Position numbers and translations under genes: made by a program
Assembly (NCBI GenBank): GCA_001600635.1
Contig: BCKL01000004.1
Location: 248,001-312,000 of the forward strand
DNA: 64,000 nt
From: Leucosporidium creatinivorum
Lineage: Eukaryota > Basidiomycota > Microbotryomycetes > Leucosporidiales > Leucosporidiaceae
Reading direction: 5' to 3'
Notes under the pieces: generated by a model
Told to the model about the DNA's origin: nothing
Seen by the model: only the letters and a program-made list of their open reading frames with translations
The model's database searches: none
Shown: piece by piece, positions 1 through 64,000 of the stretch
How positions within the stretch are numbered: the first letter of the stretch is position 1
Layout of the letters: each line of letters starts with the position of its first letter

Positions 1-444
1 CGCTGAAAGACAGTGTGACCAGTGCGTATTCGACCTTCTTGCTCCGATCCGCGTCGACTCGGCGCTGATCTCCATCTCCCTCACACTTCCCTCACTTCGC
101 CATCCACCCCTCGCTCCTCACTCTCACCAACTTGGCTCGCACCCATCGCCTCTCACTGCTCATACTCCCCCCAACTCCCGTCGTCCTCGCCTCGCAGCCC
201 CTGGAGGCTGCACCATCGCCGGTCTGCTCGCCCTCGAGGACGGCCGAGTACGCTCCACCGTTGCCCGATGCATTCAGGCTACTACTTTGCACGCGGCGGG
301 ATTGGGAAAGAGCGCGCCGAGTCCTGTTATCAAGGACTGAGGTGCTGGAGAGGGACGAGCGTGAGGAGATGGGGAAGGGGCAGCGAGTTGAAAGGAGGGG
401 TGCTGTAGCACCGCAGTCGTACAGTTAAAAAGCTTATATTGATG
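1..444. other. Stretch with no supported gene
   Basis: Several short overlapping reading frames are open here, but none has a recognisable product or a convincing splice pattern. The stretch lies downstream of the leftward F-box-like gene and may hold its 3' UTR plus the edge of a neighbour outside the window. Confidence 0.4.
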
Positions 445-1861
445 TCATTCTCGAGCTAGCAAACTACGCCACCCTTTCTTCTTCTCTTCCACGACGAACT
501 CCCTCGCCCGATCCTGCTTGGCTTTCTCCTCCGCTCTCTCGAGCTCATCACACGTCTCCCAAAACCGCCGCCTATACACCAACATCTGCGCGGGCCAAGG
601 CGTCCCTTGCTCCTCGAACGCGAGCTCCACCTGTCTCCCTCGACACGCCTCCACCAAGCGCCGAAACTATGGCTCGGCCCCATTGTCCTGCCTGATGCGC
701 CGAGAGAGGAAGACCGTCTTGAGCAGCCGCGTGACTGGGAGGCTCTCCTCTAGCGCTTCGGTAAGAGCTATAAGGGTGTACTTGACATAGGAGTTGGCTG
801 CTGGCGAGTACCACTGCTCGAGCGAGCGCAGGCGAAGGACGACGAGAGGGGAGGTCGAGGTCTTGAGCGTGTGTCGCTTCGGGTCGAGATCGGGGTTCTC
901 TTCCTCGTATGCGTCCCAGGCGTCCTTTTTGATCCCGAGATCGAGGACTTGCAGCGTAGACAGCGCGAAGATGTCGCCGTGGTATCGGCGCGCGTCAAAG
1001 TCGAGTTGGAGGTAGCGGAGGCCTTCGAAGATGGAGACAGGGGCAGGAGGGTGCCATAGGGTAGGGAGAGGGACTATATTGTCGCCCGAGCGGAGGTAGG
1101 ATATCCCTCGGAGGTTGGTATAGCTGTTGGGAGTGATGAACCGAGCTTTCCTCTCTCGGCGGGCCACCCAAACGCCGACATCGAGCCAGTCCATCCGCCG
1201 GAGACATTGAGCATACCGCCAGTCGAGGATAGCTGGCCCTAGAATCATGGTACCTTCGCTCACGCTGTAGTGGTATACGTCTGCAAGTGGAGCAATCAGC
1301 TCGCTCGGCTTTGGTCGACGTCGCCATCAGTTCCACTCACTTTGCGCCCCAAGCAACGGCGACCACATTCCTTTGCATCCCCCTCCATCTTTCAAGAATC
1401 GAAGTGATGCACAGCTGCGCAGGATAGTCGACACAGCCGTCGGAATTGTCCATCGCGGGCCAAAGGCGTTGCAAATCGTCAGATCTTGGACAAGATTGGC
1501 GAGGCGGCGGTTCCGCTTGACGGTATTGGTGAAAGATAAGAGCCGACTCCCGCTATCGAGGGTGACGGTGGTATAGAGTCGAGCCTGAGCCCAGCGAGCG
1601 ATCGGCGAGCAAGTGAGGCAGCAGGAGAGAAGAAGCGACTCGGCGCTAGTCTGCTGAGCTCGCCCTCGAATGGCGAGCTCTAGGGTGTCCAGTATGAGCT
1701 CGAGAGGTAGCCGAGCCGATGCGAGAGGGCTGGTGGTGAGGCAGTTGGTCAGCTCGAGAGTTCGGCAGATGGAGAGAGGGGGAAAGGGCTCACTCGAGTC
1801 GCTGTACACTTCTGGGTACTCGCAAGTACAGTAAAGCTCTCGTGTACCCTTTCAACCGCAT
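445..1861 (-). CDS. F-box-like protein with an in-frame TAG near the C-terminus
   Basis: Unnamed F-box/LRR-like protein, probably a substrate adaptor of SCF ubiquitin ligases (inference). Exon 1 starts at ATG 1861 and ends near 1798. An intron with a GTGAGC donor and a GAGCTGACC branch leads to an exon holding the F-box-like segment LPLELILDTLELAI. A second intron (about 1264-1338) joins in frame to the long exon ending at 669, with leucine-rich stretches such as FEGLRYLQLDFD and STLQVLDLG. That exon meets TAG at 667-669, yet the same frame stays open to TGA at 445-447 for about 70 codons of natural-looking sequence (VEACRGRQVELAFEEQ). Either the protein ends early, the gene is decaying (TGG to TAG is the simplest change), an intron was missed, or the base is an assembly error. 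The F-box call rests on a short motif. Confidence 0.6.
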
Positions 1862-2196
1862 GTCGAGGAACGAGGCTGAGCGAGCAAAGTTTGTGGCGGG
1901 AGAGCAAGCCTCATTTCGACTTGCGAAGGCTCGAAGAGCCCTTTCGCCTCTCCTCCTCCGACGTCTCCCCTGCTTTTCGCTCGCTGCTTCTTCGGCTGCT
2001 TCTCGATGGCTCTGGGGTCGTTTGACTAGCCCTATCGACCTACAGCACCTCGCTCGGCCGCCGCTCGACCCCCTCTCCTCCCCACTTCGAATCTTGAGCT
2101 CGGGCCACCCATTTCTGCAGACGTCCGCCGTCCGCCTTTCTCGCCTCTTGTTCTCCTGCCACATCTTTGCTCCTCGCTTTGGAATTCGACTTCGAC
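1862..2196. promoter_or_regulatory. Divergent intergenic region, F-box-like gene and unrecognised gene
   Basis: The 335 bp between two outward-pointing start codons must hold both promoters and 5' UTRs. I see no clear TATA box. Confidence 0.4.
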
Positions 2197-3422
2197 ATGC
2201 CTCGCTTCGAGCTCACGCCAGAGGAGCAGCAGCAAGCAGACGATAGCCCTGTCATCTTTCGAGACGACCCTCCTTTCGACACTTTCAATCTTCGGAAGGA
2301 GACGAGAGAGGAGTTTCCAGTCGCCACTTCGGACTTTAGCCATCATGTGAGGGCTTGGGAGCCAGCGCATTTGCTAGCCCTGCGCATCAAGCCGTTGGAG
2401 GAGCTCTCTCTGGAACGAGTCTTGCCCGAGCGCTTCTTGCCGTCGCCGAACGATGATGGTAAGTCTTGCAGGGAGGGAGCTGAAGCGACCATATCACTGA
2501 CCTGCACTTTGATCAACAGTACTCGTCACAGGCCTCGATGGGATTGACGGCGCATTCTCTCCCAACTCCTTTTGCCGAGCCCCATCGCCCTTTGCACCCC
2601 TCGTCGCCGCTATTGCAGCTTCTGAGTACGGACAGCAGCATCATGCACCTGTGGACGAGATGGAGGAGCTTGGATCAAAAGTCATGCATGAGCTTCTCCG
2701 CGTGTCGCTCTCGGTAGCAGCTGGAGAAGTCAGGCTCGCCATTCGAGAGGGTTGGCGGTTAACAGCTCAGTGTGTGACCCTTGAAGGCGAAAGAGTCGAG
2801 CACTGATCCCTTCTAATACAGATCAGATCCGTCAATCCGGCTCGCGTGGAAGATGGGAGGCTGTGAGATCGTTTTCATCAGCCGCGTCTACGCCTTCCTT
2901 GCTCTGAAGGACGGCGATGAAAACGACGGAGGCTGCCCCATAATTGTCACTACAGTGAGTTTACAACCTGCCTGTGTTAACTGTGTCCGGATATTGATGC
3001 TCAGCTTATGCCACAGAGACCGTGGGATCCGATTGCTTCGGCGTTTGGCCATGCGCTCGGCTCGGCTGCTGCCAACATCGGAGTGGACTACCGCGATCAA
3101 GAGGTGAGTTGGTGCATCAGACAGCCTTCAAGCCATGCGCTCATTCGTTTCCCTTTCGCAGGCTTTTATTCTTGACTTTGAGGCGCCGGCGAAAGTACGC
3201 TTCGCCTCGGTCTTCTTTCCCGAGGAGTACCTTCGCGCGGTGCTGGACAACAATCACCCTCCGTCACCGCTACCCACCACCTACCTACGATGCAGCTCGT
3301 ACAGTGACCTCTCGACTCCAGAAGGGCTCAAGGAAGGGATGAGGGGGATGCTCGGATTGCTGCGTTATCTTATTTCGGGTGAGGCTGAGGTGGAGAGGAT
3401 GCGGCAGGGGTTGCAGAGGTAG
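2197..3422 (+). CDS. Unrecognised protein, five exons, 330 aa
   Basis: I do not recognise the family. The model is well supported. Exons at 2197-2458, 2520-2757, 2822-2954, 3005-3103 and 3162-3422 all have GT/AG ends, the phases agree, and the total is exactly 331 codons with the TAG. The N-terminus (MPRFELTPEEQQQADDSPVI) is acidic and Gln-rich. The middle contains a hydrophobic stretch (MGGCEIVFISRVYAFLAL) that could be a buried strand-helix or one membrane segment. The C-terminus reads FEAPAKVRFASVFFPEEYLR and ends in a charged helix. There is no signal peptide and no known catalytic motif. The splice pattern and amino-acid composition argue for a real, folded, probably soluble protein. Confidence 0.75.
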
Positions 3423-3996
3423 AAACGCGTAGTTCGAACCGTTGTCTCATCGGTTGTTGCTTCCGTGGCGATCGTCAAAGCTTTGCGCTCACCCCTTCGC
3501 CGAAGCGGCAGCTCGGTCGAGGCTTGATGCGACACCAGGCTCGTATTGCTGTCCGCTGGACCATCCGACGCTACACAAGGTGTCGGCTTCAGAGTCTGTA
3601 GAGGCGCTGGATCATGTGATGTACGATGGGGAGTAGGAGGGCGGTGGGAGGGCGGCGGGTCAGGCGGGGTGGTGGAGGGGGCAGTGGAATTGCAAAGTGG
3701 ATTGACCAGGCGCTTCGAGGTGATGCGGAGAGCGATAGGTGTAGATGTAGAGGGCGAGAAGGGGCGGTCTGTATCGGAGCGAAGGACAAGTCAGCACTCG
3801 ACTCGGCGAGCGAAAGCGACGTTGAGAAGGCGGTCGACGTACATCGCTTTATACGCAAGCCGGGTTGCGCTCATTCCTGTTGGATCCGCACAAGCTACGG
3901 TGCACCACCACGTTTCGACAGCATGCCAGCTCTCGCCTGGATCCGGCCGAGTGCTCGGCGCCGGGGAGAGACGAGTCGCTGAGCTCGGGTGAAGCT
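3423..3996. other. Convergent intergenic stretch, no gene seen
   Basis: This lies between the 3' ends of the unrecognised gene and ALG13. Overlapping frames are open on both strands but are Arg/Ser/Pro-rich with no motif, which is typical of GC-rich noncoding DNA. Confidence 0.45.
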
Positions 3997-4663
3997 TCAC
4001 GAGTAGCCCAGGGTGGAGTCGAGGATGGAGGAGACCTTTTCGGCCGAGTAGGCGGGGTATGAGGTGGTCGAGGCAGAGCTAGGCTCACCGAGAGTGGAGA
4101 GGATCGCTGGTAGGCCTCTGCGGAAGGACGAGGCAGGTTAGCGAGTCTTCAGCGGGGCTATAACTCGGGCGAGGCTCACTCCGGCTCATCGCAAACGGTG
4201 GCCCAGCCTTTCGAGGCAAATTCGTCGGCCAGATCAGCCTGATGCGAGTCCATCAAGGTCGAGTTCGGCACGAGGACGAGACGGCGATGAGGGATAGGCG
4301 AGGGAAGGGTGGGTCGAATGAAGGACAGGATCGATCCAGCACCTGTATTAGAATATGTCAGCGCGGCGCGAAGGTGACCGACGAGCTACAGAACTCACCA
4401 GCATGACTGACGACGAGCTCAGCTTGGCCGACTCGGTCCTCCAAATCTGAAGCGAAACGAATGATCTCGACTCGTACACCATGTAGAGCAACATTCAGTC
4501 CTTCCTTCCACCCAGTGGGAAGTTCACTAGCCCCGATTTGAGCGAGAACGGTCGTGATTCCGAGCGAGCGGAGAGCGGCGAGAGCTGCTGGCGAGAGGAA
4601 GGAGGTGACGAGCGAGTCGAAGCGTGTTGATCCTACTGTCAAGATGGCGTGGTGCTGTGCCAT
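3997..4663 (-). CDS. ALG13: UDP-GlcNAc transferase catalytic subunit Alg13
   Basis: Alg13 binds the membrane anchor Alg14 at the cytosolic face of the ER and adds the second GlcNAc to the dolichol-linked N-glycan precursor. Three exons (4663-4399, 4342-4180, 4117-3997) give 182 aa, close to the yeast protein. Visible family marks are the N-terminal strand with ILTVGSTRFDSLV, the middle IIRFASDLEDRVGQAELVVSHAG, and then GAGSILSFIRPT and LVLVPNSTLMDSHQADLADEF. The glycine-rich SHAGAGS loop is the nucleotide-sugar binding region of GT-B fold transferases and is interrupted by intron 1. The C-terminus ends SSILDSTLGYS, like the family tail ILDETMGF. ATG 4663 is chosen because family similarity begins directly after it; an upstream in-frame ATG would add a very basic leader. 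It diverges from BDP1. Confidence 0.9.
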
Positions 4664-4766
4664 GTCCTCGAAACCGAAATGTAGGTCGATACGGTTAGCG
4701 CCAACCCTTGAAGCGCGAGCTTGTTGGCCCCTTCGCCTCTTCCGTCTCGCTTGAAATCGCTTCGAC
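4664..4766. promoter_or_regulatory. Very short divergent promoter ALG13/BDP1
   Basis: Only 103 bp separate the two start codons, so the genes must share core promoter space. No TATA box is visible. Confidence 0.5.
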
Positions 4767-7678
4767 ATGTCGACAGCGGGTCGAATCAGTGCGTAGCGTG
4801 TAGTACGGTACAGTAAAAACATCGCTGACGCGCCTACTGCCCTACAGACAAATCGCAGACTAAGTTCGTGCCCAAGCGCAAGAACACCAGCGGCTCGACT
4901 CAACGCGCTGCTTCGGCAACACCGTCGGTAGCGGGCACTCCTCGCGTAACAGCTACAGGAGGACTCGCGCTCCCTCCTACTACAGAAGACGACTTCTCTC
5001 TCGACGGCGCTGCAGGCGGGGAGGCGGGCGGCAGCGGCGTCAACAAGGAGACGTTTCTTGTCCCGCCAGCGCCTGCTAGCAAAGGGCCCAAGTCGCCTGC
5101 ACTCGCACCCAAAGCTATTCCTACTCCCATCGCTGCCGGCTCGTCGTTCGGCCCTTCGGATCCCACCGCCAGCTCGCAAGCTTCCTCCTCCCAATGCCAG
5201 TCACAAGCGCCTTCTTCTCTAGGCCTCTCCTTCGGCCCTCGCGACCCTTCCTCCTCCGCACCAACTACACAGTACACCAGCACGCAAGACGAACCTCGTC
5301 CGACCCCTCCCGCCTCTTCCTCGCCTCGTCGCTCGCCGGGCAAGTCCAAGGGCACGACTTTCGGCGTTTCGCTACATGGACCTCAATCTTCCCCTCCTCG
5401 CGCTTCGACCTCGTCTACACCCGCTCCCGCTCCCTCTCCCCATGCCCCGCTCGCCAATCTCGCCGCCGCTGCGACTGCCGCTGCCTCCGCCGACCGAGAT
5501 GGCGGCGCGAGCCCTCCTCATCGCACTCAGCGGGAGTTGGAGGAGGCCGCTGAGGTAGAGAGGAAGGCGGAGAAGGCTAGGAAGAAGCAGGAGAAGGCGG
5601 ATGCGGCGGCTAAGAAGAAGGAGGAGAAGCGATTGGCAAAGGAGGCGAAGGCGGCCAAGAAGAAGGGCAAGGGCAAGGCGGTGGAGGGCGAGGAGGGTCA
5701 AGCTGAGGAGGAGGATGTCGAAGAGGAGGAGCCCGTCGCAGCTCCCAAGCCCAAGAGGAAACCCAAGCCCAAGGGCAAGCGCAAGACGGTCGACGACGAT
5801 GAGGAGGAGGAAGAGCAACCGGTCGACGAGCTCGCTACCCCTCGCGACGCCAACGACGAAGGCGAGGACGAGGAGTTCGTCCCTTCGCCGCCCAAGAAGA
5901 AGGTTAAGCGCAAGGCCGCCGCCGCCAAACCCAAAGCCAAGTCGAAGAAGAAGAAGGCCATCACGGGCGAGGACGACAGCGAGAGCGATGGCGAGGTGGA
6001 CGCCGTGACCAAGCGTCGTCGCAAGAAGCTTGGAGTCGGACGCAAGAAGCAGACCAAGGCCGACATTGAGATCTTTGGACGACGCAAGGAGAATGGCGCG
6101 GGAGGATCGGACGTCGACATGGAGGCTGCTTCCGGCGAGGAGCACGGCAGCGACAGCGACGACTCTTCCGCCAACAAGCGTCCTCATCGCAAGTCGATCA
6201 TCGCGTTGGAAGTCGACCCCGCTACGACGACGATGGCCGAGATTGCGACGGGCAGGGACATGGTCGCCGGCCGAACGAGCGAGCGCGGAAGGGAGCTCGC
6301 CAAGAAGGCTATGGAGGCGAGGTTGAACCGTCGTCTTCGCGCGCAGAAGATGAAGCGTCATGCGGCGAGGAGGAAGGAGGGTCTGCCGAGCGACTCGGAG
6401 CCGGAGGAGGTCGACGAGGAGGAGGAAGCGACGGCGCTCAAGAAGGCCAGTGAGGAGGGCACGCCTGTTCCTCCACAGGCTCGCGACAGCGCTACCCCTG
6501 TACCGCTGTTCAGGGACAGCTCGCCCGTCGTCGACGAGATGGCTGCCGTCTTTGGAAGGAGCGGAACTGAGGAGCCCGTCGCCGATGAGGAGGATGAGGA
6601 TGACGACGGCAAGAAGGCGGACGGAGCGGACGAGGATGACGAAGAGCAGGGAGATAGAGAAGCGGGCGAGAAGGACGAGTACGGAGATCTCGTCGAGTCG
6701 CAGTATGCCCCTCAGATGAGGATCGTCGACGGTCAGCTGGTTATCGACGAGTCTTCCCTCGTTGTCGATCGTGCGCTGGATGTGAGTAGTTTTTCACTTG
6801 TTCTCTCCGTCCTTTTCACTGACCTGCTATCGCTCAAAGGCCAACATGGGACACGTCGGCCCTCGCGAGGTCGTTCACGAGGCGGCTCAAGATCGCATGG
6901 TCAACTCGGCGTCGTGGGGCAAGCGTCAGGCTACCGAGAAGTGGACGAGCGACGAGACGGACAAATTCTTCGATGTACGCTTCCCGCCCCCGTCGCCTTG
7001 ACCGCCGCCAGCTCACCTTCCTTCTCTCGACTCTCGCAGGGAGTCAGCCAGTTCGGCACCGACTTTGAGATGATTGCTGGCCTCTTCCCCAATCGCACGC
7101 GTCGTCAGATCAAGTCCAAGTGGAACAAGGAGGACAAGATCAACCCCGCTGCCATCACGAGGGCTCTCATGACGAGGAAGGCCATCAGTGAGTTCGGCTT
7201 CTTCTTCCCATTCCTGCCTTCTCGCCCTCTTCGCGCCGCGTACTCGCCTCGCCTTTCTCCTTCACCTTTCCCTACCGTCTACGCGGCCACCTCTTGCCTT
7301 ACCCGCGCTTCGAACGACCGCTAATCTCTCATCCTCCCTCACGCAGACCTCGAGCACTACGCCTCTGTCACCGGCCAAGACCTCTCCGGCCCCGTCCCCG
7401 ACGACCCTCTCGAAGCGATCAACAAGCGTCGCGCCGAGGAGGAAGCCAACGAGCGCGCCGCTGGAGGTCCGGATCGCTACCTCCCGACGAATCATGCTGC
7501 GAAGAGCAAGAAGGCCAAGAAGGAGGAGGCGAGGGCGAGAGCGGAGAAGGTGATGGAAGAGGTGCCGGAGGAGGATGATGAGGATGGGGAGACAGCGTTG
7601 GAGAAGTTGGAGAGGGAGGAGAGGGAGCAAGAGGCGCTGGACGCCGAGATCGCGGCTGAGTTGGAAGCGGCCGAGTGA
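4767..7678 (+). CDS. BDP1: Transcription factor TFIIIB subunit B'' (Bdp1)
   Basis: Bdp1 joins TBP and Brf1 to form TFIIIB, which recruits RNA polymerase III. Exons 4767-4788, 4848-6781, 6840-6974, 7040-7187 and 7347-7678 give 856 aa. The first exon is 22 nt; splicing makes the start MSTAGRINKSQTKFVPKRK, matching the INK...F.PK start of fungal Bdp1. A long disordered part follows (about residues 10-640), with KEKE-type runs of Lys, Glu and Asp. The SANT/Myb-like domain lies at about residues 685-735 (EKWTSDETDKFFD, then GVSQFGTDFEMIAGLFPNR, then TRRQIKSKWNKED) and is split by an intron. The tail is again Glu/Lys-rich. Frames on the opposite strand of the repetitive part are shadows. Confidence 0.92.
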
Positions 7679-7882
7679 GGGATGGGGTGCGCTTGGGACT
7701 CGCTTTAGGACGTTGCTGTATGCTTGGGTTACCTTTCTCTGTTGCTTGGTTAGTGAATTGATTTGCTTGTACTTCGCTCTCAAGAGAGAGCAGCGAGCGA
7801 CCGAGGCTGCTCGCGACAGTCCCATCGCCCTCACAGCTCGAACGGTACAACAAGCACTTCATATTCGAGTCTCGCCCGCTGC

Positions 7883-10243
7883 TCATGCACTACCAGCCGC
7901 TGCCGCTGCCTTCGCATCCGCCTCCCTCTTCTGCCTACGCTCCTCGGCCTCTCTCTTCAGCTTCTCGACCTTGGTCTCATCATTCCTCTTGGCGACCTTC
8001 TGCACCTTCTGCTCCAACTGCTCCTCGGCTTCGCGCTTCCTCTTGCTCTCCAGCTCGACCATCTGTCGCTCAATCTCGCGAGAATGGCGCTCCCGAGCTT
8101 GACGGCCTCGTTCGGCGGCGGAGAGGCCAGTGTGAAGGGGCGAGGCGGAGGCGGCAGAAGTACCGGCGGCGGGTGCGCGAGAGGAGATGGGTGCGGCGAA
8201 GCCTGAGGAGGAGGATGGGCCGGCTTTAGGTTTCGAGACGACGTTGAGGCCCCCGGACATGAGTTGGCGCTTGTCGATGATGACGCCGTCGTCGTTGACT
8301 TCGATGTGTCGACCCGGTTCGGCAGATACTTCAGCGGCAAGCTGAGCTTCGGTCTTGGTGGGTGGTGGAGCTTCGACGTTGAAGGAGGGGCCGAGGACAG
8401 GCTTCTTGGAGAGGGAGGCGGCGACGGCGGCATCGTGGGCTTTCGAGGTGGTGTCGAGATAGGATTTGTAGAAGGCGGACATTCCTCCTGCTTTGCCGGC
8501 TTGGGCTTCTGTAGAGGAGGTTACAAGTTAGCTCGGCGGCAAGAGAGGGAGGCGCGACGACCGACGTACCCTCCTTCTTCTTCTCCTCTTCCTCGATGCG
8601 CCGTAGCTCCTCCTGCTGGGCCAAGTAGGCTGGTGTAACGAACGCATCCTTGTCGGCGAACTCCTCGCCCTCCATTTGCCGCTCGCGCTGCACCATCTTG
8701 TCCTCCGCGCGCAGGCGGTCTCGCTTGCGCACCTCGGCCGTCTCCATCAGTCGTGAGATGTACTTGGGCTGTAGGGGAGTATCAGGGTTAGCTCTCCGCG
8801 CTCGTAGCTACTCTGTACCTCTACAGACTCACCTTGCGATCCCCCGCGTCCTTCTTCTTCTCCAAGTCGGCCTGCCTGCTGCCCTCCTTCATATTGTCGT
8901 ACACCTCGTCATACTCGTACACCGTGCTGTCCAATAGGAGCTCCTCTGCCTGCTTTGCCTTCTGTGCCTTGGACAGACTGGCCGTGGAAACGCGAGGCTG
9001 ACTTGACTNNNNNNNNNNNNNNNNNNNNNNNNNNNNNNNNNNNNNNNNNNNNNNNNNNNNNNNNNNNNNNNNNNNNNNNNNNNNNNNNNNNNNNNNNNNN
9101 NNNNNNNNNNNNNNNNNNNNNNNNNNNNNNNNNNNNNNNNNNNNNNNNNNNNNNNNNNNNNNNNNNNNNNNNNNNNNNNNNNNNNNNNNNNNNNNNNNNN
9201 NNNNNNNNNNNNNNNNNNNNNNNNNNNNNNNNNNNNNNNNNNNNNNNNNNNNNNNNNNNNNNNNNNNNNNNNNNNNNNNNNNNNNNNNNNNNNNNNNNNN
9301 NNNNNNNNNNNNNNNNNNNNNNNNNNNNNNNNNNNNNNNNNNNNNNNNNNNNNNNNNNNNNNNNNNNNNNNNNNNNNNNNNNNNNNNNNNNNNNNNNNNN
9401 NNNNNNNNNNNNNNNNNNNNNNNNNNNNNNNNNNNNNNNNNNNNNNNNNNNNNNNNNNNNNNNNNNNNNNNNNNNNNNNNNNNNNNNNNNNNNNNNNNNN
9501 NNNNNNNNNNNNNNNNNNNNNNNNNNNNNNNNNNNNNNNNNNNNNNNNNNNNNNNNNNNNNNNNNNNNNNNNNNNNNNNNNNNNNNNNNNNNNNNNNNNN
9601 NNNNNNNNNNNNNNNNNNNNNNNNNNNNNNNNNNNNNNNNNNNNNNNNNNNNNNNNNNNNNNNNNNNNNNNNNNNNNNNNNNNNNNNNNNNNNNNNNNNN
9701 NNNNNNNNNNNNNNNNNNNNNNNNNNNNNNNNNNNNNNNNNNNNNNNNNNNNNNNNNNNNNNNNNNNNNNNNNNNNNNNNNNNNNNNNNNNNNNNNNNNN
9801 NNNNNNNNNNNNNNNNNNNNNNNNNNNNNNNNNNNNNNNNNNNNNNNNNNNNNNNNNNNNNNNNNNNNNNNNNNNNNNNNNNNNNNNNNNNNNNNNNNNN
9901 NNNNNNNNNNNNNNNNNNNNNNNNNNNNNNNNNNNNNNNNNNNNNNNNNNNNNNNNNNNNNNNNNNNNNNNNNNNNNNNNNNNNNNNNCTCGTACACCGT
10001 GCTGTCCAATAGGAGCTCCTCTGCCTGCTTTGCCTTCTGTGCCTTGGACAGACTGGCCGTGGAAACGCGAGGCTGACTTGACTTGCTGCTGCTGGTCGAG
10101 GCGAGCTTCGAGGTGGAAGGTGTAGGGAGTTCGTCGTCGTCGTCGGCTGCAGCGAATACGGAAGCTGTAGCCTTCTTGGCTGCTGGCTTGGCTGCTAAGC
10201 CCGTCTTCTTGATCCCGCCGAACGAGAGTTTGATAGGCTGCAT
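7883..10243 (-). CDS. NSRP1/CCDC55-like nuclear speckle splicing regulator, interrupted by an assembly gap
   Basis: Homologues are nuclear Arg/Lys-rich coiled-coil proteins that influence alternative splicing. ATG 10243 opens MQPIKLSFGGIKKTG. The diagnostic block follows: TVYEYDEVYDNMK, PKYISRLMETAEVRKRD, then QREREMEGEEFADKDAFVTPAY-like sequence in the exon from about 8747, typical of the DUF2040 domain. The C-terminal exon (8482-7883) has AERGRQARERHSREIERQ and VAKRNDETKVEKLKREAEER, resembling the family's AKRN tail. Introns lie at about 8770-8832 and 8514-8568. The N run 9009-9988 falls inside the first exon, but both its edges carry the same 95 bp, so the exon reads straight through if the gap is removed. 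Divergent from RKI1. Confidence 0.82.
8914..9008. repeat. 95-bp direct repeat, left edge of gap
   Basis: This is identical, base for base, to 9989-10083. It encodes the SLSKAQKAKQAEELLLDSTV part of the NSRP1-like protein. It abuts the N run exactly. Confidence 0.95.
9009..9988. other. 980-nt run of N (assembly gap), probably spurious
   Basis: Unknown bases. Because both flanks end in the same 95 bp, the two contigs most likely overlap and the true gap length is zero or negative. Confidence 0.85.
9989..10083. repeat. 95-bp direct repeat, right edge of gap
   Basis: Second copy of 8914-9008, starting at the first called base after the N run. Confidence 0.95.
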
Positions 10244-10401
10244 GTTCGACGAAGGAGGGAGAGAGAGCGCGGACCGTCCGCGAATCGCTTCTCGAGCTCC
10301 GTCCACATTCTGCTCGTCATTTGTTCTACTTCTTAGAGCTCAGCTCAGCTATAGCAGCTGCTATTGGACCTAGTAGGACAGGCTACAGCTTTCACCGCGC
10401 C
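10244..10401. promoter_or_regulatory. Divergent promoter, NSRP1-like gene and RKI1
   Basis: 158 bp lie between the two start codons. The sequence includes repeated AGCTCAGCT-like steps at about 10338-10350. No clear known box is seen. Confidence 0.4.
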
Positions 10402-11779
10402 ATGTCGGCCGCTCGTTCCGTCTCTGCTCGTATTCTGTGAGTCTTCTCGCATTTCGCATCGAGTCAACGCGCTGANCAAAGCTACAGGGAAGGAGTTTAC
10501 CCTCGCGTATCTCGCTTCGCNACCGCAACACCTCTGCCATCCGTCGAACGGGCGAAGGNTGCGGCCGGTCACGCTGCTGTAGCTCACAGCTTCAAGCCTG
10601 GACATCAGAGGGTCATAGGAATAGGATCTGGCAGTACCATCATCCCTGTAGNGGAGGCGTTCGGCGCTTTGCCGCCCTCTCTCACGCGGGACATGCTGTA
10701 AGCCTTCGCCGAACTTGCTCNGAGTCCCACGTCAAGCTGATTCGTCCTTCCTCAGTTTCATCCCTACAGGGTTCCAGAGCAGCGGTCTTATCAAGCAAGC
10801 AGGCCTGCNTCTCGGTTCATTAGGTAGGTCGTCTCGCTCTCGGCGCCAGACCTCGAACTCATCTTGCTCTCCTCCTCACAGCCGAACTCGAACGATGGCC
10901 GAGACCAATCGACATCGTAAGTTCCGACAGCACCAAAAGGCTACCTAGCTGACCTCCTTTCACCTCAACAGGCCTTCGACGGAGCAGACGACGTCGATGC
11001 AAATCTCGAGGTCATCAAAGGCGGAGGAGCTTGCCATCTTCGCGAGAAGGTCATCATGCACGCCAGCAAGCATAACGTGTAAGTGGGCCCTCGCACACTT
11101 GGCTGGTCTTCTGTTGACCTAGCTTACTCCCTCGCCAGCATCGTGGCCGACGCTCGGAAGAACAGCAAGATTCTCGGCGCAGGGGTAGGTCGATCCCCTC
11201 GCCCATCTTCTGAGCCCGAGCTGAACCTTCTACCACACAGCTCTGGACACAAGGTGTTCCCGTAGAGGTTGTGCCCTACGCTCTCGACTTTGTGCTTCAG
11301 CACTTGACAAGGCTTCCACCGAGGTGAGCTCAGCTGCTCGAGTCTTTCAGTACTCGCTGCTGATGCCGGTCCACCCATCCATAGTGGATCAGGCGACGCT
11401 CAGCACATATCTCCACCACCCACTGCAACACTACGGATGGGAGGCTCAGCCAAAGCGGGCCCCGTCCTCACCGACAACGGCAACTTCGTTCTCGACGTTG
11501 TCTTCCCGCCGAGTGAGTACCTCTTGACTCTTCGCTCGCCTCTCAGCTGACCATCTGCTACTTATAGATACCTTCGAGCTACCTGGAAGCCTATTGCGGA
11601 TCCTGCAAGAGCTCAAGCTCGTCTCGGGCGTGGTCGAAGTCGGCCTCTTTAGCGACTGTAGCATTCACGAGGCGTACTTTGGGAACNAGGTGAGCTCCGA
11701 TCGATCGAGCATTCCTTTCTCGGCTGACCCATCGATACTGCAGGACGGCACGGTCTTGTACAAGAGCAAGCTCGGCTGA
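10402..11779 (+). CDS. RKI1: Ribose-5-phosphate isomerase (type A)
   Basis: Interconverts ribose-5-phosphate and ribulose-5-phosphate in the non-oxidative pentose phosphate pathway, in the cytosol. The gene is split into about nine small exons whose phases agree. The start [12 protein letters not shown] is followed by the phosphate-binding loop [10 protein letters not shown], then [15 protein letters not shown] and the active-site [20 protein letters not shown] with LREKVI. Next come [51 protein letters not shown] and a C-terminal [11 protein letters not shown] and EAYFGN. These are the family's ordered blocks, with the acidic residues and Lys of the active site present. The short N-terminal extension may be a weak targeting or disordered segment. 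Seven single ambiguous bases lie in the locus (10476, 10521, 10559, 10652, 10721, 10809, 11686); they leave a few residues undefined. Confidence 0.92.
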
Positions 11780-11987
11780 GCTGGTGCAGCGGCTCGGCGC
11801 AGTTATTCCGAGGGTTCAGAGGTCGCGACTTGGTACAAGACATAGAGATCCACTTGGCAAGAATGTTGTAACACTTCGGGGCTCCCTGCCTGTAGTTCTG
11901 CGAGCCGGCCCCTCTTCTCCGCTCCACAAACCCCAGCTTTGAGCCGAACCCGGCTAGCCCTTTGCCATCTCACCTAGCTTTCATCAG

Positions 11988-13242
11988 ATGCCGCCAGAGC
12001 ACAAAGCACAGCTTCAGACATCAACTACAGAGCTCGGTCAACCCTCCTACACGCCTACATCCTTGGACGACGACGAGAGCTCTTACGACCCCATTGAACC
12101 GCTCTCTTCAATGTCGCTGGCGGCGCTGAGACGATTAGCGAGGTACAAGCCACCACCTGATCTCTGTGAGCGATATTTTGGAGCTGCTGCTTATCGAGAG
12201 CTGACCGAGCCGCTGCTACAGATCCTCGAGAGGGGCGAGCCGGCGTATTGGTCGCGCTGTTTGGAAGCCGGACCGGCAGGAATCTTAATGTCCTGCTGAC
12301 AACCCGGAGTGAAATGCTCAGATCCTTTGTGAGTTGCAGTGCTCTCGTTTAGCGTCAAGAGAGCTAAATGGCAGCTGACGATCCGGCCGAATAGCCGGGA
12401 CAAGTCGCTCTGCCTGGTGGAAAGATGGATGATGAAGGTGAGTACTTTGAGTGACGAGCGACCCTCGCTGACCCCCGGCCTGACTGTAGATATCAACCTC
12501 GAGGCGACTGCTCGGCGCGAAGGTCCGCCGAAGCTTCCTCGGCGCCGTAGCTTCAGCTGACTCTTCGTTGCACCTCCCAACAGCTTTTGAGGAGGTCGGA
12601 CTACCCGCCAACCCGGACTCGGTTCGCTACCTCACCTCTCTGCCGCCATTCCTCTCCCGAAGCCTTCTCCTCGTTACGCCGGTCGTCGTCTTTGTGCTCG
12701 ATTCTTCGCTCAGGGTGCGTCGGTTTATCTCTGCATCAATTGAAGCAGCATTTAACCTCCTACTGACGCCTCTCAACACCCCCCACAGCCCGAGCTCAAC
12801 CCCGCCGAAGTGACCGAGATCTTCTCTTTCCCACTCGCCGGCTTCCTCTCTCACAGCCTCGACAGTCTCGACTCCTCGATGCACAAGTCAACGCCTCCTT
12901 CCGTGATCAACGGCGAGAAGCCCTACCACTTCAGCCAGGACTACGGCTGGTACGATGGCGTTCCACATCGGTATCACCATTTCGAGGCAAAGCCGAGGCC
13001 GATAACTGGGCTCACGGCCGAGATTTTGATACATGTCGCTCAAATCGCGTAGTGCGTAACTTTTGCCTGCGTTATGTAGTGTGGGCGTAACTCAGCTGAC
13101 TTCCTACTTCGTCTACAGCGGCCGGCGACCCGACTTCGACATCTACGCCCAGGGGGAATGGGAGCAGCCCAAGCTGGTGGAGGCGGCGATGAGGGACCCG
13201 AAGTGGAAAGCAAGAGCTAACAAGGCCGAGGTTAAACTATGA
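11988..13242 (+). CDS. CoA-type Nudix hydrolase (Pcd1/NUDT7-like CoA diphosphatase)
   Basis: Family members cleave CoA and its derivatives to phosphopantetheine and 3',5'-ADP, usually in peroxisomes or mitochondria. Exon 1 (MPPEHKAQLQ to PPPDL) ends at a GTGAGC donor. The next exon enters AGVLVALFGSRTGRNLNVLL, then TTRSEMLRSF. After another intron comes PGQVALPGGKMDDED, then LEATARREAFEEVGLP, which together form the Nudix box with its RE..EE metal-binding core, here split by two introns. The family's LLLVTPVVVFVL, ELNPAEVTEIFSFPLAGFL and ITGLTAEILIHVAQIA blocks follow. Stop TGA is at 13240-13242. The protein ends in VKL, close to but not a standard C-terminal peroxisomal signal. It sits about 200 bp downstream of RKI1 on the same strand. 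Confidence 0.85.
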
Positions 13243-13491
13243 GCTCCATGTATATTGCAGTCATCATAGATTCGCCGCGAGGGAAAGTGCCGAAACTCGG
13301 CGCCGAACGGCGAAGAGGGGCGTTCGCGCTGCACAACCCGGGAGGGACGGTGGAAGAACGTATAGGCCGGCGATTACTTTGCTACACTTGCGAGCACCGT
13401 ATCCCCTTCCAGCGTCGAACTGCACCCGACTGCCCCTCTTCGAGCTTCGCCCTCTGCTTCATCTCTTGACTTCTCTCTCGACACCGACAGG

Positions 13492-16400
13492 ATGGCCAAG
13501 CTTACAGACGAAGGTGAGGATGCTTTGCCTGCTTTCTGCACGCCTCTACGCCCTCGTAGTGCTCCACAGAAGGTCACGCGTGCGCCAGCAGGGGGCGCCT
13601 GCTCGCTTTGGTCTCGTCTGAGCAGAGTTGCAGCGCTCTGGGAAAGTCGAGAGCCATATGCTGTAGCTCGGAGCAGCTCTGCAGACCTACAATTAGTCTC
13701 ACAGTCGTTTACAATTCGCCGCTGACCCGCTCTCGCTCCCTTTCTCGAACGCGCACAGCTTCAACTTCGACAGTCCCACAAGCCATGCTGGACAGCGTAC
13801 AGGCGCTCGAGGAGCTAGCAGCTCAAGGAAGCAGGGGAGAAGGAACCGCAGAAGGATGGACCGCTGTCGCAGCTCGAGCCAAGACGATTGCCGACGCGCT
13901 GAGGACGGGTGAGTGGTCTGCTGATCTTGGTGCGCTACAGGAGAGCAGCGGGAACTGAACCTCATGATGTTTCGTACAGAGGAATTGAGGGTAGCCCTCG
14001 GCGAGACTACGCTGCTCGCTTCTTGTGGATCGCTGCTGCGACTCTCGCTCGTAGCGGGCAAGCCATCGCTGGGAGGCAAGACTGAGCTGCTTCGCGTAGT
14101 GGGAAACATGTGCTTTGACAACGGTGAGCCTGAGCCTCCCCTTCGCCCGAGGCCAGCCGCTGATGCTCTTCCCGTACCGTAGATGCCAACCGCAAGCGGA
14201 CTCATGCTGCAGCTGTACCGGCGTCGATTCTTCAGCTACTCGCCGAGGTCCTCGGACTGTTACCCCTCGAGGAGATCCAGGACGAGCCGAGAAGCGGAGA
14301 TCTCTCCCTCGACGAGCTCAAGTTCTTGCGCGCGGCGACGGGAGCTCTGCTCAATATGTCCCTCAAATATGGTGAGTATTTGCGCTGCAGATTCTCTTCT
14401 ACCTAATAGCTGATTCCTCGCCTTCGCAGACCCCATCCGCGAGGAGCTGCTCGCCCCATCTTCCGTCTCCGTCCTGCTCGGCCTTCTCGACTCTCGCGCC
14501 GAATCGACAAGGACGGTCAAGCCGGTCTACAGCGTCGGATCTTGGGCAGGAGAGGCGGTCGGTGATGTCGAGGAGTGGAAGACTAAGCTCGACACGAGCT
14601 CGACCATCGCAACCTGGGCGATGAACATCCTCGAGGACATTCTCTCGGGAGGTGAGCTATGCCACGACCTCGGATCTCTCAGAGTGATCTAATCACTCCC
14701 ATTGCTCCATAGACAAGAACACGTTCCCCCAAGACGGCATCTCTACCCTCGCCTCCGTCATCCTCTCCATCTCCGCCCCGGTCGCTTCCCCCTCAACCTC
14801 CCTCTGGTCCCCCGAAGAGGTCTCCGACCACATCGACACCGACCTCGAACTCCTCACCACCGCTTCCACTTTGCTGGAAAGCCTTTCAATCGACCTCGAG
14901 ACCACCAAGCAAGAACTCGGCTTCGCCCTCTACGCCGATGGTCAGCCCATCCTCAGCCACCTCATGACAGTCGTTGAGGACGCTGCTCCACCATCCTACT
15001 GGTCTGCTGCCGGCGAGGAGCACGAACTAGCAGCTCTCGACAAGGCCTTCTCGACCGTCAAGTCGGCCGTCGTGCGCGCTATTGTCGAGGCGCCGAATTC
15101 GGATCTGGTGATGAACCAGCTGTTTGCGGTGGGACAGGGAAAGAGCTGGGTGGTGGAGAGGTTGGTCAAGTGGGTGGAGGAGAGCAAGGATGGAAGGCAG
15201 GATATGCTCATTTGCGCGGCGCACATGCTCGCCGCCCTCGGCAGGAAGGGTGAGTCACAGTCGGACCTTTCGAGTCGATCTCGCTGACCCTCTTCGCTGC
15301 CTACAGACGAGCACTGCGTCTCGCTCGTCCACGAGTATGGCGTTGCCTCTCCCCTCGGCAAGATTGCCATCAAGATGTCGGCGCTGCAGTTTGAAAAGGC
15401 GACCAACGGTGCTCGACCAGGGGAGGTCACTCAGATTCTTTTCGGCGTCGTCAGCTTGCTTCGTCACCTCTCCATCCCCGGTGCGGTGTTTTTACTTGCT
15501 CATCTGATGAGCCTACGCTGACACCGATTCCACTCGCAGTCGCCAACAAGGCCATCCTCGGCGATACTGGAATCATCGGCCCCGTCTCTACATTGCTACA
15601 GCGCGAGCTCGACATCGTTGGACCACTTCAAAACGCCGTCGTCGGGCTGTTGAAGCACCTCACGGCTGCTAATGGTGAGCTTGGTCTCGCCTCCTCGGCC
15701 AGACCTCGCTAATATCGCGACTTCGCAGTCTCCAACTCGCTCCGTCTCCTCGAAACACCTTCTGCACCTCAAGAGGACGCCGTCGCCACAACCGACTCCA
15801 CTTCCGCTGCCCCTTCCTCCCCCTTCGACTTTGTACTCGCCCTCATTCCCCGCACCGACGACGTGCGCCTGCGCTCCGAGGCCACACGCATCGTCGTCAA
15901 CGTCGTCCGCACCCTCTTCTCTACCAAACCACTCGGCACGCCCTCCGACCTCGCACACGCCTCGCCGATCACCCCGACACTGCACTCGGCGGCTTCGAGC
16001 GGACTCGATGCGGAGGAGACGATGAAGAGGAGGGGAAGGCCGTTGATTGTTAGGAGGGAGGTTGCCGAAGCGTTGAGCGAGATGGTGCGGCTGAGTGAGA
16101 GGTATCCTATGCTCATCAACGAAGCTGTGGTGGGCTTGACGCTGCTCGCCGGGAGTGGAGGAGCTGGAGGTGAGCTGCCTCGCTCGTTCCGGACGTCAAG
16201 CGTCCTAGAGCTGACCGTCCTACTTTTCTGCAGCTATCCTGGTCCTCGACGCCCTTCTCACGCCCCATGCCCCTCCCCCTCCTCCTCCCGCCGAGGATGC
16301 CATCGACCCTCTCACCGGCGAGCCCGCCCCCTCACGCACCACCTCCCTCGCCATCTCCCCCGCCGGAGATCCTCCATGCTCCGCCGACATGCTCACCAAC

Positions 16401-16670
16401 TGGCTCGGCCTCTGCGCCTCCTCCAAGCTCGCCTCCACCGCCTCGGCGCCGCCGACTGCTGTTCGGCCGGAGATGGTTGGCAATGCGTGCGCCCTGTTGA
16501 TTACCGTGCTGAGGGGCGCTGAGGTGGCCAAGGCGGAAAAGAGCAAGGTGGACGAGCTGAGAGGGAAGGTCGTGGGGCCGCTGAAGGGCTGTATTGAGGT
16601 CATGGCCGAGGAGAAGAATGAGGGTCTGAAGAGGACCGTCGGGCGTTGCTTGGAGGTCGTCGAGGCTTGA
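13492..16670 (+). CDS. Armadillo-repeat protein, smgGDS (RAP1GDS1)-like
   Basis: smgGDS-type proteins are all-helical armadillo chaperones for small GTPases with a polybasic tail. The 22-nt first exon (MAKLTDE) joins, across a long 245-nt intron (13514-13758), to ASTSTVPQAMLDSVQALEEL. Many helical repeats follow over roughly ten exons. The most telling are ELLRVVGNMCFDN with NRK directly after it, AATGALLNMSLKYDP, MNILEDILSG and DMLICAAHMLAALGRKDEH. The C-terminal part ends at GLKRTVGRCLEVVEA. The GNMCFDN..NR motif is what led me to smgGDS. The rest supports only an armadillo-type fold, so another ARM protein is possible. Introns have GCTGAC-like branch sites throughout. No membrane segment or signal peptide is seen. 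Confidence 0.75.
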
Positions 16671-16910
16671 GCAGGATATCTATCAGTAATCGCTAGTAAT
16701 CTGTACGATTCTTCGGTAGAGTGAGCCATCTCGGCGAGCCCGTAACAGTCGAGAGTCGAGGCTGCGAGGCTGCCTCGTCTGTCCATCTCCGCCCATCACC
16801 TCGCTCTTCATCACTTCGCTTTCGCTTCTCTCTTCTCGCGGAGGAGCTACTACCACTCTACAGCATCTGCTAAGGATACTCGGAACCACATAACGCCCAC
16901 GCCGAGCGAG

Positions 16911-17920
16911 ATGGAGGGCGAGAGCAAGCCCAACTCGAGCATGCCGACGTCAAAGGCCCAAAAGAGTTCCAGCGACGCCCGCTCAGCAGGAGCTCAACCA
17001 CCCTCGACTGAGGCTTCTGCACAGGCCCCTCCCCGCCCGCGCGAGCCTCTTTTGGCGAGGTCGAATGCACCAGACGCTCGTCCAGCTCTCGCTCCCTCTC
17101 TCCAGTCTCGCCAGCAGCCCGCCAGCACGACTACCAGCACCATGATTGACCTCACTACCGTCTTGACATCTCCAGAGAGACCTGCTTCTCCTCGAGGTCC
17201 CCCTTCGCCTACAAAAGGAGGAAACGTCGGAGCCGGTCGAGGCGGCGATGCGAAAGTGAGCGTCCGTCCTGGAGAGCGAGCGACGCTAAGCTGATATCGA
17301 GCTACAGAAACGCCCCGTCGAAGGACTCTCACCCTCTGCCAGCAATGCAATGGCAGCTGCTGTACGTAGCTAAAAGTCTCGCCTCGACCGAGCTCGACAA
17401 CTAATCGCCGAAGTCTTCGCAGCCCTCGCGCGCTGGACCCGAAGCGCCCCTTCCCTCGCACCGCCCTCCAGCCAGAATTTCAGCTCAGCAACATCCACCA
17501 GCTTCCTCGACGAGTGGCAAGAAGAACGAGCGAGACCGACGGGAGGACTGGGACGGCGAGCAGCCTCGACAGCGGCCCAAGAGGGAGTGCAGGAAGAGGA
17601 CCAAACCCATCGTCGACCGTCTCCCGGGGCAGCTGGACGACTCAGACTACGACTACGAGGGAGAGCAGGTGGAAGTCCTTCGAACTCGCAGAGCACCTAC
17701 GCCGCCGGCTCAACTTCAAGGACCGCCTCAGTCGACCGAGGTGCTCGCCTTCTCCATCCCGCCTCATCGCAACTTCGGCGCGCCTCGCTTCCCGTGCGGA
17801 CGTTCGTCCAAGCTCGGTATCTCTACTTGCCCACCACCACCGAAGACGCCCTCCTCGAAGGAGAGCAAGGGGAAGGGCAAGGAGAAGGGAAAGAAGCGGA
17901 TGCGGTCGCCGGGGCCATAG
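16911..17920 (+). CDS. Disordered basic protein of unknown function
   Basis: I do not recognise the family. ATG 16911 opens MEGESKPNSSMPTSKAQKSS. Three exons join in phase 0: exon 1 ends AAA before GTGAGC, a 54-nt exon at about 17309-17362 encodes KRPVEGLSPSASNAMAAA, and the last exon starts near 17424. The sequence is Pro/Ser/Arg-rich and predicted disordered. It has an acidic patch with QLDDSDYDYEGEQVEVLR and a Lys-rich tail (SKGKGKEKGKKRMRSPGP) that could be a nuclear localisation signal. The two internal introns carry GCTGAT or CTAAT branch-like sites and keep frame, which supports a real gene. A chromatin or RNA-associated role would be a guess. It converges on the pumilio gene. Confidence 0.6.
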
Positions 17921-18316
17921 GACGGGAAACGCGGCTTCGTTGTATCATGTCGACGGCGCTCAAACTTGTGCATAGTTCGTTTTGTCGTTTTGCAATAGTG
18001 GAAAGGGAGCGTTTGCCTTTCAGTCGTCTAGTAGGTGGAGGAGGGGAGCGAAGCATAACGTGACGGATTCCTATTAACAAGAGGGTTCAAGAGGGGGTAG
18101 CGAAAGGATGGGAGGTATGTTGAGTGAGAGAGACACAATCTTGCGAAACGATAGGTACTAGCAGATGTGGCGGAGTTGACGGGGGAAAGGTCGTGTGCGG
18201 TGTGGTTGAGCTTGGGATGCTCCGGATTTTGGACGATTTGTACGGGAAAACGAAACGACGAGGTGAAGGTATGTACGGGGAAAGAAATGGAAAGTGAGGG
18301 CGTGAGGACAAGCCGT
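17921..18316. other. Convergent intergenic region
   Basis: The 3' UTRs of the disordered-protein gene and the pumilio gene meet here. No gene is seen. Confidence 0.4.
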
Positions 18317-21300
18317 CTAGTAGGGGATCCTGGTGCGCTCCGAGGCGAGCAGCTTTTCGACTGTAATGGGAGAACCAGTCAGCGATTGAGGGTGAGTAGA
18401 GAGGAGGGAGAAGAGCTTACTGGTAATAAGATGCTTCGAGTAGGTGGACGAGTACTTGCGGAGGTTGGCGAGCTGCACGGCCGTCTCGTTGAAGAGGGCG
18501 TCGCGCTGAGGGCCGATGGCGGTGTGGAGGATCTCTGCGAAGGCGAAGTGAGGGTCAGTCTCCGCTCTCGCAACGTCCACGCATCGTCGAGCACTTACTC
18601 TGCATGACATAGTTGGCGTAAGGGTGGACGAGCATGGCCTTGACCACGCTCGAGCCATCGGGACCGAGGGCGAGCACCTCCTCGATCAAGTGCTTGCGCT
18701 CCTCGTCGTCGGCGTGGAGGACACACTTCTCAATGACGTTGGAGGCGAACTTTTGCTGGGCGAGGGGGAGGACTTGGCCGTAGATCTTGGAGACGACGAG
18801 CGAGCGGTCGGCCTTCTCTCCCTTCTCGATGACCCATTGGATCACGTACTGTCGGCGAAGAAGGGTCAGCTTCAACCAAGACATCGAGTAGCGAGACGAC
18901 TCACGTTGCCGTACTGATCCTGGATGAGGTTTTGGGTGTAGCGGTGAAGCTCGTCGAGGAGGCCCCTCGTTTGCGATGAAGGGCAGTTCTCGAAGATGCG
19001 CTGAAGGACTCGGCATCCGTAGGGGTGGGTAGCGAGGGCGTGCACCTGTCCAACGCAGGCGTCGGTGATGAAGGTGATCTTGTCGCTGGGCACGCGCTCG
19101 AGGGCACGCTGTGAGATGGCGAGTGAGCGAGTGAGGCGAAGGATTCGCTAGGGAAGCGAGCTCACCTGGACAACGTGGTTGCTCTGGGCGTCGCGAGCGC
19201 ACTTGAGGACGTGGCCGTCGAGCTCCTTGACGAGTCGAACCTGTTGGTCGACGAGGACGTACTCGAGAGCCTGCGAAGCGAGGAGCATCAGCGCCGAGCT
19301 CTTCACCTCGCGATCGACCAACTCACCTTCTGTACAACACGGCAGCCGTACATCTGCAGCGAAAGCTGAAGAACGTGGCCCTCGAGGACGTTGGCCATCG
19401 CCGTCTTCTGCAGCTGGTTGCCTTGCTCGAAGAACTTTTGGATGACGTCTGCGAGCGAGAAGGTCGGCGGTCAGCTCAAGCTGGCTGAAGAGGGAGAGAC
19501 GAGGACGTACAGTTGGCGAAGACGTCGGTCGAGAGCTGAAGCATGTTGGGGAGGATCTCCTCGAACACCTGAGCCTTCTCCTCGGCGGAAGCAGTCTCGA
19601 GCTTGGTCTGGATGTGCCTCGAGCCGAGCTGGTCGCCCGAGAACTCGACGACGTGGCCGATAATGTCCTATAGAGAGATAAGGGTTAGCTCGCCTGCTCT
19701 TCAGTCGCATGTACGCTGCAGAACTCACCGAGAGCTCCCAAATCCTGTGTCGACTCGTCCTGAACTCTTCCAGGGTCGCGCTCCTCAAGGCCCTGCCCAT
19801 CGTCTCGGCGGCTCCGTAGCCGTTACCGTAGCCTCCACCGTACACGGGATACGCCGGCTGATGCATGGGACCAGGAGCAACGTAGTCGGCGCTCGAGCGG
19901 AGCCCACGACCGAGGATGATCTGGTGCTGCTGGCCGAGCTGAGCGGCTTGGAAGACGGGGGTGCCCTGGTCGAGAGGCGTGCCGGCGAAGGAGGCGCCAG
20001 GAGCGAGGCCGTAGGGGAGGGAAGGTTGGTGCGAAAGAGCCGGAGAGTAAGAGAAGGATCCGTGGCGGGAGGGGAGCGCCGAGGGCGAGTAGTCGGAGCC
20101 GTGAGGGAGGTTCCAGGGTTGCTGTTGCGAGCTGCAAGGTGGGACTGGATTAGAATGGAAACCGGGAGCGGGAGAAGACGGTAAGATCGGTGAAGAGGCA
20201 GCGTACCCCGAGTCGCGACGGGCGGGACCGCCGTTCACGTCGGCTTGAGGCTGGAAGAAGCCCGAGGGATCTCCGTAGCCGCTCGAGGCGTAAGGATCCT
20301 GCTGCGCCATGTAAGGCGAGGCGAAGTAGTTGGCGTAGCCTCCTGACCCCTGCCGAGTGGGAGGAGCGGAGGCATCGCGGCGGTACCCAGCAGGCGAGAA
20401 GGTGGGGCGCTGGTTGGGCTGCTGGCGGTTGCGGTAGCCATCGGCGACTGACGCTCCGTTGAGGTGGATGCCCTGCATGCTGAACGCCAAGTCGTCCGGC
20501 GACAGAGGAGGTGGGCCGGTCGCCGCATACCCATCGAAGCCTCCGCTGAAGCTCGGTTGTTGCTGGCGAGCGCCATTGCGAAGGATACCCTCCGCGAACC
20601 CTTGCGAGAAGTACTCCCCCGCCGCTGGCGATTCGTAACCCGAGAAGCTCGAGTAGAGTGCAGGCGCTCCGCTCGAGGCGGCGTCTCCGACGGAGGGGGG
20701 CGTAGCGAGGCTGAGACTACCGGAGGGGATAACGTCGTTTACGCCTGGCGAAAGGCTCGGAGCGACGGCGGAGGGCGTACTCGAGTCGAGAGAGAGGCCT
20801 GACTTGGCACGCCCAAGGGCAGGGCGAGAAGGGGCGCGAATGGGGACGTCGTTGGCGCTGGCGAAGGCCGACGAGTGGAGGTCAATGGACGAGCCTGACG
20901 CCTTGAGCATCGGTCGAGGCAGTCCCGACAGCGTGAAGTCCTGCAGCGCGGTGGAAGGGGAAGGAAGCAAAGTTGTGCGTCAGCCAAACCACTTGATCCG
21001 CTGTGCGCTCGCGCGGGGCAGCGAGAGAGGAGTAAGGGACCGAGAGGAGTGAGGAGTCGGGCAGAAGGCGACGATAGAAGAGTGATGTGCATGAGAGTAG
21101 AGAGCTCGGGACTTACAGCGCTAGAGGTCTCTAGGCCATGTAGGTTCTTCCGAGCGCCGTCCTTGTTGGCCGAGGCGACGGCTTGCTCGAACTCGGTCGG
21201 CCAGCCTCCAGGGGTGTTCTCGGAGGCGCCAGTATCGTCGTCGTCTCCTCCAGGACTGCTCTCGCCGTTCACTGCACCATCTCCCCAGCGGTCCTTGCCC

Positions 21301-21611
21301 TTGGGTCCACCAAAGCCAAAGATCTCGGCGCCGACGACGAGGCTTCCTCCTGGGGTGCGCTGGCCGTCGCCGAGAGGCCCACTGCGAAACGCGCCTCCGC
21401 CACCGAGCATGCGGTTGAGGTCGACAGCTGGTACACTACGCTGACCGGCAGGCATGTGACCGAAGGTAGGGGAGGGCAGGTTGCCCAGCGAGAGCGATTG
21501 CGAAAGGGAGGTTTTCGAGGTGGAGAGCGGGTCGTAGCTCTGGCGGCGGGTCAGCCCGAGGTGCCGAGGGTTGATGGCGCGAGGAGGACTCGGTTGTGTA
21601 GGTTGTGCCAT
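18317..21611 (-). CDS. Pumilio-family RNA-binding protein (Puf3-like)
   Basis: PUF proteins bind 3' UTR motifs and repress or localise mRNAs; Puf3 in yeast controls nuclear mRNAs for mitochondrial proteins. ATG 21611 opens [20 protein letters not shown] long Ser/Gly/Gln-rich disordered region follows, up to about 19800. The start of the homology domain is [20 protein letters not shown]. Eight repeats are visible, with base-reading positions GSRHIQ, ANYVIQ, GCRVVQ, SNHVVQ, GCRVLQ, GNYVIQ, ASNVIE and ANYVMQ. These equal the human PUM1/Puf3 set, which reads UGUANAUA (established code). Introns fall inside several repeats, mostly between the YVIQ/VVQ turns. It ends [12 protein letters not shown]. 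Puf3 orthology is inferred from the repeat code and the LEEFR...WEL entry. Confidence 0.93.
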
Positions 21612-23104
21612 CGTGGCTCTGTGCGAGAGCAAGGCGTTAGCTTGCGAACCGGCTTTCCTCAGGCTATGCGTCTTTTGCCAGCTCCGGGGCGTCATAGGTT
21701 CGACGCTAAGTTCCTACAGCGATGTAAGCGAGAGAGGTCGACAGCTACTCACTTTGTACGAGCTTGAATGTGCTAAGCTGCAGCTTAAACGAGCGAGGAA
21801 GGCGGGGGCGGCGGAAGCTGGCGGTAGCGCGCTGAGGTCGGCTTGGAGGGTATGTACGACGATGGGAAGGGTGATTTGTACTGCGGTACTGCTCCTATGC
21901 ACAGTTGAAAGCTCTTGATGCGGGTGAAGTCGATGCAGAGAGAAGAGATGGCTCTCCTTGCGTAGCTCGAAGGAGAAGGAGCGCTCCTGTAGTGCGGTGG
22001 AGCGCGGGGCGAAGGGGACGAAAGCTGTTCTCGGTGAAGAGAGCTGCTTGCTGAAGAACTTCTCCGAAGCTGTCGACGAGCCGAGAAGCGAGGAGACGAC
22101 GAGGGAGGAGGCGAAGGGAGAGAGAGGAAGCGCGGAGGAGTCGAGGAGTCGAGGGTCTGCGAAGGCAGCTCGTCGGCAGGCTCGTGCTTGCACTGAGATC
22201 AGCTTTGAAGAGCCGCTGACTGCTCTAGAGCTCTGCTAAGCTACGTCTACCTCAGCCGACGTCCCTAATGCCCCAACGATGGTCTTTCGCTGCTCGTCTT
22301 CGGCGTTCAACCCTTGGGAGATGCTGGCTGAAGGCTCGAAACTTTTTGCCGCCTACCTCTAGCCCTACTTCTGCTCCTACGCCCCTGCACTTGCTATCCT
22401 GTTTGGCCTAACCTTGCTCCTTCGGGACACCCGCCCGCCGCCGAAAGATCGTCTCGGACTCCTCCCTGCGCGCTCCGCGTCTCTCTCCTGCATATTGCGT
22501 CGTGTATAGCCCAAGCGTATGTGGCTTGCGCGCGACCCATGCAGATGACGGCACCGTCCCCCTTCCTGCCCTTCAGACGACTGCTCGGCGCTGGCTCGGC
22601 CGAGGAAAAAGTCAAGCGCTGAGAGACTTGGAGAGGCGCAGGGAGGGATCGCGCTGGACTGAGAAAGGTATGTAAAGGTGCTGCCACTCTGTAGGAGGTG
22701 TAGCCTCCGTCCCCTGCGGAGCGCCTTCGAAAGAAAGTCCAGCAGTGAGGAGGGCGAGCCCAGCGCCGAACGAGCGGCAGACGACTGCTCGAACTGCACC
22801 GTTCGCCCCATGAAAAGCTCAGGAAACACTCTGTCATCCTACGTTGCAGCTGATGAGCTCCATACCACTAGCGCGTGATGTCGCTCACCTCGGCGAAAGA
22901 GTTCACCTCGGAACGAGCGCCGAGCAGTCCCTCTTCGCCGCCCATGTGAATCTGATGTACTATAGATGTCGGCTGTTACATACTAGAGTATATAGAGTAC
23001 TATCCGCTATCCTCGAAGACGCTTGCTATGCTACAACAACGGTATCGGTTGCCAATCCCTACCTCGGCGCCCGCCGCACTCGTATCGTCCATCGTATCGC
23101 TCGA
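21612..23104. other. Long upstream region of the pumilio gene, no gene seen
   Basis: About 1.5 kb separates the pumilio start from the next leftward gene's stop. Open frames on both strands are low-complexity and motif-free. A long promoter or 5' UTR is plausible for a regulated RNA-binding protein. Confidence 0.4.
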
Positions 23105-24579
23105 CTAAGCCACCTCTACGACGACTCCCTTGTTCCTCAACTCGTCGATCAGAGGCTGTAGAAGAAGAGTAGGCGCGCAAAGTCAGTGGTCGTTCCTCAG
23201 AAGGCCCCAGTCGACCTCGGCGACGGGCTCACCTTGGCGACCAATCCGGCGGTAACCCTCGCGTTGATGAGCTGAATACGAGGCAGCGAGCTCGAATCTT
23301 GCTCCAAGATGACCTTCAAACGCTTCACGAGCCCACCCTCGGACGAATCAATTGACAGTACCTCGACCGAGACGGGCAATGCGCTCGTCGGGTCCTTCCT
23401 CAACAGCGCCCTCAACGTCGCGATACTCGACTGAGGCTGCAGGCGAATCGTCTTGAGCTTGATGCATCCCTCGAGGCAGGTCAGGAGGTGAGCCGTGGCG
23501 TTGGTGATTGAGAGTTGGAGGAGATTCGGCGCCACGAGGGGGAGGTTTTTGAGGAGCAGGTCGGGGTGCGCTTCGCGGGCGAGGAAGTGGAGCTCGAGGT
23601 AGCGGAGAGAGTCCTTAGAGGCGAGGAAGAGGGTGGAGAGGAAGGTGAGGGGGATGCGGTTCTCGAGGAAGAGGGTGAGGGACTCGAGGGCGAACGAAGG
23701 GGTGGTGGTTCCGGGGATGGGTCGGACGGCGAGTTCGAGCTCCTTGAGTCCTGTAGCTCAGCTCAAGTCAGACTCCGTTGCTCACGAGCGAGTACCGAGA
23801 AGAACGCCGAAGGCCCTCGACATGCTCGGCGAAGCCAGCTCACCTCTGAGGGAAGGCAGGCCGAAGACTGCACACGAGCAGACGCCGTCGAGAAGATGAC
23901 GATGAAGATCGCCTCTGAGCGACAGCTCCCTCACACTCTCCAGCAGCTCGCACACCTTCCAGATCATCTCGCCGCTCAAGGCCACCAGCTCGGCGCGCTT
24001 CGACTTGGTCTTGGCGAGCCTCTTCGTAGCGTCGCTGGCGAGAAAGAGCTGGGCTCGACGATCTCCGATGATGAGGATGTACAAGTAGATGACCTGCAGG
24101 AATGGGAGAGGAGCTGGCTCAGCGTTGCCTCCTTCGTTCACTCCACGGTCGGCGTGTCGGCGTCGAGCTCCTGCTCCACCGTTTTGCCATTACTCACCTC
24201 CTGCGCCGGGTCCCTCCACGACCTACAGATCCTAGAAGCGGCGGTAAGCGTCCTGTAGTCCGGGATAGCCTCCTCCGAGTGATGGACCTTGTCGACGAGC
24301 TCGAGGATGGTGATGATGATCTTGCGCGGGAGACGAGCAGCCGTGCGCCTGCGGTAGTTGGCAGACCAGTCACGAGGGAGGAACGAGGCGAGGAGGTACA
24401 GCGGGATGAGAGCGACGAAGAGGGCTCGGTGGAAGAGGACGGCGAGACGACTCGGCGTGGAGCGAGTGGCGCTGGGACGGCTCGGCGTCGCTGTAGGAGA
24501 GTTTGGTGCTGTTTGTAGCGGGGGTGGAGGTAAGCACACATCTTTACAGCTACTCTCCCGCTCCAGAGAGCTCACTCAT
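23105..24579 (-). CDS. F-box-like protein with an N-terminal hydrophobic segment
   Basis: Probably an F-box/LRR-type adaptor (inference). The first coding exon appears to be only ATGA (24579-24576), followed by a 67-nt intron with GTGAGC and AAACAG ends. The joined start reads MTPNSPTATPSRPSATRSTP. Residues about 27-46 (LFHRALFVALIPLYLLASFL) look like a membrane helix. An F-box-like stretch follows: LPRKIIITILELVDK, then YRTLTAASRICRSWRD. Later exons carry leucine-rich runs (LKELELAVRP, ALESLTLFLENR, LRYLELHFLA, LQLSITNATAHLLT). The last exon, after an intron ending CTACAG, encodes PLIDELRNKGVVVEVA before TAG 23107-23105. A membrane-tethered F-box protein would be unusual, and the F-box match is weak. 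Confidence 0.65.
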
Positions 24580-26683
24580 CGTGCTGTCGGCTGGTGCGAG
24601 ACGAAAGCGAGGTACGGTGCTGGCCGCCTCTTGGGTGCAGCCTGAGGTGCTACAGGCGTGCGGTCGAGGGCAGAAGGAGGAGAGTGGTACTCCTAGGTGC
24701 TCCGATGTACCTTGGTAGCCGCTACTGAGCAGAGAGGCGAGGCGAGCGGATGTTTGAAGAGAGAAGAAGATCTCCCGACTCGCTCGGGATTCAACGACTC
24801 GCTCTCGGCAGAGTCCGTGCTTCCTTTGCTCATCAGCTCTCGGCTCTGGAAGCTGCAGGTAAACGCTCGACAGCGCTCAGTTCAGGACTTGGAACACCAG
24901 CGAGGCCCCTACAGCTGCACCTCTGTACTCCAGCAAAGCTCGGCGGACCTCCTCCTCCCCCCTGATGAGCTTCCAACTCCCCCGAAAGCTGCCCCTCATC
25001 CTCTGAAAATGGCTCAACTAATCTGAGAACCTCACGAGGAAGCCTCAGCGAAGCCTTCGAATGGCATTTGATCTTCCCCATGCGACCCTGCCAGCAAGTT
25101 CGAGCGGAGAGCGGCCGAGAGTGGAGTCCCCGCCAGCTTGTACAGAACCAGGCTCTGGCAGTCAGGCAGATGGTCATGCGGGAGAGTGCGCAGAGAGGAA
25201 GCTGGTAATCTTGCCCTTCAACAGTCAGGAAACACTGGACGAGCGGCTGTAGGCCTCGGTGATGGGAGCCATTCGCTCTCAGTGCTCAGAGAGAGTGTTT
25301 GGAGCTCACTTGACATCGGAAAGGGTAAACAAGACGATGCTGAAACATGAGAGGTCCGAAGGGCGAGCACAACAGCTCTTGTTAGAGACCCTCAGCCGCC
25401 GAAGCGATCGCCGAAGCTTGAGAGGCGCTCCACAGCTTCGAGAGAGCGAACTTTTGAGCCCAACGATACACATTCACACTTCAGATCTGACTTGGGTGGG
25501 TAGGATTTCGGCAACTCCTTGCCCTGCTAAAGAGGCCTTCTTGTGACCCTTGGCTGTGGGCTGCTCGGCGAAGGCGAGGGTTTCGCTGCTGTTTCCCAAC
25601 GTCGTCTTCCGAGGTTTGGCTGGATGGTCAGACTAGTGCACTGGACCCAACCGATGAGTACAGCTGCATGCCGATTTCTGCTACAGGTAAACGGAGGTGG
25701 CCCAAGCGCCTTCGCCTCTCTTGCTCTTGCTCCATCCTCTCGCCAAGCTTCAGCCAGCACCGAACTACAGCGGTACACATCTGCAACCCGCTCTATTCGG
25801 GGCCGCCCCATATCAGCGCCGGGCTTTGGAGAAGAGAGCTACACGCGTCGTGGCCAGAATCAGCAGCAGCGGAGCTTCTCGCACTCCATCTACCACGCAG
25901 GGCGGGTATGCAGAGCTTTACACACGCTCTCAACTCCCGGCAGAGCATATCTACCCGCCTGCAACCCGCTTCTCGGAACCTCAGCTCTCAGCTCAACAAG
26001 CGCTCCTCCTCCCCTTTCCGCCTCGCTTGGTTCTCAGGCTTCAGGGAGCTCTTCGGAAGCACCAGCTATCGGCTTGACTGCCTTGATGAAGCAGGATTAA
26101 GCGCGCCTTCATCACTCTGCAAGATGGAGTCTTCGCGTTAGTCTGAACGCTTCCCGCAGGCGCCGACAGCCCTTCCCTGCAGGCCGTGGACAGCACGCTG
26201 CTCGGTTCGAGGGTCCAGCAGCCTTCAGGACGATCCTCTGTACCACGCCTGGCTTCGATAACCGTCAACGTCCCGCCGCCGGCTCTCCTCCTTTTTTCGC
26301 CGAGCAGGTTCGGCGAAGGCGCCTGCCTCTCACAACAGCACATTACAACTCGATAACACTACAGAAACACCTGCCTTCATTTCCACCGCGACTCGACGCG
26401 CCTCACGGTCTCCCAAAATTGACGATCGGCGCGAGAAGGTCGACTCCACTTCATCCAACTGCCCTTCGCACATGTAAGACGGGGCCCTCGCCAGAAGTCG
26501 CTAGAATACTGGGTGCAGATGAGCTTCGCCAACAGCGTTTTACCTTTAGCTCTTCCTCCTCCACCTCGTCCAGCATCCTTGCTCGCTCCCCGTCTCGCTT
26601 CCTCGGCACCCATCTGTTCGAGCTAACGCCGGTCGCTCTTGCTCCTACACCACCGTCACCTCGCCTCGCTTCTCCTCGACGAT
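24580..26683. other. 2.1-kb intergenic stretch without a supported gene
   Basis: This lies upstream of both the F-box-like gene and the DUF6534 gene. Three overlapping plus-strand frames are open at about 25543-26141. The most gene-like starts at ATG 25653 and ends with TAA at 26100 (about 145 aa, Ser/Ala-rich, no motif). It lacks splice support and a family, so I do not call it a gene. Confidence 0.35.
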
Positions 26684-28492
26684 ATGGGTGTCTTCGGTGA
26701 GCTCCGCATGCTTCCAAGACGCCGGCGTCTCGCTGACCTTCTTCGCCTGACCTTCTCAGACGGCAGTCTCGGCGCTTTCCAGGTCGGCACTCTCCTCTCC
26801 GTGTTCCTCCTGGGGATCACGGCGACCCAAGCATGGTGTACGGTGTACCTTCACCCCGCCTCGCTCGCTGCTGAGCAGCAACTGCCCACAAGCAAGGGGT
26901 CCCTGCACCGGAGCTAACCTTTCTCGACCTCGTTCTCTCAGACTACTTCCAATCATTTCCTAACGACAAGCGGATGTACTGGTGGCTAGTGATGGGACTC
27001 TTATGCCTCGACTGGGCTCACTCGGCCATCTCCTGGTGCGTACACACGCGGCGAGGTCGGTGATCTCGGCGCTGATCGCTCGTCTCGCAGCTTCACCATC
27101 TACGACTGGCAAGTCACCCACTACGGCGATCTGGAGCATCTCCTTGTTTCTCCTTGGTCGTTCGGAGTCGATCCCGTCATGTAGGTTTTCAATTCGGCGC
27201 GGTGCTCTCTCGAACTCGGTGCTCACCTCGGCTTCTCATCTAGGGTTGGTGTTGCAGCCCTCGTCACGCAGTCGTTCTACAGCTACAGGATCTACGTCAT
27301 GAGCAAGCGCAATCCGGTCGTGCCGATCTTCGTCATGGTGCTGAGCGTCGTCAGCTTCGGTGCGTGCTCCCAGAGCTCGATCTGTCGTCGCCGAGCAAAG
27401 CTGAACCTCTCCTCGTCTCTCTGCAGGGTTTGCTCTCGGATCGACCATCCAGATCTTCCGTCTCAAGCTGTTCTCGGCTTTCACTACCTTCACGTGCGTA
27501 CCCTCTCCACCTCTCATCGTCTACGCTGCCATCACCCCCGCTCGCCGAGTCACTTTCCGCCCGCTGACCTCTAGCGACATCATAGGTACGGCGTCGTCAC
27601 TTGGTTGGTGTGCGCCGCGGCGGCGGACATCCTCATCACGGCCTCGCTCGTCTACTACCTCGCCCAATCCAAGGCCGAGATGACTGCCACGAACGGGTGA
27701 GCTCCCTCGGCTTGCTCTTCGAGACTTCTGCTGACATGATAGCTTCCCTGTAGTGTGCTCAACCGGATCATCCAACTCACTATCGAGACTAATGGCCTGA
27801 CCGCCGCTGTTGCCGTGATTGACGCCGTCCTCTTTGCCACGCTTCCTACTAGCTACCACGTCATCCCCAACCTGTGCTTGATCAAGTTATACTTCAACTC
27901 TCTCCTCGTATCTTGTGAGCTTGCCAGTTCGCTACAGGCGTTTGCGGAAGGCCGATGGCGTGAGCGGAGCCGAGCTGACATCGCCGAATTCGCAGTGAAC
28001 GCCCGAGTCGACCTCGAGAAGCAGATCATGAGCTCTCGCACTGGATTCTCGCATCAACAACAGCTCTCCAACGGCTCTCCGAGTCTCACCACCGCCCTCG
28101 GCTTCGGCCGCGCCGACATCGATCCTCACTACGTCCAGCGCCGGCCCCTCGACGTTCACATCCAGACGACGTGAGTAGAGCTACACATCGACTCTCGACA
28201 GGATGCTGACCTTCTCTCTTACAGTCAAACCACCCTCGTCTCGGGCGGCGACGACTACAGCAGCAAGTCCGACGACTACTACGACATGGAGAAGGGAGGC
28301 AGGAGCCGCCGAACTCCCTACGCCTCGCCTCAAATCTCCCAAGCTTCCTCCTCACCTCAAATCTCCCAAGCTTCCTCCTCACCTCGCATGCCTGGATCGG
28401 CTCGTGCACCCGAGGTGCTCATCCTCGCTCCCATGACGCCGAGGGAGCGTGAGAGGGAAGAGATGAGGAGCGAGGAGGGCTCGGCTTTCTAG
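26684..28492 (+). CDS. DUF6534-type multi-pass membrane protein
   Basis: DUF6534 proteins are abundant in basidiomycetes, have about seven membrane helices and no known function. The 13-nt first coding exon (MGVF) joins to DGSLGAFQVGTLLSVFLLGI and TATQAW, then YYFQSFPNDKRMYWWLV. Hydrophobic segments follow: MGLLCLDWAHSAI, VGVAALVTQSFYSYRIYVMS, VPIFVMVLSVVSFGFALGS, VTWLVCAAAADILITASLVY and LNRIIQLTIETNGLTAAVAV. The family landmark W..CA.AAD..I...L.Y is present, and so is the terminal block NSLLVSLNARVDLE. The cytosolic tail is Ser/Arg-rich and contains a duplicated nonapeptide QISQASSSP. Introns are short with CTGAC-like branches. The family call rests on these landmarks. Confidence 0.78.
28328..28381 (+). 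repeat. 27-bp perfect tandem duplication in coding sequence
   Basis: Two identical 27-bp units lie in the tail of the DUF6534 gene. Each encodes the nonapeptide QISQASSSP in frame, so length changes keep the frame. Confidence 0.95.
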
Positions 28493-28675
28493 AGGGGGAG
28501 CAGAGGAGGCTGCGATCTCCTGGGGAGACGCAGATGTACAGATCACACACTCATCTTTATAGTTCAGACCACTGCAACGTCAATTCATCTTCCAGCCTGC
28601 CCGAGGCGAGAGCGAACAAGCCAGCGCCGGGAAGCTCGAGCGTCGTTGAGCGGGAAAGGCTCGATCTTGATAGCA

Positions 28676-29769
28676 TCAGAGCCTCGCTCGCTCCCACCTG
28701 CCTACGACAGGTCTCAGCCCAAACGTCGACCAGAACTCCCTCGAGTCCAACGCCCTCCCAATCTCCTCCGGCGTTCTCGGCAGCGCTCTCACTCCATGCT
28801 CCTCCATCAGTTCCAGCACCCATTCTCCCGCGTTGGCTGCGACCGACGAGGGATCGGTGTGAGCCCACGCCGAGGCGAGATCCCACCAGTCGTAGACGCG
28901 GAGGTCGGTGAGGAGGAAGCGTTGGCCGAGGAGGTGCTTGCCTTTGCCCATCTCGAGGGTGGATGGAGGGGGCGAGGGGGTAGTAAAGAAGGAGGAGAGG
29001 TGTACTGCAATGACGGCGCGAGCGACGTCGAGGCCGTGGATGAAGTGCACTGAGCCTTTGGCGCCGAGAGCGGCCTTGTTCGGGGCGATCCGAGCGAACC
29101 AATTGGCCGGGTCTCGTTCTCCTCCCTGTTGGCGAGTAGGCGGTCAGCTTGGTAGTCAAACTGACGAGCTACCGACCTACCCAGAGACCGCAGAGATTGA
29201 GCACAAAGCTGTCCTTGCGAAGCGCGAGCAGCTCGTCCTCAGCGATCGCCCGAGCGTTGTCGAGGGCGTAGGGAGAGTGTCGATCCGTCCACTTGAGCTT
29301 GGGCTTGACGAGCTCCTTCTCCTGCTGCTCGGCGGCCTCTGTAGCCTTTGCAGCGAGTGTAGGACCTCCCTGCATCGAATGACGAGCACAACAAGTCGAG
29401 GTCAGCAGCTGCTCCTCGCCGTCGAGAGCGCACAGAACTCACATCGAAGATACCGGTACTACCCAGCTGGATCCACCTGACTGCTCCATGCACCTCTTCA
29501 TAGCCCTCTACCATCCGCTTGCTGCCTCCCGCGCCTTTGATGGGGAACGTAACGAGCACCGTCTTGGCTCTCGGCAGCACTTCGTACTGCTGATGATCTT
29601 CCTGCTCTGCATCCCATGCCCATTTCAGCGTCCCATTGCGCCCATCCCGAGTCGTGGCGATGTAGGAGAGCGAGGGATGCTCGGCGACGAGATGCGAGGA
29701 GAGGAAGGAGAAGGTCCAGCCGGCACCGAGGATGAGAAGATCGCAGGAGGAGTCGGTAGAGAGTGACAT
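28676..29769 (-). CDS. NAD(P)-binding Rossmann-fold protein, YeeZ-like atypical SDR
   Basis: Likely a nucleotide-sugar-epimerase-like oxidoreductase of unknown substrate. ATG 29769 opens MSLSTDSSCDLLILGAGWTF. The GAGWTFSFL loop directly after the first strand replaces the usual GxGxxG dinucleotide motif and is typical of atypical SDRs. It continues with YIATTRDGRNGTLKW and AKTVLVTFPIKGAGG, then WIQLGSTGIFD, where extended SDRs carry the catalytic region. Further exons carry DNARAIAEDELLALR, VLNLCGLWGGERDP and VHFIHGLDVARAVIAVHL, then RFLLTDLRVYDWWDLA. It ends RPVVGRWERARL at TAA/TAG 28676-28678. Introns at about 29373-29440 and 29127-29180 carry CTGAC-type branches. The canonical YxxxK pair is not obvious, so catalysis is uncertain. 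Convergent with the DUF6534 gene (183 bp). Confidence 0.7.
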
Positions 29770-29991
29770 GGGTGCAGAGGAGAACAGCGAGCTCAACGAG
29801 TCGAGACAAAGCATGCGAGGTGCCAGACGTAGGAAGAGAAGGAGCAGCGAGCGCCTCTCCGCCGAACTTGATCGCGCCTTTTCGGTTCAACTTCACTCTT
29901 TGACTGCTCAAGTACATTTGCACGACGATATATACACACTGCGAGCTCTCCGCCTCAATTAGTGTCCGTTTCTGCACTCCTCGGCGCTCGC

Positions 29992-30879
29992 TCAGTAGAC
30001 GGTGCCGGTCAACTCGAGCTGGCCTCGAATCGCTCCCGCAGTGAAGGCGGCCGTGTGGACATCGGTGAAGAAGCCAGGAGGGTTAGCCTCGATCTGCGCA
30101 AGGCTGAAACCCTCTCCGGTGTCGGCTGTGGCAGTGAAGAAGCGAGCAAGAGTCAGCTTCGGCGTTACTTCTCGCCCGAGAGGGAACAGCCAACTCACTG
30201 CCAGTGGGAGCGAGACCGGTGGTGAAGGGACCTTGAAGACATCCGACAGAGACACGACGACCGAACTCATCGATGGGCGACGTGACAGTGGGGTTAGGGA
30301 AGGCGATGCGAGGAGGGCCATTGCGACCGAAGGCGGCCTCGTGGATGTGAGTGGCCGTCTTGGCGGGCGAGGAGTAGTTGCCCGAGATGAAGACGCTGTT
30401 GTGTGAAAGATGAACGTCAGCTCTCCGTTCCGAGAGCTTGACAGCGAATGCGAGACGAGACGAACGTGATGTTCTGCGGGCGCCGAGCAGAATGGGTCAG
30501 CAAGCAATCTCTGAACACGAGGAGCGGCTCCACTCACATAGCAGATGATCTCTTGGGGAGCGTTGATGCCGTAAGAGAAGTGACCGTAAGCTCCCTCCTC
30601 TCCAGGCGTGGGGGTGCTGTTGGCGTTGACCCTGCTCGGCGAGGAGAGAGGGTCAGCATGTAGCCAGAGCAGCTGCTGGAGGTCGAAGCGGACTCACACC
30701 TGATCAGGGGTAGCCCACGCCGTGTAGGTACTGGTGAAGTCAAAAGGACCATTCTTGAGGACAGCGTCGTGCTGAGGCTTCTCGTCGTGGTGCTTCTCCT
30801 CCGACCACTTGCCGTCGTTCCAAGGGAGAGCCGAAGCGAGGAGAGGGAGGAGAGTGATGGCGAGGACGAAGGACTTCAT
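29992..30879 (-). CDS. Secreted CHRD-domain protein
   Basis: CHRD domains occur in chordin and in many bacterial and fungal secreted proteins; the fungal role is unknown. ATG 30879 opens MKSFVLAITLLPLLASALP, a clear signal peptide with cleavage near residue 17-19. The mature part starts with a His/Lys/Asp-rich segment (WSEEKHHDEKPQHD). The CHRD blocks follow across short exons: EEGAYGHFSYGINAPQEIIC, ISGNYSSPAKTATHIHEAAF, GRNGPPRIAFPNP, and at the end FFTDVHTAAFTAGAIRGQLE. The THIHEA..G..GP and VHT..F..GAIRGQ motifs are the domain signatures. One CHRD domain is present. The protein is most likely exported to the cell wall or medium. The intron near 30200 is placed from a CTGAC branch and a donor after the PF..GL.P block. 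Confidence 0.82.
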
Positions 30880-31573
30880 GTTGATGTCTGTGTGCGAAGT
30901 GAGGTGTAGGAAGAAGAAAGAGAAAGAGTCGGAAAGCGGAAGGCAAGGGCGAGCGCGAGTGGGGCTCAAAGCTCAAGGCGCCGCCGAGCTTGTCCTCCGT
31001 CATTCTGCACCCCCTTCGACCCAGCTCGTACGATCTGTTGCTCGTTCATCGCCAAGCAAGCTGCTCTCCTTCCCTCCTCAGCCGAGTCCAGGCTGCTGCA
31101 GATCTCAAAGGGGCAAGCTGAGTGATCGCAAGCCAAGCACCGAAGCTGCTGGGCGCTGGCGAGGAGTAATCAAGGCGAGACGGAGGAGCGAGAAGAGGGT
31201 GCAGTGAGAGTCGGATCCTGTTAAAGCGAAGGCGTGAGCTTCATAGGCAGCTGCATGGCCTTCCAACTCACCTTCAGCTCCTCCTCCTGCGCCTACAGAG
31301 TGCCGACTGCCGAGCTTGGCGGGCTGGGACCATCGCTACCAAGTCTTGCTGAGCGAGAGTTCGAGCTGTGCATGACGCCACGAGCATAATTGTAGCTTGA
31401 AGGAGCACCGCCTGCGCACCCCACTTCATTAAGACCAAGATCGCGAGAGCCGAGCCGACCGGAGCAAGCTCGGCGAGCGCTTGAGCTTGAGGGCGAGTGC
31501 GTGATCCTGCAGCACAGATCCTCGATTGAGGCCACATGGAAAGATGGTACTGCCTTACTTAATGTCCAATGCG
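30880..31573. other. Intergenic stretch, no gene seen
   Basis: This is the promoter region of the CHRD gene plus downstream sequence of the ARG82-like gene. No coding or RNA feature could be supported. Confidence 0.4.
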
Positions 31574-32795
31574 TTACTGAGACCCCTCCTCCGCCTCCAA
31601 CCTCGCCCTCAGCCCCTCCAACAGCTCCCTCGTCGTCCTCACGCCGAGAATCAAGCCCTCGTCCCTCCCTTCTCCCGGCGCTGCTCTCGCATGCGCAAAG
31701 TCGACCCATTTGACATCGAACGGCAGCAGCGTATGCGGCTTAGCGTTGCCCTCCCCATCGGTCGTCAACACGCTCTCGGCATCTGAACCGTCGTCCTCCT
31801 CCTCCTCAGCGTCGCGACGGGATGGCGGATTGGTAGACTCGGCTTGGACTCGGTCTACGGCAGCAGCGAGAGCATCGGCGTCGCCTTCCACGACGATGAG
31901 GAGGGAGCTGCCTCGGACTCGGAGCTCGAGGGAGGAGAGCATCTTCTCCTTTTGCTTCAAGCGGAGGATGATGGCGGAGAGGATGGGGATGAGAAGATCT
32001 TTGGGAAGAGGCTCGGGGCTGGCAGTGGTGGCTGGATCAGCGGAAGTAGAAGTGGAGGAAGCCGAGTTGGCGAGTTCGAAGGGAAGGGTTTCGGAGAGGG
32101 GAGGGTAGAAGAAGCGGGAGATGCCGTGGGGGAGGTCGTCGACGGCGATGGTCTTGCCGAATGCTTTGGGAGTGGTGATGAAGGATTGTGTAGCCGAGTC
32201 CCAGACCTGTGAGGCCGAGCAAGGTCAGCTGCGCCGAACTTGACCGAATCGACCTCCCAACACAGGGGTGGGACGCTCACCTGGAATCCAGTCAACCGCA
32301 CACCTGTATCCTGGCTCGTCGTAGCAGCAGCAGCCTTGAGCATCCTCTCCTGCTTCTCCGGCGAAGCATCCTCGTCAAAGAGCTGCGTGCCGAGCTTGAT
32401 GTCGAGCACATTAGGGCGCTTGAAGCGGTAGGTGAGGTTCTCGAGAACCAGCATCTGCTCCGATGTAGCAAACATGTCAGCTCGAGACGAACGCGAGCTG
32501 TGCGCGCGGCCTGAGCCCCACTCACCTGAGAAGCAGCAGCCTGCTTCGCTTCAACGCCCTGTACCGTCTGACCATCCTCGCCCATCTTGCCCTGCAGCGT
32601 GAGAGTACCATAGAAGGCTGGCGTCCACCCTCCGATGAGGTCTTCGACGCCGAGAGACGGACCGAGTGCGGTGTACCAGTGATGCTCTGCAGCCGAAGCG
32701 GGCTTGTTCACGATGGACGAGTCGTGCGCCGAGAGTATCAAAGTAGAAGCATGGCCTCCGACTTGAGCGAATCGCTGTTGAGGTGCAGCCGACAT
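31574..32795 (-). CDS. ARG82: Inositol polyphosphate multikinase (Arg82/IPMK)
   Basis: Phosphorylates inositol trisphosphate to IP4 and IP5 and acts in nuclear signalling; in yeast it also supports ArgR-Mcm1 control of arginine genes. ATG 32795 opens MSAAPQQRFAQVGGHASTL. Family marks in order: VNKPASAAEHHWYTAL (ATP-side Lys and Glu), TPAFYGTLTL, MLVLENLTYRFKRPNVLDIK running into LGTQLFD, and SPEKQERMLKAAAATTSQDT followed by GVRLTGFQ. The P..LDIKLGT core supplies the catalytic Asp and Lys. Downstream, SSLLIVVEGD is the SSLL motif, and VKWVDFAHARAAPGEGRDEG holds the metal-binding Asp of the DFAH segment. Acidic low-complexity sequence lies between these (RRDAEEEEDDGSDAES), similar in place to the yeast poly-Asp region. 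Introns at about 32460-32525 and 32208-32280. Divergent from the Tim17-like gene. Confidence 0.93.
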
Positions 32796-32989
32796 GGTCG
32801 ATTCGAAACGAAGGTAGAGGACGAAGGGAGAGAAGCGGGCTTGTCCTCCTCCGCTCATCTCGTGCTCGACTTTGCCTCCTTTCGTCGTCGTTTAACAAGC
32901 TACAGAAATCGACTGGACCTTCGCCTACCGCCCTACAGCTCTTACACCTCAGCTCGTTCGCTCAGCCGCGTCTTTTCGCTCCTCAAAGA
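32796..32989. promoter_or_regulatory. Divergent promoter, ARG82 and Tim17-like gene
   Basis: 194 bp lie between the start codons. No clear known box is seen. It must serve both genes. Confidence 0.4.
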
Positions 32990-33953
32990 ATGGCTTCGCC
33001 AGCAGCAGCTCCTCCGGCTCCTTCGCCGCCTCCGCCAGCAACCCTATTGGACTACACACTTCGCACTGCTCCTGTCAATGTTGTGCTGGGTACCTTCTCC
33101 TGCAGTAAGCTCGTCGCTCTCCTGCGCTCCTCTCGCAAGCTCACGTTCTTTCGCTCGCCCTGCAGCCGCTCTCGGCGCAATCACCGGTTCGGCGCTGGGA
33201 ATCATTCGCAACTATCCAGCGATTCCTGCTGCCTTCAAGACGGGCGTCAACACGGGTGTCTTCTCCTTCACCTTCTTCAGTTCGCTTCTCGCTCCCTCTC
33301 CTCAGCTCGGCTTTCGCTGACCTCAACTTGCAACCACAGGTACAAGGGAATACCTCCTCCATCCTCTTCTCGCCACTCTCCACCTTCAACCCTCCCCACT
33401 CGAGCCCCACGACCCTCACCCTCATTCGCACAATCTCCTTTCCTCCGCCCTCGCCGGATCCCTCTCGGGCGCCCTCTTCTCCTCCTTCATGCGCGGCGGA
33501 CCACCAGCAACCTCCATCCGCGCAGGAGTGACCCTCGGCCTAGGCTGTACCGTCGCTCAGGGCGTCGTGAACGAGTTGGAAGTAGGGAGGATCAAGCTGC
33601 TCGCTTGGGGCGAGGAGAGGGATCGGCGGTTAGCAGAGATGGATGAGGTGGAGCGACGACTAGCACTACCAGCAGACGAGCAGAAGGAAGCACCACCATC
33701 CTACACTCGCGACATCTCCTCTCCTCGGCCCTCAGTACCTTCGCGCGAGACCTTCTCCGAGCGGTCGGATCGACTTATTGGCGAGGCGTGGGGCTGGGGG
33801 TGGAACAAGGTGGCGAGGTTGGCACCGTTGAAGAAGATGGAGGAGGGAGAGTATGTGGGCAAGTTGGAGACTAGGTTGGGGGAGGTCGAGGCGGAGAGGG
33901 AGCGAGTGAAGAGGGAGCTCGGCGAGTTGGAGAGCAGAAGGGGGAGTGCGTAG
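32990..33953 (+). CDS. Tim17/22/23-like membrane protein
   Basis: Probably a mitochondrial inner-membrane or related protein with the Tim17-type four-helix fold (inference). Three exons join in phase: MASPAAAPPAPSPPPPATLL, then YTLRTAPVNVVLGTFSC; TALGAITGSALGIIRNYPAI with PAAFKTGVNTGVFSF; then STREYLLHPLLATLHLQP. The small-residue-rich helices GAITGSALGII, LAGSLSGALFSSFMRGGPP and IRAGVTLGLGCTVAQGVVNE are the Tim17-like pattern of GxxxG-type pairs. The C-terminal third is hydrophilic, with Ser/Pro sequence and a coiled coil (GKLETRLGEVEAERERVK). It is longer than translocase subunits, so it is probably a separate member and not TIM22 or TIM23. Stop TAG is at 33951-33953. Confidence 0.65.
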
Positions 33954-34218
33954 CCGCGGTTGACACTTGGAAGGGACGTCGTGCTGAACCATTACGTCGG
34001 CCCTCCGCTCGTGGGCTCGCGAACTGGAAACGCGTCTAGCGAGTGATCGCTTTCAACGTCGAGCGAGCCGACGGGCGGCGCCGCCGAGCGCCGTAATTGA
34101 CCGTGCGCCTCACTAGCAGCGCGACGAGCTCCTGTAATCCTAGAGAGCGCAACATACTCATGGACATGTGCTCTCGCAATTGCAGCTCTACACGCCGGGC
34201 TACTACTTGAGGTTCCAG

Positions 34219-35376
34219 TCATCCGAGCGCGAGAGCATCAGCGCCGTACTCGTCGAGGAAGAGCAAAGTCGTAGACTCACCTGCAGCTACCCCGAGCGCT
34301 TTACTCTTTTTCGCAGCCTCGAGAGCTGCTTCACGAGCCCTGACCTCTTTCTGAGAGCGGCGAGAATCGAAGTCAGCGCTCGGCGATGAAAGTGAGCTGA
34401 GGTGACTCGCAATATTGTCCTTGAAGTACTTGGAAACAATCTCGAGGCCGTCTGTATGGCTTGACTGCAGGTCGAACGCCGCGAGGATGACGGGCGTGTC
34501 GGGGACAGGTCGGCTCAATCCCTGCTTGAGCCACCGCTCCCAGTCTGGGTTGAGGTTTGTCGAAGCGAGGGGTAGATATGGCCACACAGCGCTGGTGAAA
34601 GCTGAAAAGTCGACCATATCTGCGCGAAGGGTGTTCCGGCGTCAGCATCGTCGCCGAGCTTGCTGCACGCCGCGTTCTGCGGGCAGAGCTACTCACAGCA
34701 GCGACTAGTACCGCCAGTCTTAGCATTCTTAGCCACAGCCACCATTGACGCCGTGATCTGCTCCCCCTTGGCATGCTGCGCCCGCCTCGCCGCTCCGCCG
34801 CTCATCTGCTCCGGCGACGGGATGCCCATGGTGCCGATGCCGTCGAGGACAGCCTCAATAGGCTCCGAATAACAGCGCTCCCTTTCTTCTTCATAGGGGA
34901 TTAGCTCTGCCCGCAAAAGCGTGTACCGTTCTCGCAACGTTGGCGCATCGTCTCGGCGCTCGAAATGGAGGACGAGGACGTGGGTACAGGACTTGTCGGT
35001 GGGTCGTCCGAGTTCAAATATTGTTCGCCAGTAAACGACGACTTCGGAGGCTATGGACAGGGCGTATTCCTGCATCTCGTTGGCCTGAGTCGCTGCGTAG
35101 GGGTTGGCGAGCGCTTTGGCCTCCTCCGCTGCTGCTTTGGCACGTAGACGCTTGCATTCGTGGTTATGGATGGGCCACGCCGAAACTTGGCACGCTCGAG
35201 AGCAGCTGCGCGCGATGGTGGTCAACAACGGCGCCGAATCGCCGAATCGCTGAATCGTCTTACTAGGTGGAGAAGTCGCACTTCGAGCAGTAAAGAGTTT
35301 TCTTATGGGTGTAGGTCCCAGTCGGAACTCTGCAGGTGCTGCAGAGCATGTACTGGTCGGCGCCCAGGCGGCCCAT
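34219..35376 (-). CDS. MYND zinc-finger protein A
   Basis: First of five paralogues in the window. ATG 35376 opens MGRLGADQYMLCSTCRVPTG. The MYND finger is LCSTC, YCSKCDFSTYC, then SRACQVSAWPIHNHECK, with all C/H zinc ligands present. A phase-2 intron splits the codon of the Tyr before the second YC (TA, then C). The body has YALSIASEVVVYWRTIFELG, THVLVLHFERRDDAPTLRER, AVAKNAKTGG and LASTNLNPDWERWLKQGLSR, positions that correspond to the other copies. A 60-nt intron with a GC donor (34410-34351, branch GCTGAC) probably follows KYFKDNI; left unspliced it keeps frame. The 3' end is unsure. The frame stops at 34219-34221, but a GTGAGT donor just before could extend the protein to about 34036. 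Function unknown; MYND domains usually bind proline-rich partners. Confidence 0.78.
34351..34410 (-). other. Probable GC-AG intron in MYND gene A
   Basis: The donor reads GCGAGT in place of GTGAGT. A GCTGAC branch site and a CTCTCAG acceptor follow. The length of 60 nt is a multiple of three, so either splice outcome keeps the frame. Confidence 0.55.
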
Positions 35377-35708
35377 TGTCGGAGGCTGAGAATGAGGGGA
35401 GTCGATGGAGTTGAGGAGAAGGCCGAGTGAGAGGGCGCGAGTTGGGGGCGTAAGTGAGCAAGTCAGGCAGCTTGTAGTGCTGTAGGAGATGAGACGAGTT
35501 TAAAGCAGCGACACGGCGAAGGAAGACAAGCGTGCGCTGCTTAGCAGCTTAGCGCGCGGCTTTCCCCTCCTAAGCTTTCCTCGCTCTTCTCGTCGCCTCG
35601 CCTACAGCTCCGGGAGCTCAACAACTTATCTCTTGGACCTACGCTACCTCGCTGCAAGCTTACCCCTACCTCAATTCGCGCTCCGACCGCCAGGAAGCAG
35701 CCCTCGAA

Positions 35709-36860
35709 ATGTCGAGCGCGCCTGAGGGAGCCGCTGTCGGCTGCAGTGGATGCTTTCGACTGATGGGACCGAGGACTCTGGTCCCGAAGCCATTGCTGTG
35801 CGGTGCTTGCAAGACGTCTTACTAGTGAGACCGCCCTTCCTCTAGCCGAACTTGCCCCGAGCTCGTTCGTTCGTTCACTGACCTGTACCTCTGTCTCCCA
35901 TCTGTGGGACAACAGCTGTGGGCAAGCATGTCAGAAAAAGCACTGGCCCGAGCACAAGCCGTTCTGCAAGGCTCGTCGCCGAGGGGAGAGGTACGCCGAG
36001 GAAACCGCTCTCGCCGAGCCTCGTCAGGCTGCCCTGATGTCCGACTTCGATGCATACACCGATCTCATCTCCCTCGACGTCGCCCTACTCGCCCTTCGCT
36101 CAGCTTTTCGTTTCGGCCACCCAGGACAGCTCAACTCGACACACTATCTTTCCCTCACCTTCCTCTACGACTCGCGCGGGGCTGGCAAGACGCTGCAGGA
36201 GAGGTTCGAATTTGCACACTGGGAACTGGTAGAGTTCGACAGCCAGGACATCGACCGGCGGGGCTCAGGTTGGCCTACACGAGCTGAGCTGGCCGAGCGC
36301 CGACACGACAAGGAGCTTGTAGAAGGGACGATGAACGGCTTCGTCGAGTTCATGGCACACGATGTGAACGATAAGGATGCTCAGTCGGTATCGACGATAC
36401 GTGAGTTCAGTCCAGGAGCTGTATCGCGACTCCCTCGGCGCTCGAGTCGCTGACCTCCCCGGATTGACATCGCAGGACGAGACCTCGGTGTTGAGGTATC
36501 GGCGCTGTCGTTCTTCCGACACAAGGAGAAGGGCCCCATCTCCATCCTCCCCCTCAACAAGATGTGGGACGACACGCTCAATCGGGCTCTTATTCGTTCG
36601 CCAAAGTACATGAGGCCCGACCTCATGATCCTGGAGTTGTTGATGGCGGTAGGAGAGGAGATGGCCATCAAGGCGCTCAAATCGAGCTGGGGTCATGATC
36701 CTGGGATGCTCGAGGCAGCGTTGACGCGCGTCAAGGTGAGCTTCTTGCTCTCGCTGCTCGGTTCGGCGCTGACCGCTCGCTCTTGCAGATTGCGGTCGCT
36801 CAAGGCTATCTCAAGGGAGGACCAGGTGTCCGTGGATCAGTGATGATTGTGAGGGAGTGA
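35709..36860 (+). CDS. MYND zinc-finger protein B
   Basis: Divergent neighbour of copy A, 332 bp apart. ATG 35709 opens MSSAPEGAAVGCSGCFRLMG. The finger is GCSGC, LLCGACKTSYC, GQACQKKHWPEHKPFCK, complete in its ligands. The first intron again splits the Tyr codon (TA, then C). The body carries ALLALRSAFRFGHPGQLNST, HYLSLTFLYD and LQERFEFAHWELVEFD, the same order as in copies C-E. The later part has PLNKMWDDTLNRALIRSP, RPDLMILELLMAVGEEMAIK and LEAALTRVK. The last exon ends QGYLKGGPGVRGSVMIVRE at TGA 36858-36860. Four exons with GT/AG borders and GCTGACC branches give a clean model. Function unknown. It is the best-preserved copy and the natural reference for the family. Confidence 0.83.
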
Positions 36861-37074
36861 TTGCAAGGCAAGCTGGCGTCAGCGATTCTCAACGGCGAGG
36901 TTCGAAGGCAAGTTGACACAGCGGCGAAGCTCGGCGGCGTTTCTCTTTGCTGAGAACGGCTCGCCAATCGACATCTCGCGCTCGTTCTCTGCAACGCGAA
37001 GATGTAGTAAATCAGACTTTTGCTATTATGGTATAGATACAAGTAGAGTAGTCCTCCGGCTCAAACCTCTCCAA

Positions 37075-38721
37075 TCAAGCCCTCTCGACCGAGCCGACCT
37101 CACTCCTCGCATCCGCAAAGCTCTGCGCATCCGTCTCGGTCCCACTAGCAATACTGAGCGACCGCTCGTTAGGTCCTGTACCGCGCTTGGGCGTCTGCGA
37201 GCCCTCCTCGATGGGTTCGGCGTCGGCGGGCTCGGAGGTCGAGGGAATGGGAGGGGGAATGAGGGTCGGTTCTTTGGTCATGGAAGAGGATGCGATGGCG
37301 GAGTTGTCAATAGGTGCATCGGAGGGAGCGGAGAAGGGAGCGGAGGTGGAAGGGATGAAGGGAGAGCCACTCGGCGAGTCGAGTTCGGTCGTGGGTGTGA
37401 GGTTCGTAGGCGTGGCGAGGGGGTTGGTCGAGTGGGATCCGTTCGTCTCGGTGTCGTCCTTCTCGCCCTCCTTCCTGACAACCCTCTGCGCCTCCGTCTC
37501 GCCACCCTGCATACTCTCCCTCCGATTCGTCCCCTCCGACTCGAGATGCGAATCGGCGTCTCCCTGACTCAACAGATCTCCGCCCGTTCCCGTCGTCCCT
37601 ACAGTCCTGACGCTCGGCGCTCCTCCCTCCTTGACCATGCCACCCGCTGCGAAGCTTCGGCCGATGGCAGCGCTCCAAGTGCTCTTGCCTCCCAGGCTCT
37701 CATCGCTCGCTCGTCGACTTCCCGCCAATACCCTCACACTCGCATCCTCATCTGCACCTCCCTCATCTCCTTTCCTCCACGCACGAAGACCCGTCAATCC
37801 TCCTCCGCCCCAGCTGCCACTGCCGCTCGCTGCGGAGGTCGGCGCTCCTCCTCCGCCGCTCGCTCGGGAGAGGCTGAAGGAGGGAGCGAACGAGGAGGAA
37901 GCGAGGGTGAGCATGCTGGCGTTGTCGGCGGGAGGAGCGGCGGGGTAGGGGTTGTTGCGAGGGTGCGCGAGAGTGTGTCGAGGGACTTGAGTCGTTTCGA
38001 GCTCGATTTGGTCGGCGGCGGCAGGAGTAGTGGGGGTGGAAGGGGAACCGAGTGGAGTAGAGACGGTAGAGGAGGGGAGCGCTGAGAAGGTGATGGGAGT
38101 GCCCGAAAGCGAGGAAGGCGTGTGGGGCTGCGCGCCCAGGGATCCGCCGGAGGAGGAAGTGGGAAGGAGGTGCGAATGTCCGTGCAAAGGTGCAGCGGAA
38201 GGGTGGCCTGTACCGGGTACGACAGCGATCCTGTTGGCTCCTCCTCCCGAGTCGAGCGAAAGCGTTGTAGGCTTGGTCGAAGCGTAGCTCTTGAAAGTGC
38301 CGTGAGTCGGCGCGAACGAGGCGTTGCTGGTGGAATCGGTGCGCGAGATGACTGAGGATGCTGGCCCGACTGACGAGGGTGAGATAGGCCGCAGAGAAGC
38401 ATCCGTGTCGGCGCCCGACAAGCCTGAGAGCCTCGAGATGCTGTCGCCGTCGTCGTCGTCCTGCATGCTCGTGCTGGCCGTGTCGCCCGTGCTCGTACTC
38501 CTTGTCGAGCTGCGTACCTCCCCCAGCGGCACCACTTCCCCTACAGCTGCTGCTCCCTCTGCGCGTTGAGAGCTTGGCGAGGTGGTGCGTGCGTCGGCAG
38601 CGAGTTTAGGGCGGTTCTTGTTGCCCGACAGGAAGCGCGAAATGGAGCGAAATAGTCGCTTCTGAGTCCCTTGCTGCTGGCGACCAGGATGTGACGGCTG
38701 AGCTTGAGCTACGGTGGCCAT
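37075..38721 (-). CDS. Ser/Thr-rich disordered protein, single exon
   Basis: 548 aa without introns, from ATG 38721 (MATVAQAQPSHPGRQQQGTQ). I do not know its function. A basic patch near the start (KRLFRSISRFLSGNKNRPK) could bind membrane lipid or act as a nuclear signal. The rest is Ser/Thr/Gly/Pro-rich. Short ordered-looking blocks stand out: FKSYASTKPTTLSLDSGGGA followed by NRIAVVPGTG, PITFSALP, DNASMLTLASSSFAPSF, and DEDASVRVLAGSRRASDES followed by LGGKSTWSAAIGRS. I believe similar blocks occur in uncharacterised Ser-rich basidiomycete proteins (memory, not searched). RRAS and RRES look like basophilic kinase sites. In a window of intron-rich genes the lack of introns is notable. The plus-strand 390-aa frame across it is its shadow. 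Confidence 0.75.
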   Translation of the reverse strand: MATVAQAQPSHPGRQQQGTQKRLFRSISRFLSGNKNRPKLAADARTTSPSSQRAEGAAAVGEVVPLGEVRSSTRSTSTGDTASTSMQDDDDGDSISRLSGLSGADTDASLRPISPSSVGPASSVISRTDSTSNASFAPTHGTFKSYASTKPTTLSLDSGGGANRIAVVPGTGHPSAAPLHGHSHLLPTSSSGGSLGAQPHTPSSLSGTPITFSALPSSTVSTPLGSPSTPTTPAAADQIELETTQVPRHTLAHPRNNPYPAAPPADNASMLTLASSSFAPSFSLSRASGGGGAPTSAASGSGSWGGGGLTGLRAWRKGDEGGADEDASVRVLAGSRRASDESLGGKSTWSAAIGRSFAAGGMVKEGGAPSVRTVGTTGTGGDLLSQGDADSHLESEGTNRRESMQGGETEAQRVVRKEGEKDDTETNGSHSTNPLATPTNLTPTTELDSPSGSPFIPSTSAPFSAPSDAPIDNSAIASSSMTKEPTLIPPPIPSTSEPADAEPIEEGSQTPKRGTGPNERSLSIASGTETDAQSFADARSEVGSVERA

Positions 38722-39246
38722 TCTTTCTCGCAGACGATGAGAGGGATGCGGGGGTGCTGAGCGGCGGGAAGCGGTGTAGGAAGCTGTAGGGGAGTAGGGT
38801 GAGCTGTTGTTGTACAGCTTGGATCGTTTGAGCTTACTGTAGAGGCTTAAGGTGTACTCGCGAGGCGAAGCGGCGGTGTGGCTGGAGCCAAGTCGTCGAG
38901 TCGCCGGCTCAGCTGCCCTTCTCGGAGAGGCGGAGGGGCGATGTCATCATGGTTGCCTCCTAGCCTGAGGTGCAGTGCAAGACTAGTCTTGCGCGGTGTA
39001 CGATATCAGGGGGTGTTCTTCAGCTGATGTCTGCATTGCGGGAGGCTACAGAATTGCTCGCAAGTAGCGCCGAGCTCTCCCTCGAAGGCCGAACCGAGCT
39101 TCGCGAGCTTGCAAGAGGACGAGAGTGGGTCGTTGCAAGTTGGTTGAAAAGCTGATCTGAGTCTCTTCCTCCTCATCACTCCTGCCCGAAAGCAGAAGCG
39201 CAAGCGCAAGCGAAAGACGAAGCCAAACGAAACGGCGCCGAGCCCG
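38722..39246. other. Intergenic region, no gene seen
   Basis: Upstream of the Ser-rich gene and downstream of MYND gene C. Only short motif-free frames are present. Confidence 0.4.
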
Positions 39247-40631
39247 TTACTTTCCAGCGCCAGTCTGCGAAGAATGGCCTCGATCAGGGGCTGAGTTGTA
39301 GGAAAGCAAGACCTTAGAACGTACCTTAGCTGCGTCGAGTTCTGCAGTCGCCTTCTTGAAGAGCTGCGAGAGAGGGAGACAAGGAGGGCAAGGAATAGTC
39401 AACGCTTTGGCGACGGTCTCGAGGAAGACGGCAAGATCGGTTCCCACCTCTGCGAAAGCACGGAAAATTGTTTCCCTCATATCTCCGTCCAGCTCGGGGG
39501 CGACCGCCTGAAAGCGAGAGGAAGTCAGCAAACGACGCGGCTCGGCGTTGGCTCTCCAGCTCGGAGCTCGGTGGGCGTACCTTGAACAGGTTACAGAGCG
39601 CCAAAGGTCTGGGGGTAGACGGTGCTTTTCCCGCAGCATCCCAGACAGCTTTCTTCGCCCGCTCGTACGTCTCGCTGGCGAAGAGGTCGATGATGAGGAG
39701 GACGTAGCTCGGGCGACCTGGGTGCGAGAGGGCCTCGGCGAAGGTGGTTTGCCAGCGAGAGTTGATGCTCATGTCGCAAGCGTCGATGTACTGCCATGAC
39801 CGAAAAAAAGCGATTTGGTCGGGGTTCACTGCATTCGGCCAGGGTCAGCAATGCGAGCGAACCGAAGGGGAAGGACTGACCGATCATGACAGGCTCGCTG
39901 CCCTTGATGTCCACAACACTGTAGCTGACGGCAACTGCTGCACTGTTCTCGTCTTTCTGCTTCCGCTGAAGGTCGACGTTCTGCAGTGTTGGTAGACCTC
40001 GCCAGATGTCCGAGAGTCCTTGCGATTGAGTCGCTGCCAGCCCGACGTGAAAGGGTACGACGGCAGCATCGATGAGCTTGAAGCTGATAGAGTCGTCCGT
40101 TTCTTTGTGACACGAGAGGAAGAGCTGCAGCATGTGCGTGTGGTTGCGCTGGTCGGATTTGCCGAGCTTCATCGCCGAACGAAGCGCGAGGAAGGTGACT
40201 TCGCCGACAATTTTGAAGGCGTATGCTCGTAGCTCGGCGGCGATGACTTCGGTGTAGGGCTGTGAGAGAGCGAGCTCTTCGACTTGGTGCAGCATGCGCC
40301 CTCGCTCCCTACACGCTCGCTTGTGCCCCGAAGACCAGTCTTTGGCCTGCTCCCTCGTCAGGAGCTGTCAGCGTGAGGGGCGTAGACGGAGGTAGAAGCT
40401 CATCTTCACACACTTGGCACTCCTTCGAGCAGCTGTAAGTGTACGAGAAGAGAGAGGTCAGCCGGCTGCCTCCGCATCCGCGAAGGACAAGTCAGCTTAC
40501 TAGGCTGTTACACAGCATCTCGAGCACCACTGAATTGGGATCCCCAAGCTTTGGCCCATGAGCTTGCGACAGACAAAGCACCCGACGACCGCCTCAGAAG
40601 GGAAGCGACTCGAGATGGGAGGCTGCTGCAT
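39247..40631 (-). CDS. MYND zinc-finger protein C
   Basis: ATG 40631 opens MQQPPISSRFPSEAVVGCFV. The finger is GCFVCRKLMG, WCSRCCVTAYC, SKECQ, then AKDWSSGHKRACRERG. Intron 1 splits the Tyr codon as in the other copies; intron 2 sits right after the CQ pair, a position shared only with copy D. The body has EVTFLALRSAMKLGKSDQRN, HTHMLQLFLSCHKETDD, WQTTFAEALSHPGRPSYVLL and IIDLFASETYERAKKAVWDA. The tail reads PLSQLFKKATAELDAAK and then either TGAGK after a 60-nt intron with a GTACGT donor, or reads through that in-frame intron; both end at 39247-39249. The shared second intron suggests that C and D arose by a recent tandem duplication. Confidence 0.8.
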
Positions 40632-41245
40632 CGCAAAGAGCTGAAGTCGAGCAAGAGGGCGAACGAGTGAGAGCTAGGGGGCGGGCGGGTGATGTCGAAG
40701 GGATGGCTGCTCTTCCTCCAGCTTAGCTGCTCCTGCGAAGCTGTCGGAGGCGAGAGTTAAGAGCAGCGAGGTGTGGCAGGAGGACAAGGGGCGGATCGAG
40801 CTTCCCATCTCGTCTCGGTTCGCAGAGGTCAGGCTGGCTTTGTAGGTCGTTTGATCTTGCGGTCTCAGGCAGTTGCCTTGAGCTACTCGCAAGTGTTCGA
40901 ACGCCTGCTGACCTCCTCGCCCATGCTGAGGACATACGCCGCTTCTTCGCCGACGCCGAGTCGACCCAAGCCTCTGGCTCTACCCACTCCACGGATGCTC
41001 CTCCTTGACCCTCGCTAATCAAAATCGATTAATCGATTAAGCATAGCTGTATCTACATGCTCGTCTACTAAGCCTCCCGCCGTCCAGCACCTCTCGAAAC
41101 GTCGGCGACCAGCGCCGAGGTCGCTTCTCATTTCCGAATCGAGCCTGTAAAGACGAGGTCGTTCAGCAGCAGATAGCTCGTAGGGGAAAAGAAAGTCCGA
41201 GGATACCTGCTCTGCGTCCCATCGATGTCAAACTCGAATCGTCGT
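40632..41245. other. Intergenic region between MYND genes C and D
   Basis: This contains the promoter of copy C. A perfect 16-nt AT-rich palindrome (AATCGATTAATCGATT) lies at 41023-41038, about 390 bp upstream of the copy C start. No gene is seen. Confidence 0.5.
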
Positions 41246-42594
41246 CTATTTGCGAGCTTGAAGCTGCTCGGCGAAGAGGGTCAGCCGAAGGTCGGGAGCA
41301 GGCGAGGGCGAGACAACACGCTCACCTCTTTGATGGCACGAACAGCTTTCTCCTTGATGTCCTTCTCGGCGATGAGACCGGCAAACTGTACAAGAGCGGA
41401 GTCAGCGGTCGGCGAAGAGAGCGCCGAAGTCGAAGCGCCGAACCTTGACCATCTCACGCAGCATTCGAGGCCTCGAGCTGGGCTGCATCGCTAGGCCGCT
41501 CCAAATGACATCCTTAGCTCTCTCCTCCGTTTCACTTGAGAAGAGCTCGAGGATGATGAGCGATGGACCGGGGAGCTCGGGGTTGGAGATGGCGACGGCG
41601 AATGTACGATCCCAGTTGGGGTTGAGGGACATCTCTCGAGCAGAGAGGAACTCCCATGCCGAATATCGAACTGCCATTTGACTCTCGACTGCGAACGAGG
41701 AGGATCAGCGCTGCAGGACAACATCGGGCGCCGACTTACGATGGGGCCAGCACTGTCCTGTCTTTGTGTTGACCATCATGAAGACTATAGTAGCCGAGGC
41801 GTGGTCGCTCGCGGTGTGGGTCCTAGTTGCTCTAGTAGCGTTGACGAGCGCGGCATGATGTGCGTTTGTCGCCGGCGAAAGATGGGAGAGCCCTTCCCCG
41901 AACGAGACGAGCTCCGACCTCGAGAAGGTGAACTTCTTGCGCAGCTCCGATGCTGCCGCTCCTCCATCGTATTCGAACCAGAGGCGAAGGATCTTTGAGG
42001 TGGAACACTGCTGCTTCTTCCCAAGCGCAAAGGCGGACCGCATCGCGAGCAGCGTGACCTCGCTCGTCAGATCGTCGATATACGCCGTGAGATCAGCTTG
42101 AAAGTTTGCGACTTGTGGCTTGGCGAGGACTCGCTCTTCCCGCATGGTGTTGGTCTTGACGGCGGCGGCGCAGGCCTTGCGGTGAGCTGGCCAGTCGGCG
42201 ACCTGTGAAATTTTAGGGGGGTAAGATTGGCGATGAACGTCGAGCAACGACAGTCAAGCAGCGAAAGTCGAGCAACGAAAGCGAGCAGCGAGAGTCGAGC
42301 AACCGAACCTACCTGGCACTCGCGTCCACAGCTGCAGAAGGGCCCGAGATTAGCTCGGCGCTGGCCGTTCGGTTCGTTCTTACTCACTAGCTGGCCTCAT
42401 GACACTTTCCACACTTCTGTAGACGGAGCAGACCGTGCTCCGCTCCGAGCTTCTTATGGCATACATCGCACTCGACCAGGCCGTTCTTCGTAGAGGCTAC
42501 TATTTTCGGTTCCGAGTCGAGGGGTTCGAAAGGGCGAGGGGCGTTTGAGCGGGATGAGGGTGTAGTCGATGAAGATTCTGTAGTTGAGTAGAAT
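41246..42594 (-). CDS. MYND zinc-finger protein D, 5' end unresolved
   Basis: The finger reads VECDVCHKKLG, LQKCGKCHEASYC, GRECQVADWPAHRKACAAAV, with all ligands. Introns fall in the Tyr codon and after CQ, as in copy C. The body has EVTLLAMRSAFALGKKQQCS, KILRLWFEYDGG, LRKKFTFSRSELVSFGEG and ATIVFMMVNTKTGQC. Next comes LSLNPNWDRTF-like sequence (read as MSLNPNWDRTFAVAISNPEL) and PSLIILELFSSETEERAKD. It ends AIKELQARK at TAG 41248-41246. Upstream of the finger the frame stays open to about 42773 but contains no ATG, and no ATG-bearing first exon is clear before about 42957. The 5' coordinate given is the likely acceptor (CTACAG) of an upstream intron. Intron 2 holds a minisatellite. Either a distant first exon exists or the start is lost. 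Confidence 0.72.
42235..42303. repeat. 14-bp minisatellite inside a MYND gene D intron
   Basis: Five imperfect units of about 14 bp with plus-strand consensus GAAAGTCGAGCARC (one unit is 13 bp). The array fills most of intron 2 (about 42203-42312), making it longer than its counterpart in copy C. Confidence 0.85.
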
Positions 42595-43164
42595 GTGGGG
42601 GTAGCGAGAGCGCCGGCGCGGAAGTCGGAGACAAGAAACGAGGCAGAAGCGAGCAGGTCGTGGTAGGAAAGAGACAGGCGATTTGATCTGCGACGGCCGC
42701 TTGGAGGCGTCGGATGGTCCGCGCTCTCTGCAGGGCAAAGGATTTTTTGCGAGGCTGAGTCAAGCTGTAGCTAGCTAGCGACTAGGTAGCGTCTCTAGCT
42801 GGAGGCGAGGTAGGCGCCAGCTAGCTAGACGGTCGGCGCTGAAATCCAGCCGGCGAGAGAATCGAACGTCGCCCTCGAACGCCGAAACGTCTCTTGAGCT
42901 ACACTGAGGTTACTTCACGGGCTGTTCAGACCTCTTTAGACAATCTTCGCCCTGTCATCCACCTCCAGCTCCCACAGCAGCAGTTAAAACTGTCCGCCTC
43001 TCACTCTCGCCGAGCGCCATCGCCGAAAGTCGAGCCTGAACAAAGTAGCTACATTGCCCCGTTTGGATCAAGGCGCACTACACAAATTGAGAGGAGTTAC
43101 GGATAAAGCTGCACGAGAGTAGAGGCGCTCAACGCCCCAAGTGTCCATCATCGCCGACAAGCGG
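42595..43164. other. Upstream region of MYND gene D
   Basis: This may hold the missing first exon and the promoter of copy D. Two AGCTAGCTAG stretches lie at 42769-42778 and 42819-42828. No gene could be defined. Confidence 0.35.
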
Positions 43165-45238
43165 CTACCTCCTCCCTCCCTGCTGCTGATACGGCGATTG
43201 ACCGTACCCTCCCGCATCTACCATCCCCGACGACCCAATCTCACTTCCCTCGATAGGCAGCCTCGCGAAGCTCTGATTCGACTCGCCCGCCACATCCGCC
43301 AACTTGCCGCCGTAGACCTGTCCCCTCCCTCCTCCTCGCTGATTTCTCTGCTCCTCCTCATGCTGTCTCCTCTCCCTCTCCTCCACCTCACTCCAACCCT
43401 TCTCGCCCCGCATCCTCCCATCCATCCACGCTCCTCCCCCCGCCTGCGTCGGCACCATCGGGATAGCCGTATGCCTCTCGCTCGGACTCATCCCTTGCAG
43501 TCCCGGCCCCGGCGATCCAGGAAGAGGTAGTTGCGAAGCGTAGTGTTGTCGCTGGTCGAAGGGAGGGTCGGCGAAGGGTCCGGCAGGGTCGCCGTCGGCA
43601 ATGGCTTCGGCGAGGGAGGAGCGGACATGGATGACTTCAAAGGAGGAGTTGGCGTGGGCGTTAGGAGCGAGGTTCGAGTTGCTGGAGGAGGGGGAGAAGT
43701 CGCCTTTGGCCGCCTTGCGCTCGTTGGACTCGAGGAGGACTTGAGGGTCTGCGAAACGGCGCGGGAGGTCAGCTACGGGCTTAGAGGCGAGCTGTAGGTC
43801 CCCAGAGTCGTCACGTACAGAGCTTGCGGGATTTAGTATACACTATATAGACAGCGAGCAGCGAGGCCACAGCTGTTGGTTCATATAAGGAGTCAGCGGC
43901 AGCTCGAGCGGAGGTTGGGAGCGCTTGTAGCTCTGAATTCGATGTACTCGCCTGTTCCAAAGAAAACGCTTAGGGAGATAATCCGCTGCTTGTGGATAGT
44001 AGCAGGGTCGGAGACCTGAGCAGTCTCGCCGAACATGACCCCGAGGTAGACGACGGCGAGCTGCTTGGGGAGAGTGATGATGACGGCCAAGGCGTAGATG
44101 ATGATCGACATTCCGACGGTCGACTGAATCGCGGTGACGACATGGCCTGTAGGTAGACAGAGAAGGGGTCAGCGATCACGGTCGAGACGGAAAGGGCCGC
44201 CGAGACCTACCTGGCAGCGCCGAGAAGCGAACGACAGTGATGATCCATAATCCTCCCTCGCGCATGAGACGAGCGAGGCAGGCGTAGAACACAGACTTCT
44301 CCTCGACCCTGTAAGCGTGAGGGTCAGCTTGTGTTGCGCGAAGCGAAAGCGAAGCCCGCCGAGCGCGACTAACTTGCGAGCCTTCTCCGTGAAAAAGTAC
44401 TGCAAGGGGTGGCGAGTAGGTGAGGCAGAGTCGGTAGGTGTACATAAGATGATGGTGAGAGTTCGGTGTGAAAGGCAGGTTAGCTCTGCGCGCCTCCTGA
44501 TCAAGGTCGCCGAACTCACTCGGAAGGCGACGTAGCAGGCCATCTCGCCCAAGAACGTGCCTGCGCAAGCTATAGCGAATCCGATCCAGAGCCCCCAAAT
44601 CAGGCCCACCTGTTCGGGCGATGTTAGAAACATGTAGGAAGGCAGGGAGGGGCAAGAAGGTGCGAGTCCGGTCAGCTGGGATGCCCGAGGTGCGTTCGAG
44701 GGCGTGCCGGAGGCAGGCAAGGGCTCACGACGAGGAGGACGATCTCATGGCCACCCTATTGAAGTGTAGGGAAGACGTAGAAGGGTCAGCGATGAACCTC
44801 TGCGCTGTAAAGGGAGGGCTCACGAGCGGCGGGAAGGAGAGGATGATGAGGACGACGACGGGAACGACCCAAGACCACTTGTACGCTGTTATAGCCTCCT
44901 TGTGAGGCTCAAACTTCTCGACGATGGTGTCTCTGTAGGCCACAAGATCAGCGAAGGAACGAGGGCAGTGAAGCGACGCGACGCTACGTACCGGTAGATA
45001 GAAATGGCGACCAGGCAGCCGGTCATGATGATGCCCACGATCCACCAGACTGTTCGGCAGATAGTTAGCTACATATTCCGGATCTCGGTGAAGGCTACGT
45101 ACTCCACCATTTCCGTTTCAGCGCATTACGGCCGCTGCGCTTCCAATCGTGTGTACGAACGAATGTCCAGAGCTCCTTGCCTGCTTCTTTCGCCTCCGAC
45201 CACTCATTCTTCATGCTCTGTACTGGATGGAACCCCAT
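43165..45238 (-). CDS. TVP38-like Golgi membrane protein (VTT/DedA domain)
   Basis: VTT proteins include yeast Tvp38 and human TMEM41B/VMP1; family members act in Golgi and ER membrane traffic and lipid movement. ATG 45238 opens MGFHPVQSMKNEWSEAKEAG. Many short exons follow. A first helix is WIVGIIMTGCLVAISIY, then WSWVVPVVVLIILSFPPLVS and GGHEIVLLVVGLIWGLWIGF, then AIACAGTFLGEMACYVAFR. The VTT signature continues with YACLARLMREGGLWIITVVR, FSALPGHVVTAIQSTVGMSI and LAVIITLPKQLAVVYLGVMF. The last helix is AVASLLAVYIVYTKSRKL. The long hydrophilic C-terminal tail is Ser/Gly/Gln-rich with an ERERRQHEEEQRNQRGGG segment and ends at 43165. The R.SA.PGH motif strongly matches fungal Tvp38-like proteins. 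Confidence 0.88.
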
Positions 45239-45576
45239 GGCGACCGAGTTGAGGGGGGAGAGCAACGAGCGACGGGGGGTGAGCGCGTCTTGGCGAGAGG
45301 CGGTTGCTGAAAGGGAAAGAGATGGATGTAGGTCGATCTGGAGCGAGCTGTAGGCGTGTAGCAGCCCGAACGAGCAGAGAGCGGCGAGACGAGAAACGAG
45401 CGAGGAAGACGTCGAAGGCCAACCTGCGGCGGTCACGAAGCGCGAGAGGCGGGGCAGCTCACAGCCTCCTTATAGCTCCCTCTTTGAATTGGCGAGACCA
45501 ACAGCAAGAACGTGTAAGAAAGGTTAGGTACAGAAGGAAAAGGGAAATATCCAGCTACAAAGCCCGACACAAAAAC

Positions 45577-46267
45577 TCAAGGCTTCGTAGCCCCTCCGAG
45601 CCTCTCCAACAGCTCGCGCTCCTTGGCCTCCGCCGCTGCTAGTCGCTGGTCGAGTTCAGACAGCTCGGCCTGCTTGGACTGTACGGACTTCATTCTGCCG
45701 GGCGAGGTCCGAAAGTCAGCAAGCTGCTACAGAGGCGTTCTCGTCCTTCGGCTCCCCCCACTCGGCGATCCTTCCTCCTGCAGTCTCCAACCCCGGCGAA
45801 TGCGCACCTACTTGTCACTGACGCTAGCCTGGGTGTTCTCCAAAGCAGCTTGGGCCTGCTTGTGAGCAGCCGCGACATCCATCGCCTGGGAAGACGGCCG
45901 TCAGCGTCGTGTTCAGGCGGTATTGAGCTGGCCTTCTGCAGCGGATTGGTAGAGCTGTAGGAGAGCAAAGGGGAGTGGCCAAAGGGTGTACAACCTACAT
46001 GCTGAACCTCGTCGTGAGCCTGTCCCTTCTTGATGGCTAACAAGTCGGCGTGACGCTGCTCAACTTCTGAGGCCTCTTTCGCCAGCTGCTCGGGGGTGTG
46101 GCTGTTGGTGCAGCGAGAGAGGCATAGAAAGCTTATCACTTCTGCACCGCTGTAGTCCGAACTCAAGAAGGGACTCACGAGTACTTGGCGGTTTCGAACT
46201 CGAGCCTCGACGCGAGTTGAGGAGGGAGCTCGATTCCCTGTCCAGGAGTAACAGTAGTGTCGGACAT
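45577..46267 (-). CDS. Small coiled-coil protein of unknown function
   Basis: Four exons encode about 125 aa. ATG 46267 opens MSDTTVTPGQGIELPPQLAS. The protein is almost entirely helical and charged: HTPEQLAKEASEVEQRHADL, LAIKKGQAHDEVQH, AMDVAAAHKQAQAALENTQA, KSVQSKQAELSELDQRLAAA, ending LLERLGGATKP. Heptad-like Leu/Ala spacing suggests a coiled coil. No signal peptide or membrane segment is seen. Splice sites are canonical with CTGAC branches, which supports a real gene. I do not recognise the family. Confidence 0.65.
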
Positions 46268-46746
46268 GATGTGCTGGCTGTGCTGTAGCGAGGCTGAGAC
46301 GCTAGCTAGTTGTGGTGAAAAGCGAGCGAATGAAGCGGGAGCCAAGAGTGTTCGCTTCGGCGAGATTCGAAGGCTCTGGTTCGAAGTGGGGCAGGTCGAA
46401 CGAGGTCTGATTCAGTAGAGAGACTCAAATGAGTCGAACGGTCTACAGAAACGATTGAATGGCACTTTGCGACTTCCCGACATGGAGAGGGGGTGCGAAG
46501 CCATCGCCGAGCTCGGCTCGCTTCAGAGAGCGAGCGAGAGACCACACTGACGCCGGGCTCGCCACACACGTTGTACTGCAGAATTTTAAAAAAGAGCTCC
46601 TGGACTCAATGGACGGCGGCGACTTCCCCAAGACCGCCTTGCCTTCTTGGAGGAGGAACAGGGCGAGCTTCATCGCCGAGCAGAAGTCCGGCCACTCTCT
46701 TAACTCAGCATGACGCGCCGAGCTCGGTCTATAGCACACCACACAT

Positions 46747-49400
46747 CTACCTCCCCCATCCCATCCCCAACTTCATACTCCTCGCCTCCTTTGCCAACTC
46801 CCACATCGCCCGCCTCAGCTCGGCGATGTCTCCCTCCTCCTCCTCCATCTCAGCCGAGACACCAGGCTGAGGGAACAAGAAGCCCTCGTCGCTTTTGCAG
46901 TGCTTCTCCTCTCCTGCGGCGGAGGGAAGGATCCCGTCGAGAAAGTAGGAGCGGGCGGTGAGGGCGGTGCAGAGGGAGGGGTGCGCGAGGGAGCAGTGGC
47001 CGAAGCTGCGAGGGGTAGAGGGAGAGTCAGCTCGGACCGAAGAGGTAGGCAGATACTCCAAGATGGAGAACGAGACCTGAGCTAACTCACCCATCTTGCA
47101 CTATCACCCTCGCGCTATCCTCGCCGAAGGCAGCGGCCATCTTGCGCGCCGAAATGAGGGGAGTTACGGGGTCGGCCGTCTGCGAGAAGAAGACGATGGG
47201 GTAACTGGGAGGGTGTGAGTGAGCAAGCGAGATGATCAGCTCTCCACCTCAAACGCTGACAGCGCCGAGCCACTCACGCCGTCTTCTTGAGGCCGTCCTT
47301 TCGAGTCCAAGGTCCTGCGAGTCAAGCAGCTGATCAGCTTCGCTCGCTCATTGAGGTTGAATCAAAGCTCACCTCTATACACCTCCCTTGCCTTTGCACT
47401 CCACCTCCTGCACTGACTGACCCACATGGCCCAAATGTTGCCGGTCGGCGACAGCGAGTCGAGCTCGAGCATGTAGGAGTGGAGGGTCGGCAGTGAGGTG
47501 TCACTGAGGGCGGATGGGTCGGTATCGGAGCACATGATCGACTGCTCGTAGCGTGTCGGAAGGGAGGTAGACAAGGGAGAGGAAGCGGAGGGCAGGCAAA
47601 GAAGGGTCAGCGCCGAGCTTTGCTGTATGGGGTTCGAGAGATGGCCATATGAGTTGGCGGTAGTACTCACAGCAGTAGCATCCATTCCCGAGCCCATCCT
47701 CCGATGGAAGACGTTGTCCAAAGGATCCTTCGCTCGGTCCAGCTCGTCGTTCGAGGCGTTGGCGAGCTCGTAGAGCGCCGTGCCGTTACCTTGCTCGAGT
47801 GAAGCGAGAGCGGAGGCGAGTTGAGGCCTAGTGAAGAGTGATGGGAGAAGCGAGAGTCAGCGTCCCGTGTCGAACGCTGCAGCGAGGGTGAACTCACCAG
47901 CTCTTCGGCGAGTAAAGCGAGTGGAAGATCTGCGAGGGCGTTTGTCCAGTCAGTACAGCCTACAGACAGACTACAGCGACAGAAAAGCTCACAGCATATT
48001 GCACCTGCGACGCGGTGACCACTCCTGGCCCCACCTTCGACCTTCCGACCGGCAAGGGCATCTCCCTCAGCTGCTCGATCAAGTCCTGCACTCGTCGTCC
48101 GATCTCCTTCGCCGTCGAGTTCTAGCTAGCGAGGTCGCATCCGAGTGGTCCAGAGGAGGCGCAGGAGGCGATAAAACCGTCGTAGGTCTGTCGGCGAAAG
48201 TTCGAAGGGGGGTGAGCTTCGCCGAGAAGGTAAGGAAAGGCGAGGACTAACTTTCTGAGTGTCGTTCATGCCGGCTCGACCCCAGTCCCAAAAGTTATTG
48301 GTGTAGGCGGCCGAGTCGGAGACGCCGTCAAGCCATACGCCTGCAAAAGTCGGGGAGCAGCATAAGCGCCGAGAGCGAGAGGAAGGCGATGAGGTCAGCT
48401 AACCGGAAGACTGCGGATATGAGATGAGATGAAGACGCACGCTTCACCAGATCAGGGAACATGGCCGAGAACGTAGCGCCGAGGATGGTCCCGTACGAGA
48501 AGCCCATGTACGAGAGTCCGTCCTCGCCGAGCGCCTCCAAGATCCGCTTCATATCCCTCACCACCGTCGCCGTCGAGCTACTGCTGAGCATATTCCTCGA
48601 CTCCTCCTCACTGCTCTGGCAAGCCGCATCGAGCGATCCAGCGAACGAGTCGTAGCGAGCCGTCCAAGCGAGCTCGGCGGCGAGGGTTTGTGAAGCCGAC
48701 GAGTTGGCGGGGGTGTAGTCGTGGATCAGGCCGAGCTGTTCGACGTCCCTCGCGAATCGAGCTGCATCTCCCGAAGTGGGGAAGCAGTCGAGCGCCGGGC
48801 TCGTGAGGTTGACGCTGCGAGGGTCCCATGAGAGGATGTGATAGCGCCCTTGAACGATGGTCGAGATCTTGCGGCCGGCTCGGACGACGAAGTTGTGACC
48901 TGATCCTCCTGGTCCGCCGGGGTTGATGAAGAGGTAGCCGAGCTGCTCTGAGAGAGGCGCCGAGGAAGGGAGCATGCGAAGCGCGAGAGAGACAGTTTCG
49001 GTCGAGTTGGCGTCGGTGTAGTCTGTTGCTGGGAGGTCAGCGATGAACGACGAGAAGTTGTCTAGCTAGGGAACGTACCAAGAGGTACAGTGAGGTAAGA
49101 GCAGAGCGTATCCGTAACGTCCGGGCAGGGAGACCATGCGAGGCCTGGCGCGAGCGGTACAGCGGGCTGCAGGTCGTTCTGGTCAACTAAGGAGCAGCCT
49201 AGCAGTCTTATGTAGCTTACCTGGGTCTCCCGACAACCTATGAACCGCTTCAGGACGTCCACCACCGACGGCAGCGGCCCATCGAGCTGACAGAAGGCCG
49301 CGGCGATTAGCAGGCATGGAAGCAAGTAAAACCTTTTCCGCGATGTGCGGCGAGCTGTAGGTGCTGCTGTAGCTTGTTCGAGGTCGAGTTTGAGCGACAT
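46747..49400 (-). CDS. S33-family serine peptidase (tripeptidyl aminopeptidase-like) with an in-frame TAG
   Basis: Alpha/beta-hydrolase peptidase with a TAP-like C-terminal part. ATG 49400 opens MSLKLDLEQATAAPTARRTS, and residues about 23-40 (RFYLLPCLLIAAAFC) form a signal anchor, so the enzyme is probably membrane-tethered or secreted. Marks in order: QLGYLFINPGGPGGSGHNF (oxyanion loop), YHILSWDPRSV, LSYMGFSYGTILGATFSAM (nucleophile Ser in GFSYG), then SQTADPVTPLISARKM (acid) and VQDGFGHCSLAHPSLC (His). The triad is therefore complete. In the middle, GFIASCASSGPLGCDLAS meets TAG at 48122-48124 and continues in the same frame with NSTAKEIGRRVQDLIEQLRE and PLPVG, a normal part of the family. 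No intron visible to me removes it. A CAG to TAG change, a natural null allele or a base error are the options. Confidence 0.8.
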
Positions 49401-49645
49401 GTTGAGGGAGAAGTGAGAGCGAGGTCGAGGCTGGCGAAGTGGGGGAGACCATGCTGAGGTTCGGGATTTGCTCTGCTGCAGCCGGTCAAGAGCTTGGAAG
49501 CGATGGTGGATGCTTGATAATGTATGTGACCCGCCCGCTCGGTCAGCTCTCGGCATGGAGGGCCCCTTTCGGCGGAGGGTCGAGCATCATCGAACGCCGG
49601 TTGCTCTTTCCTTCCTTCGAACCACTCGCTTCTCACTTCGACACG
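49401..49645. promoter_or_regulatory. Divergent promoter, S33 peptidase and glyoxalase I
   Basis: 245 bp lie between the start codons. No clear stress element was recognised. Confidence 0.4.
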
Positions 49646-50621
49646 ATGCCGGGCCCTATGTTGAACCACACCATGTTCAGGAGTACGTCCATGCTCTGCT
49701 CTACTCGAAGCCTGCCTGCTCCCCTTTGCCGAAAGAAGATGTTGCACGCCTCAGCCTCACGAAGAGGCCTCCCGGGCTACAGGAGGATAGCTGACCGCTT
49801 GTTCTGTTTCTCTTTCACCGTATTACAGTCAAGGATAAGGACGTATCGCTTGACTTCTACACCAGGATCATCGGAATGGAGCTCCTCGATTCGAGCAGCG
49901 GTTCGTAGTTCGCTGCAGGGCGCCGGCGCTCGTACTGACGCTTCTAATGACGCCATACCTCACCATTACACCCTTAGGCTCGGATTTTACCAATTACTTC
50001 CTAGGCTTCCCGGAGGAGGGCAAAGCCGACCTCAGCGCCGAGCAGAAGAAGGCGACCAAGACGGCGCGCCAGGGTGTGCTCGAGCTGTGCCACAACCACG
50101 GAACCGAGGTGAGTTCACTCTATATCAGGTTCAACATCTTGGCTTACCCACATACCCTACAGTCCGACCCCGAGTTCAAGGGCTACGCCAACGGCAACAC
50201 CGAGCCCGGCCGTGGCTTCGGACACATCGCAATTTCCGTTGATGATGTCGAGAAGGAGCAAGAGCGTATCATGGCCCTTGGAGTCACCATGAAGAAGAAG
50301 ACGACTGTCGGCCGCATGCGCGTAAGTCATCTCGGCCGACCCTCCGGACCGAGCGAGACGGGTTTCGGCGCTCTCACTTGCTTCATGCTATCCAAAACTC
50401 TTTGCACACAATTGCTGACCCCGTTTTTGTTCCTGCAGCACATCGCGTAAGTCTCTCAGACGTCTTTGCTTGGAGAGGCGCCGACTCGCTCTTCGGCGAT
50501 CGCTCGTCTCGCTCCCTGCTGACCATGAACGTCCCCCTACACTACTACAAAAACGACCCCCTACAGCTTCGCCCTCGACCCCGATGGCTACTGGATCGAA
50601 CTTGTCCCCAACAAGATGTGA
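49646..50621 (+). CDS. GLO1: Lactoylglutathione lyase (glyoxalase I)
   Basis: Isomerises the methylglyoxal-glutathione hemithioacetal to S-lactoylglutathione; a metal-dependent cytosolic enzyme. The joined protein has 153 aa and one glyoxalase unit, like the human enzyme and half the yeast one. The start is MPGPMLNHTMFRIKDKDVSL, then DFYTRIIGMELLD. Metal ligands fit the family: His8 (NHTMFR), Glu72 (GVLELCHNHGTE), His101 (GRGFGHIAISV) and Glu147 (DPDGYWIELVPNKM). Six exons are needed; the fifth is only 8 nt (50439-50446). The human enzyme has Gln at the first ligand place, while yeast has His, as here. The long first intron (about 49684-49829) is the only large one. Divergent from the S33 peptidase. 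Confidence 0.92.
50439..50446 (+). other. 8-nt micro-exon of GLO1
   Basis: CACATCGC lies between a CTGCAG acceptor and a GTAAGT donor. Joined to its neighbours it yields GRMRHIAFALDPDG, matching the family; skipping it breaks the frame. Confidence 0.8.
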
Positions 50622-50996
50622 GGCCGGCATTGCTAGGTCAATTGAAACTCGGAGACTGGTCGGAATAGCCTGCATTCGTCGATTCGAGGCTTAGCGAGAG
50701 CGAGAGATGTAGTGAACGAGCACCGAGCCTTGGGGGCATCTCGAGCGTCGTCGTCGTAGAGAAGGAGCGAGGAAGCCGGCTCCGGCGAAGGCGAAGTCGA
50801 GTCTGTCGAGCTCAATAACGGGCAGGGGCGATCCGGCAGACTAAGCAAGCTACCGAGGCCATCTTACTACTCAGCCCCACCGACCGAATTCCGCATCCCC
50901 GCTGCTGAGCCCCAGCCTTGACGGCCCTGCCGCTCTCCTTCCGCCAACATCTCGCCTCGATTCTCTCCGCCGAAAAGCCCGACCGAAGCTACCAAA

Positions 50997-53748
50997 ATGG
51001 AAGGCGCTGGCTCACCACCTCCAGCTACTAAGCGAGCCCCAGCCAAACGAGGCGCTCGAGCTGTAAGTTGAACCCGTGACTCTCCGCGAGCATGAGCTGA
51101 CGGCTCCTCTCGCTCTCTCGCCTCCGCTACTGGCGTTCCGTCACCTGCAGTGTGTACAGTGCAGAAAGCTCAAGAAGACGTGCGAGCCTGATGCTTCAGG
51201 GTCATTGTCCTGCACGAGGTGCTTGAGCAGCGGGTCGGAGTGCGTTTACGACCGGCCAGCGAGCTCTGTAGTCGACGATGCCGGTGAGCAGCGGTGCCTC
51301 TAGCTTTATATCTACAGCGCTTATTCCCACACCACTGCACAGGACTGAACCGACTGAGCGCCATTGAGGCATCCCTCTCGACTCAAGAACGCCGTCTCGA
51401 TACCCTCGTCTCCTCGGTGGGCGAGATCTCGACGACGCTCGCAGAGATCATGGCGTACCTGCGAGGCGGAGGAAGCTCGCCAGCTTCTGTAGCACCACAA
51501 CACACGCTCAGCCACCACCAGCCGCCGATTCTCCCCACTCACGCCTCGCCGCAATACGCCCATCTCTCGCCTGCACCAAATCCTCCTTCACTGCCATCCT
51601 TCGGCGCTTCCATCCTCAACCCTCCCCTCTCCGGCCGAGACGACACCTCTTCGCCCCGAAGCTCCACTTCTCGGCTCGAAGCTCTCGCAACCCTCGCTTC
51701 GCAGCCTTCACCCGACGGCCATGTCGACCGGTTCGCATCGAGGCTACATGCGCCGATACAAGCGCTGGCGGATGCGGCGGATGAGGTGCAGAGCAAAGAA
51801 GCCAGCGGGAGTGGGGAGAAGGGCGACGGCGAGGGGCACGGCAGTGAGGAGCGGCCGAGGAAGAGGAGTAGGATCGGCATGGGAGCGGCATTCTCGGTCT
51901 CGCCCTCGACCAAGCAGTTCGACGTGGTAGCGAAGGGGATCGTCTCGGACCGAGATGCTCGCGCTCTCGTCTTGCTCTGGCTCAAGGAGCTCCAACCCTT
52001 CTGCTCCATCCTCGACCCTCTCACTGAAACCTATACCACCCTCCGTCGCAATCGCTTCCTATTCGACGTCATCATCCACACGGCTCTACGCGCGCAAGGA
52101 GGGCCAGCGCCGGCGAGTAAGGAACTCGTCGCCGTCGCCGAGCAGACTCGGTCGGCCGCTCAGCAACTCATCTTCGACGCTTCTCCTCCGATTGAGGTTA
52201 TCCAGGCTTTACTGGTCATGGCTTGCTATCACGAGTGAGTAGCTTTGGTCTGCTTCTTTCCTCGTCGGAGTCGAAGGACCACCAAGCCGAGAATGCAGAG
52301 CTGACCACCTTCCTCTCTACAGCGAGCCCTACCTCATCTCTGGCTACGCCATGCGTCTCGCTCTTGCTGCTAGAATGGACACCATCTTCGAGCAAATCGA
52401 CGAGCACGGCTGGGACAAGACGGACGAGCGAGCCAAGCATCTCACGCTCCAGCTTCGCGTTTGGCTCTACCTCATCTTCCTCGAGTTCAAGTGAGACTTC
52501 TCTCTTCCTTGAGCTTCGAGCTCTTCGCTGACACCCTCTCCTACCTCTAGGCACAGCCGAAGTACCGGCCGCCTCATCCTCCTCCGTCAAGACGACGTCG
52601 ATTTCGTCGAGCAGAACGCCGACAAGCTTCTAACCCTGCACCACTCGATCGCCGACGACCAACGCACCGTCGCCAATCTCAAGCTCACCTTTATCGAGCG
52701 TCAAATCATCCTCACCTCACGCCGCTTCAAGGATGGAGAAGACGACATGGCCAGCCGAGTCGCCTACGTGAACCGCATGAGGGACGTTCTCGTTGCCAGG
52801 CATAACTTCTATGATTCTCGCCTGGGTGAGCTGTCTCTTCCTCGCTTCCTCGCCTCGTCGAAGCTGACCGTCTCCCTTCTCGCAGCCATCAAGCATCCCT
52901 CGCCTCTCAGCTGGGCTCGCCGCTCACAACTCCGTCACCACTCCGAGTCCATCATGTTCCTTTCGGCCAACGTTTTCGGCGAGCTTCTCCTCGAACCCAA
53001 CTCGCAACCCGAGGTCCAACAGATCGCTCAAGATACCCTCATTGCCGCTCGCTCGGTCGTGAGGACCGTACTGCAGTCACCGGCGTACACTTCGAGCGTC
53101 AAGTTCTGTGGCTTCTTGTTCAAGGTGAGCTTCTATTTAATCGTGCGAAGGGGAGAACGGCAGCTGACTCGCCTCGGCACTCGCAGGTTGATCTCAGCTT
53201 CGCCGCTCTCCTCACCCTCAAACTTGCCAAGCTCTTCCCGCATGCAGTCGACAGCGCCGATGTCGTCGCCGACGTGGATCATCTCGCCGACCTCTTTGCC
53301 GATACGTCGGGATCGCAACGTTACGCCGCGACGCTTCGGTGAGTCGAGCCTGCTCCCTCGTCCGAGGAGCATCGCTCGCTGACCTCCTTTGCCCTCTTTA
53401 CATTCTTACTCTTCACACCATCGTCTTCCCCTCATCTACAGTTTCACCCGCGACCAATACCTCTCCTCCATCCAAGAGCCCTCCGCCTCCTCCGCCTTCG
53501 TCCCATCGCCGCCGAAACCCGAAGAGTCCTACGCCTACGAAGACGGCCAACTTCCTCCCTGGTTCGCACCACAGCACCTCGACATCAACGGCGCCGGCGG
53601 ACGAGGTACCGGTGCTCTCCTGCCCGGCGAGATGGAGATTGATTGGAACAACGTCCCGACGAGCTTCTTCTCGACGGATCAGATGATGGGTGGGAATGAG
53701 TGGATGGGGACGGGTTTCCCAGATATGAGCTGGTTGGGAGCAATGTAG
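50997..53748 (+). CDS. Zn2Cys6 fungal transcription factor
   Basis: Gal4-type regulator with a fungal-specific middle homology region. ATG 50997 opens MEGAGSPPPATKRAPAKRGA, a basic stretch that may be a nuclear signal. After an intron the zinc cluster is CVQCRKLKKTCEPDASG, then SLSCTRCLSSGSEC, with all six Cys (spacing 2, 6, 9, 2, 6). A short coiled coil follows (IEASLSTQERRLDTLVSSVG), then Ser/Pro-rich sequence. The regulatory region has VLLWLKELQPFCSILDPLTE, FLFDVIIHTALRAQ, EVIQALLVMACYHE, GYAMRLALAARMDT and LQLRVWLYLIFLEFKHSRST, followed by GR, which is the typical middle homology block. It ends MNPDMSWLGAM-like sequence (read as GTGFPDMSWLGAM) at TAG 53746-53748. Targets are unknown. Introns are short. 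Confidence 0.92.
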
Positions 53749-53984
53749 CTTGTGTGGTCAACTTGCTTTGATTTCGCTTCATCTTGCGTCGGAGGAGCAG
53801 AGAGAGGACCGCCGAGAGTCGCGAGTTGAGGCTCTCGACTTCGCGAGGCAGTCGGCTGGATCTACTCGGATAGGTTACAGAGCATCTAATTCTAGTCGTT
53901 CCTTACTTCCCACCCGTGCCACGATGATCCAAGGATGCGACAGCCTGCATGGCGAAGCGAAGCGGAAGGGGAGAATTTCCAAGG

Positions 53985-55163
53985 TCAGCTGCTCGTCCGC
54001 GCTGGTGAGCTACAGAAGAGGTCAAGAAGTACACCCGCCTGCAACGGCCCCTCGAGCCAATCCGGTACGCGTCCATGGACTCGTCTGATAGCCGTGAGAG
54101 CGCCTTCCCTGCCCTCGCTCGCGACCAAGTCGATGACCATGAGCTCGAGATACTCGAAGGGCTTGGGACGCTCCATGACCGCTCGGTACGTAGACTCCCA
54201 CTGGGTATTGACCTTGAGCGTAGCCAAGTCCCAAGGATATTGCAGACTCGTCCCCAGATCGGCGCCTGCGAGAGTTGGCCGAGAAAACGGTCAGCCGTGA
54301 TCCGAGGTGCTGGAACGGTCGGTACAAGGTGAGCAGGGCTAAACATACGGCAACATGTGTAAGAGCCTCCTGCGCGCTCCATGCCGTGCCACATTACGAA
54401 GACTCGGTGAAGCTCAGCTGGATTCCTCTGCGCCTGATCCTTGCGTGCTGCAAAATCTTGCGGTGTAGGCATCGCATCGTTCGGCCAGCGCTTCTTGGTC
54501 TCCGCAATGGTGAGCACGAGGGCGTGGTCGAGGATCAGGCGGTTTCGGAGGTCAGGCTGCTCGCGGCGCCATTGAAAGACGACTGCGAAATTCGGCTCAG
54601 CGACGCTCGGTGACGAGGGCTGAAAGGAGCTCACGGCTCAGCACATGCGTATGATTACGCTGCTGAGGAGTTCCGAGGTACATGGCGGAACGAAAGCAGA
54701 GATTCGTCACCTCCGAAGCAAATTCCTGAGCGTACGCCGAGAGGTCCTGGTCAAGCGCTACGAGACGAGGGGCGGCCATGGCTTTGGTGTCGAAGTGTGT
54801 AGCGACCTGTGTCCTGAGTGTGAGCATGGAGATGGAGAGCAATGGAGCGGGAGGCGCACCTGGCGGAACTCCTTGCACCGAGCCTTGTGCACCTTCCAGT
54901 TCGCGAGCTGGCAATCCCGGCTGCAGCTGCTTCCAACTTTAGCTCGACTTCTCTAGCGCCAAAGCTGCAGATGAACGACTTACTAAGCACTCTTCTTACA
55001 TCCACCGCATACGAGCCGCTTATCCTCACGCGACTTTCCGGTGGAGGATCTTGAAGCACTGGGCACATCCCGTCTGCATGCCATCGTCGTAGAAGGGCGT
55101 CCCATCGGGCAGGGTGGACATCACTCCCTCTGGATTGGCTGCATTGGTGCCGAGAGTCGACAT
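53985..55163 (-). CDS. MYND zinc-finger protein E, probable frameshift in the finger
   Basis: Fifth paralogue, separated from the main cluster by about 11 kb. ATG 55163 opens MSTLGTNAANPEGVMSTLPD. The first ligand pair is GCAQCFKILHRKVA, after which the frame meets TGA at 55028-55026. The next pair, RLVCGGCKKSAYC, is in a different frame about 10 codons on. The Tyr-codon intron (TA, then C) and SRDCQLANWKVHKARCKEF then follow correctly. One extra base near 55026-55030 explains the break. The body is well kept: EVTNLCFRSAMYLGTPQQRN followed by HTHVL, ILDHALVLTIAETKKRWPND, NTQWESTYRAVMERPKPFEY, and LELMVIDLVASEGREGAL. The 3' end at 53985 is less certain. It may be a pseudogene or carry a base-call error. 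A second ATG-initiated product without the finger is also conceivable. Confidence 0.7.
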
Positions 55164-56341
55164 GATCTGGAGGGCAGGTTTGAGGCGGCTCGGCGAGGGG
55201 AAGGGTGAGGGGACGGCGAAGGGTGGTCCTGTGCGAGGGTTTAGCGGGTCAGCTTTCGGTAGAGATGGGGTCTACGATGCCTTGCTCGTCCTCGAGCTCT
55301 CTCGTACATTGCTCCCCCTCTGTAGCCTCGCCTCTGCTGGCCCCGCTCAACTCTGACCTCAGCGCTCGGCTCCTCCTCCACCCACTGCTGTCTTGTGGGG
55401 CAAAGCAGCAGCGTGCACGACTCCCAAACATAGCGTCTACCCCTCATCGCCTCCCAATCACGACCACACAGCCCTGCTCACCTTAGAGCGACTTTGAATG
55501 CGCGATCCTCTTACAAGCAGCAGAGCTTGACTAATGGAGCGAACAAGCAGGTGCACCTTCGATAGGTAAAGCTCTTTCTGTAGCTTTATAGGCGAGTAAC
55601 AGCGAAGGTGACAGACGAGGGAGACGAAATGAAGAGCGGAGGGAAAGAGGCGAAGCTCGAAGGCGCGTGAGGCAGAGAAGGGTGCAGCAGGGAAAGGCTA
55701 CAGAGAGTGTTTGGAGCACGGGAAGCAAGAGGCTGGGCTTCCTTGAGCGTCGCGAAGTCCTCGCGACTATAGAAGAAGGTGCAGCAGCCGCCGAGCCCCT
55801 GAAGGAGCCGGCCTGCGAAACTCTTTCGGTTCTTCACATAGGGCTGACCCCGGACAGCGTCCTATGGGAATCAGCACAGCTCCAGTGCATATTCTCAAGC
55901 TATGCCTCCCTACCTCTGCTCAGGAGACTTGGGAGACGGGGCGGAACGCCAGCTCGGCGATAGCTCGGCGACGGGGCCGACGAGGGACTAAAGCAGAAGG
56001 AGAGAAGCTTCGAACGCCCGCACGCGAACCTGAAGAATTCAACTTGACAGATTGTCAGTCGAGACGAGCAGTGAAGCACAGAGCAAGCCTGAAAGCGCAA
56101 CAAGCCACCGAGAGTGGGGCGCCGACTTGGAGCCTCGCTCGCTGAAGGATTGCGCGTTGGCGTCTTGCTCGGTCCGTCCACTTCTTCGCTCACATTGCTT
56201 CACTAAGCTTCCACACCGGCGTCCTCCCAAGCACCATCGTCGTCCTATAGCTCACACTGCTCCGTCGGCGCTCGCTCCGAATCCCCTCTCGATTCGGCTG
56301 TCGACTCCACCTCCTCATCGTCGACCGCATCTCGACCGCTC
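55164..56341. other. 1.2-kb intergenic stretch, no gene seen
   Basis: Upstream of both MYND gene E and the next rightward gene. Open frames are short and motif-free. Confidence 0.4.
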
Positions 56342-57083
56342 ATGTCCGATACCCTTACTATATTCTTCCGCACCCCGTATCGCGAGCTTCCCTATCCTAC
56401 CTACAACACGGAGCTCGGACCCTTCCTCCTCGAGCTCGACTCCCTGGACTCGATCCCTCACGACGCGATCCACACCATCGAGCTTCATTCTCCCACCGCC
56501 AAAGCACTTGTGCTCCTCTCCCACCGCCTATCCAAACAGATCACCCCTCCTCCCGAGAAGTGGTACCAGCTCTCGCCTTCGGCCCTCGAGCGGCGTGTTC
56601 GGCACCAGCAGAAGGAGGATTGGCTCATTTACCAAGGGTTCCAGAAGCGCGTGCTGGAGCGGTTGGACGAGTTGTTTCTTCCTGAGGGGTTGAATGGAGA
56701 TGGCAAGCTGAGTTGGAGGGAGGTTCAGGTGGAGAAGGGCAGGCGGAGGTGGGAGATGTGGCCGCCGAGCGAGGACGATGAGGAAGGCTGGCGGAAGGTG
56801 TTGGAAGGCTGGGTGTTGGAAAGAGTGACAGACCCGTTTTCGCAATGGGATAGTGCGTCGCTTGTCCGGGGCGATAAAGAAGGGGGAAGACGAGTGCTGT
56901 GCGTTGAGCTGACTTGCGCCGAGCTGCTCAACAGATCAATGGGACCTTCCGTCGAGGAAACACAGGCGGAACAAGCTCGGATTGAAATCACCGTACGAGC
57001 GTGAGTACCTCCTCTCTGCGCGCCGTGCAGTTGAGCTCACCTCATCGCTTCCCAGCTCCACGCAAAGCTGGCGCCGAGGATGA
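56342..57083 (+). CDS. Unrecognised soluble protein
   Basis: I do not recognise the family. ATG 56342 opens MSDTLTIFFRTPYRELPYPT, followed by ELGPFLLELDSLDSIPHDAI. The N-terminal part looks strand-rich; the second part is strongly charged and helical with many Trp (KWYQLSPSALERRVRHQQKE, DWLIYQGFQKRVLERLDELF, RRRWEMWPPSEDDEEGW). A 43-nt intron at about 56898-56936 with a GAGCTGACT branch restores SMGPSVEETQAEQARIEITV. A further intron (about 57002-57056) leads to STQSWRRG and TGA 57081-57083. Without that last splice the frame ends earlier. No signal peptide, membrane helix or catalytic motif is visible. Confidence 0.6.
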
Positions 57084-57908
57084 GAGCCTGGCTCTCTTAT
57101 GCATCCGTGTCCTTCTGTTCGCGGTGGCATACGCGACCAAAGGATGGGTGTTGCCAGTGATGTCATACTTCAGGTCAGCTTAATACCGAAGACTGGACGG
57201 TCAGTTCAATGCTCGGCGAGGGGAAAGCGTGAAGAGCAGCTAAGCTAGCGACCTGGGAGCATGCTCGAGGGCGAGGTAGCTACGACTCATCCACGTCGCG
57301 AGCGGAGAGCTGTGTCACTCTGTTTGACCTATGCGACGAGAGAGCGAGCGGGAGCTGGAACATGAGCAGCGCCGAAATGGAGCTTAAGTCGATCGACCGC
57401 GCCGATCAGCATACCGCTCGATATTGAATCGCCATTTGAAGTCGTTTCGACGTATCGGCGATCATGAGGTTGTAGCGCTCGGCGATGCCTCCTCGGTGTC
57501 GGCAACAGCTCTCAAGTAGCGTAGACGAGCGAGAACGACGACTGCCGTGCTGCAGCCGAGCGAAGCACCCCAGCACCAGTCCTTCCGCGAACCCATCGCC
57601 CTCCTGCATCTCATCACTCTTCGGCCGACCTGCCGCCAGCTCAGAACCGCGTCTTGCTCCTGCGCCGACCCAGCGCCGAGCCCTCCCTGCTTCGCCCGAA
57701 CCAAGCCCAAGCAGCCGAAGCAGATACTCACAATCCACTCCCACCTCTGCCGTGCTCTCCTGCAGCCCTCCTGATGATACGACCAATCTCACTCCGCTCC
57801 TCAAATTACAAGGCGCCCAAAACTCCCGAGCGCCGCTCTACGCCTCTACCGTACAGTCCTATCCCTTTACGGTGGGTCGAGGTGAAAGGTGAAAGGGGTT
57901 GTAGCAAT
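57084..57908. other. Intergenic stretch, no gene seen
   Basis: Convergent region before the NDUFB3-like gene. Short frames only. Confidence 0.4.
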
Positions 57909-58361
57909 CTAGTGCTGCTCGGAAGCGGTGGCCTTTGCCGCCGAGACGGTGTTGTCGTAGGCGACGTAGGCGGAGAAGGCGACGACGGCGATGCCGAAGC
58001 CGGGGAAGAGGTTGCGGAACCTGTTTAACATCATGAACGAGGTCAGCGCTCGCCCCGCGGCGAGAGAGGAGCAGAGGAAGAGGTGTTACATGGCCTTGTT
58101 GGTGAAGATGGGGGACTGGGGACGGCGAGAACGGGTCAGTGAAGGCAGAAAGAAGGCTACAGAGCTGAAGCGTACCTTGCGCCATGCTTCGCGCTTCGCC
58201 CAGGGATCTGTAGGAGAGCAGGCAAGCGAGGTCAGCGGGGGCGGAAGCGAGCTTGAGGGCGGCGAGAGGTGAGCTTGCCCCTGTACATGGGTTGAGACAC
58301 TGTAGGAGGGTACAGAGTTAGCTTGGGAATGATCTGTAGGTGATCCCGAGTCGAACTTACT
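57909..58361 (-). CDS. Complex I B12 subunit (NDUFB3-like)
   Basis: Accessory subunit of the mitochondrial NADH:ubiquinone oxidoreductase membrane arm. The joined protein is about 63 aa: MSQPMYRDPWAKREAWRK, SPIFTNKAMFRNLFPGFG, IAVVAFSAYVAYDN, then a short Ala-rich tail ending SEQH. DPW.R.EAWR and F...LPGFG.A.VAF.AY are the family marks, with one membrane helix near residues 34-49. The first intron seems to split the start codon (A at 58361, TG at 58299-58298); an internal ATG at 58288 would lose only four residues. The next intron (58278-58208) has a GC donor. Two further short introns follow, the last ending in AACAG before FRNLF. Stop TAG is at 57911-57909. Divergent from TOP1. Complex I in the organism is implied. 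Confidence 0.8.
58208..58278 (-). other. GC-AG intron in the NDUFB3-like gene
   Basis: The donor reads GCAAGC, the branch CGCTGACC and the acceptor CTACAG. Removing the 71 nt joins MYR to DPWAKREAWRK, the conserved family motif. No GT donor nearby gives this join. Confidence 0.75.
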
Positions 58362-58547
58362 AGTTGTAGCGAAGAAGCGGAAAGCGTAGGAAGGCAACGT
58401 CGACCTGCCCCCAGGGAGAGCTGTGACTTAGAAACGGCGCGCGATTTTCTCCCTCAGCCTCCTGCCACATCTCTAAGTCGAGCTCCCCCTCTGAGCCAAC
58501 GCTCTCGTCTCGCTCAGCCCAGTCGACTACAGGCCTACAGAGCAAAC
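58362..58547. promoter_or_regulatory. Divergent promoter, NDUFB3-like gene and TOP1
   Basis: 186 bp lie between the two starts. No clear known box is seen. Confidence 0.4.
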
Positions 58548-61500
58548 ATGTCGTCTTACAAGAAACGAGTCATCCAAGCCAACTCGTCCGATGAAGAGGA
58601 TGATACTCCCCTCGTAAGTCCCGCTCCCTCAGCCCCAGCTCGCCCGCCCGCCCAAGTCTCGCGTGGGCTCGTTCTGGAGCGGTACAGCCAGCAGCATACA
58701 TCGGCCTACTCTCCTGTAGCTCGGCGCTAGTCCGCGCTCGCTGCTGTACCCTCTCATCGAGACAAGCACCCTCGACGCGCCTGGCTTGCTTGCCCCGCGC
58801 TCGCATTCCGCTTTCAACGCGTCCAATCCAAGCTGTGCACCACCTCAGCAGCAAACGCGCTCTGCTACTCGACTACAGCAATCCAGCGCTACAAGTACAT
58901 ATAACTAACACCTGCTCTCCCCCATCCAACCCGCCTACAGATCAAGCGCCCCAAAGCCGACTCGAACGGCGCCTCCGCCTCTGGCTCCCTCCCCGCTCCC
59001 ACCGGCGACGTCGACATGATCGACTCGACCTCCGTGAACCCCGCTCTCATCCCCCCTCCTCCTGCCGACGCTTCCGCCGCCGAAGCCGCCGCCGAGAAGG
59101 CCAAGCTGGCCATCTTCACCACTGGCTCGGACTCGGAGGACGACGTTCCCCTCGCCGCTCGCAATGGCCATCAAGAGTCGAGTAGCGAGGATGAGAAGCC
59201 GTTGGTGCAGAAGGCGGTCAAGGCGAAGAAGGAGAAGGAGGTCAAGCAGCAGGTCAAGGCCGAGGAGAAGGTTGAGGAGGCGGTCGCCAAGTTGGTGGAG
59301 AAGGTTGAGGAGCAGGAGGATGGCAGCAGTTCGGAGGACGAGAAGCCCCTCAAGGCTAAGGCCAAGGGCAAGAGCAAGAACGCCAAAGCTTCGACCTCTA
59401 AGCCGAAGAAGGGAGGCAAGAAGGCCAAGTCGGAGGATGAGGACGAGGACATGGACGACGCTACCGAATCGGACGACGACGATGGAGAGGAGGAGTACGA
59501 GTCCGACGCGCCCAAGTCGAAGAAGAAGGCTCCTCCCAAGAAGAAGGCCGTCGCCGCTCCTAAGAAGGAGGCGAAGCCCAAGGCCGCGCCGAAAAAAGCT
59601 AAGAAGGAGGAGGGAGGAGATGCTAAGCTCAAGGCGGCTGCTAAGGGCAAGGGCAAGGCGAAGAAGGAGGGGTCGGCGGATCAGGAGGATGCCAAGAGTG
59701 GAGGCGAGAGTGGTGATGAGGGCGTCTACAGGTGGTGGGATCAGCAGGATGACGGCGTTACCAAGGTGGGTCTCTCGTTTTTCTTTCTACATCGCTCCCG
59801 CTCTCCCTCGTCCATCGCCTTCCTCCCTTGTCTTCCTCTTCGCCGAGCCGAGGTCCCTCGGCGCACATTTCTACTCAGCGCGGAACTGGTCGCTGACGCT
59901 CGACATGTCTTCCTCATCGCTCCTTACTATCACCTCTACCGCCCCACGCGCTCTCCCCCACCGCAGTGGAAAACCCTCGAGCACAACGGAGTCCTCTTCC
60001 CTCCCGAGTACGAGGCTCACGGCGTCAAGATGAACTACAATGGTGCGTCTTTCGTCTCGTTCGAGATAGATGTGGCATCGCACTGTAGCCCGAGTCGCTG
60101 ACTCTCTGCTGTATCACAGGCAAGCCCGTCACCCTCCCTCCAGAGGCCGAGGAGGTCGCCTCCTTCTTCGCCGCCATCCTCGAGACCGACTACCCCAAGA
60201 ACCCCGTCTTTGTCAAGAACTTTTTCGACTCGTGGGTCGGGGTCATGAAGACTCATCCTCCTGTACGTCTTGCCTTCCTCGCCCTCTCCCTCTTCTCGGC
60301 GGTCGCTGACCTCTCGCCTAACGGGATCGAACAGACCGACGGCACCAAGATCACGACGTTCGACAAGTGCGACTTCACGCCCATCTTCAACTACCTCGAG
60401 GGGGAGAAGGCCAAGAAGAAGGAGTTGACCACCGCGCAGAAGAAGGCCATCAAGGCCGACAGGGACGTCGTCGAGGCGCCGTACAAGACTTGCTTGCTCG
60501 ATGGGAGGAAGGAGAAGGTGGGCAACTTTAGGGTCGAGCCTCCTGGGTTGTTTAGGGGTCGTGGAGAGCACCCCAAGACGGGATTGCTGAAGGTGAGTTC
60601 GGTTTCTCGCTTCCCTCTTCCGCGCCGAGCTGATCTCGCTCCTCGTCCTTCACTTCTCCCCTCTCCCATTCGGCTTCTCCCCTCCTCTCCCTCCACTACC
60701 ATAACTACCTCACACAGACTCGTGTCCGCCCCGAGCAAATCACCATCAACATCGGCAAGGGCGTCAAGATCCCTCCCGCCCCTCCCGGCCACAAGTGGAA
60801 GGACGTGGTGCATGACGATAAGGTCACTTGGCTCGCTACTTGGAAGGAGAACATCAACGGCGCGGTCAAGTGAGTCGTCTCGTTTGATTCTTGCTTCCTC
60901 GTCATCTCTGGCGTTTGCCGGCCGAGGTTGAGTGGGCGTGGGAGTGACCGTTGACGGAGCGGAGTCGACGAGCTGATGCTGACGATGCTACTCACCAATA
61001 GATACGTCTTCCTCGCTGCTGGATCTTCTCTGAAGGGACAGAGCGACTTCAAGAAGTTCGAGAAGGCTCGCGCCCTCAAGGTCCGTCCTTTCGTCTGTCC
61101 CGCCCTTCGTTCCCTCGCTGACTCTCCGCCTCGCCACGCTACACAGGAGCACATCGACAAGATCCGCCGCGACTACACCGACGACCTCAAGAACAAGGAG
61201 ACGGCCATCCGCCAACGCGCGACCGCCATCTACCTCATCGACCGTTTCGCCCTCCGTAACGGAAACGAGAAGGGTGAGGACGAGGCCGATACCGTCGGAT
61301 GTTGCTCCCTTCGCTACGAGCATGTCACCCTCACGCCGCCGACCAAGGTCACTTTCGACTTCCTGGGAAAGGACTCGATTCGCTTCCACAATGAGGTCGA
61401 GGTCGACGAGCAGGTCTTCAAGAACCTGAAGATCTTCAAGAAGGAGCCCAAGGCCGTGGGAGATCTCTTGTTTGATCGCCTGAGCGTGAGTCCTGGCCTC

Positions 61501-62956
61501 CCTCGCCCCTCCCCTCTCGCCGAGCCGTGCTGATCTCCGCTCTCCCCGCAACAGACCGGCATGGTCAACAAGTACCTCACCGCCTACATGGAGGGGCTCA
61601 CCGCCAAAGTCTTCCGTACCTACAACGCCTCTTGGACCTTTGTCCAACAGCTCAAGGACACGCCCAAGGACGCCTCGGTGGCCGACAAGATCCTCGCCTA
61701 CAACCGCGCCAACCGCCTCGTCGCCGTGCTTTGTAACCATCAGAGGAGCGTTAGTAAGGGTCACTCGGTCGCTATGGAGAAGATGGCGGATAAGGTGAGT
61801 CTTTGAGCGAGGGAGGAGGGCGAGGGAGAAGCAGATGGGGAAGAGCTGATGATGTCGTTTCGGCGAGAACAGATCCGCGCGCTCAAGTACCAGCGCAGGA
61901 AGCTTCGTTATGCTCTTCTCGCCGATGCCGATAAGAAGATCAAGAAGTGAGTCCTTTCTACTCGACTCGTTGCGGCTGCTGACCTCGTCTCGCTCTACCT
62001 TTCTCCTCGGCTTCGCCTCCTCTCCCACTCGCCCACACCTCTTGCTTTCCAACACTCTCACCCTCCATCCGCTCTTCTCCTCCAACATTTCTCCTACACT
62101 TTCGCCCGCTCGCCTTCACCGCTCGCGCCTCTTCCCTCGCCCTCCCTCACCTTCAACCGCCACTCCCTCACCGACCTCGCCGACCTCAGGGAGTACGCCG
62201 AGGACGAGTCCGACATCGACGACGACTGGATTCTCAAGCACGAGGAGCAACTCGTCGTCCTCGAGAAGGAGAAAATTACCAAGAAGTTCCAGAAGGAGCA
62301 GAAGAAGCACGAGGAGGAGGGCACCAAGCCTCTGGCCGACTCGGAGCTCAAGGATCGTCTCAAGGCGGCGGACGACCTCGAGAAATCGCTCAAGAGCGAG
62401 AGGAAAAAGGGATGGAAGGACACCAAGTTGACCGAGGCTAAGCTCATCGCCGCTATCGCCAAGATGGACGACAGGATCCAGGTCGCCAAGACGAACGCCA
62501 CCGACAAGGATGAGGGCAAGGAGGTCTCGTTGGGCACTTCCAAGATCAACTACATCGTGAGTACCATTATTCGTTTCCCTACATCTTTCCCTTCCTCCCC
62601 TACATCCTTCTCTGCGTTCTTTTCACTTCGCAGAGCTGACTCTCCCTTCCTCGCCGAACAGGACCCTCGCATCACCTTCGCGTGGTGCAAGAAGTTTGAC
62701 GTCCCACCCAACAAGCTCTTCAGCAAGACTCTTGTCGAGAAGTGAGTCCAGTGCAGCAGAATGAGCAGACGGTGGCGATCTTCCGGTCGCTCGTCGAGCC
62801 GAACGCCGAGCTGACTTGCTCCTCTTTTTCGCTCTCTCCCCTTCGCCTATCTCACCTCTCCATACACACTCACACCGCACCACATCACATCATCATTACT
62901 ACCTACCATACAGGTTCACCTGGGCCGCCGAAGTCGAGGAGGATTTCGATTGGTAG
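58548..62956 (+). CDS. TOP1: DNA topoisomerase I (type IB)
   Basis: Relaxes supercoils ahead of replication and transcription by transient single-strand cleavage in the nucleus. Thirteen exons sum to exactly 913 codons plus stop. The first exon (58548-58613, [20 protein letters not shown]) is followed by an unusually long 327-nt intron. Residues up to about 290 are a disordered Lys/Glu/Asp-rich linker with nuclear-signal-like KKKAPPKKK runs. The core begins [20 protein letters not shown] followed by GVLFPPEYE, then [37 protein letters not shown], and [20 protein letters not shown] followed by [10 protein letters not shown] with catalytic Arg. Later come LNK-like linker helices and FAWCKKF. 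The active-site Tyr is in [15 protein letters not shown] (codon 62551-62553). It ends EEDFDW at TAG 62954-62956. The antisense 366-aa frame is a shadow. Confidence 0.97.
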
Positions 62957-64000
62957 ACAGCCGCTCCTCGCCGAGTCACTCCTACTCGGACGTTCGACCC
63001 CACACCGCACACACGCCCTTCCCGCTTCCACCTGCTTTGTTCCTCGCTCGATAGCACATACCCTTGTCGCTTACTTCTTTTGATTGTGGTAATAGCCAGC
63101 CTTTTCGACTCGTGCTCGGCGGCGAGGGGGAGGTCGGCGAGAGAAATGAGAGTCAAGGAGAGCAGACGAGGCGGCCTAAATAGAGGTACACGCGGGAGGT
63201 GGCACTCAGCCTCTGCAGCTCACTCGGCGGATCGACTAGGCAAGCGAGATCGAAGCTGAACTTGGAGCCCTCGACCGAGGAAAGTGGGGCGAGCTCGCTT
63301 TCCGCCTCTTGGGCTTCGACCACGTCCTGCTCGTCTCGCTTCGAGCTTGGTCGCTGCTCTTAACCCTCGTCGCTAAACCACAGCTATCGCTCCACAACGC
63401 TTCTGTAGCGCAACAGTCCTTGTTCAGCTGAGTTGACTTCGCCGCTCGCGGGAGGCTTGCTCGCTTTCATCCCGCTCATTCGCACGAGACGGAGTCACAG
63501 GTGGGTCGGCGGAAGTGCTACCATACCTTGAGCGTGCTCGTCGGAGAACTGACGTTCCTTCCCGGCGTTGCCTTGCCCTACAGCGAACTCGCTTCGTCGC
63601 TCGTTCGGCTCCTCCAATCTCGTTGAAGCCGTTCACGACGCGAGGCGGGAGATGTAGCTGAATTGGGCGGCCTGCCGTACATTTCGATGAGCTGATAAAA
63701 ACTACAAGTTGATAAAACTATACGGAGGGCCAGTGAAACCTGCCCCTGCAGGGAAACTGTCCGCCCCGTGGTCAACGAGAGTAGCCGAGACGAGAAGGGG
63801 AGCGAGACTGAGAAGGGGAGATGAGACCGAGCCAAGGGAGAGAGAGCCGAGAGGCGAGAGGCGAAGGAAGTGTGAGATAAAGAGAGAAAAGAAGGGAAGG
63901 AGNGNNNNAAGTCAAAAACCGGCTCGATCTGAGAGATGGCGAGCGATTAGAGACGGTACAACAGGCCTAGGAGAATGAGCTGCGCGCACCTGAGAGATGG
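62957..64000. other. Right-hand end, no supported gene
   Basis: TOP1 3' UTR and beyond. Ambiguous bases occur at 63903 and 63905-63908. A purine-rich GAGA-like stretch lies at about 63780-63902. Frames here are short and motif-free. Confidence 0.4.

What the first reader, a model, noticed from the sequence alone, without database searches (positions are those of the whole stretch)
34219..55163. A local family of five MYND-finger genes with a shared, uncharacterised C-terminal region
Copies A (34219-35376), B (35709-36860), C (39247-40631), D (41246-42594) and E (53985-55163) each have a MYND finger whose Tyr codon is split by a phase-2 intron (TA before it, C after it). After the finger all show an alignable body: an LALRSAF.LG...Q..THxL.L.F.YD block, an A..V.....N.KTG block, and N..W...F..AL..P.RP...L..IDLF.SE..ERA..A. 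MYND fingers are known protein-interaction modules; the body does not resemble SET or another domain I know. Clustering plus intron identity points to repeated local duplication, and the copies differ in decay. This is the best candidate for an undescribed system in the window.
Basis: partly seen in the sequence, partly recalled or inferred. Interest (0 to 1): 0.75.

Follow-up and report, generated by a model that had tools for sequence, protein, structure and literature searches.

The report
Large yeast MYND-finger gene family
Five neighbouring genes in a yeast genome belong to an old family of at least 45 genes that join a known protein-docking zinc finger to a protein part with no match in the domain databases searched; the family is real, but its job is unknown.

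Summary
A, B and C are intact spliced genes at the stated coordinates; D has no start codon that I could find; E has a frameshift in its finger. All five share the phase-2 intron in the finger tyrosine and a phase-1 intron after the second body block. With the finger removed, a profile of the A-E bodies hits 40 of 40 further genomic copies (E 2.3e-5 or better); 1,000 shuffles reach 3.4 bits at most.

It is not a local family of five. The genome, of a Leucosporidium-like yeast, holds at least 45 body-bearing copies on 8 contigs, among about 142 MYND loci. A and B have orthologs in L. creatinivorum (58%, 63%), C one in an unnamed assembly (67%); window copies share 21-32%. The duplications are old.

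The body matches no Pfam family; SET/SMYD is not supported. AlphaFold gives an alpha/beta body of moderate confidence without a convincing fold match. Zinc ligands and peptide-binding residues are mostly kept. Best reading: soluble adaptors that grip proline-rich motifs, with a hypervariable middle in the body. The adaptor function is inferred, not shown.

The parts
34219..35376 (-). Copy A: exons 35376-35264, 35205-34697, 34619-34219; 340 aa, intact; MYND finger about 35343-35154 (intron inside)
   Evidence: spliced model, Pfam zf-MYND E 1.5e-8, ortholog P0007, 58% identical
35377..35708 (.). 332-bp intergenic region between the divergently oriented starts of A and B
   Evidence: models; the orthologs P0007 and P0001 are both listed with a contig of 108,427 bases, which suggests that the pair is kept together
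35709..36860 (+). Copy B: exons 35709-35824, 35916-36400, 36476-36735, 36789-36860; 310 aa, intact; finger about 35742-35967 (intron inside)
   Evidence: spliced model, Pfam zf-MYND E 4e-11, ortholog P0001, 63% identical over 41% of B
39247..40631 (-). Copy C: exons 40631-40501, 40432-40414, 40346-39881, 39828-39581, 39507-39247; 374 aa, intact; finger about 40580-40311 (introns inside)
   Evidence: spliced model, Pfam zf-MYND E 1.6e-7, P0008 67% identical over 59% of the C body
41246..42485 (-). Copy D from just before the finger on: 42485-42388 (part of an exon), 42331-42313, 42202-41740, 41688-41444, 41385-41326, 41263-41246; start codon not found; finger about 42470-42170
   Evidence: Pfam zf-MYND E 1.8e-10. 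The intron 41443-41386 has an unusual donor (GTTCGG)
53985..55163 (-). Copy E: exons 55163-54984 (frameshift inside the finger), 54926-54860, 54806-54635, 54582-54349, 54265-53985; finger about 55067-54875
   Evidence: the part after the frameshift matches Pfam zf-MYND, E 1.2e-8

Best explanation
The five genes are old members of a large multigene family in the genome of a Leucosporidium-like basidiomycete yeast. Each member joins an N-terminal MYND zinc finger to an alpha/beta body of about 200-300 residues that is not in Pfam. Shown: one family by body sequence and introns; at least 45 copies; zinc ligands mostly kept; A, B and C have orthologs outside this genome; the closest paralog pairs evolve under constraint. 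Inferred: the proteins are soluble intracellular adaptors. The finger grips short proline-rich (PXLXP-like) motifs of partner proteins, as in BS69, ETO and DEAF-1. The body supplies a second contact whose middle segment differs strongly between copies, so that each copy would couple a common docking step to its own target. Duplication and, in at least one pair, exchange of DNA segments keep changing the set.
For: Body-only homology and conserved introns. Finger: of 32 copies with a residue at every tested finger position, 30 keep all eight zinc ligands; Tyr is kept in 42 of 43, Gln in 39 of 45 and Trp in 37 of 45. These three correspond, at the same spacing, to the three conserved non-zinc residues of the peptide site of BS69, ETO and DEAF-1 (passages of PMC4742278 and PMC3555993). 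No hydrophobic stretch of membrane type in the aligned part of A-E (highest 19-residue mean 1.51; termini not included). dN/dS 0.25-0.46 in 6 of 6 close paralog pairs. Mean pairwise identity 40% in the finger, 27% in the first body block, 11% in the middle, 26.5% in the C-terminal block. Orthologs.
Against: No partner, expression or localisation data. All three peptide residues are intact in only 21 of the 32 whole fingers; six related copies on C4 have Ala for Gln. 18 of 45 models contain a stop or frameshift (E's own is not among the 18), so part of the family may be dead, although some of these may be errors of my models. PXLXP motifs are not enriched inside the family (1 found, 3.4 expected), and partners elsewhere were not searched. 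The 11% in the middle segment partly reflects uncertain alignment. One paralog pair and no population data stand behind the exchange.
Confidence: 0.6

Rival explanations
1. The family is a diversifying recognition repertoire (self/non-self or defence against parasites), with the finger as docking part and the middle of the body as variable sensor.
For: Large copy number in clusters; a near-random middle segment between conserved blocks; a mosaic pair with a near-identical finger half and a divergent C-terminal half; frequent divergent neighbours among the MYND loci of the genome.
Against: dN/dS stays below 0.5 in 6 of 6 close pairs, and in the mosaic pair dS rises together with dN, so positive selection is not shown. 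No population data; no known recognition domain in the body.
Confidence: 0.12
2. SMYD-like proteins that lost or strongly changed their SET domain.
For: The best PDB sequence matches of the family profile are SMYD2, SMYD1 and SMYD3.
Against: Those matches lie within profile positions 6-56, which is the finger. No SET match in Pfam for A-E at E up to 10 (the program's filters drop most matches above about 0.1). In SMYD the finger interrupts the SET domain (abstract of PMC4521844 in the listing); in A, B and C it starts at residue 12-18.
Confidence: 0.03
3. The body is an enzyme; conserved Arg, His, Asn and Asp residues form an active site and the finger only targets it.
For: Arg (40 of 45), His of the THxL block (36 of 43), Asn (34 of 41), Trp (37 of 42) and Asp (31 of 37) are conserved across very divergent copies.
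Against: Each of these is replaced in several copies, the His in D among them, and the Asn in all six copies of one C4 clade; no enzyme family match; no convincing fold match.
Confidence: 0.12
4. Mostly non-functional debris of past duplications, or of a mobile element that captured a MYND gene.
For: 18 of 45 models disrupted; D without a start found and E frameshifted; a sub-threshold rve match in C (E 0.019).
Against: A, B and C are intact, with intact introns and orthologs elsewhere; constraint in 6 of 6 pairs; the rve match is far under its cut-off (15.6 against 32.6 bits) and was not seen in A, B, D or E; only 3 short imperfect inverted repeats around A/B.
Confidence: 0.13

Closest known systems
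MYND fingers of ZMYND11/BS69, ETO (RUNX1T1) and DEAF-1
   Same: Zinc ligands, and the Tyr-Gln-Trp peptide-binding residues at the same spacing (passages of PMC4742278 and PMC3555993)
   Different: Those proteins carry other domains (SAND in DEAF-1, coiled coil in BS69, from the same papers); no Pfam domain but the finger was found here
SMYD lysine methyltransferases (SET and MYND)
   Same: The finger is the closest in PDB by sequence
   Different: No SET match, N-terminal finger, body not matched
MYND expansions reported as counts
   Same: Raised MYND numbers: Rhodotorula strains on average 24.7, SD 15.1 (passage of PMC10662464); R. glutinis 26 and seven Agaricomycetes on average 41, but M. 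lychnidis-dioicae only 7 (table in PMC4469406); M. perniciosa 25 (PMC2644716); an expanded orthogroup with MYND fingers in the alga E. debaryana (passage of PMC8226300)
   Different: Those are counts of domains or orthogroups; the passages that I saw describe no body family. Here about 142 MYND loci in one 27.7-Mb genome; counted on DNA, so not the same method
CcmS of Synechocystis (PDB 9iur, 8zlh)

Membership tests
zf-MYND (PF01753) | Match above the curated Pfam cut-off | tested here: met
   A-E score 31.7-43.2 bits against 22.7 (D from just before the finger, E from after the frameshift)
zf-MYND (PF01753) | C4-C2HC zinc ligands | tested here: met
   30 of the 32 family copies with a whole finger keep all eight; E does not have its first CxxC pair in frame
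PXLXP-binding MYND (BS69/ETO/DEAF-1 type) | Tyr, Gln and Trp of the peptide site (sequence criterion) | tested here: met
   Tyr 42 of 43, Gln 39 of 45, Trp 37 of 45; but all three together in only 21 of 32 whole fingers. A, B, C and D have all three by the alignment
PXLXP-binding MYND (BS69/ETO/DEAF-1 type) | Binds a PXLXP-type peptide | not testable with these tools
   Needs a binding assay
SMYD / SET | SET domain sequence interrupted by the MYND finger | tested here: not met
   No Pfam SET match at E up to 10 in A-E; PDB SMYD matches end with the finger; 11-17 residues precede the finger in A-C
SMYD / SET | SET fold of the body | tested here: inconclusive
   Model of moderate confidence (best of five: mean pLDDT 70.5, pTM 0.62; the others 55.4-66.6); a structure search cannot exclude a family
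Any Pfam-A domain in the body | Match above the cut-off outside the finger | tested here: not met
   None in A-E; no family at all in P0007 and only MYND-type fingers among the 11 rows of alignment A4
CcmS-like fold | Clear structural match over the domain | tested here: inconclusive

The most novel reading that the evidence does not exclude
This yeast lineage has built a modular recognition repertoire of 45 or more MYND proteins: a constant docking finger, a framework body and a hypervariable centre, with finger halves kept alike by segment exchange while C-terminal halves diverge, and with other MYND families of the same genome arranged as divergent gene pairs. It could serve self/non-self or parasite recognition.
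Probability: 0.1. Interest if true: 0.75.

Novelty: new variant of a known kind. Interest (0 to 1): 0.45.

Why it matters
MYND counts are raised in several Microbotryomycetes, but the passages that I saw give only numbers. This family shows that one such expansion consists of a definable protein family with its own uncharacterised body, largely fixed introns, old orthologous members and a pattern of constant and variable parts. If the adaptor reading is right, it would be a large lineage-restricted set of interaction proteins that can be tested in the laboratory.

Tried and rejected
Protein database: B alone gave 1 hit, P0001 of L. creatinivorum. Full-length alignment A1 gave 6 hits: P0001, P0002 (relative of the C29:95632 copy) and P0004 (B's C-terminal part, unnamed source) by body, P0003, P0005 and P0006 by little more than a finger. 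Body-only alignment A2 gave 2 hits, P0007 (L. creatinivorum) and P0008 (unnamed source). In some searches only about 8,000 candidates were scored, and relatives must share exact 5-residue words, so absence from Rhodotorula, Microbotryum or other fungi is not shown.

Other: PXLXP motifs inside the family not enriched. Inverted repeats around A/B: 3 short imperfect pairs. Rfam: no match in the window at gathering thresholds. dN/dS was spoiled by frameshifts in four of six pairs and redone. The ORF printout used the wrong strand for several loci and was not used for the family; one piece of it went by mistake as sixth protein into and matched nothing over a cut-off. Eight weaker models (score 46-87) were left out of the 45. 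Two finger matches that pass only together with their neighbours were left out of the 99.

Literature: ten full-text searches. MYND with Leucosporidium: 1 paper, domain counts; MYND-type with Leucosporidium: none; MYND with Pucciniomycotina: 2 papers, one with domain counts, the other (PMC3562529) not opened. Papers opened only for passages: PMC4469406, PMC10662464, PMC8226300, PMC2644716, PMC5602860, PMC3555993, PMC4742278. Subscription papers are mostly not held.
Full report
WHAT IS THERE. The five copies are real. D is open from its finger to the stop at 41246, but its first-exon frame has no ATG in 95 codons, and no spliced start was found with donor GT[AG]NG, introns of 45-129 bases and an ATG within 250 bases of the donor. 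E has its first CxxC pair and the rest of the finger in different frames; the rest of the gene is open once spliced. So the copies do differ in state: three intact, two damaged or incompletely modelled.

FAMILY. The phase-2 intron in the finger Tyr and a phase-1 intron after the second body block are in all five. Of 53 hits, 45 pass score 95 and span 110 or more profile positions; the 8 weaker ones (3 on C29, 2 on C10, 2 on C5, 1 on C3) are left out of all counts of 45. Controls (45 reversed stretches, 45 shuffled stretches, 48 other window segments from 24 overlapping places) reach at most 24.9. The Tyr intron is in 37 of 43 models covering the site, the phase-0 intron after Cys-Gln in 33 of 44, the phase-1 body intron in 30 of 42. 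A profile from the A-E bodies without finger matches 40 of 40 other members at E 2.3e-5 or better (database size set to 10,000), and none of 1,000 shuffled bodies above 3.4 bits. The 40 had been spliced with the family profile, which helps them; the raw six-frame matches to B (E 1.8e-20 for the best outside the window's contig) do not depend on that.

GENOME. The window is part of a 27.7-Mb genome in 63 contigs. The 45 copies lie on C4 (25, from 234 to 766 kb), C29 (10, one of them, at 139153, a composite model with nine introns), C7 (3), C10 (2), C3 (2), C33, C1 and C5 (1 each). Of the zf-MYND matches I counted 99 over the cut-off; two more that pass only with their neighbours were left out. 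Only 2 of the 99 overlap the 45 copies, because the family's fingers are split by introns, so there are about 142 MYND loci. The named relatives in the protein database, P0001, P0002 and P0007, are from Leucosporidium creatinivorum; P0004 and P0008 come from an unnamed source. B and its ortholog are 63% identical, so the genome is a relative, probably of that genus, and not that species (inference).

AGE. Window copies share 21-32% identity. Orthologs are closer: A with P0007 58%, B with P0001 63% over 41% of B, C with P0008 67% over 59% of its body. The tree of 49 rows joins each of these pairs with supports of 99 or 100, A next with C4:341249 (99/97), E with C4:344599 (97/77), C with D only weakly (88/77); 16 of 46 inner branches are open. 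P0001 and P0007 are both listed with a contig of 108,427 bases, so the divergent A-B pair was probably present in the common ancestor. Local duplication may have made C and D, but the duplications are old.

SELECTION AND EXCHANGE. Six paralog pairs of 50-73% identity give dN/dS 0.25-0.46 (Nei-Gojobori; dS exceeds 0.8 in five). The closest pair, C4:373050 and C4:408935, is a mosaic: 90-93% DNA identity upstream, 97-100% over finger, introns 1 and 2 and the first part of the body, then 42-76% over the C-terminal half, intron 3 and the 3' end, then 83-100% to the end of the fetched DNA. dS in successive codon windows is 0.0, 0.25, 0.58 and 0.89 (a fifth window, 1.09, may run past the coding end), so this looks like segment exchange or conversion between old duplicates and not like positive selection (inference). 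Their C-terminal halves are still each other's nearest (54%, next 25% and 22%). Another pair, C4:765405 and C4:729082, is 71% over 1,770 bases in one alignment. Across the family, mean pairwise identity is 40% in the finger, 27% in the first body block, 11% in the middle and 26.5% in the C-terminal block.

WHAT IT IS. Pfam sees only the finger in A-E above cut-off and nothing in P0007. The family profile matches PDB sequences over the finger, SMYD2 first; matches elsewhere are weak (E 0.022 or worse). AlphaFold on P0007 with 11 rows: mean pLDDT 70.5, pTM 0.62 for the best of five models; two long helices, a beta hairpin, short helices, a second hairpin, C-terminal helices. Copy B gives a similar order at low confidence. 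Structure searches gave no convincing match.

HOW IT MOST LIKELY WORKS. Shown by sequence: 30 of 32 whole fingers keep all eight zinc ligands; Tyr, Gln and Trp are kept in 42 of 43, 39 of 45 and 37 of 45, all three in 21 of 32. In BS69, ETO and DEAF-1 the corresponding residues take part in binding PXLXP-type peptides (passages of PMC4742278 and PMC3555993). Hence I infer a soluble adaptor: the finger docks on a proline-rich motif, the body makes a copy-specific contact. No membrane-type stretch is seen in the aligned part of A-E. Partners, place and process are unknown. A six-copy clade with Ala for Gln may have changed or lost the docking step.

COMPARISON AND NOVELTY. By test it carries a MYND finger, and by sequence and architecture it is not a SMYD protein. 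Raised MYND counts in related yeasts are in print as numbers (PMC10662464, PMC4469406: passages and a table seen). I found no description of this body in the searches listed under Tried and rejected. I rate it a new variant of a known kind.

Noticed in passing
G000 contigs C31 and C11 (e.g. L059 and L061 on C31): Another MYND type with the finger at the C-terminal end (in 3 of 3 frames scanned, L002, L005 and L007, Pfam sees only a finger over cut-off). Ten divergent pairs have fingers 2,133-2,292 bases apart (8 on C31, 2 on C11).
   Followed up: partly
G000 contig C6, 1040450-1208654 (e.g. L060): A third MYND type with the finger near the start: six divergent pairs with fingers only 154-164 bases apart. 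Over 142 MYND loci, the 43 neighbours within 3.5 kb are 21 divergent, 4 convergent, 18 tandem; 21 to 4 has p 0.0009, but the pairs are probably copies of each other and not independent.
   Followed up: partly
G000 C4:373050-373983 and C4:408935-409906 (L014, L016): Mosaic pair about 35 kb apart in opposite orientation: near-identical finger half and similar flanks, strongly divergent C-terminal half.
   Followed up: partly
G000 C31 near 203.6 kb and 233.5 kb (L005, L006): Inverted duplicate about 30 kb apart, 95.8% identical over about 3 kb.
   Followed up: no
G000 C29:85952-154471 (L042, L043, L045, L046): Body-family copies stand back to back with further MYND genes at 486-603 bases (4 pairs); some partners give weak body-family models and may be distant members.
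   Followed up: no
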